Of a DNA stretch of 64,000 bases, positions 1 to 64,000 are shown piece by piece. Position numbers and translations under genes: made by a program. A model generated the notes under the pieces. That model ran no database searches. It had not been told where the DNA came from and saw nothing but the letters and a program-made list of their open reading frames with translations. This DNA is from Solimonas sp. SE-A11 (GTDB lineage Bacteria; Pseudomonadota; Gammaproteobacteria; Nevskiales; Nevskiaceae): the NCBI RefSeq assembly GCF_030345715.1, contig NZ_JAUASX010000003.1, forward strand, positions 153,276 through 217,275. The letters run 5' to 3'. Within the stretch, counting starts at the first letter, position 1. Each line of letters starts with the position of its first letter.

Positions 1-518
1 ACCACGATCGAGTTGCTCTCCGGCTCGATACGCAGCCAGTTGCCCGGGCGCTGCTCGGCCGACAGCACGATCTCGAAGCGGCCGTCGGCGTCCAGCTGCA
101 GGTCCTTGGCCTCGATGAAGCCGGTCTGCTCCATCAGGCCGTTGGTCTCGTAGCCACCCTTCTGCGTGCCGAAGGACAGGTAGGGTACGGTGCCGCGTTC
201 GCCGCGGATCACGTACTCGTTGCGGCCGTTGATGCGCGCGAACAGGTAGTGGTTGTCCGGGTTGTCGGCGCCGATCTTGCCGGTCTCATGCGAGGGCAGG
301 AAGAAGCCGGGGAAGTCCGGGTCGGCGAACTCCAGGTGCATCTCCAGCCCGATGCGCAGCAGGCGCGTCAGGTAGCGCCAGCCCTCGGCGCGGTCCAGCT
401 CGCTGGCGGCTGCCTCCGGGCGCAGGATCTGCTGCCCGGCGCGCTTCAAGGTGTCGCAAAATTCATCCCAGGCCTGGCCGCTGATGACCGCGCCGGCGGG
501 ATCCTGTGCTGCCGTCAT
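1..518 (-). CDS. DUF1214-type protein, N-terminal part (cut by window edge)
   Basis: The gene reads leftward and runs off the left edge, so only the first 172 residues are visible. The stretches KIGADNPDNHYLFARI and GTVPYLSFGTQKGGYE resemble the conserved N-terminal part of bacterial proteins that carry a C-terminal DUF1214 domain; that domain would lie outside the window. No signal peptide is apparent, so a cytoplasmic protein is expected. The ATG at 518 has a GAGGAG Shine-Dalgarno seven bases upstream. It is divergent from the TetR gene at 675, which suggests local control. Molecular function is unknown; relatives often sit beside lipid or steroid catabolism genes. Family assignment is from memory of sequence style. 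Confidence 0.6.
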   Translation of the reverse strand, partial: MTAAQDPAGAVISGQAWDEFCDTLKRAGQQILRPEAAASELDRAEGWRYLTRLLRIGLEMHLEFADPDFPGFFLPSHETGKIGADNPDNHYLFARINGRNEYVIRGERGTVPYLSFGTQKGGYETNGLMEQTGFIEAKDLQLDADGRFEIVLSAEQRPGNWLRIEPESNSIV

Positions 519-563
519 GGGCTGCTCCTCAGTGACGCTCAGGATTGATGGATAAGGAAAGTC

Positions 564-659
564 CCTTAATCTAGGCGTCCGCACGGGCTCCAATCCTCGT
601 CCGGGTGGAGGAGGATCGAGGTGCGATTAGCCTTAACATGCTCCCGGCCTGGATTAAGG
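564..659. promoter_or_regulatory. Divergent promoter region with CTTAATC/GATTAAG inverted repeats
   Basis: CCTTAATC at 564-571 and GATTAAGG at 652-659 are exact inverted copies, and a related GATTAGCCTTAA lies between them at about 625-636. They sit in the spacer between the DUF1214-type gene and the divergent TetR gene, the usual place for an autoregulated TetR operator. Binding is inference. Confidence 0.35.
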
Positions 660-674
660 CCATATCCTTAGATC

Positions 675-1418
675 ATGAAATCCGCCTCGGCCACCGCCCT
701 GCGCGTCCGCCCCCAGGCGGCGCGCACCCCGCAGAGCATCGCCACCCGCGCCAAGCTGGTGGCGATCGCGGAGCGCCTGTTCGCCGAGCGCGGCATCGAG
801 GGGGTGTCGCTGAGCGACATCAACAAGGCCGCCGGGCAGCGCAACAAGAACGCCACCCACTACCATTTCGGCAGCAAGCAGGGCCTGCTGCAGGCGATCC
901 TGGACAAGCACATCCATGGCGTCTCGGCGCGGCGCAACCAGTTGCTGGACGAGTTCGAGGGGCAGGGGGCGGTGGGCCTGCCGCAGGTGGTACGGGCCTT
1001 CGTCTACCCGGTGGCGGAGAAGCTGTTCGACACCGATGGCGGGCATCACTTCATCCGCTTCCAGGCCCAGCTGGTGGCCATGCTGACCCTGGACGTGCAC
1101 CAGCTGCACGCCTCGGCCCTGAAGATCGCCCCGGTGGAGCGCCTGACCTCCGCCCTGCGGGATGCCACCCCGCACCTGGCGCCGCCGCTGATGCGCCAGC
1201 GCGCCATGCTGGCCACGGTGCTGCTGTTCGACGGTCTGGCCGACCACTCCCGCATGCTGGAGCAGGCCGACCTGCCCAGCCCCCAGATCGACACCGAGCT
1301 ATTCATCCGCAACCTGGAAGACTGCATAATCGCGCTCTTCTCGGCCCCCGTATCCCCAGCGACCGCGGAGCGCCTGGCCGCCGCCAGCGCCGCCCTGCCG
1401 GGGTCCCACCTCAAGTGA
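675..1418 (+). CDS. TetR/AcrR family transcriptional regulator
   Basis: A 247-residue one-component repressor. Residues about 20-75 form the TetR helix-turn-helix, with the recognition segment around SLSDINKAAGQRNKNATHYH and the usual FGSK turn. The remaining roughly 170 residues are a variable ligand-binding and dimerisation domain, and no ligand can be read from them. It is divergent from the DUF1214-type gene across a 156-bp spacer holding CTTAATC inverted repeats, so it probably controls that gene and itself. The ATG at 675 lacks a strong ribosome-binding site. The downstream cysC starts 9 bp after its stop, so some readthrough into cysC is possible. Confidence 0.85.
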   Translation: MKSASATALRVRPQAARTPQSIATRAKLVAIAERLFAERGIEGVSLSDINKAAGQRNKNATHYHFGSKQGLLQAILDKHIHGVSARRNQLLDEFEGQGAVGLPQVVRAFVYPVAEKLFDTDGGHHFIRFQAQLVAMLTLDVHQLHASALKIAPVERLTSALRDATPHLAPPLMRQRAMLATVLLFDGLADHSRMLEQADLPSPQIDTELFIRNLEDCIIALFSAPVSPATAERLAAASAALPGSHLK

Positions 1419-1427
1419 AAGCGAAAC

Positions 1428-2048
1428 ATGACTGAACAGAAAGCGACCAACGTCCACTGGCACCACGGCCAGGTTTCCCGCGAAGACCGCAACAAGCTGC
1501 TGGGTCACAAGGGTGCCACCCTGTGGTTCACCGGCCTGTCCGGCAGCGGCAAGAGCACGGTGGCCGTGGCGCTGGAGAACGCGCTGACCGCGCGCGGCGC
1601 GCTGTGCTACCGCCTGGACGGCGACAACATCCGCCTGGGCATCAACAAGAACCTGGGCTTCTCGGCGGCCGACCGCACCGAGAACATCCGCCGCGTGGGC
1701 GAGGTGGCCAAGCTGTTCGTGGACGTGGGCGTGATCGCGCTGTCGAGCTTCATCAGCCCCTACCGCGCCGACCGCCAGCTGGCCCGCGAGACCCACGAGA
1801 AGGACAGCCTGCCATTCATCGAGGTCTTCGTCGACGTGCCGCTGGACGAGGCGGAGAAGCGCGACCCCAAGGGCCTGTACAAGAAGGCCCGTGCCGGCGA
1901 GATCAAGAATTTCACGGGCATTGACGATCCCTATGAAGCGCCGGAGAACGCGGAGATCCACCTGCGCACCGACCAGCTGACGCTGGAGCAGGAAGTCGAG
2001 GTGCTGCTGAAGGAACTGGAGAAGCGGGGCATCATCCCGGCCAAGTAA
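1428..2048 (+). CDS. cysC: Adenylylsulfate (APS) kinase CysC
   Basis: A 206-residue APS kinase, which phosphorylates adenosine 5'-phosphosulfate to PAPS for sulfate assimilation or sulfonation. The Walker A loop GLSGSGKST spans residues 36-44, DGDNIR follows at about 64-69, and the SFISPYR segment contains the conserved active-site serine region. Length matches stand-alone bacterial CysC of about 200 residues. It lacks its usual partners: no cysD/cysN/cysH lies in the window. It could supply PAPS for a sulfotransferase elsewhere. An intrinsic terminator follows directly at 2068-2093. Confidence 0.95.
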
Positions 2049-2067
2049 GCTGAATGCGTTGAAGAGA

Positions 2068-2093
2068 AAGCCCCGTGACTGCGGGGCTTTTTT
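2068..2093 (+). terminator. Rho-independent terminator after cysC
   Basis: AAAGCCCC and GGGGCTTT flank a short GTGACTGC loop and are followed by a T run. It lies 20 bp after the cysC stop. Confidence 0.9.
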
Positions 2094-2244
2094 GTTTCCG
2101 CTCTGATCGCACGGTAGTTGCAGAAAGCGGGATGCGCTTCACTTCGCCTGGAGGCGCCTACTTCTGGTCCCGCCCTTGTCTCTGCGGAATTCTTGATGAG
2201 CGCGAGCGAATGCTTTTGATGTACCGGGTTCCCTTCCAGTAGCG

Positions 2245-2438
2245 CCTGCCTGGGGGCCGAGTGCAGGGTCGAGCCGGACAGGATGTCCGGCCGAGGGGCC
2301 TCAGGCCATGGATGGCCTGTGGGCCCGACCCGTCGCACTCGTCCACCAGGCAGGTTGCCCCGCTTCAGCGGGGCCGCGGATGGCAGGGTACGTTTTCTTT
2401 TGGGTACTTTTCTTTGTCGTACAACAAAGAAAAGTACC
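2245..2438. repeat. Structured intergenic repeat: branched stem-loop plus 15-bp hairpin
   Basis: Nested complementary arms are visible. The outer pair CCTGCCTGG/CCAGGCAGG is at 2245-2253 and 2346-2354, then GAGTGC/GCACTC (2259-2264, 2335-2340), then GGGTCG/CGACCC (2266-2271, 2326-2331). Inside these are two hairpins: CCGGAC/GTCCGG (2274-2290) and GGCCAT/ATGGCC (2304-2317). This predicts a Y-shaped fold. About 50 bp further on, GGTACTTTTCTTTGT (2403-2417) pairs perfectly with its complement at 2424-2438. Similar GTACTTTTCTTTGT hairpins occur in other gammaproteobacteria as far as I recall. No gene is supported in 2094-2580. Confidence 0.7.
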
Positions 2439-2519
2439 TCGCCCTTAGGCGAAATAAACCTCCAAAGAACCACCTCTCCTGACCGGCGTAGTCGCCGGCA
2501 CCACCGGCAAGCTGCAGGT

Positions 2520-2570
2520 CGTGCCTCGATACACCGCTACGCGGCACTCGGCATGAACGGTTCGGTTAGG
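2520..2570 (-). repeat. Dispersed repeat, copy 1 (CCGAACCGTTCATGCCGAG type)
   Basis: On the minus strand this reads CCGAACCGTTCATGCCGAGT, then a variable GC-rich centre, then GTATCGAGGCACG. The same two ends recur on the plus strand at 18104-18164 with a different centre. Confidence 0.7.
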
Positions 2571-2582
2571 TAAGTCGAAGAC

Positions 2583-2610
2583 AACAAGGCCGCCCGAAGG
2601 CGGCCTTGTT
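2583..2610 (-). terminator. Terminator hairpin after the SDR gene
   Basis: AACAAGGCCGCC (2583-2594) pairs perfectly with GGCGGCCTTGTT (2599-2610) around a 4-base loop. It lies 15 bp beyond the stop of the leftward SDR gene and continues into a T-rich tail on the minus strand. Confidence 0.75.
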
Positions 2611-2625
2611 CATGCAGCGCGCAGC

Positions 2626-3399
2626 TCAGATCCCAAACCCGCCCGACACATTGATCTTCTGCCCCGTCACGTAGCTGGCGGTGGCCAGGTACACGGCGGC
2701 GCGGCCGATGTCCTCGGGCTTGCCCCAGCGCTTGAGGCACAGCAGCTTCTGGGTTTCGTCGATCCACTTCTGGTCGAACACGCCGCGCTTGAGCAGTTCC
2801 AGGAACATGCCGGCTTCGATCACGCCCACCAGCACCGAGTTGGCGCGGATATTGTTCTTGCCTTCCTCCTTGGCGATGCCGGTGATCAGCGCCTCGTTGG
2901 CCGCTTTCGGGGCCACCGAGAGGCCGTCCTTGGCGGGCCACCAGGCGTGGCCGGCAGAGCCCAAGTGAACGTAGGAGCCGCCGCCACTGGTGCGCAGGTG
3001 CTCCACGGTGGCCTTGAAGGCGTTGAAGAAGCCGTGGGCTTCGATGTTGATCGACTTCTGCCACAGCTCCAGCGACGTGTCGGCCAGGTGGACCTGCTCC
3101 ACGACCGGGCCGGCGGCCCAGACCACGGTGTGGATGCGGCCGTGCTCCTTGATCGCGGCGGCCACGGCGGCCTCGATCTGCTTGGGGTCGGTCACGTCGG
3201 CAGCGTGGATGCTGCACTTGCGGCCCATGGCCCCGATCTCGCCCGCCACGCGCTCGGCGACTTCCTTCTTCGCGCGGTAGACCACCGCCACGTCGGAGCC
3301 GGAGGCGGCAAAGGTGGTGGCCACGCCCTGGCCGATGCCGCCGCTCCCGCCGAACACCAGCGTCGCGCCCTTGGGGAAATCGTTGTTCTGCATGGCCAT
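2626..3399 (-). CDS. SDR-family oxidoreductase-like protein lacking the catalytic Tyr
   Basis: A 257-residue classical-length short-chain dehydrogenase/reductase. The cofactor loop GGSGGIG is at residues 17-23, an AAG motif is at about 95-97, the conserved Ser is at 148 and the conserved Lys at 165. The position that should be the catalytic Tyr of Y-x-x-x-K is Ser161 (TCG, 2917-2919): the local sequence is SVAPK. The C-terminal VTGQKINVSGGFGI is typical of the family. Either another residue replaces Tyr or the protein is not a normal dehydrogenase. The ATG at 3399 has AAGGA upstream; Met3 is an alternative. It is monocistronic, divergent from the DUF1302 gene, and followed by a hairpin terminator. 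Confidence 0.85.
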   Translation of the reverse strand: MAMQNNDFPKGATLVFGGSGGIGQGVATTFAASGSDVAVVYRAKKEVAERVAGEIGAMGRKCSIHAADVTDPKQIEAAVAAAIKEHGRIHTVVWAAGPVVEQVHLADTSLELWQKSINIEAHGFFNAFKATVEHLRTSGGGSYVHLGSAGHAWWPAKDGLSVAPKAANEALITGIAKEEGKNNIRANSVLVGVIEAGMFLELLKRGVFDQKWIDETQKLLCLKRWGKPEDIGRAAVYLATASYVTGQKINVSGGFGI

Positions 3400-3590
3400 C
3401 CTTGAATGAAAGAGGGGGAGTGGGGCGCAGTATTCGGGCGCGGCCCCGGGGAATCCTCACCCTTTGGGATGAACTGCGGGGCATCGCAGTGCAGCAAAAA
3501 ACAGTACGCAGTTTGAGGGAGGAGGCTATCCGGGGGGCTTCCTAAGCTGGGCGGGCTGCAAACACTAGAACGATCAGCGGAGGAGAACCC

Positions 3591-5528
3591 ATGTTCCGTC
3601 GCAACCCATGGCCGTTTGCGTCCCGCGGCCTGCTGGCCGCCTGTGTCCTGGTACCGGTACTCGCCAGCAGCCCCGCAAAGGCAGGGGAGTTCGAGCTGGT
3701 CGGGCTCGATGGTGATTGGCAGATGCAGCTGGGCTATGCGGCGGCGATGCGCCTGCACGATGCCGATGACCGCATCATCAATGCGCCGGGGTCGCCGGAC
3801 ATTCCGGTGCCCGAGACGCTGAAGATTCCCGAGTCCGCGAACTACGACGATGGCGATCGCAACTTCGACAAGGGAGCCCTGTTCAACAACCGTCTCAGCG
3901 TGCTGGGCGAGATCGGGCTGACACACGAGGACTACGGCATCCGGGTCCGCGCCGACGCGTTCTACGACGACGTCTACCGCCGCCGTAACGACAACCGGCA
4001 GTCGGCCACGCTGAGCCAGACCACGGGCAACATCAACTATCCGCACCAGGGCCCGGTGAACCGCTTCACCGACGCGGCGGAGTACTACGACGGCGCGCGT
4101 GCGCGGCTGCTGGATGCTTATGTCTACGGCACCTGGTACCTGGGCGACGAGGCGGCGCTGAACCTGCGTGTGGGGCGCCACATCGCGGCCTGGGGCGAAA
4201 GCCTGTTCTTCTCCGGCATCGCGCTGGCGCAGTCGCCGGCCGATGCCACCAAGGCCAACGTGCCGGGGGCGGACGTCAAGAGCATCCTGCTGCCGGTCAA
4301 CCAGGTGTCGATGCAACTGGCGCTGACGCCGGAGCTGACCCTGCTGGGCCAGTACAAGCTGGAGTACAAGTCCACCGAGTTGAACCCGGTGGGCGAGTAC
4401 TTCTCGGTGGCCGACGTTGTGGGGCCGGGCGCACAGTTCACCTACGGCCTGGAGAACCCGCTGTACCTGCCGAACCTGGGCGATGTGAACCTGCTATCGA
4501 GCGACTTGGGCGAGTACCTGCAACTGGTCGCCGACTTCGCCGGCCTGCCGCCGAACCAGGCGCTGACCTTCCTCAGCAACACCCTGGCGGCGCTGGACCC
4601 CTTCCTGCCGGACCTGCCGCTGCCGGTGGCCAGCATCCCGATGCCGGGTCAGCCCAAGTACATCAATGTGCTGTACAACGGCGAGAAGAAGCCCAGCGAC
4701 CATGGCCAGTACGGCGTCGGCGTGAAATACCAACTGACGCCGAACACCGGTGTGGGCCTGTACCACCTGCGCTACCACAGCACCACGCCGGCACCGGTGC
4801 AGACCTACGGCTCCGCGCCGCTGCTGGTGCTGCCCAACGGCACGCCGCTGCTGGCTACCGGCTACCTGGGCCTGCAGGTGCCGGTGACCTACCAGCCTAA
4901 CTATTTCGACGGCATCCACATGACGGCGCTGAGCTTCTCCACGGCGCTGTTCGGCGCCAACGTGGCCGGCGAGGTGATCTATCGTGACGGTGCCGACGTC
5001 CTGGTGGACCTCAGTAGTGGCCTGCTCGGCCCGGTGCCTTCGCCGACGCGCGCCAAGATCATCCAGGGCCTGCTGTCGGCGATCTACTCCTTCGGGCCTC
5101 AGAACCTGGGTGGGCTGCCGCTGTGGGACACGCTGTCGGTGGTGGGTGAAACCGGCTACGTGCATGTGCAGGAGGTCGATCCGGTCTGCAATCCCTACGA
5201 GTGCAATACCAAGCTGCACAACTCGACCGACTCCTCGGCCATCTCGCTGCTGTTCATCTTCGATCGCAAGAACGTGCTGCGCGGCTGGGACCTCACCGTG
5301 CCGGTCTATGCCGCGCGCATGCTGGAGGGCCAGTCCTCGCTGACGGCCGCCTTCGGTCCCCTGGCCGGCATCCAGGACAAGCGCCTCAGCGTCGGCGTCA
5401 ACATGACCTACCTGCAGCAGTTCACGCTGGGTGTCACCTGGGCCGGTTATTTCGGCACTCCGCACTTTGCCAAGAACCCTTATGCCGACCGTGATTTCGT
5501 CGGCGTCTCCGCCAAGTACAGTTTCTGA
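3591..5528 (+). CDS. DUF1302 family outer-membrane-type protein (paralogue A)
   Basis: A 645-residue exported protein. The signal peptide ends at AKA/GEF (about residue 31). It is rich in alternating aromatic residues, contains the family-typical GRHIAAWGESLFF segment, and ends in a phenylalanine (KYSF), as expected of an outer-membrane beta-barrel. The DUF1302 family is often found with DUF1329 proteins beside genes for hydrophobic-substrate catabolism; a role in uptake or surface access of that substrate is inference. The start has a GGAGGAG ribosome-binding site. A close paralogue of nearly identical length lies at 22936-24876. The PQQ dehydrogenase gene follows after 6 bp, so the two are probably co-transcribed. 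Confidence 0.85.
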   Translation: MFRRNPWPFASRGLLAACVLVPVLASSPAKAGEFELVGLDGDWQMQLGYAAAMRLHDADDRIINAPGSPDIPVPETLKIPESANYDDGDRNFDKGALFNNRLSVLGEIGLTHEDYGIRVRADAFYDDVYRRRNDNRQSATLSQTTGNINYPHQGPVNRFTDAAEYYDGARARLLDAYVYGTWYLGDEAALNLRVGRHIAAWGESLFFSGIALAQSPADATKANVPGADVKSILLPVNQVSMQLALTPELTLLGQYKLEYKSTELNPVGEYFSVADVVGPGAQFTYGLENPLYLPNLGDVNLLSSDLGEYLQLVADFAGLPPNQALTFLSNTLAALDPFLPDLPLPVASIPMPGQPKYINVLYNGEKKPSDHGQYGVGVKYQLTPNTGVGLYHLRYHSTTPAPVQTYGSAPLLVLPNGTPLLATGYLGLQVPVTYQPNYFDGIHMTALSFSTALFGANVAGEVIYRDGADVLVDLSSGLLGPVPSPTRAKIIQGLLSAIYSFGPQNLGGLPLWDTLSVVGETGYVHVQEVDPVCNPYECNTKLHNSTDSSAISLLFIFDRKNVLRGWDLTVPVYAARMLEGQSSLTAAFGPLAGIQDKRLSVGVNMTYLQQFTLGVTWAGYFGTPHFAKNPYADRDFVGVSAKYSF

Positions 5529-5534
5529 ACCTCG

Positions 5535-7454
5535 ATGAATTTCCGCGCTGTCCTGCTGTTCCTGCTGCCCCTGTCCGCGCTCGCGGCGGACCCGCCCAGC
5601 CAGTGGTCCTACGTCGGCGGCGATGCCGGTGGCCAGCGCTGGTCGCCACTGGCGGATATCCGCAAGGACAATGTGCAGAAGCTGAAGCCGGCCTGGACCT
5701 TCCATCACGGCGACTTCTCGCAGGGGAACGAGCAGCACGGCGCCACCGCCTTCCAGGCCACGCCCCTGCTGGTGGATGGCACGCTGTACTTCTGCACGCC
5801 CTACAACCGCGTTATCGCGCTGGATGCCGCCAGCGGGCGCCAGAAATGGCGCTTCGACCCCAAGGTGAAGCTTGACGGCGTCTATGCGCCGACCTGCCGC
5901 GGCGTGGCCTGGTGGCGTGACGCGCAGCGGAAACCCGGCGCCGCCTGTGCAGAGCGCATCTACACCGGCACGGTCGATGCGCGCCTGATCGCGGTGGACG
6001 CGCGTACGGGCCGGCGCTGCGAGGACTTTGGCTACAAGGGCGAGGTCAACCTGCTGCAGGGCCTGGGCAAGGTCGGGGTGGCTGAGTACTACATGACCTC
6101 GCCGCCTCAGGTGATCCGTGACCGCGTCGTCACTGGTGCCTTCGTCAAGGACGGCCAGCGCATCACTGCGCCCAGCGGCGCCCTGCGCGCCTTCAATGCG
6201 CGCACGGGCGAACTGAAGTGGGTCTGGGACCCGGTGCCCCCTGGCATGAAGGCCGTCACGGCGGAGCAGGTGAAGCAGGGCGCCACGCTGACCCCCGGCA
6301 CGCCCAACGTCTGGGCGATGATGTCGGCCGACGTCGAGCATGGCTTGGTCTTCGCACCCACCGGTAACGCGGCGCCGGACCACTACGGCGGAGCCGAGCG
6401 CCATGGCCTGGATTACTTTGCGTCGTCCATCGTCGCCCTGGATGCCGATACCGGCGCGCTGCGCTGGCGCTTCCAGACGGTGCATCACGACATCTGGGAC
6501 TACGACGTCGCGGCCCAGCCGGTGTTGTTCACCGCGCGCATCGGCGGCAAGCCGGTGCCGGCCCTGGTGGCGGCGACCAAGCTCGGCTTCGTCTTCGTGC
6601 TGAACCGGCTCACGGGCGAGCCGCTGCTCCCGGTGGAGGAGCGCAAGGTTCCGCAGTCGACGCTGCCGGGGGAGAAGACCTCGTCGACGCAGCCGTTCCC
6701 GACCCGGCCCGCGCCGCTGCACCCGCTGAAACTCACGCGAGACGACATGTGGGGCCTGACGTTCTGGGACAAGGGCAAGTGCCAGGCAGCCTTCGATGCG
6801 CTGGACTACCAGGGCGTGTTCACGCCGCCGTCGCTGAAGGGCTCGCTGCAGTACCCGGGCCTGGGCGGCGGCATCAACTGGGGCTCGGTGTCGCTGGACC
6901 CGGTGCGCAACCGCCTGCTGGTCAACCTGCAGGCCGCGCCGTTCAGGATCCAGGCCGTGCCGCGCAAGGACTACCACGGCACCACCGGCGCCACCGACCT
7001 GGTCGGCATGCATCCGCAGGAGGGCACGCCCTACGTCACCGTGCGCGCGCCCTTCCTGTCGCCGCTGAAGACGCCCTGCATCGCGCCGCCCTGGGGCCGG
7101 CTGGTGGCCATCGACCTGGACAGCGGCGACAAGCTCTGGGATCGCCCCCTGGGCAACCTGCACGGCATGGCGCCCTTCGGTGATCGCTGGGAGGTGGGCA
7201 CGCCCAATTCCGGTGGTTCCCTGCAGACCGCCGGCGGCGTGGCCTTCATCGCCGCCGCCATGGACCAGTACCTGCGCGCCTTCGACATGGACAGCGGCAA
7301 TGAACTCTGGCGCCACGAACTGCCCTTTGCCGCGCATGCCACGCCGATGACCTACCGGGCCGGCGGCAGGCAATATCTGGTGATCGGTGCCGGTGGGCAC
7401 GGGGCGCTGGGCACCAAGACCGGCGACGCGATCGTCGCCTTCACCCTGCAATAG
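5535..7454 (+). CDS. PQQ-dependent (quinoprotein) dehydrogenase, periplasmic
   Basis: A 639-residue exported quinoprotein. A signal peptide ends at about ALA/ADP (residue 17-18). The mature part has repeated beta-propeller motifs such as LDAASGRQKWRF and VDARTGRRC, and the HHDIWDYD signature at residues 317-324 typical of membrane glucose dehydrogenase-type PQQ enzymes. It lacks the N-terminal membrane helices of Gcd and has no cytochrome c CxxCH domain, so electrons must leave through a separate carrier. The substrate is probably a secondary or cyclic alcohol, by context. It sits 6 bp after a DUF1302 gene and just before a KstD-like flavoprotein, which suggests sequential oxidation of one hydrophobic substrate. 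Confidence 0.85.
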   Translation: MNFRAVLLFLLPLSALAADPPSQWSYVGGDAGGQRWSPLADIRKDNVQKLKPAWTFHHGDFSQGNEQHGATAFQATPLLVDGTLYFCTPYNRVIALDAASGRQKWRFDPKVKLDGVYAPTCRGVAWWRDAQRKPGAACAERIYTGTVDARLIAVDARTGRRCEDFGYKGEVNLLQGLGKVGVAEYYMTSPPQVIRDRVVTGAFVKDGQRITAPSGALRAFNARTGELKWVWDPVPPGMKAVTAEQVKQGATLTPGTPNVWAMMSADVEHGLVFAPTGNAAPDHYGGAERHGLDYFASSIVALDADTGALRWRFQTVHHDIWDYDVAAQPVLFTARIGGKPVPALVAATKLGFVFVLNRLTGEPLLPVEERKVPQSTLPGEKTSSTQPFPTRPAPLHPLKLTRDDMWGLTFWDKGKCQAAFDALDYQGVFTPPSLKGSLQYPGLGGGINWGSVSLDPVRNRLLVNLQAAPFRIQAVPRKDYHGTTGATDLVGMHPQEGTPYVTVRAPFLSPLKTPCIAPPWGRLVAIDLDSGDKLWDRPLGNLHGMAPFGDRWEVGTPNSGGSLQTAGGVAFIAAAMDQYLRAFDMDSGNELWRHELPFAAHATPMTYRAGGRQYLVIGAGGHGALGTKTGDAIVAFTLQ

Positions 7455-7459
7455 CGCTT

Positions 7460-9145
7460 ATGGAACCGCAGAACTGGGATCACGAAACCGACGTGCTGGT
7501 GGTGGGCACCGGCGCCGGCGCCATGACTGCCGCGCTGCGCGCCGCCAAGGCCGGTGCGCGCGTGCTGATGGTGGAGAAGGGCAGCCACTATGGTGGCACC
7601 TCCGCCACCTCGGGTGGTGGCCTGTGGATTCCCGCCAACCATCTGATGCCCGGCTGCAACATCCCCGATAGCGAGGACGAGGCCCTGGGCTATCTGCGCA
7701 CACTGACCGGTGATGACGTGCCGGAGGCCAATGTGCGCTCTTACGTAGCCAACGGTCGCCGCATGCTGCGCTGGCTGGTGGACCACAGCCGCGTGGAGTT
7801 CCAGGCCATGTCCTACTACGCGGACTACTATCAGCACCTGGCCGGCGCCAAGCCCGGCGGGCGTTCCATCGACCCGCTGCCCTACGACGCAAGACAGCTC
7901 GGCGATGACTTCGCCGGCCTGCACGAGCCGCATCGCCAGACCCGCGTGATGGGCATGATGGGTTACACCAATACCGAAGGCGCGATCCTGCTGTCGAAGT
8001 CGCCCGGCTGGTTCAGGCTGCTGCTGCAGCTGGCGGTGAAGTATTTCCTGGACCTGCCCTGGCGCCTGTTCTCGCGGCGTTCGCGCCGCCTGACCATGGG
8101 TAACGCGCTGATCGCGCGCCTGCGCCATTCGCTGCTCGATGCCGGCGTGCCGATCTGGCTCTCCTCACCGGCAGTGGACCTGCTGCCCGATGGGCAGGGC
8201 GGGGTGGCCGGCGCCACCGTGCGTCGCGAGGGGCGGCTGCTGCGGGTCATGGCAGCCAAGGCGGTGATCCTGGGCAGCGGCGGCTTCGAGCACAACCAGG
8301 CGCTGCGCGAGCGCTACCTGCCTGCACCCAGCCGCACGCAATGGTCCGCGGCCAATCCCAACAACACCGGCGACATGCTGCAGGCCGCGCAGAAGCTCGG
8401 CGCCGCCACCGCGCTGATGGACGAGGCCTGGTGGGGGCCCACGATCCGCCTGCCGGAGGAAGACCGCGCGCGCATGCTGTTCACCGAGCGCTCCATGCCG
8501 GGCGCGATCGTGGTCAACCGCGCCGGCCAGCGCTTCTTCAACGAGTCGGTGGCCTACACCACGGCGGTGCAGGCCATGTACGGCCCCGGCAACCTGCCGG
8601 CGTACATCGTCTTCGATGCCCGCTACAAGCGCGAATACCCCTACGGCCCGCTGTTGCCGGGTGGTATGCACCTGAACTGGCTGCAGCCGCGCCAGGAGCG
8701 CCTGCTCAAGCGCGGCGCCACGCTGGCGGAGCTGGCCGGACAGTTGGGCGTGGATGCCGCGGGCCTCCAGGCGGCCGTGGCGCGCTTCAACGGTTTTGCC
8801 GCCGCCGGCAAGGACGGCGACTACCAGCGCGGCGAGAACCCCTACGACCTGCTCTACGGCGACGTGCGCATCCAGCCCAACCCCTGCCTCGCGCCGGTGG
8901 CCGAGGGGCCGTTCTACGGCATGGAGATCCACCCGGGCGACATCGGCACCAAGGGCGGCCTGGCCACCGATGAGCACGGACGGGTGCTGGATGGCAATGG
9001 CGCCCCGCTGCGGGGCCTGTACGCCATCGGCAACTGCGCCGCCTCGGTGACTGGGCGATACTACCCCGGTGCCGGTGCCACCCTGGGGCCGGCCATGACC
9101 TTCGGATTCCTGGCCGCAGAACACGCATGTGCAGTGACGCAGTAG
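7460..9145 (+). CDS. FAD-binding dehydrogenase, 3-ketosteroid delta-1-dehydrogenase-like
   Basis: A 561-residue flavoprotein of the fumarate reductase/KstD superfamily. The dinucleotide motif VVGTGAG is at about residues 14-20, followed by VEKGSHYGGTSATSGGGLWI. The C-terminal block has GTKGGLATDEHGRVLDGNG, LYAIGN and YYPGAGATLGPAMTFGFLA, the arrangement seen in 3-ketosteroid delta-1-dehydrogenases, including the Tyr of the YPGxG segment. The reaction would be desaturation of a cyclic ketone; the exact substrate is not shown. It starts 5 bp after the PQQ dehydrogenase stop, and the next TetR gene overlaps its end by 19 bp, so this is a tight operon. Confidence 0.85.
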   Translation: MEPQNWDHETDVLVVGTGAGAMTAALRAAKAGARVLMVEKGSHYGGTSATSGGGLWIPANHLMPGCNIPDSEDEALGYLRTLTGDDVPEANVRSYVANGRRMLRWLVDHSRVEFQAMSYYADYYQHLAGAKPGGRSIDPLPYDARQLGDDFAGLHEPHRQTRVMGMMGYTNTEGAILLSKSPGWFRLLLQLAVKYFLDLPWRLFSRRSRRLTMGNALIARLRHSLLDAGVPIWLSSPAVDLLPDGQGGVAGATVRREGRLLRVMAAKAVILGSGGFEHNQALRERYLPAPSRTQWSAANPNNTGDMLQAAQKLGAATALMDEAWWGPTIRLPEEDRARMLFTERSMPGAIVVNRAGQRFFNESVAYTTAVQAMYGPGNLPAYIVFDARYKREYPYGPLLPGGMHLNWLQPRQERLLKRGATLAELAGQLGVDAAGLQAAVARFNGFAAAGKDGDYQRGENPYDLLYGDVRIQPNPCLAPVAEGPFYGMEIHPGDIGTKGGLATDEHGRVLDGNGAPLRGLYAIGNCAASVTGRYYPGAGATLGPAMTFGFLAAEHACAVTQ

Positions 9146-9780
9146 CCGGCAGCAAGCGCCGGAAAGCCCCGCCGGAAGGATCGGCCGCGCCGCTCGGCAA
9201 GCAGGCGCTGAAGACCCAGCGCACCCGCGAGAAGATCATTTCCGCGGTGATCTCGCTGATCAAGGAGGGCGGCTATTCGCATGCCTCCTCCAGCCGCATC
9301 GCCGAGCGCGCCGGTATCACCTGGGGCGCGGCGCAGCATCACTTCGGCAACAAGGACGAGATTCTCGACGCGGTCATGAACCTGGCTCATGAGCGCTTCG
9401 CCCAGCGCATGGCCGAACCCGCCCTGCGGGTAGGCCCGCTGCCGCAGCGCGTGGAGAGCTTCCTGGAGACCATGTGGGCGCATTACCAGGATGACGCTTA
9501 TCTCGCGATGCTGGAGATCCTGCTCGCCACCCGCGGCTTCCACGAGGAGGCCCCGCCCAACTGGGAAGACCGCTTCAGCCGCGACCCGCTGGTGTCGTTG
9601 CGCGAGATCTTCGCCGACGTGAAGCTGGACGACGCCCGCGCCCGAGAGATCCTGACCTTTGCCCACTGCTTCCTGACCGGGCTGACGATCGAGCGTGTGT
9701 TCGAGCAGAAGGTGCGCAACACCCCGCGCTATCTGGGCCGCATCCAGCAGACCGTGCTGGCGATGCTGCGGGAGCCCTGA
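9127..9780 (+). CDS. TetR/AcrR family transcriptional regulator
   Basis: A 217-residue regulator. After a basic 30-residue leader the helix-turn-helix runs from about residue 33 to 78 and includes SSSRIAERAGITWGAAQHHF and the following GNKDE turn. The C-terminal domain is an undefined ligand-binding region. Its start overlaps the KstD-like gene by 19 bp, indicating translational coupling, so it very likely regulates the DUF1302/PQQ/KstD operon. An 18-bp inverted repeat follows within 20 bp of the stop and separates it from the DUF35/thiolase operon. No later in-frame ATG would keep the HTH. Confidence 0.85.
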   Translation: MCSDAVAGSKRRKAPPEGSAAPLGKQALKTQRTREKIISAVISLIKEGGYSHASSSRIAERAGITWGAAQHHFGNKDEILDAVMNLAHERFAQRMAEPALRVGPLPQRVESFLETMWAHYQDDAYLAMLEILLATRGFHEEAPPNWEDRFSRDPLVSLREIFADVKLDDARAREILTFAHCFLTGLTIERVFEQKVRNTPRYLGRIQQTVLAMLREP

Positions 9781-9795
9781 GGCTTTTTCGAAGGT

Positions 9796-9862
9796 AGGAG
9801 CGGCCGTTGGCCGTGAAGGGCCTTGCCCGGAACGGAAAGGATCGCGGCCAACGGCCGCTCCT
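9796..9862. repeat. REP-like inverted repeat (GGAGCGGCCGTTGGCCG)
   Basis: AGGAGCGGCCGTTGGCCG (9796-9813) is perfectly complementary to 9845-9862 across a 31-base spacer. The TAGGAGCGGC...GCCGCTCCT layout matches REP-type intergenic repeats that are common in pseudomonads and relatives. It may act as a transcript-end or mRNA-stabilising element between two plus-strand operons. Confidence 0.75.
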
Positions 9863-9962
9863 GCATCGGGCGGGCTGTGGGAAACCCCCATTTCCTGATC
9901 CATTCGGAGCAGGCCCCTCCCGCTTTACCCCCTGTAAGGTCCATGCAAACCTGAGGGGATCC

Positions 9963-10403
9963 ATGAGCACGCCAGAACAACCTGCGGCCCCGGCCGCACC
10001 CAAGCCCACCCGCATTCCGCCCATCGTAACGCTCGACGCCAAGTTTTTCTGGGAGGGCGCCGACAAGGAGCTGTTCCTCGGGCAGAAGTGCGGCGACTGC
10101 GGCGAGTTCCGTTTCCCGCCGCGGCCGATGTGCCCCAAGTGCTTCAGCGTCAAGACCGAGGAGGTGCCACTGTCCGGCAAGGGCACGGTGCATTCCTGGG
10201 CCATTGCCCGCCATCCGCCTCCGTTCGGCTTCAAGGAAGCCCCGATCATTGCCGTGATCGAACTGGAGGAGGGCATCCGCTTCGTCTCCAACGTCGTCGG
10301 CGTGGGCTATGACGAGGTGGTGCAGGACATGCCGGTCGAGGTCACCTTCGAACCCACGATGAACAACCACAAGGTGCCGGTGTTCCGGCCCATCAAGAAG
10401 TAA
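9963..10403 (+). CDS. Zn-ribbon OB-fold (DUF35) acyl-CoA-binding protein
   Basis: A 146-residue DUF35 protein. It has a rubredoxin-like zinc ribbon with Cys43, Cys46, Cys57 and Cys60 (CGDC and CPKC), followed by an OB-fold with GKGTVHSW and FEPTMN segments. DUF35 proteins partner thiolase-like enzymes; in steroid side-chain catabolism the DUF35 part of ChsH2 partners the Ltp2 aldolase. The ATG at 9963 is chosen because upstream in-frame starts fall in the REP-like repeat and the family normally begins about here. The thiolase-like gene starts 10 bp downstream, so a two-subunit complex is likely. Confidence 0.88.
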   Translation: MSTPEQPAAPAAPKPTRIPPIVTLDAKFFWEGADKELFLGQKCGDCGEFRFPPRPMCPKCFSVKTEEVPLSGKGTVHSWAIARHPPPFGFKEAPIIAVIELEEGIRFVSNVVGVGYDEVVQDMPVEVTFEPTMNNHKVPVFRPIKK

Positions 10404-10413
10404 GGAAGACCCC

Positions 10414-11580
10414 ATGGCCCGCAAATTCACCGAAGCCGCCATCGCCGGCATCGGCGCCACCGAGTTTTCCAAGGAATCCGGCCGCAGCGAGCTGCAGCTA
10501 GCCGCCGAGTGCGCCAAGGCCGCCTGCGACGACGCCGGCATCAGCCCGCACGACATCGACGGCATGATCACCTTCACCATCGACAACAGCGACGAGGTGA
10601 TGCTCGCGCGCTGTCTCGGCGTGAAGAACCTGGCCTACACCACCCGTATCCCGGGCGGTGGCGCCGCCGCGGCCGGCACGATCTTCCAGGCCATGGCCAT
10701 GATCAATGCGGGCGTCTGCAACAACGTGTTGATCTGGCGCGCCATGAACGAGCGCAGCCAGTACCGTTTCGGCCAGAACCCGACCAACACCACCAGCTAC
10801 CAGTCCGGCAACGGCACCGGCTCGCTGCTGTGGTGCGTGCCCTTCGGCGCCATGACCCCGGCCAGCTGGGGCGCGCTGCAGGCCCAGCGCTACATGCACA
10901 AGTATGGCGTCACCAACCGCGACCTCGGCCTGATTTCGGTGCAGCAGCGTAAGTACGCCGCCACCAACCCCAAGGCCTGGTTCTACAACAAGCCGATCAC
11001 GCTGGAAGATCACCAGAACTCCAAGTGGATCATGGAGCCGCTGCTGCGCATGCTCGACTGCTGCCAGGAGAGCGATGGCGGGCAGGCGATCCTGGTCACC
11101 AGCCTGGAGCGCGCGCGCGATCTCAAGCAGAAGCCGGTGCGCATCCTGGGCGCTACGCAGTCGATCCCCTACAACGTGGAAGTGATCTCCAACTACTACC
11201 ACGAGGACCTCACCGTGATGCCCGAGGCGCAAGGCGTAGCCGGGCGCCTGTGGGACATGGTGGGCCTGGGTCCCAAGGACATGCAGGCGGCGATGATCTA
11301 CGACGCCTTCACCCCGCATGTGCTGCTGCAGCTCGAAGGCTTCGGCTTCTGCAAGGCAGGCGAGGGCAAGGACTTCGTCAAGTCCGGCGCGTTGGCCATC
11401 GACGGCATCCTGCCGACGAACACCCATGGCGGCCTGCTGGGTGAGGCATATATTCACGGCATGAACAGCATGGCCGAGGGTGTGCGCCAGATCCGCGGCA
11501 CCTCGGTCAACCAGGTGAAGAGCGTTACCAACGTGCTGGTGTCCTCCGGCATGGCGGGAGCGGTCCTCAGCGCCGACTAG
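10414..11580 (+). CDS. Thiolase-like lipid-transfer protein (SCP2-thiolase/Ltp type), probable aldolase or degradative thiolase partner
   Basis: A 388-residue thiolase-superfamily protein of the lipid-transfer/SCP2-thiolase branch. The segment that carries the nucleophilic Cys in true thiolases reads GGGAAAAG here (about residues 79-86), so the Cys is absent. The C-terminal NTHGGLLGEAYIHG segment keeps a Tyr (Tyr346) at the place I associate with the catalytic Tyr of Ltp2-type retro-aldolases; that mapping is from memory. With the DUF35 gene 10 bp upstream, the pair resembles Ltp2/ChsH2-DUF35, which cleaves C-C bonds of side-chain beta-hydroxyacyl-CoAs. A beta-ketothiolase role is the alternative but less likely. 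Confidence 0.8.
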   Translation: MARKFTEAAIAGIGATEFSKESGRSELQLAAECAKAACDDAGISPHDIDGMITFTIDNSDEVMLARCLGVKNLAYTTRIPGGGAAAAGTIFQAMAMINAGVCNNVLIWRAMNERSQYRFGQNPTNTTSYQSGNGTGSLLWCVPFGAMTPASWGALQAQRYMHKYGVTNRDLGLISVQQRKYAATNPKAWFYNKPITLEDHQNSKWIMEPLLRMLDCCQESDGGQAILVTSLERARDLKQKPVRILGATQSIPYNVEVISNYYHEDLTVMPEAQGVAGRLWDMVGLGPKDMQAAMIYDAFTPHVLLQLEGFGFCKAGEGKDFVKSGALAIDGILPTNTHGGLLGEAYIHGMNSMAEGVRQIRGTSVNQVKSVTNVLVSSGMAGAVLSAD

Positions 11581-11618
11581 TCTTTGGGGGCGGGCGGGAG
11601 CCCGCAGGGAGCAGTGCG

Positions 11619-11768
11619 ATGCGTCGTATCCAACTGGCCGCCTCGGGGGAGGTCCAGGAAGGACGGCTGCAGGCGGTGAGCGCAACCGTGCGCTCACCGC
11701 TGCCGGTCCGTATGGCCTTGCGCGCCTGCGCCGTACGCTATCCGCAACCTGATCCCTCGAAGCCATGA
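11619..11768 (+). CDS. Possible 49-residue ORF coupled to the alpha/beta hydrolase
   Basis: An ATG with a GGGAG ribosome-binding site opens a 49-codon frame whose stop overlaps the next start as ATGA (11765-11768). It encodes a basic, Arg-rich peptide without a recognised domain. A perfect 10-bp hairpin (11675-11698) lies inside it. It may be a leader or coupling ORF, or chance. No family recognised. Confidence 0.25.
   Translation: MRRIQLAASGEVQEGRLQAVSATVRSPLPVRMALRACAVRYPQPDPSKP
11675..11698. other. Perfect 10-bp hairpin upstream of the alpha/beta hydrolase gene
   Basis: GGTGAGCGCA and TGCGCTCACC flank an ACCG loop, 67 bp before the hydrolase start. There is no T tract, so it is more likely an mRNA leader structure or processing site than a terminator. 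Confidence 0.5.
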
Positions 11769-12775
11769 ACATGCTCTCCCACTCCGAGTACGGCGCCACG
11801 CTGCGCGTCGAGTCCGGCATCGAATTGCCCGAGCTGCCGTCCGCGCGCATCGCCGTAGACGTCCACACCCCGGACTTCCGCAGCCTGCGCTCGCCGCCGG
11901 TGGTGCTGGTCTGCCTGCCGGGCGGCGGCATGAATCGCCGCTACTACGACCTGATGCCCTCTGACGGCGACAGCAGCTTCAGCTTCGCGCGGCAGATGAG
12001 CGCGCGCGGCTTCATCGTCGTCACCATGGACCACCTGGGCATGGGCGACAGTGACCGCCCCGAGGACGGCTACCTGCTGACTGCGGACCTGCTGGCCCGC
12101 GCCAACAGCCAGGCCACCGACGTGGTGCTGCAGCGCCTGCGCGAGGGCAGCCTGGTGCCGGGCATCCCGCGCCTGCCGCACCTGCTGAGCCTGGGCGTGG
12201 GGCATTCCATGGGGGCCATGATGACCGTGCTGCAGCAGGCCCAGGCCCGGCAGCATGCCGGCATCGTGCTGCTGGGCTTCTCCACCCGCGGTCTGCCGGA
12301 GTACCTGCCCCCCGAGGCCCGCGAGTTGGCGGCGGACCCCGTGGCGGTGCGCGCGCAGTTGCCGCGGCTGGCCAGGAAGATGTTCGTGGAGTCCTACCCG
12401 GTGATCCGCGCCAACGCGGGCTCCAACTCGATCTATTCCGGCAACAACGCCGACCCGCGAGCAGTGGAGGCGATCAAGGCGGCCCGCGGCCCGCTGCTGC
12501 CGGTGCCGGCCTTCATGTCGATGCTGCCCGGCAACGTGGCCCCCGAGGCGGCGCAGATCGAGGTGCCGATCTTCCTGGGCCTGGGCGAGCGTGACATGGC
12601 GGGCCCCACCCACCAGATTCCCGCGGCCTTCCACAAATCGCGCGACGTGACTCTGCACATCCTCAAGGAAGCCGGCCACAGCCACTTCCTGTTTGCCTCG
12701 CGGGACGGCCTGTTCGAGCGCCTGTCCCTGTGGATCCGCGCCGTGGTCGAGATCCAGGCCGAGCGCGCTGGCTGA
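11765..12775 (+). CDS. Alpha/beta-hydrolase fold protein
   Basis: A 336-residue serine hydrolase. The nucleophile elbow GHSMG places the catalytic Ser at residue 148, and the likely catalytic His is in the AGHSHFLF segment near residue 304. An oxyanion-type CLPGGGMNRRYY segment occurs near residue 50. There is no signal peptide, so it should be cytoplasmic. The substrate cannot be read from sequence; an ester, lactone or acyl-CoA thioester from the surrounding pathway is plausible. It follows the thiolase-like gene by 184 bp and may be translated by coupling from a small upstream frame (ATGA overlap). Confidence 0.82.
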   Translation: MNMLSHSEYGATLRVESGIELPELPSARIAVDVHTPDFRSLRSPPVVLVCLPGGGMNRRYYDLMPSDGDSSFSFARQMSARGFIVVTMDHLGMGDSDRPEDGYLLTADLLARANSQATDVVLQRLREGSLVPGIPRLPHLLSLGVGHSMGAMMTVLQQAQARQHAGIVLLGFSTRGLPEYLPPEARELAADPVAVRAQLPRLARKMFVESYPVIRANAGSNSIYSGNNADPRAVEAIKAARGPLLPVPAFMSMLPGNVAPEAAQIEVPIFLGLGERDMAGPTHQIPAAFHKSRDVTLHILKEAGHSHFLFASRDGLFERLSLWIRAVVEIQAERAG

Positions 12776-12936
12776 GCCTGCCGCCCGCTCCGCCAGGGTC
12801 GGGCAGGGAGGTAAGCCGGACTCACTCAAGTGGACGGGGTACTCTCCCCGCTGCTGGACTAAAGTTCAGCCATCGGGCCGCCCCTCGCGCGGTGGCCCTA
12901 TTATTCGCTTATAACTGATTGACGCTGGAGACAAAG

Positions 12937-13254
12937 ATGGCAAAGACGGCACTCAAGGCAGGCGCTCGCTTCAAGAGCACGGTCTGCGACACCCAGGTGA
13001 TGGTGGTCAAGGCCCCGGCCGGTGAGTTCGAACTGCGCTGCGGCGGCGCCGACATGGTGGGCGCCACCGCCCCGGCGGCGGCCGGCGGCACCCTGGACCC
13101 GGCCCTGTCCGGCGAGACCCTGATCGGCAAGCGCTACGTCAACGCCGACGAGTCCCTGGAACTGCTCTGCACCAAGGGCGGCAAGGGCACGCTGTCGCTC
13201 GACGGCGTCGCGCTGGAGATCAAGCAGGCCAAGCAACTGCCGTCGTCGGACTGA
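12937..13254 (+). CDS. Small conserved-looking protein of unknown function
   Basis: A 105-residue protein starting at the ATG at 12937, which has GGAG six bases upstream; a longer reading from TTG at 12919 would skip that site. It has three Cys (VCDTQ, LRCGG and LLCTKG) and a predicted beta-rich composition, no signal peptide and no membrane segment. I do not recognise a characterised family. It sits directly before the acyl-CoA ligase gene, separated only by a GGGAATC repeat, so a small accessory or carrier role in the same pathway is possible but unproven. Confidence 0.7.
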   Translation: MAKTALKAGARFKSTVCDTQVMVVKAPAGEFELRCGGADMVGATAPAAAGGTLDPALSGETLIGKRYVNADESLELLCTKGGKGTLSLDGVALEIKQAKQLPSSD

Positions 13255-13362
13255 AAAGACGGGAATCGGGAATGGGGCATCGGGAATCGTAGAAGCCACA
13301 GGTTCAGATTCCTGATGACCCGTCTTTAACGATTCCCCATTCCCCATTCCCGATTCCCGGCT
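13255..13362. repeat. GGGAATC/GGGAATG iterative inverted repeat, copy 1
   Basis: The left arm has AAAGACGGGAATCGGGAATG and the right arm the complementary ATTCCC-rich iterations ending near 13362. AAAGACGGG (13255-13263) pairs exactly with CCCGTCTTT (13319-13327). The left arm closely matches 20890-20925. It begins immediately after a stop codon and fills the spacer before the acyl-CoA ligase gene. Confidence 0.8.
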
Positions 13363-13366
13363 TCCC

Positions 13367-14857
13367 ATGAATATCTCCACCATTCTCGACATGGCCGCCG
13401 AAGCCTTCGGCGACCGCATCGGCGTCGTCTCCGGCGGCCAGCGCTACACCTACGCGGAGCTGCGCGAGGCCGCCTACCGGGCCGCGCGCCGCTTCAAGGC
13501 CAGCGGCGCCGCCTACGTCGCCCTGCTGGACGTGAACAGCCCGGCCGCTCCGGTCGCCCTGTTCGGCGCTGCCTATGCCGGCATCCCCTATGTGCCGCTC
13601 AACTACCGCCTGACCCAGGTCGAGATCAACAAGCTGCTGGCGCGTGTCGCGCCGGCGGTGCTGGTCACCAGCGCCGATTTCAGCGGCAAGCTCGAGCAGC
13701 GCGCCGACATCCAGGTGATCGACCGCGCCGATTTCCTGAGCCTGCCGGAGGGCGGCGACGAGCTGCCGCAGCCTGAGGAGGACCCGCGCGCCATCGCCGT
13801 GCAGCTGTTCACCAGCGGCACCACCGGCGAGCCCAAGGCCGCGATCCTGCGCCACGAGAACCTGATGTCCTACATCGTCGGCACCGTGGAGTTCGCCGCG
13901 GCGGAAGAGGATGACGCCATCATCGTCACCGTGCCGCCGTACCACATCGCCGGCATCTCCGCGGTGCTCAGCTCCACCTATGCCTGCCGCCGCATGGTGC
14001 AGATGGAGAACTTCGAGGCCGCCGCCTGGCTCGAAGCCTGCCGCGAGAACAGCGTCAGCAATGCCTTCCTGGTGCCCACGATGCTTCAGCGCATCGTCGA
14101 CCACCTCGTCGAAGCCGGCTCGCAGCCGCAGCTCCCGGCCCTGCGCGCACTGGCCTACGGCGGCGGCAAGATGCCGCTGTCCACCATCGCCAAGGCGATG
14201 CAGCTGTTCCCCACGGTGGATTTCACCAACGCCTACGGCCTGACCGAGACCAGCTCCACCATCGCCGTGCTGGGCCCGGACGACCACCGCGCCGCCGCCG
14301 CCAGCAGCGATCCCGCCGTGCAGCGCCGCCTGGCCTCGGTGGGCAAGCCTGGCGCGGTCGAGATCGAGATCCGTGACGAGTCCGGCAAGGTGCTGGGTGC
14401 CGAGGAAGCCGGCTTGGTGTTCGTGCGCGGCCCGCAGGTCTCGGGTGAATACCTGTCGCTGGGTAGCCAACTGGACGCCGACGGCTGGTTCCCTACCAAG
14501 GACCGTGGCTATCTCGACGCCGAGGGCTACCTGTTCCTCGACGGCCGTGCGGATGACGTCATCGTGCGCGGCGGCGAGAACATCTCACCGGGCGAGATCG
14601 AGGACGTGCTGCTCGGCCACCCGGCCGTGGCCGACGTCGCCGTCGTTGCCATGCCCGACGAACAGTGGGGCGAGGGCGTGGCCGCCGCGGTCGTGCTCAA
14701 GTCCGGCGCCAGCGCCTCGGTCGCCGAGTTGCAGGAACTCGTGAAGGGCAAGCTGCGCTCCTCGCGCGTGCCGCAGGCCATCGTGTTCAAGGACGCATTG
14801 CCCTACAACGAGTTGGGCAAGGTCCTGCGCCGCATCATCCGCCAGGAATTCGTCTGA
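13367..14857 (+). CDS. Class I adenylate-forming acyl-CoA ligase
   Basis: A 496-residue ANL-superfamily enzyme that activates a carboxylic acid to its CoA thioester through an acyl-AMP. The P-loop motif SGTTGEPK is at about residues 149-156, YGLTETSS near 290, and the hinge region DGRADDVIVRGGENI near 390-405. The catalytic C-terminal Lys is kept in ELGKVLRR. No signal peptide. The substrate is not predictable; context with DUF35, CoA transferase and SRPBCC genes suggests a cyclic or branched carboxylate. Ten bases separate it from the SRPBCC gene, so they are co-transcribed. Confidence 0.92.
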   Translation: MNISTILDMAAEAFGDRIGVVSGGQRYTYAELREAAYRAARRFKASGAAYVALLDVNSPAAPVALFGAAYAGIPYVPLNYRLTQVEINKLLARVAPAVLVTSADFSGKLEQRADIQVIDRADFLSLPEGGDELPQPEEDPRAIAVQLFTSGTTGEPKAAILRHENLMSYIVGTVEFAAAEEDDAIIVTVPPYHIAGISAVLSSTYACRRMVQMENFEAAAWLEACRENSVSNAFLVPTMLQRIVDHLVEAGSQPQLPALRALAYGGGKMPLSTIAKAMQLFPTVDFTNAYGLTETSSTIAVLGPDDHRAAAASSDPAVQRRLASVGKPGAVEIEIRDESGKVLGAEEAGLVFVRGPQVSGEYLSLGSQLDADGWFPTKDRGYLDAEGYLFLDGRADDVIVRGGENISPGEIEDVLLGHPAVADVAVVAMPDEQWGEGVAAAVVLKSGASASVAELQELVKGKLRSSRVPQAIVFKDALPYNELGKVLRRIIRQEFV

Positions 14858-14866
14858 GGACGCCAC

Positions 14867-15322
14867 ATGCCTTTCGTGATCGAGAAGACCGTCGAGATCG
14901 CCGCGCCCGCCGACGTGGTGTGGGAAGTGATCACCGACATCGCGCGCTACCCGGAATGGAATCCCTTCCAGGTCCAGATGCAGACCTCGTTCAAGCCGGG
15001 CGATGCCATCGACATGCAGGTCAAGCTGATGGCCAAGCCGCAGGCCCAGCGCGAGTGGGTCACCGAGTTCATCCCCGGCAAGCGCTTCGCCTACCAGATG
15101 AAGGCGGTCCCGCTGAACACGCTGTCGAGCCGACGCTCGCACGACGTCGAGGCCATCGGCCCCGGCCGCACGCGTTACCACTCCTACTTCCACCTCAAGG
15201 GCTGGCTGCACCCGGTCGTGGTGGGCCTGCTGGGCAGCAAGCTGCAGGCCGGCTTCGCCGGCATGACCGCCGCCCTGCAGAAGCGCGCCGAGGACCTGGC
15301 CAGGCAGCGCAAGGCCGCCTGA
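14867..15322 (+). CDS. SRPBCC (START-like) family protein
   Basis: A 151-residue protein of the helix-grip SRPBCC fold. It begins with the characteristic beta strand IEKTVEIAAPADVVWEVI, followed by YPEWNPF and the C-terminal long helix (GMTAALQKRAEDLARQ). Such proteins bind hydrophobic ligands in a deep cavity and may act as carriers, cyclases or hydratases. There is no signal peptide. It directly follows the acyl-CoA ligase. A role in handling the hydrophobic substrate or an intermediate is inference from context. Confidence 0.85.
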   Translation: MPFVIEKTVEIAAPADVVWEVITDIARYPEWNPFQVQMQTSFKPGDAIDMQVKLMAKPQAQREWVTEFIPGKRFAYQMKAVPLNTLSSRRSHDVEAIGPGRTRYHSYFHLKGWLHPVVVGLLGSKLQAGFAGMTAALQKRAEDLARQRKAA

Positions 15323-15335
15323 GCCGACCGCGCGC

Positions 15336-15367
15336 GTAGCGCCGTAGCGCCGTAGCGCCGTCGCGCC
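15336..15367. repeat. Tandem 8-mer repeat (GTAGCGCC x4)
   Basis: Three exact copies of GTAGCGCC at 15336-15359 are followed by GTCGCGCC at 15360-15367, in the 67-bp spacer between the SRPBCC and CoA-transferase genes. It is a candidate slippage-prone spacer. Confidence 0.9.
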
Positions 15368-15389
15368 GCGTCTGCTGTACTGCGCGCCT

Positions 15390-16727
15390 ATGTCAGAGCG
15401 CGAAGACCCCATTGCACAGGCCTATGCCGAACACCTGCTGGCCTCACTAGGCCGGCAGGCCGAGGCATCGCTGGCGCTGCCGATGGAGCATCCCGCCCTG
15501 CGCTGGTCGCGCTGCGGCCTGATGGCCCTGACCGGCACGCCCGACACCCCCCTGATGTTTCCTGCGCCGCTGGCGGCCTGCGCCGACGGCGCGCTGGCGG
15601 CCCTGGCCGCGCTGGGTCCCGCGGGCGCCCTGGACGGCATCGACGCCGCGGCGCTGCTGGCCGAGCGCGCGGCCATCGCCGGGCACCGGCGGGGAGGGGA
15701 TGTTTCCCCCGGCGGCGCCTGCCGCCTGCTGCGGGCGGCGGACGGCTGGCTCGCGCTCAACCTTGCACGGGACGACGACTGGGACCTGCTGCCGGCCTGG
15801 CTGGAGACGGAACTCTCGCCCGGCTGGGAGGGCGTGGCAGCGGCCGTCCGCGAGCGCCTCCTAGAGGCATTGATCGAGCAGGGACGGTTGCTGGGGCTGG
15901 CGCTGGCCGATGCACAGCCCATGACGGACACGGTGCCCTGGCAGCGCGGCCTCACCGCAGCAGCCCCTATGGCCCGCAGCCGCCCGCCTCGAATTCTCGA
16001 TCTGTCCTCGTTGTGGGCCGGCCCGCTCTGCGGACACCTGCTGCAGCGGCTTGGAGCCGACGTAGTGAAGCTGGAAAGCACCCAGCGTCCCGATGGCGCA
16101 CGCAACGGCCCGCCGGCCTTCTTCGACCTGATGAACGCCGGTAAGCGCAGTGTGGCGCTGGACCTGCGCGGCGACGAGGGCAGGGCGCAGCTGCGCGGCC
16201 TCATCGCCGCCGCCGACATCGTCATCGAAGCCTCGCGTCCGCGTGCGCTGCGGCAGATGGGCTTCGACGCCGAGGCCCTCGCGCGCGAGCATCGCCTGAC
16301 GTGGATCAGTCTCAGCGGCTACGGCCGCGGCGCGCCGCAGGAGCAGTGGATCGCCTACGGCGACGACGCCGCGGTGGCCGCGGGGCTCAGCGACACGCTG
16401 TACCGCGCCACCGGGCAGGCCCTGATCGTCGGCGACGCCATCGCCGATCCCCTGACCGGCCTGCATGCCGCGCTGGCCGCCTGGGCAGGCTGGCAGGCGG
16501 GCGGCGGCATGCTGGTGTCGCTGGCATTGCGCGACGTGGTGCGCCACTGCCTGCAGTTCGACCTGCCGGGCGGCGACGAAGCCCTGCGCGCACGCCAGCG
16601 CCATTGGACCGGACTGGCCATGGCCGATGGCAGCGCCCGCCTGCCGCAGGCCCGCAGTGCCCGCGGAACGGCGCCCGCGCTGGGCACACACACCGCCGAG
16701 GTGATCGCGGAGTGGGCCGCATGCTGA
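15390..16727 (+). CDS. Family III CoA transferase (CaiB/BaiF-like), domain order apparently permuted
   Basis: A 445-residue CoA-transferase-like protein. The canonical N-terminal block of family III enzymes (ILDLSSLWAGPLCGHLLQRL, then GADVVKLE and NAGKRSVALDL) begins only at about residue 197. The first 190 residues resemble the usual C-terminal part (for example CRLLRAADGWLALNLARDDD). This looks like a circular permutation of the normal order. The AYGDDAAVAAG segment keeps an Asp near the expected catalytic position. The likely role is moving CoA between acids or activating an intermediate. Its stop overlaps the amidohydrolase start by 7 bp, so the two are translationally coupled. Confidence 0.75.
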   Translation: MSEREDPIAQAYAEHLLASLGRQAEASLALPMEHPALRWSRCGLMALTGTPDTPLMFPAPLAACADGALAALAALGPAGALDGIDAAALLAERAAIAGHRRGGDVSPGGACRLLRAADGWLALNLARDDDWDLLPAWLETELSPGWEGVAAAVRERLLEALIEQGRLLGLALADAQPMTDTVPWQRGLTAAAPMARSRPPRILDLSSLWAGPLCGHLLQRLGADVVKLESTQRPDGARNGPPAFFDLMNAGKRSVALDLRGDEGRAQLRGLIAAADIVIEASRPRALRQMGFDAEALAREHRLTWISLSGYGRGAPQEQWIAYGDDAAVAAGLSDTLYRATGQALIVGDAIADPLTGLHAALAAWAGWQAGGGMLVSLALRDVVRHCLQFDLPGGDEALRARQRHWTGLAMADGSARLPQARSARGTAPALGTHTAEVIAEWAAC

Positions 16728-18100
16728 TCCGCCGTGCCGAACTGGGCGGCCTGCGCGTGGACCTGCGCCTGCGCGAGAACCGCATCGTCGAGATTGCCGA
16801 AGGCTTGCCTGTCCTGCCGGGGGAGGACGTGCTCGACGCGGCAGGTGGCGCCCTGCTGCCTGGCCTCAAGGATCACCACCTGCACCTGCACGCCCTGGCG
16901 GCCGCCCGTGCCTCGGTGGACTGCGGTCCACCCGCCGATGCCGACGCACTGGCGCAGGCGCTGCGCTACGCCGACCGCAAGCTACCGCCGGGCCAGTGGC
17001 TGCGAGGCATCGGCTACCACGAGTCGGTGGCCGGCGATATCGATCGCCATTGGTTGGACGCCACCGTGCCGGAGCGGCCGCTACGCCTGCAGCATCGCAG
17101 CGGCCGCCTCTGGCTACTGAACTCGGCGGCACTCGCCCTGGTGGAGCAATCTGCCGACGATCCCCTGGAGCGCCGTGGTGGACGCGCCACGGGGCGTCTG
17201 TACGACGCGGATGCCTGGCTGCGCACGCGCATCGGTGGACGTCGTCCTGCGCTGGGCGAGGTCAGCCGCTGGCTCGCCAGCCGCGGCGTCACCGGGCTCT
17301 GCGACACCAGCCATGACAACGACACCGCCGCCTGGTCGGTGTTCGCCGGGGCGCAGCAGCGTGGCGAACTACTGCAGTCGCTGCGCGTGATGGGCAGTGC
17401 GGCACTCGATGCCGTCTCCAGCACGCCCGGCCTGCAGCGCGGCGAGCGCAAGTTCCACCTGCACGATCACGAGTTGCCGGACTTTGACGAGCTCTGCGCC
17501 GACATCCGTGCCGCACATGCTGCGAACCGCGGAGTGGCGTTCCATTGCGTGAGCCGTGTGGATCTCGCCTTTGCCCTGGCGGCGCTGCAGGAGGCTGGCG
17601 TTCGTGGCGGCGATCGCATCGAGCACGCCTCGGTCTGCCCGCCGGAATTCCTGGAGCAGGTTGGCGAGCTCGGCCTCATCGTGGTAACGCAGCCGGGATT
17701 CATCGCGATACGCGGTGACGCCTATCTACGCGACGTCGAGGACTTCGATCGCCCCTGGCTTTACCGCCTGCGTGGCTTCCTGGATCGCGGTATCCGGCTC
17801 GCGGGCAGTTCCGACGCGCCCTATGGCGATGCCGACCCCTGGGCCGCGATGGATGCCGCGGTGCGGCGGCGCACGGCGTCGGGGCAGTCGGTGGCAGGCA
17901 TGGAATCGCTGACGCCGGAACAGGCGCTGGCGCTGTTCACCTCACCGCTGGAGGCGCCGGGGTGTGAGGTACCGAAGCTGGAGGTGGGAGCGGTGGCGGA
18001 CCTGTGCTTGCTGACAGAGCCTTGGGGCGCGGCGCGCAATGCGCTGGCGGAGATCGAGGTTCTGGCGGCGTGGAGAGAGGGGAGGCTGATCTCCGGATGA
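16721..18100 (+). CDS. Amidohydrolase family protein (YtcJ/amidohydrolase 3 type)
   Basis: A 459-residue metal-dependent hydrolase of the amidohydrolase superfamily. The metal-binding HxH lies in LKDHHLHLHALA near residues 50-58. Later signatures include CDTSHDND, the FHCVSR segment, IEHASVC and SSDAPYGDADPW (last metal-binding Asp). It is shorter than typical YtcJ proteins of about 530-560 residues. The start at 16721 overlaps the CoA transferase by 7 bp (ATGCTGA). Substrates of this family include amides and cyclic imides; a ring-opening hydrolase in the surrounding pathway is a guess. It appears to be the last gene of the operon. Confidence 0.85.
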   Translation: MLIRRAELGGLRVDLRLRENRIVEIAEGLPVLPGEDVLDAAGGALLPGLKDHHLHLHALAAARASVDCGPPADADALAQALRYADRKLPPGQWLRGIGYHESVAGDIDRHWLDATVPERPLRLQHRSGRLWLLNSAALALVEQSADDPLERRGGRATGRLYDADAWLRTRIGGRRPALGEVSRWLASRGVTGLCDTSHDNDTAAWSVFAGAQQRGELLQSLRVMGSAALDAVSSTPGLQRGERKFHLHDHELPDFDELCADIRAAHAANRGVAFHCVSRVDLAFALAALQEAGVRGGDRIEHASVCPPEFLEQVGELGLIVVTQPGFIAIRGDAYLRDVEDFDRPWLYRLRGFLDRGIRLAGSSDAPYGDADPWAAMDAAVRRRTASGQSVAGMESLTPEQALALFTSPLEAPGCEVPKLEVGAVADLCLLTEPWGAARNALAEIEVLAAWREGRLISG

Positions 18101-18103
18101 GAT

Positions 18104-18164
18104 AAGCCGAACCGTTCATGCCGAGTAGCCTCATGAGCGCAGCGAGCGTGCGTATCGAGGCACG
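18104..18164 (+). repeat. Dispersed repeat, copy 2 (CCGAACCGTTCATGCCGAG type)
   Basis: CCGAACCGTTCATGCCGAGT followed by a variable centre and GTATCGAGGCACG. Both ends match the minus-strand copy at 2520-2570 while the centre differs. It starts 4 bp after the amidohydrolase stop. Confidence 0.75.
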
Positions 18165-18198
18165 TGGCCGGCAACGCTGAGAGCTTTAAAGAGGTGGC

Positions 18199-18362
18199 GC
18201 CATCCATGGTGGGACAGCAGCTACCTGAATAGCCCCCCGGGCATGTTCGGCTTGCTTTGGCATGACATCGAGTCATGCCTCAGCGAGGCCAAGCATTCCA
18301 TGGCCGCCCGCGATGCCCAGCAGGCGATGCCATTCAGGCATTGCCTAAGCGCTGGGCATCGC
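18199..18362. repeat. Modular hairpin repeat, unit 1 (overlaps the pirin stop codon)
   Basis: Left module GCCATCCATGGTGGGAC, then ACCTGAATA. Stem-loop A is GGCATGAC/GTCATGCC (18259-18279) with imperfect outer arms at 18243-18251 and 18288-18296. It is followed by GGCCGCCC. Stem-loop B has an outer 12-bp perfect stem GCGATGCCCAGC (18310-18321) with 18351-18362, and an inner 10-bp stem with one mismatch (18322-18331 with 18337-18346) around an ATTCA loop. Related units occur at 32813-33099. Confidence 0.85.
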
Positions 18363-19265
18363 CCACGGCGGCAACGGCGCCACCAGCCTCGCTCCGTCAT
18401 ATCCCGTCACCTTGCCGAAGTATTCCGCCTCGGCATTCCAGTCGCGGCAGGCTTGCGTCAGCTCATCCTTGGTGCGCGCCACGAAGTTCCACCACATCAG
18501 CGGTGCTTCCTGCATCGGCTCGCCGCCGATCAGCAGCATCACGGCTGGCGCATCGCAGCGCAGCGGCAGGGCATCGCAGCCCTGGCCGAGATAGAGCAGG
18601 GTGCCGGGCGCCAGCACTTCGTCGCGCACCGTCACGCTGCCCTGCAGCACCAGCGCGGCATATTCGAAATTCGGGTCCATCGGGAACTGCGTCTGCGCGT
18701 CGGCGGCGGCGCGCAGCTCCATGCCCACCAGTGGCGTGTGGATTTCGGCGGGAGAGCGCTCGCCCAGCGCAGTGCCGGCCAGCACGCTCACCAGGAAGCC
18801 GTCGTGGCGGGCCTGTGGCAGCTGCGGGTGATGCGCGAAGGCGGGCTCGCCGTGGCGGCGTGACTCCGGCAGGGCGATCCAGAATTGCGCGCCGTGCATG
18901 CCGCCAGGGCGGGGCACCGGCGATTCCTCGGAGTGGCAGATGCCGCGGCCGGCGGTCATCAGGTTCAGCTGGCCCGGCTTGATCGGGCATAGGCTGCCGA
19001 GGCTGTCGCGATGCAGGATCTCGCCCTCCAGCAACCAGGTCACGGTCTGCAGGCCGATATGCGGGTGCGGTCCCACCCGCATGCCCTTGCCGGTCGATAC
19101 GTCGGCAGGGCCGAAGTGGTCCAGGAAGCACCAGGCGCCGACCAGTCGGCGCTGGCGCGTGGGCAGGGCGCGGGCGATGCGCATGCCCTCGCCCAGGGTG
19201 GCGGTGGAGGCTTCGATCCGCTGCGTCAGCGGACCACCATGGTCGTCAGGGAGGATCAGGCTCAT
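18345..19265 (-). CDS. Pirin family protein
   Basis: A 306-residue bicupin of the pirin family. The metal-binding first cupin contains HPHIGLQTVTWLLEGEI and HRDSLGS, followed by CHSEESP. Some bacterial pirins act as quercetin dioxygenases or redox sensors; the role here is unknown. The Met at 19265 is chosen because the preceding 50 in-frame residues are Arg/Pro-rich and pirins start with the following segment. The last codons and the stop (18345-18347) lie inside a dispersed hairpin repeat, so the C-terminus was shaped by that element. It is divergent from the DUF1329 gene. Confidence 0.9.
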   Translation of the reverse strand: MSLILPDDHGGPLTQRIEASTATLGEGMRIARALPTRQRRLVGAWCFLDHFGPADVSTGKGMRVGPHPHIGLQTVTWLLEGEILHRDSLGSLCPIKPGQLNLMTAGRGICHSEESPVPRPGGMHGAQFWIALPESRRHGEPAFAHHPQLPQARHDGFLVSVLAGTALGERSPAEIHTPLVGMELRAAADAQTQFPMDPNFEYAALVLQGSVTVRDEVLAPGTLLYLGQGCDALPLRCDAPAVMLLIGGEPMQEAPLMWWNFVARTKDELTQACRDWNAEAEYFGKVTGYDGARLVAPLPPWAMPSA

Positions 19266-19512
19266 GGGCGGCAGGCTCGCCCAGCCGCGCCGGGGATGCA
19301 AGCGGGAACGATGCGCCAGCATGACAGTCCCATGCCAGGTGGCTATTCCCGACTCATGTTGCAGTGCGGGAGTAGTCGGTTCGGACGAGGCACGAAAAGG
19401 GGTGTTCAATAACATGGCGCAACGCTACGAACTATGATTCTGGTGGCTGTACCGGGCTGACACGAACTCGAAGGGGACGCAGACGTTCCCCGCGTTATCT
19501 GGAGGATATTGG

Positions 19513-20886
19513 ATGAAATTCAAACCCGTACTGGCGTCGTTCCTGCTGGCCTCTGTGGCCGGCATGGCGAGCCAGAGTGTTTCCGCCAAGGTCTCGGCCG
19601 AGAAGGCCGCCGAGCTCGATGGCCCGAAGTTCACCTGCATGGGTGCCGAGAGGGCGGGCAACAAGGACGGCACCATTCCCGAGTACAGCGGCAAGTGGGT
19701 CGGCACCTGGCCGGGCCAGACCAAGCCTTTCGGCTATGAGCCGGGCCCGTACAAGGACGAGAAGCCGGTCTTCTCGATCACGGCGCAGAACTACACCAAG
19801 TACGCGGACAAGCTGACCGAGGGCCAGAAGGCGCTGTTCAAGAAGTACCCGCAGTCCTACAAGATGAACGTGTACCCGACCCACCGCGATTTCGGCCACA
19901 AGCCCTGGGTTTGCGACACCACCAAGAAGAATGCCGTCACTGCCGAAGTGGTCAACGACGGCCTGGGCACCACCGGCATCAGCGGCGCCATCCCGTTCCC
20001 GTTCCCGCAGAACGGCTCGGAGGCGGTCTGGAACATCATCAACCCGCACCGCGCCTACACCGAGCAGGCGGTCTGCGACATCGCTGACGTCTACGCCAAC
20101 GGCAGCGTCGCCTGGGGCCGCAACAAGTTCATGACCCTGAACCCGGGCAACAACCCGGCCAAGCGTGGTTCCTACACCGACAAGATCAACGCCTACTTCT
20201 ACACCGGCTACCTGCTGCCGGAGCGTGACAAGGGCTTCGTCGCTGTCGGCTACCAGCCGAACAACTTCAGCAACGACGCCACGCAGTCCTGGCAGTACCA
20301 GCCCGGCATCCGCCGCGTGCGCCAGGCGCCGGAAGTCTGCTGCGACTACCCGGTTCCGCCCGCCGGCCTGCGTACCGTCGACGACGACTACGTCTTCAAC
20401 GGCTCGCCGGAGCGCTACACCTGGAAGCTGGTCGGCAAGAAGGAAGTGTACGTCCCGTACCACAACTTCAAGATCAACGACCCGGCCCTGAAGTACAAGG
20501 ACATCATCAAGCCGAACACCGTCAACCCCGACTATGTGCGCTACGAGCTGCGCCGCGTCTGGGTGGTCGAGGGCTCGCTGAAGTCCGGCATGCGCCACAT
20601 CTACTCCAAGCGTACCCTGTACGCGGATGAAGACTCCTGGATCGCCCTGTGGGCCGACAACCAGGACGGCCGTGGCCAGCTGTGGCGCGTCGCCTTCGTG
20701 AACTACTTCTACTCGCAGGAATCCGCCACCTGGCACCGCGGCGCGTCGATCTACCACGACCTGACCTCCGGGGCCTATGAGGCCGGCTACCTGACCAACG
20801 AGCGCGGCAAGGACTGGTGGCGCATCAACGTGCCCCTGACCCCGGCCATGTTCACGCCGGAAGCTGCGGCTCGCGGCGGACATTGA
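19513..20886 (+). CDS. DUF1329 family exported protein
   Basis: A 457-residue exported protein with a clear signal peptide ending near VSA/KVS (about residue 25). It contains the family-typical PHRAYTEQAVCDIADVYANG and RRVWVVEGSLKSGMRH segments. DUF1329 proteins are predicted to have a LolA/LolB-like lipid-binding fold and co-occur with DUF1302 proteins. A periplasmic lipid or hydrophobic-ligand carrier role is inference. It has a GGAGGAT ribosome-binding site before the ATG. It is followed by an SDR gene, with a GGGAATC-type repeat in the spacer, and both DUF1302 paralogues are within 16 kb. Confidence 0.87.
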   Translation: MKFKPVLASFLLASVAGMASQSVSAKVSAEKAAELDGPKFTCMGAERAGNKDGTIPEYSGKWVGTWPGQTKPFGYEPGPYKDEKPVFSITAQNYTKYADKLTEGQKALFKKYPQSYKMNVYPTHRDFGHKPWVCDTTKKNAVTAEVVNDGLGTTGISGAIPFPFPQNGSEAVWNIINPHRAYTEQAVCDIADVYANGSVAWGRNKFMTLNPGNNPAKRGSYTDKINAYFYTGYLLPERDKGFVAVGYQPNNFSNDATQSWQYQPGIRRVRQAPEVCCDYPVPPAGLRTVDDDYVFNGSPERYTWKLVGKKEVYVPYHNFKINDPALKYKDIIKPNTVNPDYVRYELRRVWVVEGSLKSGMRHIYSKRTLYADEDSWIALWADNQDGRGQLWRVAFVNYFYSQESATWHRGASIYHDLTSGAYEAGYLTNERGKDWWRINVPLTPAMFTPEAAARGGH

Positions 20887-20889
20887 TGT

Positions 20890-20983
20890 AAAAGACGGGA
20901 ATGGGGAATGGGGAATCGGGAATCGTGAAAGCGGTTCCGGTTCCCCATTTCTTTTGCCTGAACGATTCCCGATTCCCGATTCC
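20890..20983. repeat. GGGAATC/GGGAATG iterative inverted repeat, copy 2
   Basis: AAAGACGGGAATGGGGAATG and further GGGAATC units (20890-20925) face complementary GATTCCC units (20962-20983). It matches the copy at 13255-13362 and likewise starts just after a stop codon and fills the spacer before the next plus-strand gene. Confidence 0.8.
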
Positions 20984-20994
20984 TGGACGAAGTC

Positions 20995-21858
20995 ATGAAA
21001 ACCGCATTCATCACCGGCGCCAACATCGGCCAGGCCAACCTGATCACCAAGGCGCTCGCCGGGCAGGGCTGGAAGGTCTTTGCCGGCGTGCTGCCCGGCG
21101 CACCCACCGACCTGAAGACCGGCGGCAACATCGTCGTGGTCGACCAGGACGTGTCCAAGACCGAATCCGTGCGCGCCAGCGCCGAGATCGTCACCCAGGC
21201 CCTGAACGGTCAGGGCCTCGACCTGCTGATGAACGTGGCCGGCGTGGCCAACGTCGGCGTCGGCGTAGTCGAGGGGGCTGATCTTGCCGCCGTGGAGCGG
21301 CTGTTCAACATCAACATGTTCGGACAGCTGCGCGTGATCCAGGCCTTCCTGCCACTGCTGCGCCGCAATGCGCCGGGCTCGCGCATCGCCAACTACAGCT
21401 CGGGTGCCATCATCGCCAACCCGGTCGGCGCCGGTGCCTACAACATGACCAAGCACGCCATCCACGGCATGACGCTGACGCTGCGCCATGAGCTGGCACC
21501 GCTGGGCATCCAGGTCACCTCCATCATCCCTGGCGGCGTGCTGACCGCCATGTCCGCCAACTCCCATGCCAACACCCTCAAGACCTGGGGCGAGCAGCCG
21601 GCCGACATCCAGAGGGTCTATGAGCCGCTGAAGGGCGTCATGTGCCAGGTGTTGCCCGACATGCTGGAGAAGACCGGCAGCACCCCGGAGCAGGCCCTGG
21701 AAGGCACGCTGGAGATCCTGGCGAAGAAGAAGTGGAAGCCGATGGAGCTGCTGGGCAAGGACGTGAAGCCCATGGGCGTGATGCGCCGGCTGTTCTCCGA
21801 CAGCCAGCTCGAGTCGCTGATGCGCATGACCTTCAAGATCCCGACGCTGAAGGCCTGA
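20995..21858 (+). CDS. SDR-family oxidoreductase
   Basis: A 287-residue short-chain dehydrogenase/reductase. The conserved Ser is in NYSSGAII and the catalytic Tyr/Lys in AYNMTKHAIHG, both intact. The cofactor loop reads TGANIGQAN instead of TGxxxGxG, so the third Gly is replaced, which may change nucleotide preference. The protein also has a longer C-terminal tail than minimal SDRs. It follows the DUF1329 gene on the same strand with a repeat-filled spacer, and ends before a strong bidirectional terminator. Its likely role is hydroxy/keto interconversion of the pathway substrate. Confidence 0.9.
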   Translation: MKTAFITGANIGQANLITKALAGQGWKVFAGVLPGAPTDLKTGGNIVVVDQDVSKTESVRASAEIVTQALNGQGLDLLMNVAGVANVGVGVVEGADLAAVERLFNINMFGQLRVIQAFLPLLRRNAPGSRIANYSSGAIIANPVGAGAYNMTKHAIHGMTLTLRHELAPLGIQVTSIIPGGVLTAMSANSHANTLKTWGEQPADIQRVYEPLKGVMCQVLPDMLEKTGSTPEQALEGTLEILAKKKWKPMELLGKDVKPMGVMRRLFSDSQLESLMRMTFKIPTLKA

Positions 21859-21871
21859 GAGACTCCCAAAG

Positions 21872-21908
21872 AAAGCCCCGGCTTCCGCGAGGAGGCCGGG
21901 GCCTTTTG
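21872..21908. terminator. Bidirectional terminator between convergent genes
   Basis: GCCCCGGC (21875-21882) pairs with GCCGGGGC (21895-21902). It is flanked by an A-rich left side and a TTTT right side, so it can serve the SDR (+) and the flavin reductase (-) transcripts. Confidence 0.85.
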
Positions 21909-21919
21909 CTACGTGCCGT

Positions 21920-22930
21920 TCAGGCGCCGGTCGGGACGGCGGTCTTGGCGTCCGGGGTTTGCCAAAGCAGGCCCGAGCCGGGGTCGATGGCCCCCAGCAG
22001 CCGGTGCAGCAGGGTCTTGAGCATTGCCGCCTCGCCGGGTGCCAGGCGCTCCAGCAGCTGCGATTCCACCGCCTTGGCCGCGGAGATCAGGCGCAGGGCC
22101 AGCGCGCTGCCCTCGTTGGTCAGCTGGAACGCCGGGCCTTCGGCATCGGTGGTGCCGCCCACCGAGCGCGCCAGTCCGCGGCGGATCAGAGCACCGGCAG
22201 CGGCGTCGCTGTGCTCGCCCAGCACGCTGGACATGCCGGTGTCGAGCTCGTCGGCGTTCATGATGCGTTTCAGGGTCAGCGTCGAGAGCAGGTAGAACTC
22301 CTCGTCGCTCAGGCTCTCCTCGGCCAGGGCCTTGCGGATCTGGCTGAAGAACTGGAAATGGCTACGGCCCAGCAGGTAGCCGAGGAAGTCCTCGTTGAAG
22401 CTGCCGGCGAGGGCCGGGTTGCGCGGCTCGCTGCTGCCCTTGTGGGCCGCGTGCGCATAACGACCACTGTGGAACACCAGCGGGGCATTCTCGGCACGAT
22501 CGAAAGCGAGCACCTCGCCGACGAAGATGACGTGGTCGCCACCCTCGTACTGGAAAGCCGTGCGGCACTGGAAGCGCGCATTGCAACCACGCAGCAGCGG
22601 CACGCCGCCCAGGCCTTGCTCGATATCAATGCCGGCGAACTTGTCGATGCCGCGCTTGGCGAAGCGCGCCGAGACGGATTCCTGGTCGGCGGCCAGCACA
22701 TGCACCGCCCAGTTCCCAGCCTTCTGGAAGGCCTCCAGGCTCAGCGAGTTGTTTGCCAGGCTCCACAGCACCAGCGGGGGATTGAGCGAGACCGAATTGA
22801 AGCTGTTGGCCGTCAGCCCCACCTGCGTGCCGTCCGGCGCGCGGGTGGTGATGACGGTCACGCCGGTGGCGAAGGTGCCGAGTGCCTTGCGGAACTCCTG
22901 CGGATCCAGGGGGGCTGCGGTCTGGCTCAT
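21920..22930 (-). CDS. Flavin reductase with C-terminal MarR-like domain
   Basis: A 336-residue fusion. Residues 1 to about 165 are an HpaC-type NAD(P)H:flavin reductase domain, with ALGTFATGVTVITTRAPDG near the N-terminus and GLTANSFNSVSLNPPLV. Residues about 195-336 form a helical MarR-like winged-helix domain. The same arrangement is known in the C1 reductase of Acinetobacter 4-hydroxyphenylacetate hydroxylase, where the C-terminal domain senses the phenolic substrate and controls reductase activity. A two-component monooxygenase partner would be expected, but none lies in the window. The start at 22930 is 5 bp after the DUF1302 stop, so the two are co-transcribed. Confidence 0.85.
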   Translation of the reverse strand: MSQTAAPLDPQEFRKALGTFATGVTVITTRAPDGTQVGLTANSFNSVSLNPPLVLWSLANNSLSLEAFQKAGNWAVHVLAADQESVSARFAKRGIDKFAGIDIEQGLGGVPLLRGCNARFQCRTAFQYEGGDHVIFVGEVLAFDRAENAPLVFHSGRYAHAAHKGSSEPRNPALAGSFNEDFLGYLLGRSHFQFFSQIRKALAEESLSDEEFYLLSTLTLKRIMNADELDTGMSSVLGEHSDAAAGALIRRGLARSVGGTTDAEGPAFQLTNEGSALALRLISAAKAVESQLLERLAPGEAAMLKTLLHRLLGAIDPGSGLLWQTPDAKTAVPTGA

Positions 22931-22935
22931 TCTCG

Positions 22936-24876
22936 TTAGAAGTTGTACTTCGCGGTGAAGCCGACGTTGTCGCGATCGGCGTAGGGGTTGGCCTTGAAGT
23001 CCGGCGTGCCGTAGTAGCCGCTGTAGCTGACGCCCAGCGTGATCTTCTGCAGGTAGGTGAAGTTGAAGCCGATGCTGGCTCGCCAGTCGTCCTCGCCCAT
23101 CTGCGAGCCGAAGCCGGACAGCAGCGAAGACTGGCCCAGCACGGTCTTGGAGTGGGTGACGGGCACCTGCAGGTCCCAGCCGTTGAAGATGTTCTTGCGG
23201 TCGAAGATGAACAGGAAGGAATAGGCCGCGGCTTCCTTGGTATAGGTCAGCTTGTCCGAGCAACTGGTCGGGCCGCAGCCCTCGTCACGGTCGATTACCC
23301 AGTTGTAGCCGAAGTCCGAGACCACGGTGAGGGCGTCCCAGAAGTACTGGGGCCCGATCACGTACAGCGCGTTGACGTTGACCTGGCCGACCTTGGCGCG
23401 TACCGGCGTCGGCACCGGGCCGAGCAGGCCGCCGTCCACGTCCACCAGCACGTCCACGCCGTCGCGGTAGATCAGTTCGCCACCGACGTTGGCACCGAAC
23501 AGGGCCGTGGAGAAGCTCATCGCCGACATGTGGATGCCATCGAAGTACTTCACGTTGTAGGTCACCGGCACCTGCAGGCCCAGTTGCGCGGTGGTGATGT
23601 CCGGGCCGCCCGGCACCGGCGAAGGCAGCAGCAGCGCGGAACCGTAGTTCTGCACCGGAGCTGGCGTGGTGTTGTGGTAGCGCAGGTGGTAGAGGCCGAG
23701 ATTGGTGTTCGGCGTGAGCTGGTACTTCAGGCCCAGGCCGTACTGGCCGTAGTCGCTGGGGCGGATGTCCGGGCCGCGCTGCACGTTGATGTAGCGCGGA
23801 GTGCCGGCCGGCTGGATCGCCTCCAGGTTCGGCAGCGGCAGGTCGGGCAGCAGCGGATCCAGGCGGCCCAGGATGGCGCCCAGCGCGTTGTAGACCGGCG
23901 TACCCACCGTGACGTTGGGCAGCAGCAGGCGGTTGATCAGGTCCAGTGCTTCCGGGATGTCGTCGGACAGCAGGTTCACGTCGGCCAGCTGTGCCAGGTA
24001 TAGCGGGTTGTCGATGCCGTAGATGAACTCGGCGCCGGGGCCCACCACGTCGGCCACGGAGAAGAACTCGCCCACCGGGTTCAGTTCGGTCGGCTTGTAT
24101 TCGAGCTTGTACTGGCCGAGGATCGTCAGGCGATCGTTCAGTGCCAGCTGCATGGAGACCTGGTTCACCGGCAGCAGGATGCTCTTGACGTCGGCGCCCG
24201 GTACGGTCGCCTTGGTGGCGTCGGCAGGCGACTGGGCCAGTGCGATGCCGGCGAAGAACAGGCTCTCGCCCCAGGCGGCGATGTGGCGGCCCACGCGCAC
24301 GTTCAGCGCGGCTTCGTCGGTCAGGTACCAGGAGCCGTAGACGTAGGCGTCGAGCAGGCGCGCACGCTGGCCGTCGTAGTACTCGGCGTCGTCGCTGAAG
24401 CGGTTGGTCGGCAGCTCGGTCTTGTTGATCGTCGCGCCCGGCTGGTCCGGCGCCGGCGAGGTGTTGTCGTTCTTGCGGTGATAGACGTCGTCGTAGAACG
24501 CGTCGCCGCGCAACAGGATGCCGTAGTCGCCGTAGCTCAACTGGACTTCGCCCAGCAGCGACAGGCGATTATTCACCAGCGAGTGCTTCTTGAAGTTGCG
24601 GTTGCCGTCGTCGTAGTTGTTGGACTCGGGCAGCTTCAGGTAATCCGGCAGCGGGATCGAGTCGGCAGGGGCCGTGGCGATGATGCGGTTGTCCGGATCA
24701 TGCAGGCGCATGGCGGCGGAGTAGGCGGCCTGGACCTGGTATTGGCCGTCCATGCCCAGGAAATCGAAGGAGCCGGCCATGGCCGGAAGAGCCGCACCAC
24801 CGAGGAACGCCGCCACCAGCTTCGGACCGTAGGTCCAGCGCGTGCGAGCGCCCTCCATTCCCTGCTTGGACATCAT
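22936..24876 (-). CDS. DUF1302 family outer-membrane-type protein (paralogue B)
   Basis: A 646-residue exported protein, closely similar along its length to the gene at 3591-5528; both contain GRHIAAWGESLFF and ADVKSILLPVNQVSMQLAL. The signal peptide ends near AMA/GSF (about residue 34) and the C-terminus ends in an aromatic KYNF, as in outer-membrane barrels. A strong GAGGGGAG ribosome-binding site precedes the ATG. It is the first gene of a two-gene unit with the flavin reductase. The two paralogues may serve related substrates or one may be induced differently. Confidence 0.85.
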   Translation of the reverse strand: MMSKQGMEGARTRWTYGPKLVAAFLGGAALPAMAGSFDFLGMDGQYQVQAAYSAAMRLHDPDNRIIATAPADSIPLPDYLKLPESNNYDDGNRNFKKHSLVNNRLSLLGEVQLSYGDYGILLRGDAFYDDVYHRKNDNTSPAPDQPGATINKTELPTNRFSDDAEYYDGQRARLLDAYVYGSWYLTDEAALNVRVGRHIAAWGESLFFAGIALAQSPADATKATVPGADVKSILLPVNQVSMQLALNDRLTILGQYKLEYKPTELNPVGEFFSVADVVGPGAEFIYGIDNPLYLAQLADVNLLSDDIPEALDLINRLLLPNVTVGTPVYNALGAILGRLDPLLPDLPLPNLEAIQPAGTPRYINVQRGPDIRPSDYGQYGLGLKYQLTPNTNLGLYHLRYHNTTPAPVQNYGSALLLPSPVPGGPDITTAQLGLQVPVTYNVKYFDGIHMSAMSFSTALFGANVGGELIYRDGVDVLVDVDGGLLGPVPTPVRAKVGQVNVNALYVIGPQYFWDALTVVSDFGYNWVIDRDEGCGPTSCSDKLTYTKEAAAYSFLFIFDRKNIFNGWDLQVPVTHSKTVLGQSSLLSGFGSQMGEDDWRASIGFNFTYLQKITLGVSYSGYYGTPDFKANPYADRDNVGFTAKYNF

Positions 24877-25030
24877 CTTCTCCCCTCAGCCTGCTTTTAT
24901 TAGGAATATGCAGACGTTACCGTAGAGTTCCGGACTGAGCCTAGCCTCACCCGAAAAGATTAGGGGTGTCTCCTGCGAAGCGGGTATGGCGGCCCTCTCG
25001 GAAATCGGGCATCTTGAATGGCGCCTCAGG

Positions 25031-25075
25031 ACAGGCCCTGAAGGCACAGGCTCTGAAGGCACAGGCTCTGAAGGC
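25031..25075. repeat. Tandem 15-mer repeat (ACAGGCTCTGAAGGC x3)
   Basis: Three consecutive 15-base units at 25031-25045, 25046-25060 and 25061-25075; the first has one change. They end 39 bp before the wax ester synthase start, in the leader or promoter of that gene. Confidence 0.95.
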
Positions 25076-25114
25076 TGCGGCACACGATAACGACAAGTCC
25101 TGGGAGAGACCCGC

Positions 25115-26527
25115 ATGCAGTACCTGAGTCCCGTCGATGCCTCCTTCCTGCGCATGGAGTCCAAGCGCACCCCGATGCACGTGGGCGGCATGCTGACCTT
25201 CAAGCTGCCGGACAACGCCTCCCCGGACTTCCTGCGCGACCTGCTGCAGCACATGCGCACGGTGCCCTTCATGCCGCACCCCTTCGACTGCAAGCTGGCC
25301 CGAGGCCGCCTGTCGAAGCTGGCCCCGGCCTGGGTCAAGGCCGACCTCGACATCGACTACCACATCCGCCACTCGGCGCTGCCCTATCCGGGCGGCGAGC
25401 GCGAACTGGGCGTACTGGTGGCGCGTCTGCATTCCCATCCCCTGGACCTCAGTCGCCCGCTGTGGGAGGCCCACCTGATCGAGGGCCTGGAGAACCGGCG
25501 CTTCGCCATCTACTTCAAGGCCCACCACTGCGCCATCGACGGCGTAGGCGGCATGAAGATGGTGCGCAGCTGGCTCAGCGAAGACCCCACCGATATGAGC
25601 GGCCCCGGCCGCCCCCGGGCCGCCGAGACCGCCGAAGCCCCCCGTCCGCAGTCCTGGAAGACCCGCCTGGGCAAGCCCTTCAAGGTGGCCGGCCACCAGA
25701 TCCGCACCCTGCCGGAGCTGATCAAGGTCCTCAAGGAAATGAGCGCCCCGGGGCTGGAGGGTGGCACCCGCGCCGCACTGACGACCCCGCGCAGCCTGCT
25801 CAATCGTGCCATCACCCAGCAGCGCCGCCTGGGCACCCAGCTGCTGGACCTGAAGCGTATCAAGGCGATCAGCGCCGCCACCGGCACCACGGTCAACGAC
25901 GTGTCACTGGCCGTCTGCGGTGGTGCCATCCGCCGCTACCTGCTGGAGAACGGCGCCCTGCCGGAAAAGTCCCTGCTGGCTTCGGTCCCAGTGGCGCTGC
26001 CCCGGCCGGCGGGCAAGGGCGGCAACGCCGTCGCCGGCTTCGTCTGCCCCTTCGGCACCGACCAGACCGACCCGCTCAAGCGCCTGCAGCGCATCAATCG
26101 CGTCACCAGCGTCACCAAGCAGCAGCTGCTGGGGCTGTCGGCCACCGCACTGGAGCAGTTCACGCTGATGGGCCTGTCGCCGCTGCTGCTGGGGCAGATG
26201 GCCGGCGTGCTGTCCAAGGTGCCGCCGTTCTTCAACGTCACCGTCTCCAACGTCGTCGCCTCCAAGGTGCCGCTGTACCTGCGCGGTGCCCAGCTGGAGG
26301 CGATGTACCCCATGTCGATCCTGTTCGACGGCTACGCGCTGAACATCACCCTGGTCGGCTACTGCGACCGCGTGGCCGTCGGCTTCACCGGCTGTCGCGA
26401 CGCGATCCCCAGCCTGCAGAGGCTGGCCGTCTACACCGGCGAGGCCCTGACCGAAATGGAAGAGGCGCTGGCGGCCGCGATGCCGCCGCCGGCCAGCGGC
26501 GCGAAGAAGAAGCGCGCCCGCAGCTGA
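25115..26527 (+). CDS. Wax ester synthase/diacylglycerol acyltransferase (WS/DGAT)
   Basis: A 470-residue bifunctional acyltransferase that makes wax esters or triacylglycerol from acyl-CoA plus fatty alcohol or diacylglycerol. The active-site motif HHCAIDG is at residues 137-143. PLWEAHLIEG precedes it and the TVNDVSLAVCGG motif follows, as in Acinetobacter AtfA. Length fits the family. It links the surrounding CoA-based catabolism to neutral-lipid storage. It is divergent from the DUF1302/flavin reductase unit; three 15-bp tandem repeats lie just upstream and a terminator hairpin follows at 26550. Confidence 0.93.
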   Translation: MQYLSPVDASFLRMESKRTPMHVGGMLTFKLPDNASPDFLRDLLQHMRTVPFMPHPFDCKLARGRLSKLAPAWVKADLDIDYHIRHSALPYPGGERELGVLVARLHSHPLDLSRPLWEAHLIEGLENRRFAIYFKAHHCAIDGVGGMKMVRSWLSEDPTDMSGPGRPRAAETAEAPRPQSWKTRLGKPFKVAGHQIRTLPELIKVLKEMSAPGLEGGTRAALTTPRSLLNRAITQQRRLGTQLLDLKRIKAISAATGTTVNDVSLAVCGGAIRRYLLENGALPEKSLLASVPVALPRPAGKGGNAVAGFVCPFGTDQTDPLKRLQRINRVTSVTKQQLLGLSATALEQFTLMGLSPLLLGQMAGVLSKVPPFFNVTVSNVVASKVPLYLRGAQLEAMYPMSILFDGYALNITLVGYCDRVAVGFTGCRDAIPSLQRLAVYTGEALTEMEEALAAAMPPPASGAKKKRARS

Positions 26528-26549
26528 AGACGGCAGGCGAAAGAGGAAG

Positions 26550-26573
26550 GGGCGGCCTTGGCCGCCCTTTCTT
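26550..26573 (+). terminator. Terminator after the wax ester synthase gene
   Basis: GGGCGGCC (26550-26557) and GGCCGCCC (26560-26567) around a TT loop, followed by TTTCTT. It lies between convergent genes. Confidence 0.85.
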
Positions 26574-27841
26574 CATTCTGGCTTCTTGCGGTAAGTGTGG
26601 ATCGAGATTTCGCCGCCGAGGCCACTGAGGTCGTTGGCGCTCACGTCGACCACCGTATCGCCCTCCAGCGACGTCGCCGTGATCTCGCCGCCCTCGATGC
26701 CCGCGCCCACGGTGGCCACGCTGGTATTGCGGCTGGTCCAGGTCACGTTGTGCCGGATCGGCCGCTCGATGCCGTCACTGAACAGGCCGTAGGCCTGTGC
26801 CTGCAGCGTCTCGCGCAACTCCAGCTGCGCCTTGTCGGTGGACAGCCGCAGGCTCATCAGGTTCAGGTCGCGCGCCTCGATCAGGCGGGTGTCCACGCTC
26901 AGTCCGGCCGACTCCAGCTCGTAGCGGAAGCGGAAGGGCTTCTTGGCGGCCAGGGGCTGGATCAGGCGGCCGGCGCTGTCCGCCGTCTCACTGAAAGTGC
27001 TCTCGTCGCCCTCGATCAGGTCGCGGGTCACCTGCAGCCCCAATTCCTGCGGCGGTGCCGAGCTGTCCTCGAACAAGCCGGAGATGCGCACGTAGTCGCT
27101 ATAGCCCAGCGGCAAGAAGGTGTCGGCCGCCTGTTCGTAGGCCAGCTGCAGCTCGCGCAGGTTGCTGAGCTGCAGTTCCCGCCGCACCGAGCGCCCGCAC
27201 AGCGGCAGCGCCGCCTCCAGCAGGAAACGCGAGTTCACCGGGCCGGTCAGTGCCTGCAGGGCCGAGCCGCTGCGGGTGACTGGGGCACCGGTGGTCAGTA
27301 CCTGCCATGACGCGACGCTGGTCAGGTCCACCGGCACGCTGCTCTCCAGCGTGGTGGTTTCCAGCTTGAAGGTCTGGCTGGTCTGCGGTGCCATGCGTGT
27401 CAGCTCCGGCGTGATGCGCAGCTCGCCGATGGACGTCGCGCTGACGCCGTACTGCGCACGCAGGCCGGCGTAGTCCGCCGTGATGGTGGCCGAGCCCGGC
27501 CGCAGCACGATCACCGTGCCCTGTGCGTAGTACAGCCCCGTGGCGCCCGGGATCGGGATATCGCCGTTGCTGACGATTGCCACGCCCGTATCGTTGCTGC
27601 TCCAGGTGCTGCGTTCCGACACCGATTCCAGCGTGTCGTCGCCTTCGCCGCTGAAGGTGGCGAGGGCCGCCAGCTGCACCGCCGCGCACTCGTAACTCTC
27701 CACCGAATCGCCGCCATAGGCCGAGGTGATCTGGATCTTCACCGGGGCGCGGCCATCGCCGACGCCGCCTGAGCAGGCCGCCAGCGCCAGGAGCGCGGCG
27801 CCGGCCGGAGCCGCCGCCGTCCTCGTTGCCGGTCGCTTCAC
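26573..27841 (-). CDS. Lipoprotein with bacterial Ig-like (Big2-type) domains
   Basis: A 422-residue predicted lipoprotein; the lipobox LAAC places the lipidated Cys at residue 23. The C-terminal part has the Big2-type pattern (NVTWTSRNTSVATVGAGIE, then GGEITATSLEGDTVVDVSA), and a similar STWSSNDTGVAIVSNG region near residues 75-95 suggests a second, N-terminal copy. It starts with GTG whose GTGA overlaps the stop of the NHL-repeat lipoprotein gene, so the two are translationally coupled. Likely an envelope-anchored adhesion or structural protein; no enzymatic motif is seen. Confidence 0.8.
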   Translation of the reverse strand: MKRPATRTAAAPAGAALLALAACSGGVGDGRAPVKIQITSAYGGDSVESYECAAVQLAALATFSGEGDDTLESVSERSTWSSNDTGVAIVSNGDIPIPGATGLYYAQGTVIVLRPGSATITADYAGLRAQYGVSATSIGELRITPELTRMAPQTSQTFKLETTTLESSVPVDLTSVASWQVLTTGAPVTRSGSALQALTGPVNSRFLLEAALPLCGRSVRRELQLSNLRELQLAYEQAADTFLPLGYSDYVRISGLFEDSSAPPQELGLQVTRDLIEGDESTFSETADSAGRLIQPLAAKKPFRFRYELESAGLSVDTRLIEARDLNLMSLRLSTDKAQLELRETLQAQAYGLFSDGIERPIRHNVTWTSRNTSVATVGAGIEGGEITATSLEGDTVVDVSANDLSGLGGEISIHTYRKKPE

Positions 27842-29034
27842 TGGGGGAAGAACAGGATGCGGTTGTTGTTGCGGTCGCTGACGTAGAGCACACCGCTGTA
27901 GATGAACGCGCCCGACGCGCCGCTCAGCGTCGTCTTGGCCGGTGTATCGTCGCTGTCGCCATCCTGGTCCGCGTCGTTGGGCGTGACGGCAGTGAAGCTG
28001 TCCTGACCGTAGACCTCGCCCGCGGCCAGGCCGTTCTCCAGCGGGAAGGCGTTGTAGCGCAGCACGCGGTTGTTGCCGGAATCAGCCACGTAGATGCGGG
28101 TGCCGTCGGAGCCGATGCCGAAGGGTGCGCGCAGGGTGGAGGCCGAGCTGCCCGGCGAGGAACGGCTAAAGCCGCTCTGGCCGATCACGTAGTCGGCCTC
28201 GGCGCTCGACTGCTGCGGGAACAGTGCCCAGTACAGCACGCGGTTGTTGCCGGAGTCCGTCACCAGCAGGCGGAAGCCGTCGCTCCAGACGCCGGCCGGC
28301 TTGTTCATCTCCTCGGCCTCGTCATCCGCCAGGCGGCTGGTGAAGTCCAGCTGGCCCAGCACCAAGTCGGCGGCGGCGCCATTGGCGGTCGGCACGCTGC
28401 TCCAGACCAGCACGCGGTTGTTGTTCTGGTCGGCCACCACCAGGCGCCCGTTGGCGATCACGACCGAGGTCGGGAAGGCCAGGCGCGTCGAGCTGGTGCC
28501 CGAGGTGGAGGAGACGAAGTCGGTCTGGCCCACCACCACGTCCGGCAGGGCGCCAGCGGCGGTCGGGATCGTGTTCCAGATCAGCACGCGGTTGTTGCCG
28601 GAATCGGCCACCACCAGCTTGCCCTCGCCGATGAAGGCGGCGCTGGGCAGCGCCAGACGGTCGCGCGCGGTGGCAGGGGTGTTGCCGGTGGCGCTGGACT
28701 GGCCCAGCACGAAGCTGGCGGCGGTATCCGGGTTGGAGGGGACCGCGGTGAAGCCCAGCAGGCGATTGTTCGCCGTGTCTGCGATGAACAGGCGCGTGCC
28801 GTCGCTGGCGACGTTGCCCAGCGGTTGCGCCAGGGTGTTGCCGGCGGTGGAGGCGCCGCGGTTCGGGGCGCTCTTGGTGTAGTCGGCCTGGCCGTAGAGA
28901 CCGAAGGCCTCGATCAGGTCGAGATCGTCGTCACCGCCGCTGCCACCACCGCAACCCGCCAGCAGGGCCGGCAGTAACAGCAGCAGGGTGGGAACGGCTA
29001 AGCGCAGGCCGCGCGCGGACGGGGTCGCCGACAT
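27838..29034 (-). CDS. NHL-repeat beta-propeller lipoprotein
   Basis: A 398-residue predicted lipoprotein (lipobox LAGC, Cys28) followed by a low-complexity Gly/Asp linker. At least five NHL-type repeats are visible as recurring NNRVLIW/NNRVLVW/GNNRVLRY motifs preceded by variable blades (ADSGNNR, ADQNNNR, SDRNNNR). NHL propellers mediate binding rather than catalysis. It is translationally coupled to the downstream Ig-like lipoprotein (4-bp overlap). Together they look like a two-protein envelope module next to a two-component system. Confidence 0.87.
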   Translation of the reverse strand: MSATPSARGLRLAVPTLLLLLPALLAGCGGGSGGDDDLDLIEAFGLYGQADYTKSAPNRGASTAGNTLAQPLGNVASDGTRLFIADTANNRLLGFTAVPSNPDTAASFVLGQSSATGNTPATARDRLALPSAAFIGEGKLVVADSGNNRVLIWNTIPTAAGALPDVVVGQTDFVSSTSGTSSTRLAFPTSVVIANGRLVVADQNNNRVLVWSSVPTANGAAADLVLGQLDFTSRLADDEAEEMNKPAGVWSDGFRLLVTDSGNNRVLYWALFPQQSSAEADYVIGQSGFSRSSPGSSASTLRAPFGIGSDGTRIYVADSGNNRVLRYNAFPLENGLAAGEVYGQDSFTAVTPNDADQDGDSDDTPAKTTLSGASGAFIYSGVLYVSDRNNNRILFFPQ

Positions 29035-29126
29035 CGATTTCTCCGGGGAATAGTGGGGAGTCCCATGATTTCCCGGACCGTCGCGCTACGGCTGCAAGGC
29101 TTTGTATGGAATTGTGTCGAAGGCGC

Positions 29127-30371
29127 TCAGGCCGTCAGCGGCAGGCACAGTTCCACCGCGAACGGGCGGTCTGCACGGCGCTCGCGCAGTTCCACTTGTG
29201 CGCCATGCGCGGATGCCACGCGCTGTACGATCGCCAGTCCCAGGCCTGCGCCGCGCCCATCCCGCGCGCGGTTGCCGCGCTCGAAGGGCTCGATCAGGCG
29301 CTGCCACTCCTGCCGCTCGATGCCACGGCCATGATCCTCCACGCTCAGGCGCAATTGCTCGCCGTCGCGTCGCGTCACCACGCGTACCGGCGCCAGTCCA
29401 TGGGCGAGGGCGTTATCCGCGAGATTGCGGACCAGGCGCAGCAGCCCCAGGCGGCGCGCGCCCACCTGCAGTCCTCGGCAATCGAGATCCAGCTGCAGGC
29501 CCTCGTGGCGCTGCAGGGCCGTGCGCACCAGCGCGTCGAGCTCCAGGCTTTCCAGCGGCTCGTCCTGCCCGTCACGCACGAAGTCGATGCACTGGTGGAC
29601 GATATGATCGATGTCGCGGATGTCCGCCATCATCGGGTTGAAGTCACCCGGGTGATCGGCCGCATGCAGTTCGATGGCGGCCTGCAGCCGTGCCAGCGGC
29701 GAGCGGATGTCATGCGACAAACCGGCCAGCATCAGCTCGCGCTCGCGCAGGCTGCTGCGCAGCTTCACGCTCATGCGCTGCAGCGCCTCGCCGATCAGGC
29801 GGAACTCCTTGGGCCCACCGGGCGTGACGGAAGGGGGAGCACCTCGCTCGATATCGCCGATGCCCTCGATCAGCCGCCGCACCGGGCGGCGCAGCAGCAG
29901 GGTCAGAAGCAATGCCGCCACCAGCATCAGGATGCCGATGGTGGCGAGATTGACCAAGGTGAAATGCCGGCGCATCGCCTTGATCGCCGCCTCGTGCTCC
30001 GGCGAGGGCACGCCGCTGATGCGCCGTACCACCGGCGGTACACCGGGCTCGCCGGCATCGCTGCGCAATACCTCCACGCGCGTGCGCAGGGGCATCTGGA
30101 AGCCCGAGGCAGGCAGCCCCAGCAGGCCGGTGCCCGGGCCGCCGGCGAAGCCCATGCGGGCCATGCCAGCCACCGGTGTGGCCGGCATGGCCGCAGCGGC
30201 ACCCGCCTCCTCGCGCCGCTCGCCGGTGGGCGGGGGAGGGGGGGCGGGCATCGTGCGGAGCAGCAGGTCGTCCGGCGGAAACACGCGCAGCAGCGCGAAG
30301 TTGAGCAAGGGGCTGGCCAGCAATGCCGCGGCAACGATCAGGCCGACCCAGTTGCGCAGGCTGATGCTCAC
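29127..30371 (-). CDS. EnvZ-type sensor histidine kinase
   Basis: A 414-residue membrane kinase. TM1 spans about residues 8-28 and TM2 about 139-160, enclosing a roughly 110-residue periplasmic sensor with a proline-rich start and an Ala/Gly-rich middle. A HAMP linker follows. The H-box GLSHDIRSPLAR has the phospho-acceptor His at 220. The N-box RNLADNALAHG and a GRGI/GLGLAIV ATPase lid follow. The start is a GTG overlapping the response regulator stop (GTGA), so it is translationally coupled. The signal is unknown. Confidence 0.92.
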   Translation of the reverse strand: MSISLRNWVGLIVAAALLASPLLNFALLRVFPPDDLLLRTMPAPPPPPTGERREEAGAAAAMPATPVAGMARMGFAGGPGTGLLGLPASGFQMPLRTRVEVLRSDAGEPGVPPVVRRISGVPSPEHEAAIKAMRRHFTLVNLATIGILMLVAALLLTLLLRRPVRRLIEGIGDIERGAPPSVTPGGPKEFRLIGEALQRMSVKLRSSLRERELMLAGLSHDIRSPLARLQAAIELHAADHPGDFNPMMADIRDIDHIVHQCIDFVRDGQDEPLESLELDALVRTALQRHEGLQLDLDCRGLQVGARRLGLLRLVRNLADNALAHGLAPVRVVTRRDGEQLRLSVEDHGRGIERQEWQRLIEPFERGNRARDGRGAGLGLAIVQRVASAHGAQVELRERRADRPFAVELCLPLTA

Positions 30372-31096
30372 GGCGCCGCCACCACCGTATGGTCGGGCAC
30401 GAAGATGTAGCCGCGACCCCAGACCGTCTGGATGTAGCGCGGCTCAGCGACATCCGGCTCCAGGATGCGGCGCAGCCGCGACACCAGCAGGTCGATGGAG
30501 CGGGACAGCGTCTCGCCACGGTTGCCGGACACCATGCGGTGCAGCTCGTCGCGGCCCAGCACGCGGCGCGCGTTGAGCGCCAGCGCTTCCAGCAACTGGT
30601 ACTCGCCCGTGGTCAGGCGCACCGGCAGGCCATCGCGCTTCAGCACGCGGCTCCACAGGTCCAGTTCGAATTCTCCGAAGCGCAAGGTCTCGCGGGTGGT
30701 GGGCAATCCAGGCGTGCCGCGCTGCCGCGTGCGACGCAGTACCGAGTGGATGCGTGCCACCAGCTCGCGCGGATTGCAGGGCTTGGCGAGGTAGTCGTCT
30801 GCGCCGACCTCCAGGCCGATGATGCGGTCCACATCGTCGCCGCGCGCCGACAGCATGATCACCGGCGTGGACGGGGCCAGTTCGCGCAGCCGGCGGCACA
30901 GGGCGATGCCGTCGCCGTCCGGCAGCATCAGATCCAGCACGACCAGGTCGTAGGACTCGCGCTGGATGTAGCGCTGGGCGGAGGCGGCGGTGCCGACGCC
31001 CTCGGCGTCGATCCCGTGCTTGACCAGGAAGCCCGCGATCAAGGTGCGCAGGCGCTCGTCATCGTCGACGAGCAAGACTTTGGGGTTCATGGACAT
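30368..31096 (-). CDS. OmpR-family response regulator
   Basis: A 242-residue regulator. The receiver domain has acidic residues DDD at 11-13, the phospho-acceptor Asp55 (VLDLMLPDGDG) and the conserved Lys in LAKPCNP. The C-terminal winged helix ends with YIQTVWGRGYIFVP. It is coupled to the EnvZ-type kinase by a 4-bp overlap. Met1 or Met3 could be the start. It is divergent from the first DUF4382 lipoprotein gene across 150 bp and may regulate it. Confidence 0.93.
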   Translation of the reverse strand: MSMNPKVLLVDDDERLRTLIAGFLVKHGIDAEGVGTAASAQRYIQRESYDLVVLDLMLPDGDGIALCRRLRELAPSTPVIMLSARGDDVDRIIGLEVGADDYLAKPCNPRELVARIHSVLRRTRQRGTPGLPTTRETLRFGEFELDLWSRVLKRDGLPVRLTTGEYQLLEALALNARRVLGRDELHRMVSGNRGETLSRSIDLLVSRLRRILEPDVAEPRYIQTVWGRGYIFVPDHTVVAAP

Positions 31097-31245
31097 GATC
31101 GGACCAGCCTAGGTACGCAATGGAAACGGTGAAAGGGTTTTGCCCGAGCCGGATACAGCCTGATACGAATTGCGACAAATGCGGGGCGGACCCGGATAGG
31201 TGGCGGCCGATACCTTCGCCGCAACTCCTCCATGGCCCCTGCCGA

Positions 31246-32124
31246 ATGCCTGACCCCCTGTCGCTGCAACGCTGTATCCCCCTGCTGGCCTGCCTGCCGC
31301 TGCTGTGCGCCTGCGAGGCCAAGCTCGATGTCGACCTGACGGATGGCCCGATCGACGGGGCCGAGTCGGTCGTACTGCGCCTGACCGGCATCCAGTTGCT
31401 CAAGGACGACGGCAATCGCGTCACCATCAACGTCGATGCCGATGTCGACCTGCTGCAGTACCGCAACGGTTCGACGCTCAGACTGGCCGAGGGCGAGGAG
31501 GTTCCCGCCGCCCGCTATGTCGGCGCCCAACTGGTGTTTGCGGACAGTGGTTCCTACGTGGGGCGCAGCGATGGCAGCCAGGTCCCCATCGTCGCCCCCG
31601 GGACCCAGGCGTACGCCGACCTGGACCTGAATGTCGGCGACGACGACGAGGCCGGCTTGCTGCTGGACCTGGAACTGCGCTTCTCGCTGGACGACCAGCT
31701 CTCCACCCTGGGCAACTACGCCCTGGTCCCGGTCCTGCGGGCCATGGACCCGGAGGATGCCGGCGAGGTCTCCGGCAAGGTCGCCAACGCCCTGGTCGAG
31801 GACGCCGACTGTCGCCAGGGGCGCAGCCTGCTGCGCGGGGTCAGCGTCTACGCCTACGAGGGTACCGGCGTTACCCCCGTGGACTACGCCCGCAACCGGA
31901 TCACCGGCATCCAGCCGGTATCGGCTGCCGCGGTCTACGACGACGGCGACGGTGGCTACCGCTACCGCTTCGCCTACCTGCCCGAGGGCGACTACACCCT
32001 GGCGCTGACCTGCGACGCCGACAGCGAGCGCCCGGCCATCGTGGACGACCTGGGGTTCCTGCAGCGCCGCAACGCCACCGTGAACGCCGGCGAGACCCGC
32101 AGCATTGCCTTCACCGCCGAATAG
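31246..32124 (+). CDS. DUF4382-type lipoprotein (paralogue A)
   Basis: A 292-residue predicted lipoprotein. The Met at 31246 is chosen because it gives a signal peptide with a lipidated Cys at residue 23 (LCAC); the longer in-frame reading begins with a charged, Cys-containing leader. The domain has LDVDLTDGPIDGAESVVLRL and EGEEVPAARY, the DUF4382 style. A C-terminal part (YRYRFAYLPEGDYTLALTC) resembles a carboxypeptidase-regulatory-like beta sandwich. A clear paralogue is at 33830-34702. Function unknown. The EF-hand gene follows after 9 bp. Confidence 0.8.
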   Translation: MPDPLSLQRCIPLLACLPLLCACEAKLDVDLTDGPIDGAESVVLRLTGIQLLKDDGNRVTINVDADVDLLQYRNGSTLRLAEGEEVPAARYVGAQLVFADSGSYVGRSDGSQVPIVAPGTQAYADLDLNVGDDDEAGLLLDLELRFSLDDQLSTLGNYALVPVLRAMDPEDAGEVSGKVANALVEDADCRQGRSLLRGVSVYAYEGTGVTPVDYARNRITGIQPVSAAAVYDDGDGGYRYRFAYLPEGDYTLALTCDADSERPAIVDDLGFLQRRNATVNAGETRSIAFTAE

Positions 32125-32133
32125 GAGTTCCCC

Positions 32134-32613
32134 ATGCTGACCATCAACCCCTCCCTGGAAGTCGGCCTGTTGCTGCTCGCCTTGCTGGCCCTGTCGGGCG
32201 CCGCCCTGGCCCAGCCGCCGTTGCCGGCCGACTACGACGAGAACGGCCAGGTCGACCGCAACGAGTGGCGCGAGGGCACCGCCGCCCGCTTCCGCTTCGC
32301 CGATCGCAACTCCGACGGCTATCTTGACGCCTCCGAGCAGAAGCAGTTCGGTCCGCGCCGCTTCGTGCTGCGCCTGGATGGCCCTGGTGGCGGGCCCCCG
32401 ACCGGACAGGGCCAGGATCGCCCACGTCCTCCACCGGGCATGGTGCGCGCCCACGGCGTCTCGCCGCAGGCCCCGCGGGACCGTAACGGCGACGGCCTGC
32501 TGGACCTGGCCGAGGTGCAGGCCCAGGCCGACGAGGCTTTCCCGCGGATGGATGTGGATGGCAATGGAGTGCTGGAGGCGGATGAACTGATGCCGCCGCC
32601 GCCGGCGTTTTAG
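32134..32613 (+). CDS. Exported EF-hand calcium-binding protein
   Basis: A 159-residue exported protein with a signal peptide (residues 1-26, ALA/QPP). Four EF-hand-type loops are visible: residues 33-44 (DYDENGQVDRNE), 57-68 (DRNSDGYLDASE), 116-127 (DRNGDGLLDLAE) and 140-151 (DVDGNGVLEADE). Each has acidic residues at positions 1, 3, 9 and 12, apart from conservative variants. A proline-rich linker separates the two pairs. It has an AGGAG ribosome-binding site and is co-transcribed with the DUF4382 lipoprotein. A role as periplasmic calcium sensor or buffer for the neighbouring two-component systems is inference. Confidence 0.9.
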   Translation: MLTINPSLEVGLLLLALLALSGAALAQPPLPADYDENGQVDRNEWREGTAARFRFADRNSDGYLDASEQKQFGPRRFVLRLDGPGGGPPTGQGQDRPRPPPGMVRAHGVSPQAPRDRNGDGLLDLAEVQAQADEAFPRMDVDGNGVLEADELMPPPPAF

Positions 32614-32812
32614 CTCGTTGCCCTGACACTGCCTCTCCCCGCTTGTGGGTAGAGGGTTGGCGAGGGCATGGACGCCCGAGCTAGGGCAACGCATGGAGCA
32701 GTTGCCGAGGTGAGGGGCAGGAGGGTCAAATTGTCAGCCCAAGCCGTTCGCCCTGAGCCTGTCGAAGGGTGCACGAGCTCGGGCGACTATCCGGGCGATG
32801 AGAAACGGAATA
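32614..32812. other. Intergenic stretch with short common repeats; no gene seen
   Basis: This begins the 476-bp gene-free gap that runs to 33089. It holds a CCTCTCCCC...GGGTAGAGGG element near 32632-32660 and the CGTTCGCCCTGAGCCTG element annotated separately. The rest of the gap is filled by modular hairpin units 2 and 3. No credible coding sequence. Confidence 0.6.
32741..32777 (+). repeat. Dispersed repeat of the CCGTTCGCCCTGAGCCTGTC type
   Basis: CCGTTCGCCCTGAGCCTGTC followed by GAAGGG is a motif I know from many proteobacterial intergenic regions. It is a relative of the CCGTTCATGCCGAG elements at 2520 and 18104, sharing the CCGTTC...GAG...TCGA skeleton. Confidence 0.6.
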
Positions 32813-32965
32813 GCCATCCCTGGCGGGACCTTGGTTACCTGAAGGATCCCTGGGCATGTTTGGCTTGCTTCGGCATGACATCGAGTCATGCCTCAGCGAT
32901 GCCAAACATTCCATGGCCACCCGTTGATCTAGTGCTGGCGATGAGATTTGGTCATCGGGTCAACG
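32813..32965. repeat. Modular hairpin repeat, unit 2
   Basis: Left module GCCATCCCTGGCGGGAC and TTACCTGAAGGA. Stem-loop A is GGCATGAC/GTCATGCC (32872-32892) with perfect 9-bp outer arms ATGTTTGGC (32856-32864) and GCCAAACAT (32901-32909). Then GGCCACCCG and a degenerate stem-loop B (GCGATGA with TCATCG, and GTTGA with TCAAC) to about 32965. Close match to 18199-18362. Confidence 0.85.
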
Positions 32966-32982
32966 TGCCGAACAGTAGGGGC

Positions 32983-33099
32983 GCCGTCCATGGCGGGACT
33001 TGGGCCACCTGATTAAACCCCTGGGCGGCCATCCATGGCCGCCCGCTCATCTGACGCTGGCCATGCCATTTAGGCATGGCCAAAGCGCGTCAGATGAGC
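32983..33099. repeat. Modular hairpin repeat, unit 3 (overlaps the gstA stop codon)
   Basis: Left module GCCGTCCATGGCGGGAC and ACCTGATTA. A short perfect hairpin GGGCGGCC/GGCCGCCC (33023-33044) replaces stem-loop A. Stem-loop B has an outer perfect 13-bp stem GCTCATCTGACGC (33045-33057) with 33087-33099, and an inner perfect 10-bp stem TGGCCATGCC (33058-33067) with 33073-33082, around an ATTTA loop and with an AAGC spacer. The gstA stop at 33090-33092 is inside. Confidence 0.9.
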
Positions 33100-33698
33100 C
33101 CCTCAGCCCGCATCGCGCTCTGCACGGCCGGCCGGCTACCCACGCGCTCCATGTACGCCGCCAGGTTCGGCCGCGAGGACAGCAGGTCGATTTTCAGCAC
33201 GCGGCTCCAGCCGGTCACGGTGAAGAGGTAGGCGTCGGCCACGGTGAACTGGTCGCCGGCGATGTACTGGTGCTTGGCCAGCATCTGCTCCACCGTGTCG
33301 TAGCGGCGATTCAGCAGGTCGATGAAGGCCTGCTTCATCTCCGGCGTGCTGTTCGGCTTGAACAGCGGGCTGTAGCTCTTGTGGATCTCGGTGCTGATGA
33401 AGTTCAGCAGTTCCTGCAACTGGTAGCGCGGCAGCGTGCCGTTCTCCGGCACCAGCCGGGCGGCCGGGCGCTGGTCGGCCAGGTATTGCACGATGGCCGG
33501 GCCTTCGGTCAGCACGGTGCCGTCGTCCAGCACCAGGGCGGGGACATAGCCCTTCGGGTTCACCTGGGTAAAGTCGACGCCGGAGGCGGTCTTCTTGCTC
33601 CCCAGGTCTACTTTCTCGGTCTGCGCGGCCAGGCCGGCTTCGTGCAGGACGATGTGCGGGGAGAGGGAGCAGGCGCCGGGGGCAAAGTACAGTTTCAT
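33090..33698 (-). CDS. gstA: Beta-class glutathione S-transferase
   Basis: A 202-residue glutathione transferase. The N-terminal thioredoxin-fold domain begins MKLYFAPGACSLSPHI with the beta-class Cys at position 10, followed by NPKGYVPALVLDDG and the EGPAIVQYL glutathione-binding segment. The helical C-terminal domain has the VADAYLF motif. It conjugates or reduces electrophiles with glutathione in the cytoplasm. The start at 33698 matches family length and has GGAGATCC upstream; earlier in-frame codons are not needed. The stop lies inside a modular hairpin repeat. Confidence 0.93.
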   Translation of the reverse strand: MKLYFAPGACSLSPHIVLHEAGLAAQTEKVDLGSKKTASGVDFTQVNPKGYVPALVLDDGTVLTEGPAIVQYLADQRPAARLVPENGTLPRYQLQELLNFISTEIHKSYSPLFKPNSTPEMKQAFIDLLNRRYDTVEQMLAKHQYIAGDQFTVADAYLFTVTGWSRVLKIDLLSSRPNLAAYMERVGSRPAVQSAMRAEGLI

Positions 33699-33829
33699 GG
33701 GATCTCCTGGGGTGTTCTGGTTAGTGGGATGGAGCGCAGCATAGGCCCCTGCCCGGAGCAGCAAAACCGGAATTTCCTGAAGGGGACCTTCAAAATGACT
33801 GAACCCCCGCTGGCCGCTACACTCGCTCC

Positions 33830-34702
33830 ATGAAGACCCAAAACCTGCTGCGCCTGTGCCTGCTGTCGCTGGTCCTCGCCCTGGCCGCCTGCGAATCCAC
33901 CCTGGACATCAACCTGGCCACGGTCAACCGGCCGGTGGACGCCGAGCGCATCAGTGTGCGCATCGAGGCGGTGGAGTTGCAGGATGATGCGGGGGGAACT
34001 TATCGCATCGAGACCGATGACCGCCTGGTCGACCTGCTGGATTTCCAGGGCACCGAACTGCTCAGCCTGGTCGGCGGCGAGGAAGTGCCGGCGGCCCGCT
34101 ACCGCAAGCTGCGCCTGATCTTCAGCGACCGCGACGCCGAGATCCAGACCGAAGACGGCGAGTTCCCGATCCGCCTGACCGACCTGCAGCCCGGCGCCGA
34201 CATGGATGTCCAGCTGTCGGACGACGAGGACGAAAGCGAAACCATCCTGGCGGTGCTGGACCTGCGCTTCTCGTTCTCGCGCCAGACCCAGCCGGAGAAC
34301 CTCTACCGCCTGCGCCAGGCTGCCACCGCGGCTCGCGCCAGCGATACCGGCACGCTCACGGGTACCGTGGATGAGGACTACGTCGCCAGCGGCCCCTGTG
34401 CCGGTAGCGAGAAGGAAGGCTTCGCCATGTACCTGTATCGGGGTGATCGCCGCAGCCAGCTGACCGACTATGCCGCGGACTTCGAGACGGCTTCCCCGCT
34501 GGTCTCCGCCAGTGTCGAGCGCAGCGGCAATAGCGGCGACTACCAATACCGCTTCCGCGGCCTGCCCGTCGGCCAGTACACCGTTGCCTACACCTGCAAG
34601 GCGGAGCTGGATGATCCATTCACAAGGCAGGACACGTTGGTCTTCCGCGATGCCTTCCTCGTGCAGATCGAAGAGGGCGGCACGGTCACGCGCGATTTCT
34701 AG
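33830..34702 (+). CDS. DUF4382-type lipoprotein (paralogue B)
   Basis: A 290-residue predicted lipoprotein (lipobox LAAC, Cys21). It shares with paralogue A the early ESTLDIN/EAKLDVD motif after the lipid Cys, the GGEEVPAARY segment, a central acidic DDEDE region and the late YQYRFRGLPVGQYTVAYTC beta-sandwich block. No catalytic motif is visible. The OmpR-type regulator and kinase genes follow on the same strand after 14 bp, suggesting a sensor-linked lipoprotein. The promoter lies in the short gap divergent to gstA. Confidence 0.8.
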   Translation: MKTQNLLRLCLLSLVLALAACESTLDINLATVNRPVDAERISVRIEAVELQDDAGGTYRIETDDRLVDLLDFQGTELLSLVGGEEVPAARYRKLRLIFSDRDAEIQTEDGEFPIRLTDLQPGADMDVQLSDDEDESETILAVLDLRFSFSRQTQPENLYRLRQAATAARASDTGTLTGTVDEDYVASGPCAGSEKEGFAMYLYRGDRRSQLTDYAADFETASPLVSASVERSGNSGDYQYRFRGLPVGQYTVAYTCKAELDDPFTRQDTLVFRDAFLVQIEEGGTVTRDF

Positions 34703-34716
34703 GATTCGCTGACGCC

Positions 34717-35400
34717 ATGCGCATCCTGATCGTCGAGGATCACGCGGACATCGCCGAGTCGATCGGCGAATACCTGGAGCAGCGTGGTCATGCCGTGGAC
34801 TATGCCCGCGACGGGCTCTCTGCGATGCGCCTGGCCACGCAGGAAACCTATGACGTGCTGGTGCTGGACCGACTGATGCCGCGCATGGACGGCGCCACGC
34901 TGTGCGCGCGCCTGCGCGGCGAGCACGGCCTGACCGCTCCGGTGCTGATGCTCACGGCGCTGGACACGCTACCCGACAAGGTCGCCGGCTTCGACGCCGG
35001 TGCCGACGACTACCTGGTCAAGCCCTTCGAGCTGGCGGAGCTCTACGCCCGCCTCACCGCCTTGCACCGTCGCGCCACCAACCGCGTGGCCACGCCGCAA
35101 CTCACCGCGGGTGATCTGGTGCTGGATACCCGCACCCGCGAGCTCCGCCGCTCCGGTCGCCTGATCCCCCTGTCGCCGACCCTGGGCAAGCTGCTGGAAC
35201 ACCTGCTGCGCAATGCGCACCGCATCGTGCCGCGCGAGGAGTTGGAGTACTTGCTCTGGGGTGACCAGCCGCCAGACCAGGATTTCCTGCGCGCGCACAT
35301 GCATAAGCTGCGCGAGGCGATCGACCGCGACCAGCCGCGCAAGCTGCTGCACACCTACCGCAGCGTCGGCTACCGCTTGGCCGATATCGAAGGAGCCTGA
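34717..35400 (+). CDS. OmpR-family response regulator
   Basis: A 227-residue regulator. The receiver has Glu7-Asp8 (VEDHADI), phospho-acceptor Asp51 (VLDRLMPRMDG) and Lys in LVKPFELAEL. The DNA-binding winged helix ends HTYRSVGYRLAD. It is preceded by the DUF4382 lipoprotein gene and followed 2 bp later by its sensor kinase. The cognate target is unknown; the neighbouring lipoprotein is an obvious candidate. Confidence 0.93.
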   Translation: MRILIVEDHADIAESIGEYLEQRGHAVDYARDGLSAMRLATQETYDVLVLDRLMPRMDGATLCARLRGEHGLTAPVLMLTALDTLPDKVAGFDAGADDYLVKPFELAELYARLTALHRRATNRVATPQLTAGDLVLDTRTRELRRSGRLIPLSPTLGKLLEHLLRNAHRIVPREELEYLLWGDQPPDQDFLRAHMHKLREAIDRDQPRKLLHTYRSVGYRLADIEGA

Positions 35401-35402
35401 GC

Positions 35403-36629
35403 ATGCTGCGCCAGCGTGTGCGCCGGATCGTGTTGGGCCTGTCGGTGGCGGCATCGCTGCTCGGGGCCGGAGCTCTCTATGTCGCCGACGAGGCGATCGA
35501 GGATGCCGCCATCAACGACATGCTGGCCAAGCAGATGGACGCGATGCTGGAGGCCGATATCGTGCCGCAGCCGCAGGAGCAGCAGGCCTCGGCGCTCAAG
35601 TACTTCCGGCCGGCCCGCACCGGCGAACTGCCGCCGGAACTGCAGGGCCTGCCCGAGGGCATCACCGAGCCGGTGGAGGTCGATGGCGTGCCCTATTGCA
35701 TCTACAAGCGGCAGGTCGCCCCTGGGGACGAGGCCTACCTGGCCTATCCCGTGGCATTCGTCGAGCAGCGTGAATCCTGGCTGTGGATGGGCGTCTCCAT
35801 CACCGCGCTGCTGGTCTTCCTCGGTACCTGGATCGCCGCGGATCGCACGGCCGATCGTGTTCTCAAGCCCTACCTTGAGCTGCTGGAACAGGTCCGCGTC
35901 TTGGATCCCAGCAAGCGGCACTTGCGCATTTCCGTGCCCCGCGCCGACGAGGAACTGGACCTGGTGGTCAACGCGCTCAACGGGCGTCTGGAAGACATCG
36001 AGCAGTTGATCGAGCGCGAGCGTGCCTTCTCCGCCGCTGCCAGCCATGAACTGCGCAGCCCGCTGACGGTGATCTCCGCCGCCGCCGAGTTGCTGCGCGA
36101 GCGCGTGGACGAGACGGCGCAACGGCCGCTACAACGGCTGGAGCGTGGCGCCCGCGACATGCGCGAAATCCTCGACGCCCTGCTGGCCCTGTCGCGCACA
36201 CGCGAATCGCCGCCGCTGGCCAATCTCCGGCTGGAGGAAATGCTGCCGCAGGCCGCCGAGCCGCACATGGACGAGGCGGCAGAGGCGCGCGTGCACTGGC
36301 AACTCCTGCCGGACACCCTCGTGGCACCGCCCGGCGCCGTGCGCGTGGTCTTCACCAACCTGTTCCGCAACGCCCTGCAGGCCTCGGCGACAGGGCAGGT
36401 GATGGTGCGCATGGCTGACGGTATCGTGGTGGTGGAAGACCAAGGCCCGGGTGTGCCGAAGGACGCCCTGCCGCATCTGTTCGAGCCGGGTTTCCACGCG
36501 CGCGCAGGCGGTTCCGGCATGGGGCTCTATATCGCCAAGGCCCTGTCCGAGCGTTATGGCTGGGAGTTGCGCCTGGAGAACCGCAGCGAAGGCGGCGCTC
36601 GCGCCACCTGGCGTTACCGCCGCGCCTGA
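35403..36629 (+). CDS. Sensor histidine kinase
   Basis: A 408-residue membrane kinase. TM1 covers about residues 9-27 and TM2 about 126-146, with a roughly 100-residue periplasmic domain of small acidic character. A HAMP-like linker follows. The H-box FSAAASHELRSPL places the phospho-acceptor His at 215. The N-box TNLFRNALQAS, G1 VVVEDQGPGVP and G2 GSGMGLYIAK are intact. It starts 2 bp after the regulator stop (operon). Its sensed signal is unknown; an adjacent EF-hand protein and DUF4382 lipoproteins suggest envelope or calcium signals, which is inference. Confidence 0.92.
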   Translation: MLRQRVRRIVLGLSVAASLLGAGALYVADEAIEDAAINDMLAKQMDAMLEADIVPQPQEQQASALKYFRPARTGELPPELQGLPEGITEPVEVDGVPYCIYKRQVAPGDEAYLAYPVAFVEQRESWLWMGVSITALLVFLGTWIAADRTADRVLKPYLELLEQVRVLDPSKRHLRISVPRADEELDLVVNALNGRLEDIEQLIERERAFSAAASHELRSPLTVISAAAELLRERVDETAQRPLQRLERGARDMREILDALLALSRTRESPPLANLRLEEMLPQAAEPHMDEAAEARVHWQLLPDTLVAPPGAVRVVFTNLFRNALQASATGQVMVRMADGIVVVEDQGPGVPKDALPHLFEPGFHARAGGSGMGLYIAKALSERYGWELRLENRSEGGARATWRYRRA

Positions 36630-36697
36630 AGCCGGGCTATGATCGGCTCAGGCCCGCCGTCAGGGCCTACTGCGCCTCAGGCACCCGAAGGGAACCC

Positions 36698-37237
36698 ATG
36701 CAACCCATCCTGCAGCACGACCTGCTCGACTCCTTGCTGCACGAACACGCCTCGGTCCTGGGCGCCGACATGACGGCCTACCGCAACCATTGCCTGCGTG
36801 TTTTCAATTACTACTGCTGGCAGCGCACGCCGGACGAGCAGGAGCAGCGCCACGCTGCCGTTGCGCTGGCTTTCCACGACATCGGCATCTGGACCGACGG
36901 CACCTGGGACTACCTGGACCCCTCGGCGAAGCGGATGCGCGACTGGGTTGCGGCGCGGGCGTCGGACCTGGATGTGGAACTGGTCGAGGCCATGATCCAG
37001 CAGCATCACAAGATCACGTCCTGGCGTGGCGCGCAGACCGGGCCGGTGGAAGCCCTGCGCCGCGCCGACTGGATCGACGTACTGTTCAGCTTCGTCGGCT
37101 ACGGCGTGGCGGCCGACTTCCGCCGTGCGGTGAAAGCAGCCTTACCCGACGCCGGGTTCCACTGGCGCCTGGTGCAGCTCACCGCGCGGCGCCTGCTGAC
37201 GCGGCCGTGGAGCCCCATGCCGATGATGCGCTGGTAA
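36698..37237 (+). CDS. HD-domain superfamily protein
   Basis: A 179-residue protein with the HD phosphohydrolase pattern: His in NHCLRVFNYY, the HD pair in ALAFHDIGIWTDGT, a further His in IQQHHK and Asp in RRADWIDV. These are the expected metal ligands. Small stand-alone HD proteins include nucleotidases and nucleotide phosphohydrolases; the substrate here is not known. A GAAGGGA ribosome-binding site precedes the ATG. It lies alone between the two-component operon and the GH31 gene. Confidence 0.75.
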   Translation: MQPILQHDLLDSLLHEHASVLGADMTAYRNHCLRVFNYYCWQRTPDEQEQRHAAVALAFHDIGIWTDGTWDYLDPSAKRMRDWVAARASDLDVELVEAMIQQHHKITSWRGAQTGPVEALRRADWIDVLFSFVGYGVAADFRRAVKAALPDAGFHWRLVQLTARRLLTRPWSPMPMMRW

Positions 37238-37326
37238 ATACATCCCCACCGGCGCATTCCGCGCGCCGCGGTAACGGTACTGTCAAACAGCCGCCTTAGC
37301 GTTCCCGCTTCGATTCGGGAGACGTC

Positions 37327-39501
37327 ATGTCGGGCAGGTGGTTGGGGAGCATGCTGTTGGCTGTGCTCGGCCTGGCGGCCTGCCAGTCGTCGCAACCGGA
37401 ATCCTCCTCCGGGAATTCCGTCTCCAGCCTCAAGGCGGTGGAGCAGGGCGGTGAACTGATCGTCGGTGATGGCCGCAGCGAGCTGCGCTTCGCCCGTGAG
37501 GGCTGGAGTACGCAGTGGCGCGTTTCCCGCGGGATCATCGTCGGCGATGCTGCTCCTTCCGGCGCAGACTCCATCGCCAATCCCGACTACGAGCGCTTCA
37601 ACGACAAGCAGGACGGTATCGACCGGGCCTATCCCGGCCTGCCGCAGATTTCCTATCGCCCGCTGGCCTATCTCACCGCCGTAGGATGGCAGCGTGTCAC
37701 CGGCCTGGGCAGCTGGCGTCTCGCTGGAGACGCCCTGGAGATCGAGGCGCGCACCAGCGACGGCCGAGGCGCCGGCCTGCGCTATCGCTTCGCCGCCGAC
37801 GGGGCGCTGGAGCTGCGCTTCCGTCCGCACGCTACGGCGGTGCAGGCGGTCTCCACCGCCTGGGACAGCCCGGATTCGCAGCACTATTTCGGCGGAGGCC
37901 AGCGCTTCTCCTCCTTCGACCTGCGCGGCAGCAGCCTGCCGCTGTGGATCAGCCACGGCCCGCGCTCCAACCGCGCCAACTCCACCAACGAGATCGCCGC
38001 CAGTTTCTTCTGGTGCCCTTGCGGTTGGGGCGCCTGGAGCCCGTCCGACGCACGCGGCGAGATCAATTTCGCCGAGAGAGCCGAGCGCGACGACGCCCTG
38101 CGCATCGCCCAGGAGACCGACACGCTGGACCTGGTGCTGTACCGCGGCCGCCCGCGCGACATCCTCAGCGCCCACACTGCCCGTGCCGGCCGCCCGCAGT
38201 GGACGCCGCCGTCCTGGACCTGGCGCCCCATGGTCTGGCAGGACTCCGACACCACCACCGACACCGTGCGCCGCCTGGTCAACGGCATGCGCGAGCGCGA
38301 CATCCCACTGGGCGCCGTCTGGCTCGACAACCCCTGGGACGCCGGCAAGGCCAGCTTCGACTTCGACCCCGCGCGCTTCGAGGACCCGGACGCCCTGATC
38401 CGCGAAGTGCGCGACCAGGGCGTGCGCTTCATGGTCTGGCTATCGCCCTTCGTCACCGGCGACTACGAGACCCTCGCGCGCGGCAAGGGCTGGGTCGTCG
38501 AGGGCACGCGCCCCGACCGCAACGACGCCACCTACTACCCGGCGCGCGGCATCGACCCGCACCTGGACTTCACCCATCCCGATGCCGTGGCCTGGTGGCA
38601 GGACGGCCTGCGCCGACTGGTGCGCCGCGGTGTCGACGGCGTCAAGGTGGACCGCGGTGAAGAAGACCTCTCCGAGGATTCCATCTGGCACAACGGCCTG
38701 CCCAACCGGCTCAACCACAACGCCTACGTCGATCGGTATCACAAGGCGATCTTCGAATCCTTCCTGGCCGAGCGGCCGGGCGGCGACTTCGCCATCTTTG
38801 CCCGCGGCGGCTGGAACGGCTCCGGTCGCTGGGCCGGGCATTGGGCGGCAGACAACGGCAGCTTCTTCGGTGAGTTGGGCCTGACGCAGGCACTGCGCTC
38901 GCTGCTATCGCTGTCGGCCAGCGGCCTTCCCTACAACGGCTCCGACATCGGCGGCTACGCCGGACTGCGCCAGGACATGGGCGAGCCCGCCGGCGGCATC
39001 CCGCTGCTAACACCGGGCGAGAGCCTCTACATCCGCTGGACCCAGCTCGGCGCCTTCTCCCCGGTAATGCAGACACCGGTGCCGCCCTGGTGGGTCAGTG
39101 AGCGTAGCGTGCGCGTCTATCGGCGCTATGCCGTGCTGCACGACCGCCTCGTGCCCTATATCGACAGCGCCGCGCGCCTGGCCATCAGCGAGGGCGTGCC
39201 CATCGTGCGGCCCATGCCCTATGAATACCCCGACGAGCCGCTGGCGCTGCAGGCCGACGACCAGTACCTGTTCGGCCCCGACATCCTCGTCGCCCCGGTC
39301 ACCACGCTGCTTGAAGGTGGCCTGCCGGCGGGCCTGCGCATGGTCTTCATCCCGCCGGGGCGCTGGATCAACTTCTGGACCGGCGCGGTGCAGGAAGGCC
39401 CGCGGCGCATACCGGTACTCGCGCCGCTGGAGCAGGTGCCGCTGTTCGTGCGCGAGGGCGCACAGCTTCCCTCCGGTGCCGCAGCCGCCGAGCTTCCCTA
39501 A
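37327..39501 (+). CDS. GH31 family glycoside hydrolase, lipoprotein
   Basis: A 724-residue exported alpha-glucosidase/xylosidase-type enzyme of family 31. The lipobox LAAC gives a lipidated Cys at residue 19. The catalytic nucleophile is Asp442 in GVDGVKVDRGEE, and the acid/base Asp509 lies in GHWAADNGSF. LDNPWDAGK and GGWNGSGRWAG are further family segments. As a lipoprotein it would act at the cell envelope on external or periplasmic alpha-glucosides. Exact specificity cannot be read. It is co-directional with the exported phosphoesterase, 15 bp apart. Confidence 0.9.
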   Translation: MSGRWLGSMLLAVLGLAACQSSQPESSSGNSVSSLKAVEQGGELIVGDGRSELRFAREGWSTQWRVSRGIIVGDAAPSGADSIANPDYERFNDKQDGIDRAYPGLPQISYRPLAYLTAVGWQRVTGLGSWRLAGDALEIEARTSDGRGAGLRYRFAADGALELRFRPHATAVQAVSTAWDSPDSQHYFGGGQRFSSFDLRGSSLPLWISHGPRSNRANSTNEIAASFFWCPCGWGAWSPSDARGEINFAERAERDDALRIAQETDTLDLVLYRGRPRDILSAHTARAGRPQWTPPSWTWRPMVWQDSDTTTDTVRRLVNGMRERDIPLGAVWLDNPWDAGKASFDFDPARFEDPDALIREVRDQGVRFMVWLSPFVTGDYETLARGKGWVVEGTRPDRNDATYYPARGIDPHLDFTHPDAVAWWQDGLRRLVRRGVDGVKVDRGEEDLSEDSIWHNGLPNRLNHNAYVDRYHKAIFESFLAERPGGDFAIFARGGWNGSGRWAGHWAADNGSFFGELGLTQALRSLLSLSASGLPYNGSDIGGYAGLRQDMGEPAGGIPLLTPGESLYIRWTQLGAFSPVMQTPVPPWWVSERSVRVYRRYAVLHDRLVPYIDSAARLAISEGVPIVRPMPYEYPDEPLALQADDQYLFGPDILVAPVTTLLEGGLPAGLRMVFIPPGRWINFWTGAVQEGPRRIPVLAPLEQVPLFVREGAQLPSGAAAAELP

Positions 39502-39516
39502 AGCCGATACCCCATC

Positions 39517-40902
39517 ATGAAACGACGCGATCTTCTCAAGGCCGGCGCCCCACTGTTGCTGGCCCCTTGGCTGCCCGGTTGCGGCAGCTCTTCTTCTCCG
39601 ATCAACGGTGGCGGCTCCAATCCGCCGCCGGGCCGCAACAACATCGCCCGTGGCCTGCACGTCAGCTGGACCGGCGATCCGCACACCACCCGCGCCGTCA
39701 CCTGGTTCACCGACGGCCTCAACGCGTCGGAGGGCGCGGTCGAGTTCGGCCAGGGCGACTTCAGCAAGACCGCGCGTGCCGCGGCTTCGCAGGCCTACGA
39801 TATCGACGTGCTCACGCACCGCGCGCAGCTCACCGGCTATGACCCGGAGCGGCCGCTCCAGTACCGCGTGCGCCACGGCGGCGATTCGCTGTCCGCCACC
39901 TACACGCTCAAGCCGATGCCGCGCGGTGCTTTCCGTTTCGCCCACTTCGGCGATCACGGCACCAGCGAATTCTCGCGCCTGGTGCGCGAGGGCATCCTGC
40001 GGCGTGGCGTGGATTTCGTGCTGATCGCGGGCGACCTGTCCTATGCCAATGGTGACCAGCCGATCTGGGACACCTGGTTCAACCAGATCGAGCACATGAG
40101 CGCCTCGCTGCCGGTGCTGTGCGCCGCCGGCAACCACGAGGAAAAGGACGGCAACGGCTCCGCCTACAAGACCCGCTTGTCACAGCCCGGCAACGGTCGC
40201 TACTACGCCTACGACTTCAACAACGTGCGCTTCATCGTCTCCACCGGCGGCGCCTTCATCGCCGACGGCACCCTGCTGGCAGAGCTGCTGTGGCTGGAGA
40301 CCGAACTGGCCCAGGCCGCGCTGCGCCGCGCCCGCGGCGAGATCGACTTCATCGCCTTCGTCCAGCACTTCACCATCTGGACCGACGAGGAAGGCCGCAG
40401 CCCCAACAATCCCACACTGGTGCTGCTGGAGGAGAACATCCTGCTGCGCTACGGCGTGGACCTGCTGCTGGTGGGGCATGACCACGAATACCAGCGCTCG
40501 CGCGCCATGGCCTTCGGCCAGCCGCGCGAGACCGGCTACGTGCAGGTCTGCGGCGGCGGTGGCGGCGTCGGCATCCGCAGCTTCAGCGGCCAGAGCGCCT
40601 GGAGCGCCGCGCAGCACCTGCGCTACAGCTTCATCGAGTATGCCGTGGAAGGCCGCCACATCAAGGCCCAGGCCTGGGCCGTGGACACGCCCGACCTGCA
40701 GCCCTCGAGCCAGCTGACCCTGATCGACGAGTTCGAGCTGACCGCACGCTCACCGCAGGCCCGCAACGAAGCCGTGTTGCCGATCCGCGACGCCGGCACC
40801 CTGATGGCCCAGAGCGGCGCCAACTGGCGCTACGTCGAGGCGCATACGCGCCTGCGTAACGCCAGGCATCTGCACCAAGCCATCTGGCACGAGCACGCCT
40901 AG
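39517..40902 (+). CDS. Purple-acid-phosphatase-like metallophosphoesterase, exported
   Basis: A 461-residue exported phosphoesterase. The N-terminus MKRRDLLKAG is Tat-like, followed by a lipobox-like LPGC (Cys22), so it may be a Tat lipoprotein. Residues about 45-130 form a fibronectin-like N-terminal domain. The dimetal site motifs are GDHG (Asp146), GDLSY (Asp173), GNHE (Asn206-His207) and GHDHE (His321, His323). It hydrolyses phosphate esters in the periplasm. It directly follows the GH31 lipoprotein gene, consistent with joint scavenging of sugars and phosphate. Confidence 0.88.
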   Translation: MKRRDLLKAGAPLLLAPWLPGCGSSSSPINGGGSNPPPGRNNIARGLHVSWTGDPHTTRAVTWFTDGLNASEGAVEFGQGDFSKTARAAASQAYDIDVLTHRAQLTGYDPERPLQYRVRHGGDSLSATYTLKPMPRGAFRFAHFGDHGTSEFSRLVREGILRRGVDFVLIAGDLSYANGDQPIWDTWFNQIEHMSASLPVLCAAGNHEEKDGNGSAYKTRLSQPGNGRYYAYDFNNVRFIVSTGGAFIADGTLLAELLWLETELAQAALRRARGEIDFIAFVQHFTIWTDEEGRSPNNPTLVLLEENILLRYGVDLLLVGHDHEYQRSRAMAFGQPRETGYVQVCGGGGGVGIRSFSGQSAWSAAQHLRYSFIEYAVEGRHIKAQAWAVDTPDLQPSSQLTLIDEFELTARSPQARNEAVLPIRDAGTLMAQSGANWRYVEAHTRLRNARHLHQAIWHEHA

Positions 40903-40955
40903 GCAGTAGGTGAGAACGGTTCCGCCGCAGGCCTATGGCTTGCAGGTTATTCTCC

Positions 40956-40977
40956 CTCTCCCTGCAGGCGGGGAGAG
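40956..40977. terminator. Hairpin between convergent phosphoesterase and queA genes
   Basis: CTCTCCC (40956-40962) pairs with GGGAGAG (40971-40977). There is no clear T run, so it is a weak terminator or a common CTCTCCC...GGGAGAGG intergenic repeat. Confidence 0.5.
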
Positions 40978-41040
40978 GCTTGAGGGTGGGAGCTTGCTGA
41001 AACCCGTTGGAGACGGGATCAGCCCGGCATCTGCTTCTTT

Positions 41041-42060
41041 TCAGCCGTTCTCGATCAACATCGCATCGCCATAGCTGAAGAAGCGATAGCGCTGTACCAC
41101 CGCGTGACGGTAGGCTGCCATCAGTCGCTCGTAGCCGCCAAAAGCGCTGACCAACATCATCAGCGTGCTCTCCGGCAGGTGGAAGTTGGTCAGCAGTGCG
41201 TCCACCACCGCAAACTTATAGCCCGGCGTGATGAACAGCCGCGTCTCGCCCTCGCCGGGCTGCAGGCCGTTCTGCACCGCAGCGGATTCCAGCGCGCGCG
41301 TCACCGTGGTGCCCACCGCCACTACGCGGCCGCCGCGGGCACGCGTATCGGCGATGGCCTGAACCAGGGCAGGGGAGAGCGCGTAGCGCTCGCTGTGCAT
41401 GCGGTGCTGGCTCAGGTCGTCCACGCGCAGAGGCTGGAAGGTGCCCGCGCCCACGTGCAGCGTCAGCGTTGCCGTGCGCAGTCCGCGTGCGCGTAGCGCT
41501 GCGAGCAGCTCCTCGTCGAAGTGCAGGCCCGCGGTGGGCGCCGCCACCGCGCCGGGGTTCTGCGCGAACACGGTTTGGTAGCGTTCCGCGTCCTCACCGT
41601 CGGGCGTGTGGGTGATGTAGGGCGGCAGCGGCAGGCGACCGGCGCGCTGCAGGAAATCCATGACCGTGCCCGGCCCCTCGTAGCGCAGGCGGAACAGGTC
41701 GTCATCGCGGCCCAGCACCGTCAGGCGGTCTTCGCCGATCTCGACCAGGCCACCGGCCTGGGGCTTCTTGCTGACGCCGAGTTGTGCCAGGAACTCGTGC
41801 TCGTCCAGCACGCGCTCCACCAGGATCTCCACCTTGCCGCCGCTGGGCTTGCGCCCGAACAAGCGAGCCGGGATCACGCGCGTATCGTTGAACACCAGCA
41901 GGTCGTCGGGCCGCAGCAGCTCCGGTAGCTCACGCACCTGGCGGTCGGCCAGGTTGCCACCGGCCTGCAGATGCAGCAGGCGGCTGGCCGAGCGGCGGGC
42001 CGCCGGGTGCTGGGCGATCAGCTCGTCCGGCAGCTCGTAGTGGAAATCCGATTTGCGCAT
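41041..42060 (-). CDS. queA: S-adenosylmethionine:tRNA ribosyltransferase-isomerase QueA
   Basis: A 339-residue enzyme that transfers and isomerises the ribosyl moiety of SAM onto preQ1-tRNA to form epoxyqueuosine. Family features include [14 protein letters not shown] at the N-terminus, [26 protein letters not shown] and [15 protein letters not shown]. The Met at 42060 is used because the upstream in-frame part would lie within the tRNA-Leu gene. It begins 20 bp after that tRNA, so the tRNA and queA may be co-transcribed. It is separated from tgt by a divergent arrangement, unlike the common queA-tgt-yajC-secDF cluster. Confidence 0.97.
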
Positions 42061-42080
42061 CGCGCCGACGACCGAAGAAG

Positions 42081-42168
42081 TGGTGCCCGGGGAGAGACTC
42101 GAACTCTCATATGGGGTTGCCATGGCAGATTTTGAGTCTGCTGCGTCTACCGATTCCGCCACCCGGGC
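42081..42168 (-). tRNA. tRNA-Leu (anticodon CAA), CCA encoded
   Basis: The reverse strand reads GCCCGGGTGGCGGAATCGG at the 5' end and ends GAGTCTCTCCCCGGGCACCA. The acceptor stem GCCCGGG/CCCGGGC is perfect. The anticodon stem GCAGA/TCTGC carries a CTCAAAA loop, giving anticodon CAA. A long variable arm (class II) and a TTCGAGT T-loop are present. Length is 85 nt plus the encoded CCA. A TATAAT box lies 15 bp upstream at 42183-42188. Confidence 0.97.
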
Positions 42169-42182
42169 AGGCAGGGGGGCGC

Positions 42183-42188
42183 ATTATA
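42183..42188 (-). promoter_or_regulatory. Probable -10 box of the tRNA-Leu promoter
   Basis: A perfect TATAAT on the minus strand 15 bp before the tRNA 5' end. No good -35 hexamer is visible at the usual distance. Confidence 0.55.
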
Positions 42189-42194
42189 GCGGCC

Positions 42195-42227
42195 CGATGG
42201 GGGAACGTCGGCTCCCCCATCGTTTTT
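42195..42227 (+). terminator. Strong intrinsic terminator on the plus strand with no obvious plus-strand gene
   Basis: CGATGGGGGA (42195-42204) pairs perfectly with TCCCCCATCG (42213-42222), followed by TTTTT. On the plus strand, the nearest upstream features (tRNA-Leu, queA) are encoded on the opposite strand, so any terminated transcript would be antisense. Confidence 0.7.
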
Positions 42228-42240
42228 CCTTTGGCTGGCC

Positions 42241-43906
<1,666 letters not shown>

Positions 43907-43909
43907 CCC

Positions 43910-44152
43910 CTAGCGGGCCGCGATCGCCAGCGCGCCGGTGGTGGCGGCCGGCGGCAGGCTGAAGCCGCTCATCGAGCCGGCCAGGGCCAGGTCGATCAGC
44001 GACATCTGCTGCTGGATCCTCGCCTCCAGGGCGGACGTGCGGGCGGCCTGGGTCAGGTCGTGATCGATCGCCTGGGCTTGGTCGCCGGCCTGGGTCAGGG
44101 GAGCTGCCAGCAGTGCGGTGAGCACCGCGGCAATCTTCAGTCGGGTCTTCAT
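43910..44152 (-). CDS. Small exported protein of unknown function
   Basis: An 80-residue protein with a signal peptide (residues 1-22, TQA/GDQ) and a short helical, Ala/Gln-rich mature part ending in a hydrophobic Ala/Leu-rich stretch. A GGAGG ribosome-binding site lies before the ATG. It is convergent with tgt, the stops being 3 bp apart. No family recognised. Two GTTGCA palindromes occur in the upstream region, suggesting dedicated regulation. Confidence 0.65.
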   Translation of the reverse strand: MKTRLKIAAVLTALLAAPLTQAGDQAQAIDHDLTQAARTSALEARIQQQMSLIDLALAGSMSGFSLPPAATTGALAIAAR

Positions 44153-44501
44153 GCTGTGCCTCCTTCAAGGCTGGTTGTTGCAGTGCAACAAGACTAACAA
44201 AACGGTCAGTATGTTGCAACGCACAACTTTTCTATTGACCCGATAGTCATTTTATTAAGTAATATTTAATCAATGACTTGCGATGTAGTGCTTTTCCGCA
44301 TACTGTCGCAAGTGACGTCGATTTCTTGACGTCAGCGAAAGTGTCGGAAATGCCAATGCCTGAGTACGCAATGGCGCTCGCCTTTCGTTCACGGACACTA
44401 GTCAAAATCCGACATCGGCCTGGCCAGGGTGTGGCTAGGCTATCCATGGGGCGCGATCCGGCAGCCAATCCAGGCTCGCCAAGGCGCAGGGAGTCAAAAG
44501 A
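44153..44501. other. Long AT-richer regulatory spacer
   Basis: A 349-bp gene-free region between the divergent small exported protein and DUF1800 genes. It contains the TTGTTGCA palindrome, a second GTTGCAAC at 44213-44220, an AT-rich core at about 44245-44275 with a possible rightward promoter (TTGACC at 44235 and TAATAT at 44260, a long spacer), and two TGACGTC direct repeats at 44313 and 44327. No coding sequence is supported. Confidence 0.55.
44175..44191. promoter_or_regulatory. Palindromic operator candidate TTGTTGCA-N-TGCAACAA
   Basis: A perfect 8-bp inverted repeat around one central G, 23 bp upstream of the small exported protein start. A partial second site (GTTGCAAC) lies 22 bp further upstream. 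Confidence 0.5.
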
Positions 44502-46079
44502 ATGCTCACGATGAATCGCCGCGCCTTCCTCGAGGCGGCGGGGTACACCTCGGCCGCCGGATTGCTGGGCGGCTTCTGGCAACAAGCCAATGCCATGACG
44601 CCGGCCCAGGTCGCCGGCACCGACCAGGACCTGCACCTGCTGCGCCGCATCAGCTTCGGCCCCACCGACACGGCGCTGGCCCGCGTACGCAAGATCGGCC
44701 GCGCCGCCTACATTGAAGAGCAGCTCACGGCGCGCGACCTTCCCACCGGCCTGCTCGCCGCGGCGCTGTATCCGCGCATCGACACCGCCGGCGCCGGCAT
44801 CTACCTGACCTCGCTCACCGGCGGCAATCCGGAAGGACACATCCTGGACCTGCAGAGCGCCGCAATCTACAAGGCGCTGTTCTCCAGCGCGCAGCTGTTC
44901 GAGGTGATGGTCGATTTCTGGAACGACCACTTCAACACCTACATCCGCAAGAACCCGGTACCGCTGAAGATCGACTTCGATCGCGCGGCGATCCGGCCCA
45001 ATGCGATGGGCAACTTCAAGACGCTGCTGAAGAAGACGGTGCGCAGCGCCGACATGCTGCACTACCTCGACAACTGGCTGAACCGCAAAGGCCAGATCAA
45101 CGAGAACTACGCCCGTGAGCTGCTGGAGCTCCACACCATGGGCAAGGGCAACTACACCGAGGCCGACATGAAGGCCCTGGCGCGCATCCTCAGCGGCCTG
45201 GGCTACATCAGCGACCTGCCGCTGAGCGTCGCGCTCTACGGCACCGTGCAGTTCAACGCCACCCAGCACGACACCAGCCAGAAGACCTTCCTCGGCCAGA
45301 ACTTCCCGGCCGGCGGCGGCCAGGCCGAGATCGACCGCGCCCTGGACCTGATCCTGGATCACCCGGCCACCGCGAAGCACATCGCCGGCAAGCTGTGCCG
45401 CCGCTTCGTCTCCGACAACCCGCCGGCCTTGCTGGTCAACGCCGTGGCCGCTACCTTCACCAGCACCGGCGGCGACATCAAGGCGATGCTGCGTCAGATC
45501 CTGAACTCCGCGGAGTTCGCCGCCAGCACCGGCGCCAAGCTCAAGCGCCCGCAGGACGCCATGATCGGCGCGCTGCGCGCCTGCGGCATCAACCGCGTGG
45601 ATCACCTGGCCGGCACCGACATGTTCGGCATTCCCGTCGCCAATCCGGCGGGCCTGCTGTTCACCGCCCTGAACAAGGCCGGCCACGCACCCTTCATGTG
45701 GGCCGCGCCCAACGGCTATCCGGACACGGCCGACTACTGGGGCAACACCAACAGCATGCTCTACCAACAGAAGTACCTAGTGAAGCTGGTGGAGGGCGTC
45801 AGCTACAGCTACATCCTGGCGCGCCCGCTGATCCTGCTGCAGGGAGGGCAGTCCGTGGCCGGCAACGTCACCCGCGCCAAGACCCCGCGCGAGGCCGTGG
45901 ACAACGCCATCGCCAACCTGCTGTTCCAGCCGCTGCCGGCTTCGGTGCGCGCCCTGGCGATCTCCTTCGTCGCCCAGGAGGCCTCGCCCGATGCGGTGAT
46001 GGACCCCGCGACGCTGGAGCGTCGCGTCAAGGGCCTGGTCTTCGCCCTGCTGGCTTCGCCGTGGTTCCTGCTGAGGTAA
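44502..46079 (+). CDS. DUF1800 family exported protein
   Basis: A 525-residue DUF1800 protein. The N-terminus has a Tat-type motif (NRRAFLEAAG) and a hydrophobic stretch ending near ANA (about residue 31). The family hallmark LLRRISFGPTDTALARV follows, as do MVDFWNDHFNTY and YARELLELHTMGKG. DUF1800 genes are typically paired with DUF1501 genes, as here (5 bp apart). Function is unknown; these pairs are exported in many environmental bacteria. The GGGAG upstream fits the ATG at 44502; Met4 (44511) would also preserve the Tat motif. Confidence 0.9.
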   Translation: MLTMNRRAFLEAAGYTSAAGLLGGFWQQANAMTPAQVAGTDQDLHLLRRISFGPTDTALARVRKIGRAAYIEEQLTARDLPTGLLAAALYPRIDTAGAGIYLTSLTGGNPEGHILDLQSAAIYKALFSSAQLFEVMVDFWNDHFNTYIRKNPVPLKIDFDRAAIRPNAMGNFKTLLKKTVRSADMLHYLDNWLNRKGQINENYARELLELHTMGKGNYTEADMKALARILSGLGYISDLPLSVALYGTVQFNATQHDTSQKTFLGQNFPAGGGQAEIDRALDLILDHPATAKHIAGKLCRRFVSDNPPALLVNAVAATFTSTGGDIKAMLRQILNSAEFAASTGAKLKRPQDAMIGALRACGINRVDHLAGTDMFGIPVANPAGLLFTALNKAGHAPFMWAAPNGYPDTADYWGNTNSMLYQQKYLVKLVEGVSYSYILARPLILLQGGQSVAGNVTRAKTPREAVDNAIANLLFQPLPASVRALAISFVAQEASPDAVMDPATLERRVKGLVFALLASPWFLLR

Positions 46080-46084
46080 TTCCC

Positions 46085-47314
46085 ATGTCGCTCAACCTGC
46101 GTACCACCCTCAGCAACCTGCTGCCCACCGCCAAGCCGGCCGCAGCTCCCGCCACCACGGCCGCGCCCGCCGCTGCTCCGGCCGCCGCCGCGCGCAGCAC
46201 GGTCGCCAGCAAGTCCGTCAACGATCACACCCTGGTCGTGGTGTTCCAGCGCTTCGCCGCCGACTGGATCAACATGCTGGTGCCCTACGGAGACCCGGAC
46301 TACGCCGTCCTGCGTCCCAACCTCAAGGTCACCAACCCGGTGGTGCTGGACAGCTTCTTCGGCCTCAACCCGGGCCTGAATGCGCTCAAGCCGATCTACG
46401 ACGCCGGCCGCCTGGGCTTCGTCACCGCCACCGGCTGGATTCCGCTGGACTCGCGCGACCGCTCGCACTTCTACGCCCAGACCCTGGCCGAGGCCGGCGC
46501 GCGCGCCGGCGTCACCGGCGGCTGGCTCGGCCGCACCATGCTGCGCACGCCGGCCACCGACAACATCTGGTCCGCCATCGCCGCCGAGAACTCCATCCCG
46601 GCGAGCCTGCAGGGCTACCCGGGCGCCATCGCCGTGCGTGACTTCGCCGACCTGGACCACGGCTCCACCATGGGCATCGCCGTCACCGCCCTGATCGAAG
46701 CCGTGGCCGAGCTCGCCGGCCCTCCGGGTGACACCACGCGCAACCTGGCGCAGGGCATGCGCGCGCTTACCGAGACGCCGCCGCCGGCTCCCACCGTCAC
46801 CTATCCCAACACCGCACTCGGCGGTGGCCTGCGAGTCGCCGCGCAGGCGATCCGCGCCGGCATGTCGCCGCGCGTGGTCACGGTGAATTCCGAGGACGAC
46901 TGGGACACCCACGTGACCCAGGCCTCGCGCCACGCCGTCTCGCTGCCCAACTTCGCCAACGCTCTGGTCGCCTTCCACAACGATCTCGGCAACCTGATGG
47001 ACAAGGTCACCGTCGTCACCATGACCGAATTCGGCCGCAAGGCCCGCGAGAACTTCGGCGGCACCGACCACGGCACCGCCTCGTCGATGCTGGTGATGGG
47101 TGGCGGCGTGATCGGCGGCCGCGTCCACGGCCAGTGGCCGGGCCTGTCGCCGCAGGCCCTGTTCCAGAACGAAGACCTCGAGCCCACTACCGACTTCCGC
47201 GCCGTGCTGGGCGAAATCCTGGCCAAGCGCTTGGGCGTGAGCCTGGCCGACCTCGAGCAGGTTTTCCCGGGCGGCTATGCCGGGCAGGGCAACTGGCGGA
47301 ATTTCTTGGCGTAG
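46085..47314 (+). CDS. DUF1501 family protein
   Basis: A 409-residue DUF1501 protein related to the alkaline phosphatase/sulfatase-like fold. After an Ala/Pro-rich N-terminal linker it has VVVFQRFAADWINMLVPYGD, SRDRSHFYAQTLAE and VTMTEFGRKARENFGGTDHG, the last being the family signature. It lacks an obvious signal peptide, unusually given its DUF1800 partner's Tat signal, so it may be exported as a complex. It starts 5 bp after the DUF1800 stop with a GAGGTAA ribosome-binding site. Confidence 0.9.
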   Translation: MSLNLRTTLSNLLPTAKPAAAPATTAAPAAAPAAAARSTVASKSVNDHTLVVVFQRFAADWINMLVPYGDPDYAVLRPNLKVTNPVVLDSFFGLNPGLNALKPIYDAGRLGFVTATGWIPLDSRDRSHFYAQTLAEAGARAGVTGGWLGRTMLRTPATDNIWSAIAAENSIPASLQGYPGAIAVRDFADLDHGSTMGIAVTALIEAVAELAGPPGDTTRNLAQGMRALTETPPPAPTVTYPNTALGGGLRVAAQAIRAGMSPRVVTVNSEDDWDTHVTQASRHAVSLPNFANALVAFHNDLGNLMDKVTVVTMTEFGRKARENFGGTDHGTASSMLVMGGGVIGGRVHGQWPGLSPQALFQNEDLEPTTDFRAVLGEILAKRLGVSLADLEQVFPGGYAGQGNWRNFLA

Positions 47315-47372
47315 TGCCGTTTCCCCGCGCGGGCAACGCAAGCGTTGCCCACGCGGTCCCCGCAGGGATGTG

Positions 47373-48881
47373 CTAAGCCCGCGCCGCGACCACCTCCGTC
47401 GCCGCCCGCTCGCCCGAGCGGATTGCGCCATCGAAATACCCGTTCCACAGCTCGGCGGTTTCCGTGCCTGCCCAGTGCAGGCGGCCGATCGGCGCGCGCA
47501 GCGCTTCGCCGTAGTCCAGCCACACGCCCGGCGGGAAGATGCCGGCGTAGCAGCCGCGGGTCCACTCCTCCGATGCCCAGTTCTGCTCGATGTACTGCAG
47601 CGGATTGCGCGCCTGCTCGCCGAAGTAGCGCACGAAACTTTCGATGGTGCCCTGGCGGCGCTGCTCGGGTGTCTGGCGCAGTACGGCGCGGCCGTCGGAG
47701 CCCTCGATGAATCCCATCATGACGCCGATGTGGCCGTCCGGCGGCGAGTTGTCGAAGGTCAGCTTCACCGGCCCCACGTCGCTGGTGGCCTGGCCGTTGA
47801 GGCCGGCCTCGCGCCAGAAGGGCTTGGGATAGACGCACTGCACCTTGATCACCGTGCCCATCGGCAGGCGCTGCGTCAGCTGGTCGCGCAGGCCATCCAG
47901 TGCCGGCGCGTAGCGGATGCGCCCGGCCAGTGTCGGCGGGATCGCCACGATGGCGCGCTGCGCCTTAACCTCGAAGCCATCGCCGCGCAGGGTTACGCCT
48001 TGGTCGCCATGCTCGATGCGCAGCACCGGCGCATTGAGCAGGATGCGGTCGCTGCCCAGGGCCTCCGCCATGCCCAGCGCGATGCGCTGCGAGCCACCGA
48101 CGATGCGCGAGTCCTGCGCGCCGCCCTCGGTGTTTATCAGGTTTTCCAGGCTGCCGGCGGAGCGGATGTAGAACAGCACGCCGAGCAGCGACAGGTCGCG
48201 CGGCTGCGCCGAGAACACCGACTCGATGGCCAGTTGCAGCAGGGCGCGGCCGTTGTCGCTGAACAGGTTGCCGTCGATCCAGCTCTGGAAGGTCTCGCTG
48301 TCCCATTCCGCGGCCTTCGGCGCGGTCCAGGGTTTGTCCAGTGGCACGTCGGCCGCCATGCTGTTGAGCCGCATGATCGCCACCTGGGCCTCCACCGCGC
48401 CCAGGAAGGCGCCGGGCGGGATGCGTCCGGCATACTCGGAGCGCCGGCCGCCGCGGAAATCCACCAGCTTGCCGGTGTTGAAGGTCTTGAAGGTCGACAG
48501 GCCCAGTTCCTGGATCATCGCCAGCACGCGATCCTGCGTCGGGCCCACCCACTGGCCGCCCACTTCCACCACCGTGCCGGGTTGAGCGCCCGGCGCGGTG
48601 ACGGCGCGGTTCAGCGTGCGGCCGCCCACGCGGTCGCGCGCCTCCACCACCAGCACCTTGCGGCCGGCGGCCACCAGTTGCCGCGCCGCCGACAGCCCGG
48701 CCAACCCGGCGCCGACGATGGCGATCTCGGCCTGGTAGCGGCCCTGTGGGCCGCCGGGCGCCGCGGCCTGGGCGCTGCCCACCGGGCTGCTGTTGCCGCA
48801 GCCCGGGATCAGTGCGCCGGCGCCGAGTGCCGCGGCACCGGTGAGCAGGCGGCGACGGGCAAGATCCTTGATGTCTTCCAT
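47373..48881 (-). CDS. Flavin monoamine oxidase family protein, Tat-exported lipoprotein
   Basis: A 502-residue flavoprotein amine oxidase. The N-terminus has RRRLLTG (Tat-like) and a lipobox IPGC (Cys28). The FAD motif IVGAGLAGLSAARQL is followed by VVEARDRVGGRT, and the C-terminal LHWAGTETAELWNGYFDGAI is the typical MAO-family end. It should oxidise a primary or secondary amine at the envelope, releasing H2O2. The Met at 48881 is selected because it creates the Tat signal; upstream in-frame sequence lies inside the next gene. It is co-directional with the nitrilase-like lipoprotein gene, 26 bp apart. Confidence 0.9.
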   Translation of the reverse strand: MEDIKDLARRRLLTGAAALGAGALIPGCGNSSPVGSAQAAAPGGPQGRYQAEIAIVGAGLAGLSAARQLVAAGRKVLVVEARDRVGGRTLNRAVTAPGAQPGTVVEVGGQWVGPTQDRVLAMIQELGLSTFKTFNTGKLVDFRGGRRSEYAGRIPPGAFLGAVEAQVAIMRLNSMAADVPLDKPWTAPKAAEWDSETFQSWIDGNLFSDNGRALLQLAIESVFSAQPRDLSLLGVLFYIRSAGSLENLINTEGGAQDSRIVGGSQRIALGMAEALGSDRILLNAPVLRIEHGDQGVTLRGDGFEVKAQRAIVAIPPTLAGRIRYAPALDGLRDQLTQRLPMGTVIKVQCVYPKPFWREAGLNGQATSDVGPVKLTFDNSPPDGHIGVMMGFIEGSDGRAVLRQTPEQRRQGTIESFVRYFGEQARNPLQYIEQNWASEEWTRGCYAGIFPPGVWLDYGEALRAPIGRLHWAGTETAELWNGYFDGAIRSGERAATEVVAARA

Positions 48882-48907
48882 GGGGGGTCCTGGATAAGCG
48901 GTTGGGT

Positions 48908-50413
48908 TCAGCGTGTGAGGTCGGCCCACACGGCGGTTTCGAGGTAATCGTTTTCCAACGCGTCGCCGCTGCCGGGTGCGAGTTGCGCGCCGGTGGCCAG
49001 CAGTGCCGTGCGCGGCGCGTCGGCTGTGACCCAGGGGGCCAGCTCCAGGAACTCGGGCTTTCCGCCCTGGAATGCCTGGTACCAGTCCACGTCGACACCG
49101 GGTTCGAATTCGAGATTGCCGACGTAGTGGCGTAGCGGTGCCTGCGCCGCACGCTCGGTGATCGCGCTCTGGCCGTCGAAGGCCAGGTCCAGCAGATTGC
49201 CGACCAGGTGCGCGGTGATGTTGTAGCGGAAGCCCACCGTGGGCTCCGCCACGGTGCGCCAGGTGCTGTTCATCCACTCCAGCGGCTGCCAGCCGCCAGC
49301 GTAGTGGGCGGCCCAGCGCCCGGGGTTGGCCTCGGCCTGGATCACCACGTCCACGCCCAGCGCGTCCATGCAAGGCATATAGCTGGCGGGGATATCGGCG
49401 CAGGGCTCGAAGCCCGCCGGGCGCCGGCCGAACTCGTAGCCCCACTGGAAGGCGGGCAGGGACGTGGCGAAACCCAGGCGGAAGCCCTCCACCTCCACGC
49501 CCGCCGCGTTGGCCAGGCCAGCCTCGCCCGTGGCCGGGCCTTCGTCCAGGCCCAGCACGTTGAGCTCGATGTCGGTCAGCGGCACCTTCTGGTTGGCGAA
49601 CAGCAGGTTGGTCTCGCCGCGCGGGGCATCCGGGTGCAAGTCGCGCGGGCCCCATAGGAAGGTGACGTTGGCGACGTGGTTGCTGGTGGCCACGTAGACC
49701 TCGTCCACGTCCGCGAGGTCAGGGTCCTTGAACAGCGCGATCTCCAGCGGATCGCGCGAGGCACGGTAGGGCGCCTGGTTGTTGGAGGCCACCACGTAGA
49801 CGCCGTAGTCGCGCGCGATGTCGGAGAAGGTCTGAGAGAAGGCGCGGGCGAAGGTGTCGGTGGCCGCCAGGAACACCTGCTTGCGCGGATCGGTGAGCGG
49901 GAAGCGCAGCTGGTAGGCCAGCACCTGCGGCAGATAGGCGGTATTGAGCAGGCCCAGCGCGCCGAGGATGCCCAGCGGCAGGGCGTCGCCAGTGGGCGCA
50001 CGCAGCGGCGTCTGCGCCTGCGCGCGCACCAGTGCGCCGCGCGAGCCGGTTGCGATGGTCATCAGCCCCGCGTCCTCGTTGAACACCACCAGGGTCGGCA
50101 GGCCGGGGCGCATCACCGGCACTACGTGCTCCTCCATCAGGCAGCGCATCTTGCGGCGGAAGGCGGCGTAGTCGCCGACGTGGCGGATCTCCTGCTTGTA
50201 CTGCAGGGCCACCGCGCGCAGCCGCGCGCCGGCCTGCGCCGTACCGGTGGCGGCTTGCCAGCGCGCCGGCCGCAGCGCCGCGCATTCGGCCAGCGTCGGG
50301 CGTTCGAAGGTGGGTGGCGTCACCGGTGTCGCGACCGGCGTGCTGCTTTGGCCACAGCCGGCCAGCAGGGTGGCAGCCAGGCCCGCCGCGACTGCGAGAG
50401 TCCCCTTGCTCAT
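48908..50413 (-). CDS. Carbon-nitrogen hydrolase (nitrilase)-like lipoprotein
   Basis: A 501-residue predicted lipoprotein (lipobox LAGC, Cys20). The body resembles the carbon-nitrogen hydrolase fold: TLVVFNEDAGLM supplies a candidate catalytic Glu, YGVYVVASNNQ an inner strand, and PCADIPASYMPC followed by GVDVVIQAEANPG matches the nucleophile-Cys region. The catalytic Lys is not obvious to me. It may hydrolyse an amide or nitrile outside the cytoplasm. It is transcribed before the amine oxidase gene and divergent from a TetR gene through a palindromic operator. Assignment is moderate. Confidence 0.65.
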   Translation of the reverse strand: MSKGTLAVAAGLAATLLAGCGQSSTPVATPVTPPTFERPTLAECAALRPARWQAATGTAQAGARLRAVALQYKQEIRHVGDYAAFRRKMRCLMEEHVVPVMRPGLPTLVVFNEDAGLMTIATGSRGALVRAQAQTPLRAPTGDALPLGILGALGLLNTAYLPQVLAYQLRFPLTDPRKQVFLAATDTFARAFSQTFSDIARDYGVYVVASNNQAPYRASRDPLEIALFKDPDLADVDEVYVATSNHVANVTFLWGPRDLHPDAPRGETNLLFANQKVPLTDIELNVLGLDEGPATGEAGLANAAGVEVEGFRLGFATSLPAFQWGYEFGRRPAGFEPCADIPASYMPCMDALGVDVVIQAEANPGRWAAHYAGGWQPLEWMNSTWRTVAEPTVGFRYNITAHLVGNLLDLAFDGQSAITERAAQAPLRHYVGNLEFEPGVDVDWYQAFQGGKPEFLELAPWVTADAPRTALLATGAQLAPGSGDALENDYLETAVWADLTR

Positions 50414-50424
50414 CCACCCGCCCC

Positions 50425-50452
50425 TTATTTATTGTACGTGTACGAAAAATAA
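50425..50452. promoter_or_regulatory. 28-bp near-perfect palindrome, TetR operator candidate
   Basis: The arms TTATTTATTGTAC and GTACGAAAAATAA match in 11 of 13 positions around a GT centre. It lies between the divergent nitrilase-like gene (start 50413) and the TetR gene (start 50464). It contains a minus-strand TACAAT (50431-50436), a possible -10 box, so repressor binding would block transcription. Confidence 0.75.
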
Positions 50453-50463
50453 GGCCGAGGGCC

Positions 50464-51120
50464 ATGGCGAGTCAAACCGGCAAGGGCGGCGAGGGCGGCG
50501 AGGCGGAAGCGGGCGCTGCGCGCGGGCGGCCGCGCCGCAGCGTCGATCTGGAGCAGGCGGTGCGTCAGCGCGTCATCGAGGCCGCGCGCGGCCTGTTCGC
50601 CAGCGAAGGTTTCGAGGCGGTGAGCATGCGCCGCATCGCCGCCGTGGCCGGCTGCAGCACCATGGGCCTGTACGGCTATTTCCGCAGCAAGAACGACATC
50701 CTGCGCTACATCTGGGAGGACTTCTTCGTCGAACTGTTCGCCGGCATCGAGTCCGCCGCGCGGCGTGGCACGGCGGCGCAGCGCCTGCGCCGTGCCTGCC
50801 TGGCCTATATCGACTACTGGTGCGACCAGCCCGAGCGCTACCGCATGGTCTACCTCAACCAGGACCAGGCCGAGCCTGGCGAGCAGTTGTACGTCGAAAC
50901 CTCGGCGATCCTGGAGCGCTTCGACCTGTTCCGCCGGCTGGTGGAAGCCGCGCAGGCGGAAGGCAGTGCCCATCCGGGCGATCCGCAACTGCTGGGCGAG
51001 GCGCTGCTGTGCTCGCTGCTGGGACTCTGTCACTCGCTGGTCACGATCCCCGAGTACCCCTGGAAGCCGCGCGCAAGGTTGCTGGACGCGGTGCTGGGCC
51101 AGGTGCTGAGGCCGGCCTGA
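50464..51120 (+). CDS. TetR/AcrR family transcriptional regulator
   Basis: A 218-residue regulator. A Gly/Arg-rich leader of about 30 residues precedes the helix-turn-helix (residues about 34-80), including SMRRIAAVAGCSTMGLYGYF and the SKND turn. The C-terminal domain has WCDQPERYRMVYLNQDQ, a pattern seen in several TetR C-terminal domains. It is divergent from the nitrilase-like/amine oxidase unit with a 28-bp palindrome in between, so it is very likely their local repressor. The start at 50464 avoids overlap with the operator. Confidence 0.9.
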   Translation: MASQTGKGGEGGEAEAGAARGRPRRSVDLEQAVRQRVIEAARGLFASEGFEAVSMRRIAAVAGCSTMGLYGYFRSKNDILRYIWEDFFVELFAGIESAARRGTAAQRLRRACLAYIDYWCDQPERYRMVYLNQDQAEPGEQLYVETSAILERFDLFRRLVEAAQAEGSAHPGDPQLLGEALLCSLLGLCHSLVTIPEYPWKPRARLLDAVLGQVLRPA

Positions 51121-51184
51121 GCCGACCCTTGCGCTGGCGTCGCCCGCGATGGAGGATCGCGGCAGGCCTCGGAGGGATCGGTGC

Positions 51185-52066
51185 ATGAAATGGCGCGGCG
51201 GTCAGCGTAGCGACAACGTGGTGGACGTGCGCGGCTCCGGCCGTCGCGGCTTCGGCGGCGGGGGAGGTGGCGGCAAGCTCGGCCTCGGCGGCATCGCCAT
51301 CGTCGTGGTGCTGAGCCTGCTGCTGGGCAAGAACCCGCTGGAGATGTTGGGCCTGGTTTCGCAGGTGACCGAGGGCATGAGCCCACCGGCGCAGCAGCAG
51401 GGTGTGCCGCCACCCGCCAATGACGAGGGCGCCGACTTCGTGCGCGCCATCCTGGGCGAGACCGAGGCGGTCTGGGGCGAAATCTTCCAGCAGTCCGGGC
51501 TCCAGTACGAGCAGCCCAGGCTGATCCTGTTCTCCGGCGGCGTGGATTCCGCCTGCGGCAGCGCCACCTCCGCCTCCGGCCCGTTCTACTGCCCGGGCGA
51601 CCATCAGGTCTACCTGGACATGTCCTTCTTCCGGGACATGCAGCAGCGCCTGGGCGGCGGCGGCGACTTCGCCTATGCCTATGTCATCGCCCACGAGGTG
51701 GGCCATCACGTGCAGACGCTGCTCGGCGTCAGTGCCAAGGTCAACGAGGCGCGCCGCCGCGGCCAGAACGTGCAGGGTGATGGCGGCCTGCTGGTGCGCC
51801 AGGAACTGCAGGCGGACTGCCTCGCCGGCGTCTGGGCCAACCGTTCGGAAAAGAAGCTGCAATGGCTGGAGAGTGGCGACGTCGAGGAGGCCCTGAACAC
51901 CGCCACCGCGATCGGCGACGACCGCCTGCAGAAGCAGTCGCAGGGCCACGTGGTGCCCGACGCGTTCAGCCACGGCACCTCGGAGCAGCGCGTGCGCTGG
52001 TTCCGCGCCGGTTTCGAGTCGGGCGACCCCAACGCCTGCGACACCTTCAAGGCCGGCCGTCTCTAG
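51185..52066 (+). CDS. Neutral zinc metallopeptidase, YpfJ family
   Basis: A 293-residue membrane-anchored metallopeptidase-like protein. A Gly-rich cytoplasmic leader precedes one membrane segment (residues about 33-50). The zinc motif HEVGHH is at residues 170-175, with the downstream RQELQADCLAGVWAN providing the third ligand Glu/Asp. FYCPGDHQVYLD and SHGTSEQRVRWF are further family blocks. A GGAGGGATC ribosome-binding site precedes the ATG at 51185. Its substrate is unknown. Its end overlaps the convergent transporter gene by 4 bp. Confidence 0.92.
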   Translation: MKWRGGQRSDNVVDVRGSGRRGFGGGGGGGKLGLGGIAIVVVLSLLLGKNPLEMLGLVSQVTEGMSPPAQQQGVPPPANDEGADFVRAILGETEAVWGEIFQQSGLQYEQPRLILFSGGVDSACGSATSASGPFYCPGDHQVYLDMSFFRDMQQRLGGGGDFAYAYVIAHEVGHHVQTLLGVSAKVNEARRRGQNVQGDGGLLVRQELQADCLAGVWANRSEKKLQWLESGDVEEALNTATAIGDDRLQKQSQGHVVPDAFSHGTSEQRVRWFRAGFESGDPNACDTFKAGRL

Positions 52067-53319
52067 GCAGCCGGCCCTGCTTCTGGCGTAGTGTCTTCGG
52101 TCGTCGGTGCAATTAGTTCCAGGGCCGCTGGCGTGGTGCGCACCATCGGCTGGAAGGGCGTATGGGCCTCGGGCCCCTGCGGCGAGATCCACAGGCGCCA
52201 GGCTGCATAGGTGGCCAGCAGGCCCAGCATCAAGGCGAAGTGCAGCATCAGTGCGGTCGGCCCCAGCCATTCCATGAGTAGGCCGGCCAGGAAGGGTCCC
52301 AGCACCGCGCCCGCGCCATGCAGCAGCAACAGGCTGCCGGCGCCGCGCAACAGGTCCTCGGGGCGCAGGCGGTCGTTGGTCAGCGCGATGCTGACCGGAT
52401 AGATCGCAAAGGCCAGGCCGCCGAACAGGAACATGCCGCCCAGCAGTAGTAGCGAGCGCTCCAGCGGCAGCAGGAACAGGCCCAGCGCCGTGGCGGCGGA
52501 GGCCAGGGTCAGAAGGAACAGGACGCGTCGGCGATCTCCGCCGCGGTCCGACCAGCGGCCGATGGGCAATTGCAGTAGCGCACCGCCCAGGATCGCGGCG
52601 CTCATGAAGGCGGCGACGCCACTGCCCTGGAAACCCAGTTGCTGGGCGGCCGCCGGACCCATGCCCCAGAACGCGCTGAGTGCCAGCCCCGAGCCCACGG
52701 CACCGGCGATGCCCACGGGCGCGAGTGTGTAGAGCGCCCGCAGGCTCAGGTGCGGAGCCTGCGTGACGGTGGGCTGTGCCACCGAGGTCAGTGCCACCGG
52801 CACCAGCGATAGCGACAGCAGCATCGCCGCCACGCCAAACAGTTCGAAGCCTTGTACCGGGTATAGCGCCAGCAGCGTCTGGCCGGCGGCCAGGCCGCCG
52901 AAGTTGACGGCCATGTAGCCGGCGAATACCTGGCCGCGCGTGGACGGTTCGGCCTGCGCGTTGAGCCAGCTTTCCACGACCATGTACAGGCCGACCAGGC
53001 AGATGCCGGTCAGCAGGCGCAGCAGCAGCCAGGCCAGCGGATGCACCAGCAGGCCCTGCAGCAGGGCTGCGCTGGAGGCCAGCGCGGCGAAGATCGCGAA
53101 CGCGCGGATGTGTCCGACGCGCGTGATGATGCGCGGATTGACGAAGGTGCCGAGCAGGAAGCCAGCGAAGTAAGCCGACATCATCAGGCCGATGGTGCGG
53201 CCCGACCAGCCTTCGGCGGCGCTGCGCACGCCCAGCAGCGTGCCGAACAGGCCGTTGCCAGCCAGCAGCAGGGCAACCCCGAACAGCAGCGACGAGATCG
53301 GCAACAGGCGCTTCATCAT
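52063..53319 (-). CDS. ycaD: MFS transporter, YcaD-like, linked to glucosylglycerol synthesis
   Basis: A 418-residue major facilitator with about 12 hydrophobic segments. The N-terminal half has the ESWLN motif (VVESWLNAQAEPSTRG) typical of YcaD-type transporters. In Stenotrophomonas and Pseudomonas a ycaD gene lies next to ggpPS; the same arrangement is seen here (73-bp gap), so a role in glucosylglycerol movement is plausible. The start at 53319 (Met-Met-Lys) is preferred over a more distant TTG. The 3' end overlaps the metallopeptidase gene by 4 bp. Confidence 0.85.
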   Translation of the reverse strand: MMKRLLPISSLLFGVALLLAGNGLFGTLLGVRSAAEGWSGRTIGLMMSAYFAGFLLGTFVNPRIITRVGHIRAFAIFAALASSAALLQGLLVHPLAWLLLRLLTGICLVGLYMVVESWLNAQAEPSTRGQVFAGYMAVNFGGLAAGQTLLALYPVQGFELFGVAAMLLSLSLVPVALTSVAQPTVTQAPHLSLRALYTLAPVGIAGAVGSGLALSAFWGMGPAAAQQLGFQGSGVAAFMSAAILGGALLQLPIGRWSDRGGDRRRVLFLLTLASAATALGLFLLPLERSLLLLGGMFLFGGLAFAIYPVSIALTNDRLRPEDLLRGAGSLLLLHGAGAVLGPFLAGLLMEWLGPTALMLHFALMLGLLATYAAWRLWISPQGPEAHTPFQPMVRTTPAALELIAPTTEDTTPEAGPAA

Positions 53320-53392
53320 GCGAGGGCGTGGCAAGCGATGCAGGCCTGTTCAGACCTTGGCGAGCCGCCGGGGTTCCGATGCCGTGCCTGGC

Positions 53393-55660
53393 TTAGCCTT
53401 TGATGCTGCGTGCTGCCGGCTTGCGCGCGGGCTGCGGGGACTTCGCGTGGGTGGCGGCAAGGAAATCGTCGCCCCAGCGACGCACGTCGTAGTGGCTGAC
53501 GATGTCGAAGAGCTGGCGCATGCGCGCGCCAGCTTCGGCACGGCCCATGTTGAGACCCAGGTAGCAGGCGTTCTTCAGGTCCATCACGTCGTGCGGATTG
53601 GTCAGGATGGCGCCCTTGAGTTCCGCCGCGGCGCCGGCGAACTCGGACAGCACCAGCACACCGCGGCCCTTGCTCAGGCCTTGCGTGGCGATGTACTCCT
53701 TCGCCACCAGGTTCAGGCCGTCGCGCAGCGGCGTGATCCACATCAGGTCCGCCATGGCGTAGTAGGCCACCACGTCGTCGAAGGGCAGGGCGCGGAAGAA
53801 GAACTGCACCGGTGTCCAGCCCACGCGCGAGTAGTGGCCGTTGATGCGCCCAACTGCCTGCTCGATGCTGTGCTGCAGGTTGCGGTAGACCGTCATCTCC
53901 TTGGCGGCCGGCACGCAGACCGTGATCAGCGTGACCTTGCCCTGCAGTTCCGGATGCTCCTCCAGCAGCTTCTCGAAGGCCTGCAGCTTCTCCAGGGTGC
54001 CCTTGGTGTAGTCCAGACGCTCCACCGACAGGATCAGGCGACGCCCATTGAGCGACTGCCGCAGCTCGGCCATGCGCTTCTGCACCGGCGCCCGCGACAG
54101 GGCCTGCTCGATGCGGCCCAGGTCGGTGCCGACCGGGTGTGCGCCCAGGCGGATGCGTCGGTCGCCGACGTCAATGCAGGTGCTGTAGTTCTCCAGTCCC
54201 ACGGCGCAACCGTAGGTGATGAAGCGCGGGGCGCAGCTGCGCCGCTCGATGACCCGCACCGGGGCTGCGCCGCGCACCACGTCGACGAAGTTCTCCACCT
54301 GGCGCGGGATGTGGAAGCCCACGTAGTCGCATTGGAGCAGGCTGCCGACGATGGCGCGGCGCCAGGGGATCACGTTGAAGACGTCGGCGGAAGGGAAGTA
54401 GGTATGGTGGAAGAACGCGATCTTCAGGTCAGGGCGCAGCTCGCGCAGTGTGGCCGGCACCATCCACAGGTTGTAGTCGTGGATCCAGACCGTGGCGCCC
54501 TCGGCGGCCTCGGCCGCCGTGCGTTCGGCGAAGAGCCGGTTGATCTTCAGGAATACCTGCCAGTGGTCTTCGCGGAACTGGGCACGTTCCCAGAAGGTGT
54601 GCAGGGTTGGCCAGAACGCCTCCTTGGAGAACTGGCGGTAGAAGATGTCCACTTCCTGCTTGCTCAACGCCACCCGGGCGGCGGTGAGCCGCGGATAGCG
54701 CAGCGGATCGACGGTGCTCTGCGGCTCGAACGGCCCGCGCTTGGGGTCGTTGACGGCCCAGGCTACCCAGGCCCCGCGGCGCCCGTCGGCGAAAAAGCTC
54801 AGCAGGGTCGGCATGATGCCGTTGGGCGATTTGGGCATCACGCGCCGCAACTGGCCGTCCTCGACGATCTCGTCGTAGGGCATGCGGTGATAGACGATCA
54901 CCAGGTCGGAGCGTCCAGTCTCCGCAGGCGGGGCGGCGAGGGCGTCGATGCCGGCGCTGCCGATGAAGCCGAAGTACTCCAGGGCTTCCAGGATGCCGCC
55001 ACAGCCCCTGGAGTCGGCGTGCAGCACCCTGGCGTTGCCCTGCGTAGCCTGCAACAGCCAAGACTCCGAATCGCCCACGCAGACCCCCTTGAAGCCCTGC
55101 TGGAACATCGACAGGTCGTTGAGGGTGTCCCCAGCGACCAGCACGCGCTCCTGCGGGATGCCCAGGTGGTCGATCAGCCCCATGAGGGTGCTGCCCTTGT
55201 TGACCCCGCGAGGCAGCACGTCCAGGTACAGGTCGGCCGAATACAGCAGTTCGCAGCCGAGCTCGCCCACGGCTTGCTGCAGGCCATCGGTAATCGCGGC
55301 CTCGCCGCAGAAGTAGGAGCAGCGGCGTTCCTGCGGAACGTCCTGGCGCCGCAGGCCGAAATGCTCCAGCGAGGCCGCGACCACCTGGTCGCCGGGCCAC
55401 AGGGCGCCGATGCGGCTCTGCAGCGGCTCGACCGGCTGCAGGCTGTGGCCGTCCACCACCGTGGCGCCCACGTCGCAGACGATGTAGTCGGGCTTGGGCA
55501 GGGCGGGATCGGCCAGCAGTGGCAGGACCGAGTCCAGGCCGCGCCCGGTGACGTAGGCCAGCCGGATGTCCGGGTGGCGGGTGACGAGCTGGTACAGGCG
55601 CAGTCGATCCTCGGGGGTGCCGGCGAGGAAGGTGCCGTCCAGGTCCGTGGCAAGAAGCAT
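53393..55660 (-). CDS. ggpPS: Glucosylglycerol-phosphate synthase with N-terminal phosphatase (GgpPS)
   Basis: A 755-residue bifunctional enzyme making the compatible solute glucosylglycerol. Residues 1 to about 255 are a HAD phosphatase (motif I TDLDGT, Asp6 and Asp8; later VLVAGDTLND). Residues about 275-745 are a GT20 synthase whose entry segment reads VIVYHRMPYDE and SPNGIMPTLLSFF, diagnostic of glucosylglycerol-phosphate synthase rather than OtsA. The phosphatase-first order matches GgpPS of Stenotrophomonas/Azotobacter. The start at 55660 has GGGAG seven bases upstream; the Met at 55666 is too close to it. The AT-rich leader suggests salt-controlled expression. Confidence 0.88.
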   Translation of the reverse strand: MLLATDLDGTFLAGTPEDRLRLYQLVTRHPDIRLAYVTGRGLDSVLPLLADPALPKPDYIVCDVGATVVDGHSLQPVEPLQSRIGALWPGDQVVAASLEHFGLRRQDVPQERRCSYFCGEAAITDGLQQAVGELGCELLYSADLYLDVLPRGVNKGSTLMGLIDHLGIPQERVLVAGDTLNDLSMFQQGFKGVCVGDSESWLLQATQGNARVLHADSRGCGGILEALEYFGFIGSAGIDALAAPPAETGRSDLVIVYHRMPYDEIVEDGQLRRVMPKSPNGIMPTLLSFFADGRRGAWVAWAVNDPKRGPFEPQSTVDPLRYPRLTAARVALSKQEVDIFYRQFSKEAFWPTLHTFWERAQFREDHWQVFLKINRLFAERTAAEAAEGATVWIHDYNLWMVPATLRELRPDLKIAFFHHTYFPSADVFNVIPWRRAIVGSLLQCDYVGFHIPRQVENFVDVVRGAAPVRVIERRSCAPRFITYGCAVGLENYSTCIDVGDRRIRLGAHPVGTDLGRIEQALSRAPVQKRMAELRQSLNGRRLILSVERLDYTKGTLEKLQAFEKLLEEHPELQGKVTLITVCVPAAKEMTVYRNLQHSIEQAVGRINGHYSRVGWTPVQFFFRALPFDDVVAYYAMADLMWITPLRDGLNLVAKEYIATQGLSKGRGVLVLSEFAGAAAELKGAILTNPHDVMDLKNACYLGLNMGRAEAGARMRQLFDIVSHYDVRRWGDDFLAATHAKSPQPARKPAARSIKG

Positions 55661-55699
55661 GCGCATTCTCCCTGTAGTGTTTTCTAGGAATGGCGCACC

Positions 55700-56020
55700 G
55701 CCGTCTGACGGTACAAATGAACTCACATTTTATTCAAATAATGAAAATATTCAAATTTTTAATGAAAAAATCCGAAAAATTGACATTATTATGTCTATTA
55801 AAATTACTTGGACCTAACGATTCATGCAGATAAATATAAAGGATTCTTTTATTGAATTGAGATGAATTAATGTTTTAACAACAGCATTAAATTCTCTGCG
55901 AAATGGCTTTTATAAATTCATCGATCGACGCCAGTAAAGGCTACTGAATTCGGATATTGATTTCTTATTCATCGAAAAAAGTATGTGATTATTTATTTAA
56001 TAAATCTTCACGGCCGGGCA
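55700..56020. promoter_or_regulatory. Strongly AT-rich leader upstream of ggpPS
   Basis: About 320 bp of unusually AT-rich sequence in otherwise GC-rich DNA, between divergently placed ggpPS and the terminator of the glutathione peroxidase gene. It has many A and T tracts, a GACAT/ATGTC palindrome (55782-55795) and ATTTATT/AATAAAT near 55988-56002. No coding sequence is credible. It is probably the regulated promoter of ggpPS, or possibly a xenogeneic-silencer binding region. Confidence 0.65.
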
Positions 56021-56024
56021 CAAA

Positions 56025-56046
56025 AAAGGCCCCTTGCGGGGCCTTT
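56025..56046 (-). terminator. Terminator after the glutathione peroxidase gene
   Basis: AAAGGCCCC (56025-56033) pairs with GGGGCCTTT (56038-56046); the A run before it is the T tail on the minus strand. Confidence 0.88.
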
Positions 56047-56060
56047 AATCGTTCGCAGGC

Positions 56061-56537
56061 TCAGAGCAGCGCCGCGATGTCCTTCTCGATCTTCTCCGGC
56101 GTGTCCATCGAGCCGTAGCGCTTCACCACGTTGCCGCTCTTGTCGACCAGGAACTTGGTGAAGTTCCACTTGATGCCCTCGGTGCCGAGGATGCCGGGGG
56201 AGGCGGTCTTCAGGTACTTGTAGAGCGGGTGGGCGTTGTCGCCGTTGACGTCGATCTTGGCGAACAGCGGGAAGCTGACGTCATACGAGAGCGAGCAGAA
56301 GTTCTTGATCTCGTTCTCGTCGCCCGGCTCCTGGTGGCCGAACTGGTCGCAGGGGAAGCCCAGCACCGCCAAGCCCTTGTCCTTGTTGCGGCGGTAGACC
56401 TCTTCCAGGCCCTTGTACTGCGGCGTGAAGCCGCACTTGCTGGCCACGTTGACGATCAGCAGCACCTTGCCGCGGTAGGCGTCCAGCGACTGGCTCTGGC
56501 CGTCGATGGTCTTGGCTTCGAATCCGTACACACTCAT
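56061..56537 (-). CDS. Glutathione peroxidase (thioredoxin-fold peroxidase)
   Basis: A 158-residue peroxidase with Cys instead of selenocysteine. The peroxidatic Cys35 is in NVASKCGFTPQY; the conserved Gln lies in FPCDQFGHQEPG and the Trp/Asn in IKWNFTKFLVD. It is cytoplasmic, with no signal peptide. It reduces hydroperoxides, using thioredoxin or glutathione. Monocistronic with its own terminator; upstream lies the acyl-CoA dehydrogenase, 51 bp away on the same strand. Confidence 0.95.
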   Translation of the reverse strand: MSVYGFEAKTIDGQSQSLDAYRGKVLLIVNVASKCGFTPQYKGLEEVYRRNKDKGLAVLGFPCDQFGHQEPGDENEIKNFCSLSYDVSFPLFAKIDVNGDNAHPLYKYLKTASPGILGTEGIKWNFTKFLVDKSGNVVKRYGSMDTPEKIEKDIAALL

Positions 56538-56588
56538 CGTCGATCCCCTGTTCCTGTGAATGGAGCGCAGCCTAGGCCGCGCTTGGGT

Positions 56589-58331
56589 TCACTGCAAGCC
56601 GGCGACGTCGAACGCCATCAGCGGCGCCGCGCTCTGGCGCACATTGGCCAGCAGCGCCGGCACCTGCGACAGCATGCGGCCGGCGAAGAACTGCGCGGTG
56701 GCGCGCTTGGTGTCGGCGAACAGCTTGTCGCCGGTGGCGTCCGCGGCGCGGGTCATGCGCAGCCAGTTCCAGCCCAGGTAGGCCAGCGAGAAGGCACGCA
56801 GGAAGTCCACGCAGCCGAAGGCACCATCGTCCGGGCTGGTCTTGTAGGACTGCTGGATCCAGGCGGTGGTGCTCTCCAGTTCGTCGATGGCGGTGGCGAG
56901 CGGGCCGGCGATGAAGTCCGGGGCGCCAGCCAGGTCCTTGCGCACGGCTTCGAAGAAGCGCTTGGGCAGGCGGCCGCCGTTGAGCATCAACTTGCGGCGC
57001 ACCAGGTCCATCGCCTGGATGCCGTTGGTGCCTTCGTACAGGCACAGGATCTTGGAGTCGCGCACGATCTGCTCGATGCCGTGCTCCTTGATGAAGCCGT
57101 GGCCGCCGTAGACCTGGATCGCCATGGAGCCCAGCTCCACGGCGCTGTCGGTGCAGTAGGCCTTGACCAGCGGGGTGGCCAGCTCGACCCAATCCTGGGC
57201 CTCTTCGCGGGCGGCCGGGTCGGTGGCGTGGTGGCTGGCGTCCACGTGCAGGGCGGTCTCGTAGGCCAGCACGCGGGCGCCTTCGGTCACGGCCTTCATC
57301 TGCAGCAGCATGCGGCGCACGTCGGGGTGGTGGGCGATCACGTCGCCGCCGTTGAAGGCCTTGCCCTGCTTGCGGTCCAGCGCGTAGGCGATGGCGTTCT
57401 GGGTGGCCAGCTCGCACTGGCCCAGGCCCTGGTAGCCCACCATGATGCGCGCCAGGTTCATCATCACGAACATGTTCTGGATGCCGGTGTTCGGCGCGCC
57501 GATCATCCAGCCCTTGGCGTTCTCGAAGCTCATGGTGCAGGTGCAGGAGCCGTTGATGCCCATCTTGTGCTCGATGGACACGGCCTTGACCGGGTTGCGC
57601 TCACCCAGCGAGCCGTCGGCATTGACCAGGAACTTGGGCACCACGAAGGTCGACAGGCCCTTGATGCCCGGGGGCGAGTCCGGCAGGCGGGCGAGAGTGA
57701 AGTGGATGATGTTGTCCACCATCCCGTGCTCGCCGGAGGTGATGAAGATCTTGCTGCCTTCCAAAAGGTACGAGCCGTCGGCCTGCGGGGTGGCCTTGGT
57801 CTTGACCGCCGCCAGGTCGGAGCCGGCCTGCGGCTCGGTCATGCACATGGTGCCGGACCACTCGCCGGTGGCGAGCTTGGGCAGGTAGGTCTGCTTCTGC
57901 TCGTCGGTGCCGTTGGCGGCAATCGCCTCGAAGCAGCCCTGGGTCAGGCCCGGGTAGAGCGCGAAGGCCACGTTGGCTGAGCACAGCATCTCCTCGATCA
58001 CCTTGCCCAGCGTGTAGGGCAGGCCGGCGCCGCCGTATTCCTGGCTCTGCATGATGCCGATCCAGCCGGCCTCGGAATAGGACTTCCAGAACTCCTTGAA
58101 GCCGTCCGGCACCTTCACTTCGTGGTTGGCGTAGACGCAGCCCTGCTGGTCCGACTTGGCGTTCAGCGGCGCCAGCTCGTTCTGGATCAGCTTGGCCGCT
58201 TCCTCGATCAGCCCCCCCAGGGTCTCCGGGGTCGCGTCTTCCAGGCCCGGCAGCTGCGACAGCCGCTCGGCCTTCAGGACATTGTTGAGGACAAAGTTGA
58301 TTTCGCGCAGGGGGGCCTTATAGGTAGCCAT
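56589..58331 (-). CDS. Acyl-CoA dehydrogenase (long C-terminal type)
   Basis: A 580-residue flavoenzyme. It has the N-terminal helical and middle beta domains (CMTEPQAGSDLAAV, SKIFITSGEH) and the catalytic Glu region LYEGTNGIQAMDL. An additional C-terminal helical domain of about 120 residues (YLGWNWLRMTRAAD) makes it longer than the 380-residue classical enzymes, as in FadE5/DmdC-type dehydrogenases. It oxidises acyl-CoA to trans-2-enoyl-CoA, passing electrons to ETF. No beta-oxidation partner is adjacent; the catabolic block lies 30 kb away. Confidence 0.92.
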   Translation of the reverse strand: MATYKAPLREINFVLNNVLKAERLSQLPGLEDATPETLGGLIEEAAKLIQNELAPLNAKSDQQGCVYANHEVKVPDGFKEFWKSYSEAGWIGIMQSQEYGGAGLPYTLGKVIEEMLCSANVAFALYPGLTQGCFEAIAANGTDEQKQTYLPKLATGEWSGTMCMTEPQAGSDLAAVKTKATPQADGSYLLEGSKIFITSGEHGMVDNIIHFTLARLPDSPPGIKGLSTFVVPKFLVNADGSLGERNPVKAVSIEHKMGINGSCTCTMSFENAKGWMIGAPNTGIQNMFVMMNLARIMVGYQGLGQCELATQNAIAYALDRKQGKAFNGGDVIAHHPDVRRMLLQMKAVTEGARVLAYETALHVDASHHATDPAAREEAQDWVELATPLVKAYCTDSAVELGSMAIQVYGGHGFIKEHGIEQIVRDSKILCLYEGTNGIQAMDLVRRKLMLNGGRLPKRFFEAVRKDLAGAPDFIAGPLATAIDELESTTAWIQQSYKTSPDDGAFGCVDFLRAFSLAYLGWNWLRMTRAADATGDKLFADTKRATAQFFAGRMLSQVPALLANVRQSAAPLMAFDVAGLQ

Positions 58332-58475
58332 GGCAAGGTCCGGGGCAGGGTGGGGGAAATTTCAGGGCGGAAAGGCTAGCACAGCCGAAAGGGCCAGCCA
58401 TTGCAAAAGTTGCCATCAGAGCTTGCTAGAATTTGCGATTACCTCTGCGTTTGCTTCGACAACAGGTCCATAACA

Positions 58476-59483
58476 ATGAAAGTGCTGGTCACCGGCGCCG
58501 CCGGCTTCGTGGGTTTCCATTGCATCCAGCAGTTGCTGGAGCGGGGCGACGAGGTCCTGGGCTACGACAACCTCAACGACTACTACGACCCTGAGCTTAA
58601 AAAGGGGCGCCTGCAACAGCTCGAAGGGCGCCTGGGTTTCCGCTTCGTGCAGGCCGACCTGGCCGACATGGAGGCCATGCGCAAGGTCTTCGCCGACTGG
58701 CGGCCGGAGGTGGTGCTGAACCTGGCGGCCCAGGCCGGCGTCCGCTACTCGCTGCAGAATCCGCGGGCCTACGTCGATAGCAACCTGATCGGCTTCGTCA
58801 ACCTCCTGGAGTGCTGCCGGCACTACCCGGTGAAGCACCTGGTCTATGCCTCGTCCAGTTCCGTCTACGGCGCCAACACCAAGGTGCCGTTTTCGGTGTC
58901 GGATACGGTGGACCACCCGGTGAGCCTCTACGCCGCCACCAAGAAGTCCAACGAGGCGCTGGCGCATTCCTACAGCCACCTGTTCGGCATCCCCATGACG
59001 GGGCTGCGCTTTTTCACCGTCTACGGTCCCTGGGGCCGGCCGGACATGGCCTATTTCTCGTTCACCAAGGCCCTGTTCGAGGGCAAGCCGATCGACGTCT
59101 TCAACCATGGCGACATGGAGCGGGATTTCACCTACATCGACGACATCGTCACCGGCGTGATCCGCACCATGGACCACGTGCCGTCCGGCGACTCCTCCTG
59201 GACCGGCAATCCTCCGGTCCTGGGGCACAGCACGGCGCCCTACCGCCTCTACAACATCGGCAACCACTCACCGGTGAAGCTGATGCACTTCATCGAGGTT
59301 CTGGAAACCCTGACCGGGCGCGAGGCGAAAAAGAACTTCAAGCCCATGGCGCCGGGCGACGTCTATCGAACTTATGCGGACGTGGACGATCTGAAGCGCG
59401 ATGTGGGGTTCGAGCCCTCGACGCCGATCGAGGTGGGGTTGGCCCGGTTCGTGGCCTGGTACCGCGAGTACTACCGGGTCTGA
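58476..59483 (+). CDS. UDP-glucuronate 4-epimerase-like NAD-dependent epimerase
   Basis: A 335-residue extended-SDR epimerase. The cofactor motif GAAGFVG is at residues 7-13, and Tyr152 and Lys156 form the catalytic YxxxK in SLYAATKKSNE. The YDNLNDYYDPELKKGRL block is characteristic of UDP-glucuronate 4-epimerases that make UDP-galacturonate. The ATG at 58476 begins the conserved N-terminus. It is probably part of polysaccharide precursor supply, fitting the PglF-like gene at the right end. It ends 67 bp before yajC. Confidence 0.9.
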   Translation: MKVLVTGAAGFVGFHCIQQLLERGDEVLGYDNLNDYYDPELKKGRLQQLEGRLGFRFVQADLADMEAMRKVFADWRPEVVLNLAAQAGVRYSLQNPRAYVDSNLIGFVNLLECCRHYPVKHLVYASSSSVYGANTKVPFSVSDTVDHPVSLYAATKKSNEALAHSYSHLFGIPMTGLRFFTVYGPWGRPDMAYFSFTKALFEGKPIDVFNHGDMERDFTYIDDIVTGVIRTMDHVPSGDSSWTGNPPVLGHSTAPYRLYNIGNHSPVKLMHFIEVLETLTGREAKKNFKPMAPGDVYRTYADVDDLKRDVGFEPSTPIEVGLARFVAWYREYYRV

Positions 59484-59550
59484 TCCCGGGGCGGTCGTGG
59501 CATAATCCGCCGCTCGATTTTCAAGAATCATTCTAATTCCGGAGCTTTAC

Positions 59551-59883
59551 GTGTTGGATTTCTTCGTTTCGCCGGCGTACGCCCAGGCCGCCGCCCAGCC
59601 CCAGCCCAGCCTGGTGATGCAGTTCGCGCCGCTGATGATCCTGGTCGTGGTGTTCTACTTCCTGCTGATCCGTCCGCAGATGAAGCGCACCAAGGAACAC
59701 CGCCAGATGCTGGACAAGGTCGCCAAGGGTGACGAGGTGGTGGCCAGCGGCGGTCTCGCCGGGCGCGTCACCGGCATCGGCGAGGCCTACCTCACGGTGG
59801 AGATCGCCGACGGCGTCAACGTCAAGATCCAGAAGCAGGCCATCACCAGCGTGCTGCCCAAGGGCACCCTGAAGAACCTGTAA
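59551..59883 (+). CDS. yajC: Sec translocon accessory subunit YajC
   Basis: A 110-residue single-span membrane protein. The start is GTG with a GGAG ribosome-binding site. One membrane segment covers about residues 22-44 (LMILVVVFYFLLIRPQMKR), followed by the cytoplasmic GDEVVASGGLAGRVTGIGE domain. It associates with SecDF. It begins the yajC-secD-secF operon, here not linked to tgt/queA, which are 15 kb away. Confidence 0.95.
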   Translation: MLDFFVSPAYAQAAAQPQPSLVMQFAPLMILVVVFYFLLIRPQMKRTKEHRQMLDKVAKGDEVVASGGLAGRVTGIGEAYLTVEIADGVNVKIQKQAITSVLPKGTLKNL

Positions 59884-59919
59884 TCCATTGATTCCCCTCT
59901 GATTTCTGGAGGGGCTGAA

Positions 59920-59969
59920 GGCCTGCGGGGCGGATGCCCCGCAGGCCGTCCCCTGCATTCAAGCAGGGG
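59920..59969. other. Two consecutive perfect hairpins in the yajC-secD spacer
   Basis: GGCCTGCGGGGC (59920-59931) pairs with 59936-59947 (12 bp, GGAT loop). CCCCTGC (59950-59956) pairs with GCAGGGG (59963-59969). No U tract follows. They may tune secD expression or transcript stability. Confidence 0.7.
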
Positions 59970-59996
59970 CCCCATATCCCTGGCGAGATCCGCCTC

Positions 59997-61850
59997 ATGA
60001 AGCCCTACGCAAGCTGGAAGTACGTCGTCCTGGTCCTGGCACTGGTATTCGGCGTGCTGTACTCGGCGCCCAATATCTACGGCGACGACCCCTCGGTGCA
60101 GATCACGATGGAATCCGGCGACCCGCTGCCGGCGGACTTCGCCGACATCGTCGCCCGGGCCCTGGAGTCCCAGAAGCTGGTGCCGATCTCCAGCGGGGTG
60201 GAGGACAGCCACTGGGTCGTCCGCCTGGCGAATACCGACGCCCAGCTGCAGGCCTCCGAGCAGCTCAAGCGCGAACTGGGCCGGGGCTACATCGTCGCCC
60301 TGAACTCGGCCTCCAAGACGCCGGCCTGGCTGCGCGCCATCGGCGCCAAGCCGATGAACCTGGGCCTGGACCTGCGCGGCGGCGTGCACTTCCTGCTGGA
60401 AGTGGACATCGACGAGGTCAACAAGAAGGCCGTCCAGCGCATCATCACGGACGTGCCGGCCTTCCTGCGCAAGGAAAACGTGCGCTACACCGGCCGCCGT
60501 GAGGCCAACGGCGCCGCGGTGCTGGAGTTCGCCGACGCCGCGACGCTGGAAGAGGCGCGCAAGCTGGTCGCGCGCAACTTCCCCGAATACAGCCTGGCGG
60601 TGCCGGCCAACAATCCCAACCAGCTGCAGATCTCGCTGTCGCAGCAGGAAGCCAAGCGCATCGTCGACTTCGCGGTGCAGCAAAACCTGACCACCCTGCG
60701 CAGCCGCGTCAACCAGCTCGGCGTGGCCGAGCCGCTGGTGCAGCGCCAGGGCGTCAACCGCATCGTGGTCCAGTTGCCGGGCGTGCAGGACACCACCCGC
60801 GTCAAGGAACTGCTGGGCGCCACCGCCACGCTGGAATACCGTGCGGTGGATGAGTCCGACGCCTACTCCGCGGCGGCCAGCGGCATCACTCCGGCCGGCA
60901 CCGAGCTGTTCTACACCCGCGAGGATCGCCGCCCCGTGCTGCTCAAGCGCGAGATCATCGCTGGTGGTGACAACCTGGTCGATGCCTCCGCCACGGTGGA
61001 CGAGCAGGGCGGCCCCGCCGTCAGCGTCGTGCTGGACGGCCCCGCCGCCAAGCGCATGTACGCCTTCACCGAGAAGAACGTCGGCAAGCCGATGGCGGTG
61101 CTGTTCAAGGAGCGCGAGGTCGTCACCAACTACAACGCCCAGGGCGTGGCGATGCGCGAGCACCGCGACGTCGAGGAGATCATCTCCATCGCCAGCATCC
61201 GCGGCGTGTTCGGCAAGCGCTTCCAGACCACCGGCCTGTCCAGCAAGGAGGCCCACGACCTGGCCCTGCTGCTGAAGGCCGGCGCCCTGGCGGCCCCGGT
61301 CGAGATCGTGGAAGAGCGCACCGTCGGTCCCAGCCTGGGGGCCGACAACATCCGCCGCGGCATCGCCGCCGCCGTGCTGGGCATGGCGCTTGTGGGGCTC
61401 TTCATGGTTGTCTATTACCGGGTATTCGGCTTGTTTGCCGTGGCGGCCGTGCTGCTCAACACCGTCCTGGTAGCCGCCATCCTGTCGCTGCTGCAGGCCA
61501 CGCTGACCATGCCCGGCATCGCCGGCATCGTGCTGCACCTCGGTATCGCCATCGACGCCAACGTTCTGATCTACGAGAGAATTCGAGAAGAACTCCGCAA
61601 TGGCATGAAACCCCATGCGGCGATCGAGGCGGGTTACGACCGAGCCTTCCTGACCATTGCGGATGCCAACATCACGGTGTTGATCGCCACCATGACGCTG
61701 TTCGCCCTGGGCGCGGGCCCCATCAAGGGCTTTGCCATCACTCTGGCCATCGGCATCGTCTGTTCGCAGTTCACCGCCATCGTCGGGTCGCGTGCACTGG
61801 CCCAGCTGTTCTTCGCCAAGCGTCCCCTCAAGGACGTGCCGGTCTGGTGA
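59997..61850 (+). CDS. secD: Protein translocase subunit SecD
   Basis: A 617-residue inner-membrane protein with six predicted membrane spans, the large periplasmic P1 domain (residues about 30-440) and the transport block LGIAIDANVLIYERIREE. It works with SecF to drive protein export using the proton gradient. The ATG at 59997 gives a normal first membrane segment (YVVLVLALVFGVLYSAPNI). Length matches E. coli SecD (615). Two stable hairpins lie in the 113-bp gap from yajC. Confidence 0.96.
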   Translation: MKPYASWKYVVLVLALVFGVLYSAPNIYGDDPSVQITMESGDPLPADFADIVARALESQKLVPISSGVEDSHWVVRLANTDAQLQASEQLKRELGRGYIVALNSASKTPAWLRAIGAKPMNLGLDLRGGVHFLLEVDIDEVNKKAVQRIITDVPAFLRKENVRYTGRREANGAAVLEFADAATLEEARKLVARNFPEYSLAVPANNPNQLQISLSQQEAKRIVDFAVQQNLTTLRSRVNQLGVAEPLVQRQGVNRIVVQLPGVQDTTRVKELLGATATLEYRAVDESDAYSAAASGITPAGTELFYTREDRRPVLLKREIIAGGDNLVDASATVDEQGGPAVSVVLDGPAAKRMYAFTEKNVGKPMAVLFKEREVVTNYNAQGVAMREHRDVEEIISIASIRGVFGKRFQTTGLSSKEAHDLALLLKAGALAAPVEIVEERTVGPSLGADNIRRGIAAAVLGMALVGLFMVVYYRVFGLFAVAAVLLNTVLVAAILSLLQATLTMPGIAGIVLHLGIAIDANVLIYERIREELRNGMKPHAAIEAGYDRAFLTIADANITVLIATMTLFALGAGPIKGFAITLAIGIVCSQFTAIVGSRALAQLFFAKRPLKDVPVW

Positions 61851-61873
61851 TCGGGCACTGAAAGGTTACAGTC

Positions 61874-62803
61874 ATGAAAATCTTCGCCAATGTTCCCAAC
61901 ATCAACTTCATGGCCCAGCGCAAGACCGGGCTATGGGCGTCGGGCGTGCTCACCCTGGTGGCGATCGCCCTGATCGCCTTCCACGGACTCAATTTCGGTA
62001 TCGACTTCACCGGCGGCGTGCTGGTGGAAGTCAGCTACCCGCAGCAGGTCGAGCTGGAAGAGGTCCGCTCCGAACTGGGGGAGGCCGGCTACCACAATGC
62101 CATGGTGCAGCACTTCGGCAGCAACTCCTCCCTGCTGATCCGCCTGCCCCCGGCCAGGGACGCCAGCACCGCCGAGGTCAGCAGCCGGGTGCTGGAAGCC
62201 TTGCACGCGCAAGAGAAGGGCATCGAACTGCGGCGCATCGAGTTCGTCGGCCCGCAGGTGGGCGAGGAACTGTTCAACGACGGCGGCCTGGCCCTGCTGG
62301 TGGCCTTCATCGGCATCGCCGTCTACATCATGTTCCGCTTCGAGTGGAAATTCTCGGTCGGCGCCGTCGCCGCCGTGATCCACGACGTCATCATGGTGCT
62401 GGGTTTTCTGGCCCTGTTCGACATCGAGTTCGACATCACCACACTGGCCGCCATCCTGGCGCTGATGGGCTACTCAAACAACGAAACCATCGTCATCTTC
62501 GACCGCGTACGCGAAAACCTGCGTGACGAGCGCCGCATGGAAGTCCTTGATGTCGTTAATCTTTCTGTTAACCAGACGCTGCTTCGCTCGATCATCACCC
62601 ACGTTTCGACTTCGCTGGTGCTGATCGCCCTGCTGGCCCTGGGCGGTGCCACGGTACACAGCTTCTCGTCGGCCCTGCTGGTTGGCGTGATCGTTGCTAC
62701 CTACTCCTCGATCTACATTTCGACCAACCTGGCCGTGGCCCTGGGTGTTTCCCGCGAAGACCTGCTGCCGCCCCAGGACAAGGAATTGGACGAAATGCCG
62801 TGA
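61874..62803 (+). CDS. secF: Protein translocase subunit SecF
   Basis: A 309-residue inner-membrane partner of SecD with six predicted spans. Motifs include FGIDFTGGVLVEVSYP near the N-terminus and YSNNETIVIFDRVRENLR in the membrane core. It starts 23 bp after secD. It ends the operon; no strong terminator is visible, and a 274-bp gap precedes the polysaccharide gene. Confidence 0.96.
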   Translation: MKIFANVPNINFMAQRKTGLWASGVLTLVAIALIAFHGLNFGIDFTGGVLVEVSYPQQVELEEVRSELGEAGYHNAMVQHFGSNSSLLIRLPPARDASTAEVSSRVLEALHAQEKGIELRRIEFVGPQVGEELFNDGGLALLVAFIGIAVYIMFRFEWKFSVGAVAAVIHDVIMVLGFLALFDIEFDITTLAAILALMGYSNNETIVIFDRVRENLRDERRMEVLDVVNLSVNQTLLRSIITHVSTSLVLIALLALGGATVHSFSSALLVGVIVATYSSIYISTNLAVALGVSREDLLPPQDKELDEMP

Positions 62804-63077
62804 CCCCCGATTGAGGTGGGAGCAGGGCCCCGGTAATTGGCGTAGGCTACGATCGTGAAAATGCTGCTGCGGTGCAGCAATCATCAGGAATTTGAGCTAA
62901 GATTCACCTGTGAAGGGTGGCTTGCGCCATCCTTGATCGATGATTTGAGGCTCTGCAGTAGATAATTCCCGTTTGAGGGTGCTGTATTTTCAATAATGTC
63001 GGGTGCTATGTGACCTTGCGCGCAGTCAGGCTGCTGGTTCGGAAGGACAATACGCTCGATATGAAAAGGGCAATCCA

Positions 63078-64000
63078 ATGCCGCTGAGCAGAGAAGTTGG
63101 GGCGCGTCTTGCAACGACGCTGATCGGGCTATCCTCGCCTCACAAGCGACTGATTGCACTTTCGGCCGATGTGCTGATGGTGCTGGCTTCCAGCTATGTC
63201 CTGTGCGCGCTATTCCTGCGCCAACCCATTCCCCCGCAGGAAGTCTTCCTCAGCTTTATCCTGCCTGCTCCCCTCTTTGTCCTCCCAGCGCTCCACGTGG
63301 TCGGCGTCTACGACGCCATGATCCGCTTCTGGAGCGGTAACCAAGTCTTCCGCGTGCTGGCGGGAACCCTGCTGGGCATGGCTTCGCTCGGCTGCATCCT
63401 GTTGCTTGCCTCTTCTTTGAATTCCTATTGGAACATGCTGGTGCTACAGGGGATCGTGGTTTTCATGTCCCTGTCCTGGCTTCGTTTCGTCGCCAGCTCA
63501 TTGCTGCGCCCGGTCACTCATGGCGTCAAGTCGGAGCGAGTGCTGATCTATGGTGCTGGCCGCGCCGGCAGCCAGCTGGCCAGCGCCCTGATGGCCTCCG
63601 GCGAATACTGGCCAGTTGCTTTCGCAGACGACCGCAGGGATCTCACCGGACGCCTGGCCGGTGGTCTGCGAGTCTACGCCCCGGACAATCTGGCCGGCTT
63701 GCGTGATCGCCTGAAGTTCACGCGCGTGCTGCTGGCTATGCCCTCCGCCTCGGCGTCTCGCCGCGCCGCGATCGTTCGCAGCCTCGAGCCGCTGGCCCTC
63801 AAGGTCATGGTGATGCCTGGCCTGGATGAACTCGCCTGTGGCCGCAAGCAGGTTGGAGAGTTGCGCGATGTGCAGGTTGAAGACCTGCTAGGGCGAGAGC
63901 CGGTGTGCCCGGATACGCGCCTGATGGAGGCCTTCATCAAGGACAAGAGCGTCCTGATCACCGGTGCCGGCGGCTCCATCGGCTCCGAGCTGTGCCGGCA
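63078..64000 (+). CDS. Nucleotide-sugar 4,6-dehydratase of the PglF/WbpM/CapD type (cut by window edge)
   Basis: The first 307 residues are present; the frame remains open at the right edge. Four membrane segments occupy about residues 25-140. A first Rossmann motif VLIYGAGRAGS starts at residue 155 and the main SDR cofactor loop ITGAGGSIGSE begins at residue 294. This matches membrane UDP-N-acetylglucosamine 4,6-dehydratases (PglF, WbpM, CapD) that start UDP-bacillosamine or QuiNAc/FucNAc synthesis. The ATG at 63078 gives a plausible first helix. It probably opens a surface polysaccharide locus beyond the window. Confidence 0.88.
   Translation, partial: MPLSREVGARLATTLIGLSSPHKRLIALSADVLMVLASSYVLCALFLRQPIPPQEVFLSFILPAPLFVLPALHVVGVYDAMIRFWSGNQVFRVLAGTLLGMASLGCILLLASSLNSYWNMLVLQGIVVFMSLSWLRFVASSLLRPVTHGVKSERVLIYGAGRAGSQLASALMASGEYWPVAFADDRRDLTGRLAGGLRVYAPDNLAGLRDRLKFTRVLLAMPSASASRRAAIVRSLEPLALKVMVMPGLDELACGRKQVGELRDVQVEDLLGREPVCPDTRLMEAFIKDKSVLITGAGGSIGSELCR

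Follow-up and report, generated by a model that had tools for sequence, protein, structure and literature searches.

A dispersed hairpin element at gene 3' ends in Nevskiaceae with a variable stem that may be a template-switch hotspot

How can a bacterial hairpin remain paired while the sequence of its stem varies freely? The question is raised by three units in a 64,000-nucleotide stretch of DNA from Solimonas sp. SE-A11 (the window; contig NZ_JAUASX010000003.1), each of which was described as having a left module, a stem-loop A position and a stem-loop B. Covariation is usually read as proving that an RNA helix is functional, and a preliminary description of the window had suggested a mobile terminator-like or RNA element with structure conserved without sequence.

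Units 1 and 3 were present as described there. In both, the outer arms of hairpin B are fully complementary, and B contains the stop codon of the adjoining gene, namely pirin (18345-18347) in unit 1 and gstA (33090-33092) in unit 3. On the plus strand, B reads gcgatgcccagc / aggcgatgcc / attca / ggcattgcct / aagc / gctgggcatcgc in unit 1 and gctcatctgacgc / tggccatgcc / attta / ggcatggcca / aagc / gcgtcagatgagc in unit 3. The biological reading direction of the units is the minus strand, on which the order is gene end, hairpin B, hairpin A and tail, and the features located in this paragraph and the next lie on that strand. Unit 1 (18197..18363) is a long form, with an extra B-like hairpin within hairpin A, at the 3' end of pirin (ORF 18345-19415; Pfam Pirin). 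The gene-side outer arm of its B, GCGATGCCCAGC (18351..18362), corresponds to pirin codons A-M-P-S, and the far outer arm (18310..18321) is an exact inverted copy of it. Unit 3 (32981..33099) is a short form (“p”) at the 3' end of gstA (ORF 33090-33764; Pfam GST_N/GST_C). Here the gene-side outer arm GCTCATCTGACGC (33087..33099) holds gstA codons L-I-stop, and the far outer arm GCGTCAGATGAGC (33045..33057) is again its exact inverted copy; hairpin A (GGGCGGCC-ATGGAT-GGCCGCCC, 33023..33044) and a tail with a small hairpin, CGCC-ATGGAC-GGCG (32981..33022), complete the unit. Folding as RNA gave -44.5 kcal/mol (z -9.7) for B of unit 3 and -40.4 kcal/mol (z -7.4) for B of unit 1, with 0 of 200 shuffles as stable in either case.

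The preliminary description had assigned a B to all three units, which held for units 1 and 3 and failed for unit 2. This long-form unit (32811..32968) lies in tandem behind unit 3, and the gene side of its B is broken. The whole stretch showed no stable B fold (-10.2 kcal/mol, z -0.32; 72 of 200 shuffles as stable), and a piece of B two bases short of the arm gave -9.0 kcal/mol (z -2.14). Unit 2 is a broken copy in which only the far arm of B survives (GCACTAGATCAAC, 32923..32935). Comparison with gstA ends revealed that this arm is the inverted gstA end of another species (genome G003), and not that of the local gstA.

The units are not chance occurrences, because a search of the genome with the unit 1 stretch returned 31 matches at E<=0.01 (the query itself counted) and because covariance model R1, from an alignment that included unit 3 and not unit 1, scored unit 3 at 126.3 bits (E 1.8e-27) and unit 1 at 86.3 bits (E 2.5e-18). 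The score of unit 2 was 30.2 bits over 32811-32910. The expectation that a structured element is dispersed at the 3' ends of genes, keeping its pairing rather than its sequence, was borne out when a covariance model was searched in this genome and its relatives: further copies were found, with complementary B stems in most, amounting to at least 41-91 matches in each of four Solimonas genomes and extending to 48 of the 58 genomes of the taxonomic family. The units thus represent a hairpin element that is dispersed in Nevskiaceae and located where genes end. Copies lie in sense at these ends, the stop of the B-side gene falling at -20..+14 of the inner hairpin in 51 of 86 cases and that of the tail-side gene in 10 of 70. 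This count covered 105 of 126 hairpin matches (inner long-form hairpins, reverse readings and unrelated matches removed), with stops called by an ORF and GC3 rule rather than by annotation, some of them doubtful, and with the tail end placed at a fixed distance that is wrong for long forms. The hairpin tip and hairpin A were alike across the genera seen. No Rfam family accounted for the units when they were searched, and no paper on Solimonas repeat elements or Nevskiaceae intergenic inverted repeats was found in the open-licence literature. The sequences GGGTGA and CACC were seen at the 5' and 3' ends of the element, respectively, the limits of which are only roughly set.

Sequence in the outer stem of B is free to vary, but the pairing persists. 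All 12 of its 12 pairs were changed on both sides and 91.6% of cells were paired, in an alignment fitted to the model, with rows from 100 chosen loci, mostly copies already seen to match, and with shuffles that ignore relatedness. Arms matched their own partners at 9.38 of 11 positions by Watson-Crick pairing, compared with 6.53 when partners were swapped among 106 copies (of 108 distinct rows, two tandem units lacking the gene-side arm being skipped). Among 17 copies with unusual arms, six did not stand out in this swap; five of these were equalled or beaten by 55-76 of the 105 other partners and the sixth, L002, by 8, and in two of the six the extra long-form hairpin had been parsed as B. 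At L016, L017, L009 and L002, the stem was only partly paired, the near arm being unusual and the far arm close to the consensus. Of the proposed conservation of structure without sequence, the observation stood, pairing being kept while sequence is free. The covariation need not, however, mean selection on an RNA, because in gene-overlapping copies the variable arm appears host-like and its partner an inverted copy of it.

The resemblance of the gene-side arm to host coding DNA, with an inverted copy of it in the opposite arm, was most evident at an efflux gene, followed by gstA, bacterioferritin (bfr) and engB. In genome G003, which lacks the element at the efflux gene, the site reads GGTGGGTGGAGCCAG and continues to VVAVR-stop. 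In G000, which carries it, the site reads GGTGGGTGGAGTCAG and then enters the hairpin, the far arm of which terminates in CTGACTCCAC, which is host GTGGAGTCAG inverted. Of the 10 arm bases, 9 are already present at the element-free G003 site. At gstA, G001 and G002 are empty. The G003 gene end, GGGTTGATCTAGTG, agrees with that of empty G001 in 12 of 14 positions (by eye), and G000 and G003 each exactly mirror their own gene end. At bacterioferritin, G000 and G002 are empty and G001 and G003 filled, with a near arm like G000 in 7 of 9 positions and mirrored with one wobble. At engB, G002 is empty and the near arm of G001 is alike in 10 of 15. These filled and empty orthologous sites also support the mobility that had been suggested for the element. 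A protease-like gene has a common protein end (G, R or K, I or V, L, R, stop) encoded by poorly conserved bases (8, 9 and 12 of 18); G000 is not cleanly empty there, a decayed look-alike lying behind the stop, and G001 has a tail-like fragment in the opposite direction. Gene-end copies without an empty relative included L100 (20 bp uninterrupted) and L071, and at both of these, as in the G002 copy at the protease-like gene, gene-end letters lie deep within the inner stem.

Changes at orthologous sites were assessed in eight comparisons, in which 13 stem pairs had changed on both arms (gstA, 7; pirin, 5; bfr, 1) and 5 on one; engB of G000 and G003 contributed two one-arm changes and no both-arm change. 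These figures come from 9 of 23 flank-matched pairs, apparent different insertions or architectures being left out, and from one genome per species; a third pirin pair was dropped from the reported eight, and its inclusion gives 18 both-arm and 5 one-arm changes. The two pirin stems may go back to one insertion or to two. Block changes that leave both arms complementary, as expected of a template-switch site, were thus found at three loci. An inversion was rejected as an explanation for the p/q swap seen at gstA, the short tail having the same orientation in both species. The swap, which needs recombination besides template switching, would be compatible with an exchange between tandem units of two haplotypes.

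A bulge on the gene side of the stem was present in 124 of 191 parsed sequences, and an automatic scan of these 191 distinct sequences, a few of them being reverse readings, tandem units or inner hairpins, classed none as right-bulged. Nine loci have no bulge and show A opposite T, as if the gene-side arm had been copied from the far arm. At one locus found by pattern, L022, the far arm carries AAAGC, which would fit copying of the bulged arm into it. In S. fluminis, whose gstA has no element, the engB copy is a 22-bp perfect palindrome from which the bulge is gone. Its loop is GTTTA, the inverse of which is TAAAC, and relatives have TAAAT, one base off the exact inverse, in this one case. The palindrome resembles what template switching between inverted-repeat arms would leave.

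We consider it probable that B is a hotspot of template-switch (quasipalindrome) mutation, at which the end of a gene is copied into an inverted arm and is at times itself rewritten. During DNA replication, the nascent strand would fold back at the conserved tip of B, and one arm would be copied as the template for the other. With host coding sequence often forming the gene-side arm, the far arm would become an inverted copy of the gene end, and an occasional reversal of the copying would rewrite the last codons of the gene and its stop. Copying from arm to arm would preserve the pairing of B through free drift of its sequence, so that structure is conserved and sequence is not. We infer the replication mechanism, the time at which the copying happens and the direction that it takes, and also that RNA selection would not be the main cause.

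Selection on an RNA, for example an mRNA 3' hairpin serving stability or protein binding, would act through compensatory substitutions, one base at a time, and would leave the outer stem sequence free since only pairing matters. The covariation and pairing of all 12 outer pairs, the likeness of tip and hairpin A across genera, the sense placement at gene ends and the occurrence of one-arm changes and partly paired stems are consistent with such selection. At the efflux gene and gstA, however, the near arm mostly pre-exists in element-free relatives, and therefore about ten adjacent far-arm substitutions would be needed; moreover, neither the bulge polarity nor the near-inverted engB loop is predicted. 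We regard this explanation as unlikely, but as one that retains some weight. The mirrored arm might instead arise on landing. It is a tentative idea that insertion makes an inverted rather than a direct copy of the target, a “mirror target-site duplication” produced by fold-back copying, with later rewrites continuing. The order would then be host gene end, hairpin tip, mirrored host gene end and element body, and each landing, if this is true, would give genes new stop codons and C-terminal tails.

That the insertion reaction by itself makes the inverted host copy, through fold-back priming at the cut host end, seems to us rather improbable. A fixed start is indicated by GGG within 11 bases of the start of the gene-side stem in 161 of 187 copies, compared with 27-36 of 187 at 30-120 bases upstream (187 of the 191 distinct sequences were counted), a boundary that also speaks for the template-switch reading, and the gene-end letters deep in the inner stem at L100, L071 and the G002 protease-gene copy point the same way. 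Against this, GGGTGA is carried by 109 of the same 187, which suggests that in most cases the arm comes with the element, and at L016, L017 and L009 the far arm is of consensus type and the near arm unusual. Furthermore, no transposase was identified, the two Y1_Tnp genes of G000 having no adjoining element. A bidirectional intrinsic terminator, or a terminator-like mobile element as the preliminary description had it, would account for strong GC-rich hairpins at gene ends, and unit 1 had one weak 5-pair terminator pattern, situated in its tail half (plus strand, 18237-18250; 0.2 expected). Yet no T-run follows A or B, the pattern scan had no match in B, and the native intrinsic terminator of bacterioferritin remains beyond the element. 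The terminator reading was accordingly disfavoured and is very improbable. In another region, the same scan gave one site, outside the units.

This is a whole repeat family with strong covariation that DNA copying, using a host coding template, could produce. The family offers a natural case for testing how far stem covariation comes from mutation and how far from selection. It also points to possible block rewriting of bacterial gene 3' ends, stop codons and C-terminal tails, which the many loci and some empty-site relatives make examinable.

Among known systems, an integron attC site is marked by RYYYAAC / GTTRRRY core sites and an integrase. Quasipalindrome or template-switch mutations in E. 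coli, yeast and RNA genes are described as homogenising arms in blocks, inverting the spacer and producing multi-base compensatory changes (PMC8604942, PMC7202029, PMC8794818). B resembles them in its block changes of both arms and, by the one near-inverted engB loop, may do so in spacer inversion. The known site is a resident inverted repeat, whereas here the hotspot would travel within a dispersed element inserted at the ends of genes, and at several loci one of its arms would come from the coding DNA of the host. No open-licence paper was found that joins template switching with REPs. REPs, that is GTAG- and CGTC-tagged palindromic repeats, are described as small and many-copy, as lying mainly downstream of genes and as frequently providing a flanking ORF with its stop codon (PMC3733652), traits shared by the Solimonas element. 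The latter differs as a larger composite (a model of 118 positions) with a host-like outer stem, and the GTAG tag lay beside the hairpin in only 30 of 176 parsed tails. A RAYT partner was likewise rejected, R1 having no match at E<=1 in either Y1_Tnp locus of G000. Borrelia IS605 stem-loops also overlap the 3' coding end, in that case of lipoprotein genes, with compensatory changes (PMC2775950). Their stem is near-identical to that of the IS element itself, and an inverted host copy is not reported in the excerpted text of that paper.

Conservation of the tip, hairpin A and tail goes beyond what template switching alone explains. The AYGGAY loops of A and the tail recall the hairpins of TwoAYGGAY RNA (RF01731), which is listed for gamma-Proteobacteria among others (PMC2864571). 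The RF01731 covariance model had no match in unit 1 (E<=1) or in 19 loci (E<=0.1). A separate RF01731 match was observed in the window at 2240-2360.

The three hairpin units of the window lie at 18199–18362, 32813–32965 and 32983–33099, as placed by the preliminary description, and are most naturally read on the minus strand, on which a gene end is followed by hairpin B, hairpin A and a tail. Hairpin A has the form GGGCGGCC-ATGGAT-GGCCGCCC, the tail ends in a second ATGGAY hairpin, and a long form of the unit carries an additional B-like hairpin within A. The proposal that the outer arms of B are unrelated in sequence and perfectly paired held for units 1 and 3, at the 3′ ends of pirin and gstA, respectively. 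Unit 2 is a broken copy that has lost the gene-side arm of B, and its B fold is no better than that of shuffled sequences (72 of 200 shuffles were equally stable).

A search of the same genome with the unit 1 stretch gave 31 matches (E ≤ 0.01, query included). The covariance model R1, built from 15 short-form copies, returned 52, 91, 41 and 59 matches (E ≤ 0.01) in four genomes of the genus, confirming that further copies exist. Solimonas is assigned to Nevskiaceae by NCBI, and within the taxonomic family R1 matches (E ≤ 1e-4) were present in 48 of the 58 genomes, representing 11 of 12 genera. Copies inspected by eye from other genera mostly agree in GGGTGA, in the tip region and in hairpin A, with ∼8 stem bases that vary between copies and are still largely complementary. 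The SE-A11 genome contains two Y1_Tnp genes, neither of which adjoins an element.

Across 108 distinct aligned rows, both-side changes occurred at all 12 pairs of the B outer stem (91.6% of cells paired), and the whole structure was 94.9% paired, compared with 79.6% in shuffles and 27–53% when partners were slid, figures that favor the R1 structure because the rows had been aligned by fitting to the model. In 106 copies parsed separately, arms formed 9.38 of 11 Watson-Crick pairs when matched to their own partner versus 6.53 with swapped partners. For 17 copies with unusual arms, the corresponding values were 8.71 and 5.92; the own partner beat all but at most two others in 11 of these copies and had no such advantage in 6 of the 17.

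The position of 105 copies relative to genes was assessed with stops called by an ORF rule and the tail end of the element set roughly. On the B side, a likely gene end was found within 300 bases in 86 copies, with 51 of the 86 stops at −20 to +14 relative to the inner hairpin. The tail-side numbers were 70 of 105 and, in the corresponding range, 10 of 70. By the same rule, the stop of 7 genes lies 16 bases ahead of the inner hairpin, the TGA position of GGGTGA, and that of 13 genes lies at +9, inside the loop. In 161 of 187 copies, GGG occurred no more than 11 bases from where the stem starts on the gene side, as opposed to 27–36 of 187 in windows 30–120 bases upstream, and GGGTGA was present in 109 of 187. 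A second intergenic repeat, of type CCCTCTCCCGC..GCGGGAGAGGG, often hosts the element (copies L009, L012, L017, L022, L319, L324, L327 and L329).

At some sites, the near (gene-side) arm of B was found to be host sequence and the far arm its mirror. Element-free relatives reveal the former state of some gene ends. An efflux protein gene is empty in Solimonas genome G003, where GGTGGGTGGAGCCAGGGCGAG runs on to VVAVR-stop, and filled in the SE-A11 genome (G000), where GGTGGGTGGAGTCAG leads into the hairpin, the far arm is GCGCTGACTCCAC and the protein ends in SQRV; the empty site contains 9 of 10 host arm bases. gstA is empty in S. fluminis (G001; GGCTTGATCAAGTGA) and G002 (GGCTTGATCAAGTAG) and filled in G000 (GGGCTCATCTGACGC) and G003 (GGGTTGATCTAGTGC), with an exact mirror in each; G003 and G001 agree by eye at 12 of 14 bases. 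The bacterioferritin gene (bfr) carries the element in G001 and G003 and is empty in G000 and G002. Its near arm is 7/9 like G000, its mirror contains a single wobble pair, and the native terminator lies beyond the element. engB is filled in G000, G001 and G003 and empty in G002, with which the G001 arm agrees at 10 of 15 bases. At pirin, one stem is common to G000 and G003 and another is found in G001; only TGGGC, at the very start of the arm, is clearly common with the empty G002 site. Two copies viewed without an empty relative, L100 and L071, mirror their gene ends over almost the entire stem.

At a protease-like gene, the G002 near arm encodes R-I-L-R-stop, in place of the (K)(V or I)LR-stop of the other genomes, and its mirror extends through the inner stem with one mismatch. 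At the base level, this arm matches G003, G001 and G000 in only 8, 9 and 12 of 18 positions, respectively. Only G003 is cleanly empty, because G001 has a tail-like fragment in the opposite direction and G000 a look-alike. The latter, L185, is a decayed hairpin past the stop, the far side of which (GCGCAGGAT) is a rough mirror of G000's own, different gene end (ATTCTGCGC). At a gene that encodes QLHMDKG close to its 3′ end, the B hairpins of G001 (L302) and G003 (L103) are wholly different yet paired, and the C-terminal tails after QLHMDK are GRIGTGEPL and GALVEGVVS, respectively.

In orthologous comparisons (n = 8; 9 of 23 flank-matched pairs, minus a third pirin pair), 13 stem pairs had changed on both arms versus 5 on one. 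The both-arm changes fell at gstA (7), pirin (5) and bfr (1), and joint change therefore rests on three loci; engB showed one-arm changes only between G000 and G003. The S. fluminis engB copy has lost its bulge, giving a stem of 22 perfect pairs, and has a near-inverted loop, GTTTA, the inverse of which (TAAAC) differs by one base from the TAAAT of its relatives. Template switching between inverted repeats, a known process, is described in PMC8604942 and PMC7202029 as yielding homogenized arms and an inverted spacer, and in PMC8794818 as able to mimic compensatory evolution.

The bulge, GCTTT opposite T, marks the direction of copying. It was retained on the gene side in 124 of 191 parsed sequences. 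At nine loci (L010, L018, L083, L084, L094, L119, L132, L141 and L299), A opposite T replaces it, and these look to have been copied from the far arm. Conversely, L022, with AAAGC in the far arm and an otherwise poorly paired outer stem, looks to have been copied from the near arm.

Two tandem units were present at gstA in both G000 and G003, with B arms swapped. In each genome, the second unit carries a far arm that corresponds to the gene end of the other species, an arrangement that recombining haplotypes, two in number, would produce. In the S. fluminis tandem array L044, the later units seen begin at the inner hairpin after CCCCGCATCCC and have no gene-side arms; their far arms are common with the first unit and match the single gene-side arm.

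The most likely working of B is that of a template-switch hairpin in DNA. The hairpin would stall or fold the nascent strand, and one arm would be copied from the other via short template switches. With the gene end as near arm, the far arm would be turned into its mirror, and copying in the reverse direction would rewrite gene ends. Such copying is probably replication-borne and probably persists after insertion. Selection on an RNA, the rival source of paired arms, would then be secondary for B; the conservation of the tip, hairpin A and tail still calls for selection or a need for mobility. Dispersed gene-end hairpins that supply stop codons are already known as REPs (PMC3733652); a family whose repeat stems mirror host gene ends, locus after locus, was not seen among the open-licence papers searched.

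Elsewhere in the window, a TwoAYGGAY RNA (RF01731) was matched at 2240–2360 on the plus strand (50 bits, gathering score 43). It has a GGCC-ATGGAT-GGCC hairpin in common with the element, and R1 matches the site weakly (14.1 bits, E 0.08). Repeats of type GGGAATCGGGAATGGGG occur in direct and inverted copies at 13254–13363 and 20890–20983. The inverted segments 3801–5467 and 22997–24657, ∼70–87% alike in pieces over ∼1.6 kb, are likely paralogous genes on opposite strands, and repeat copies at 28060–28816 lie 174 bases, or a multiple of that distance, apart.
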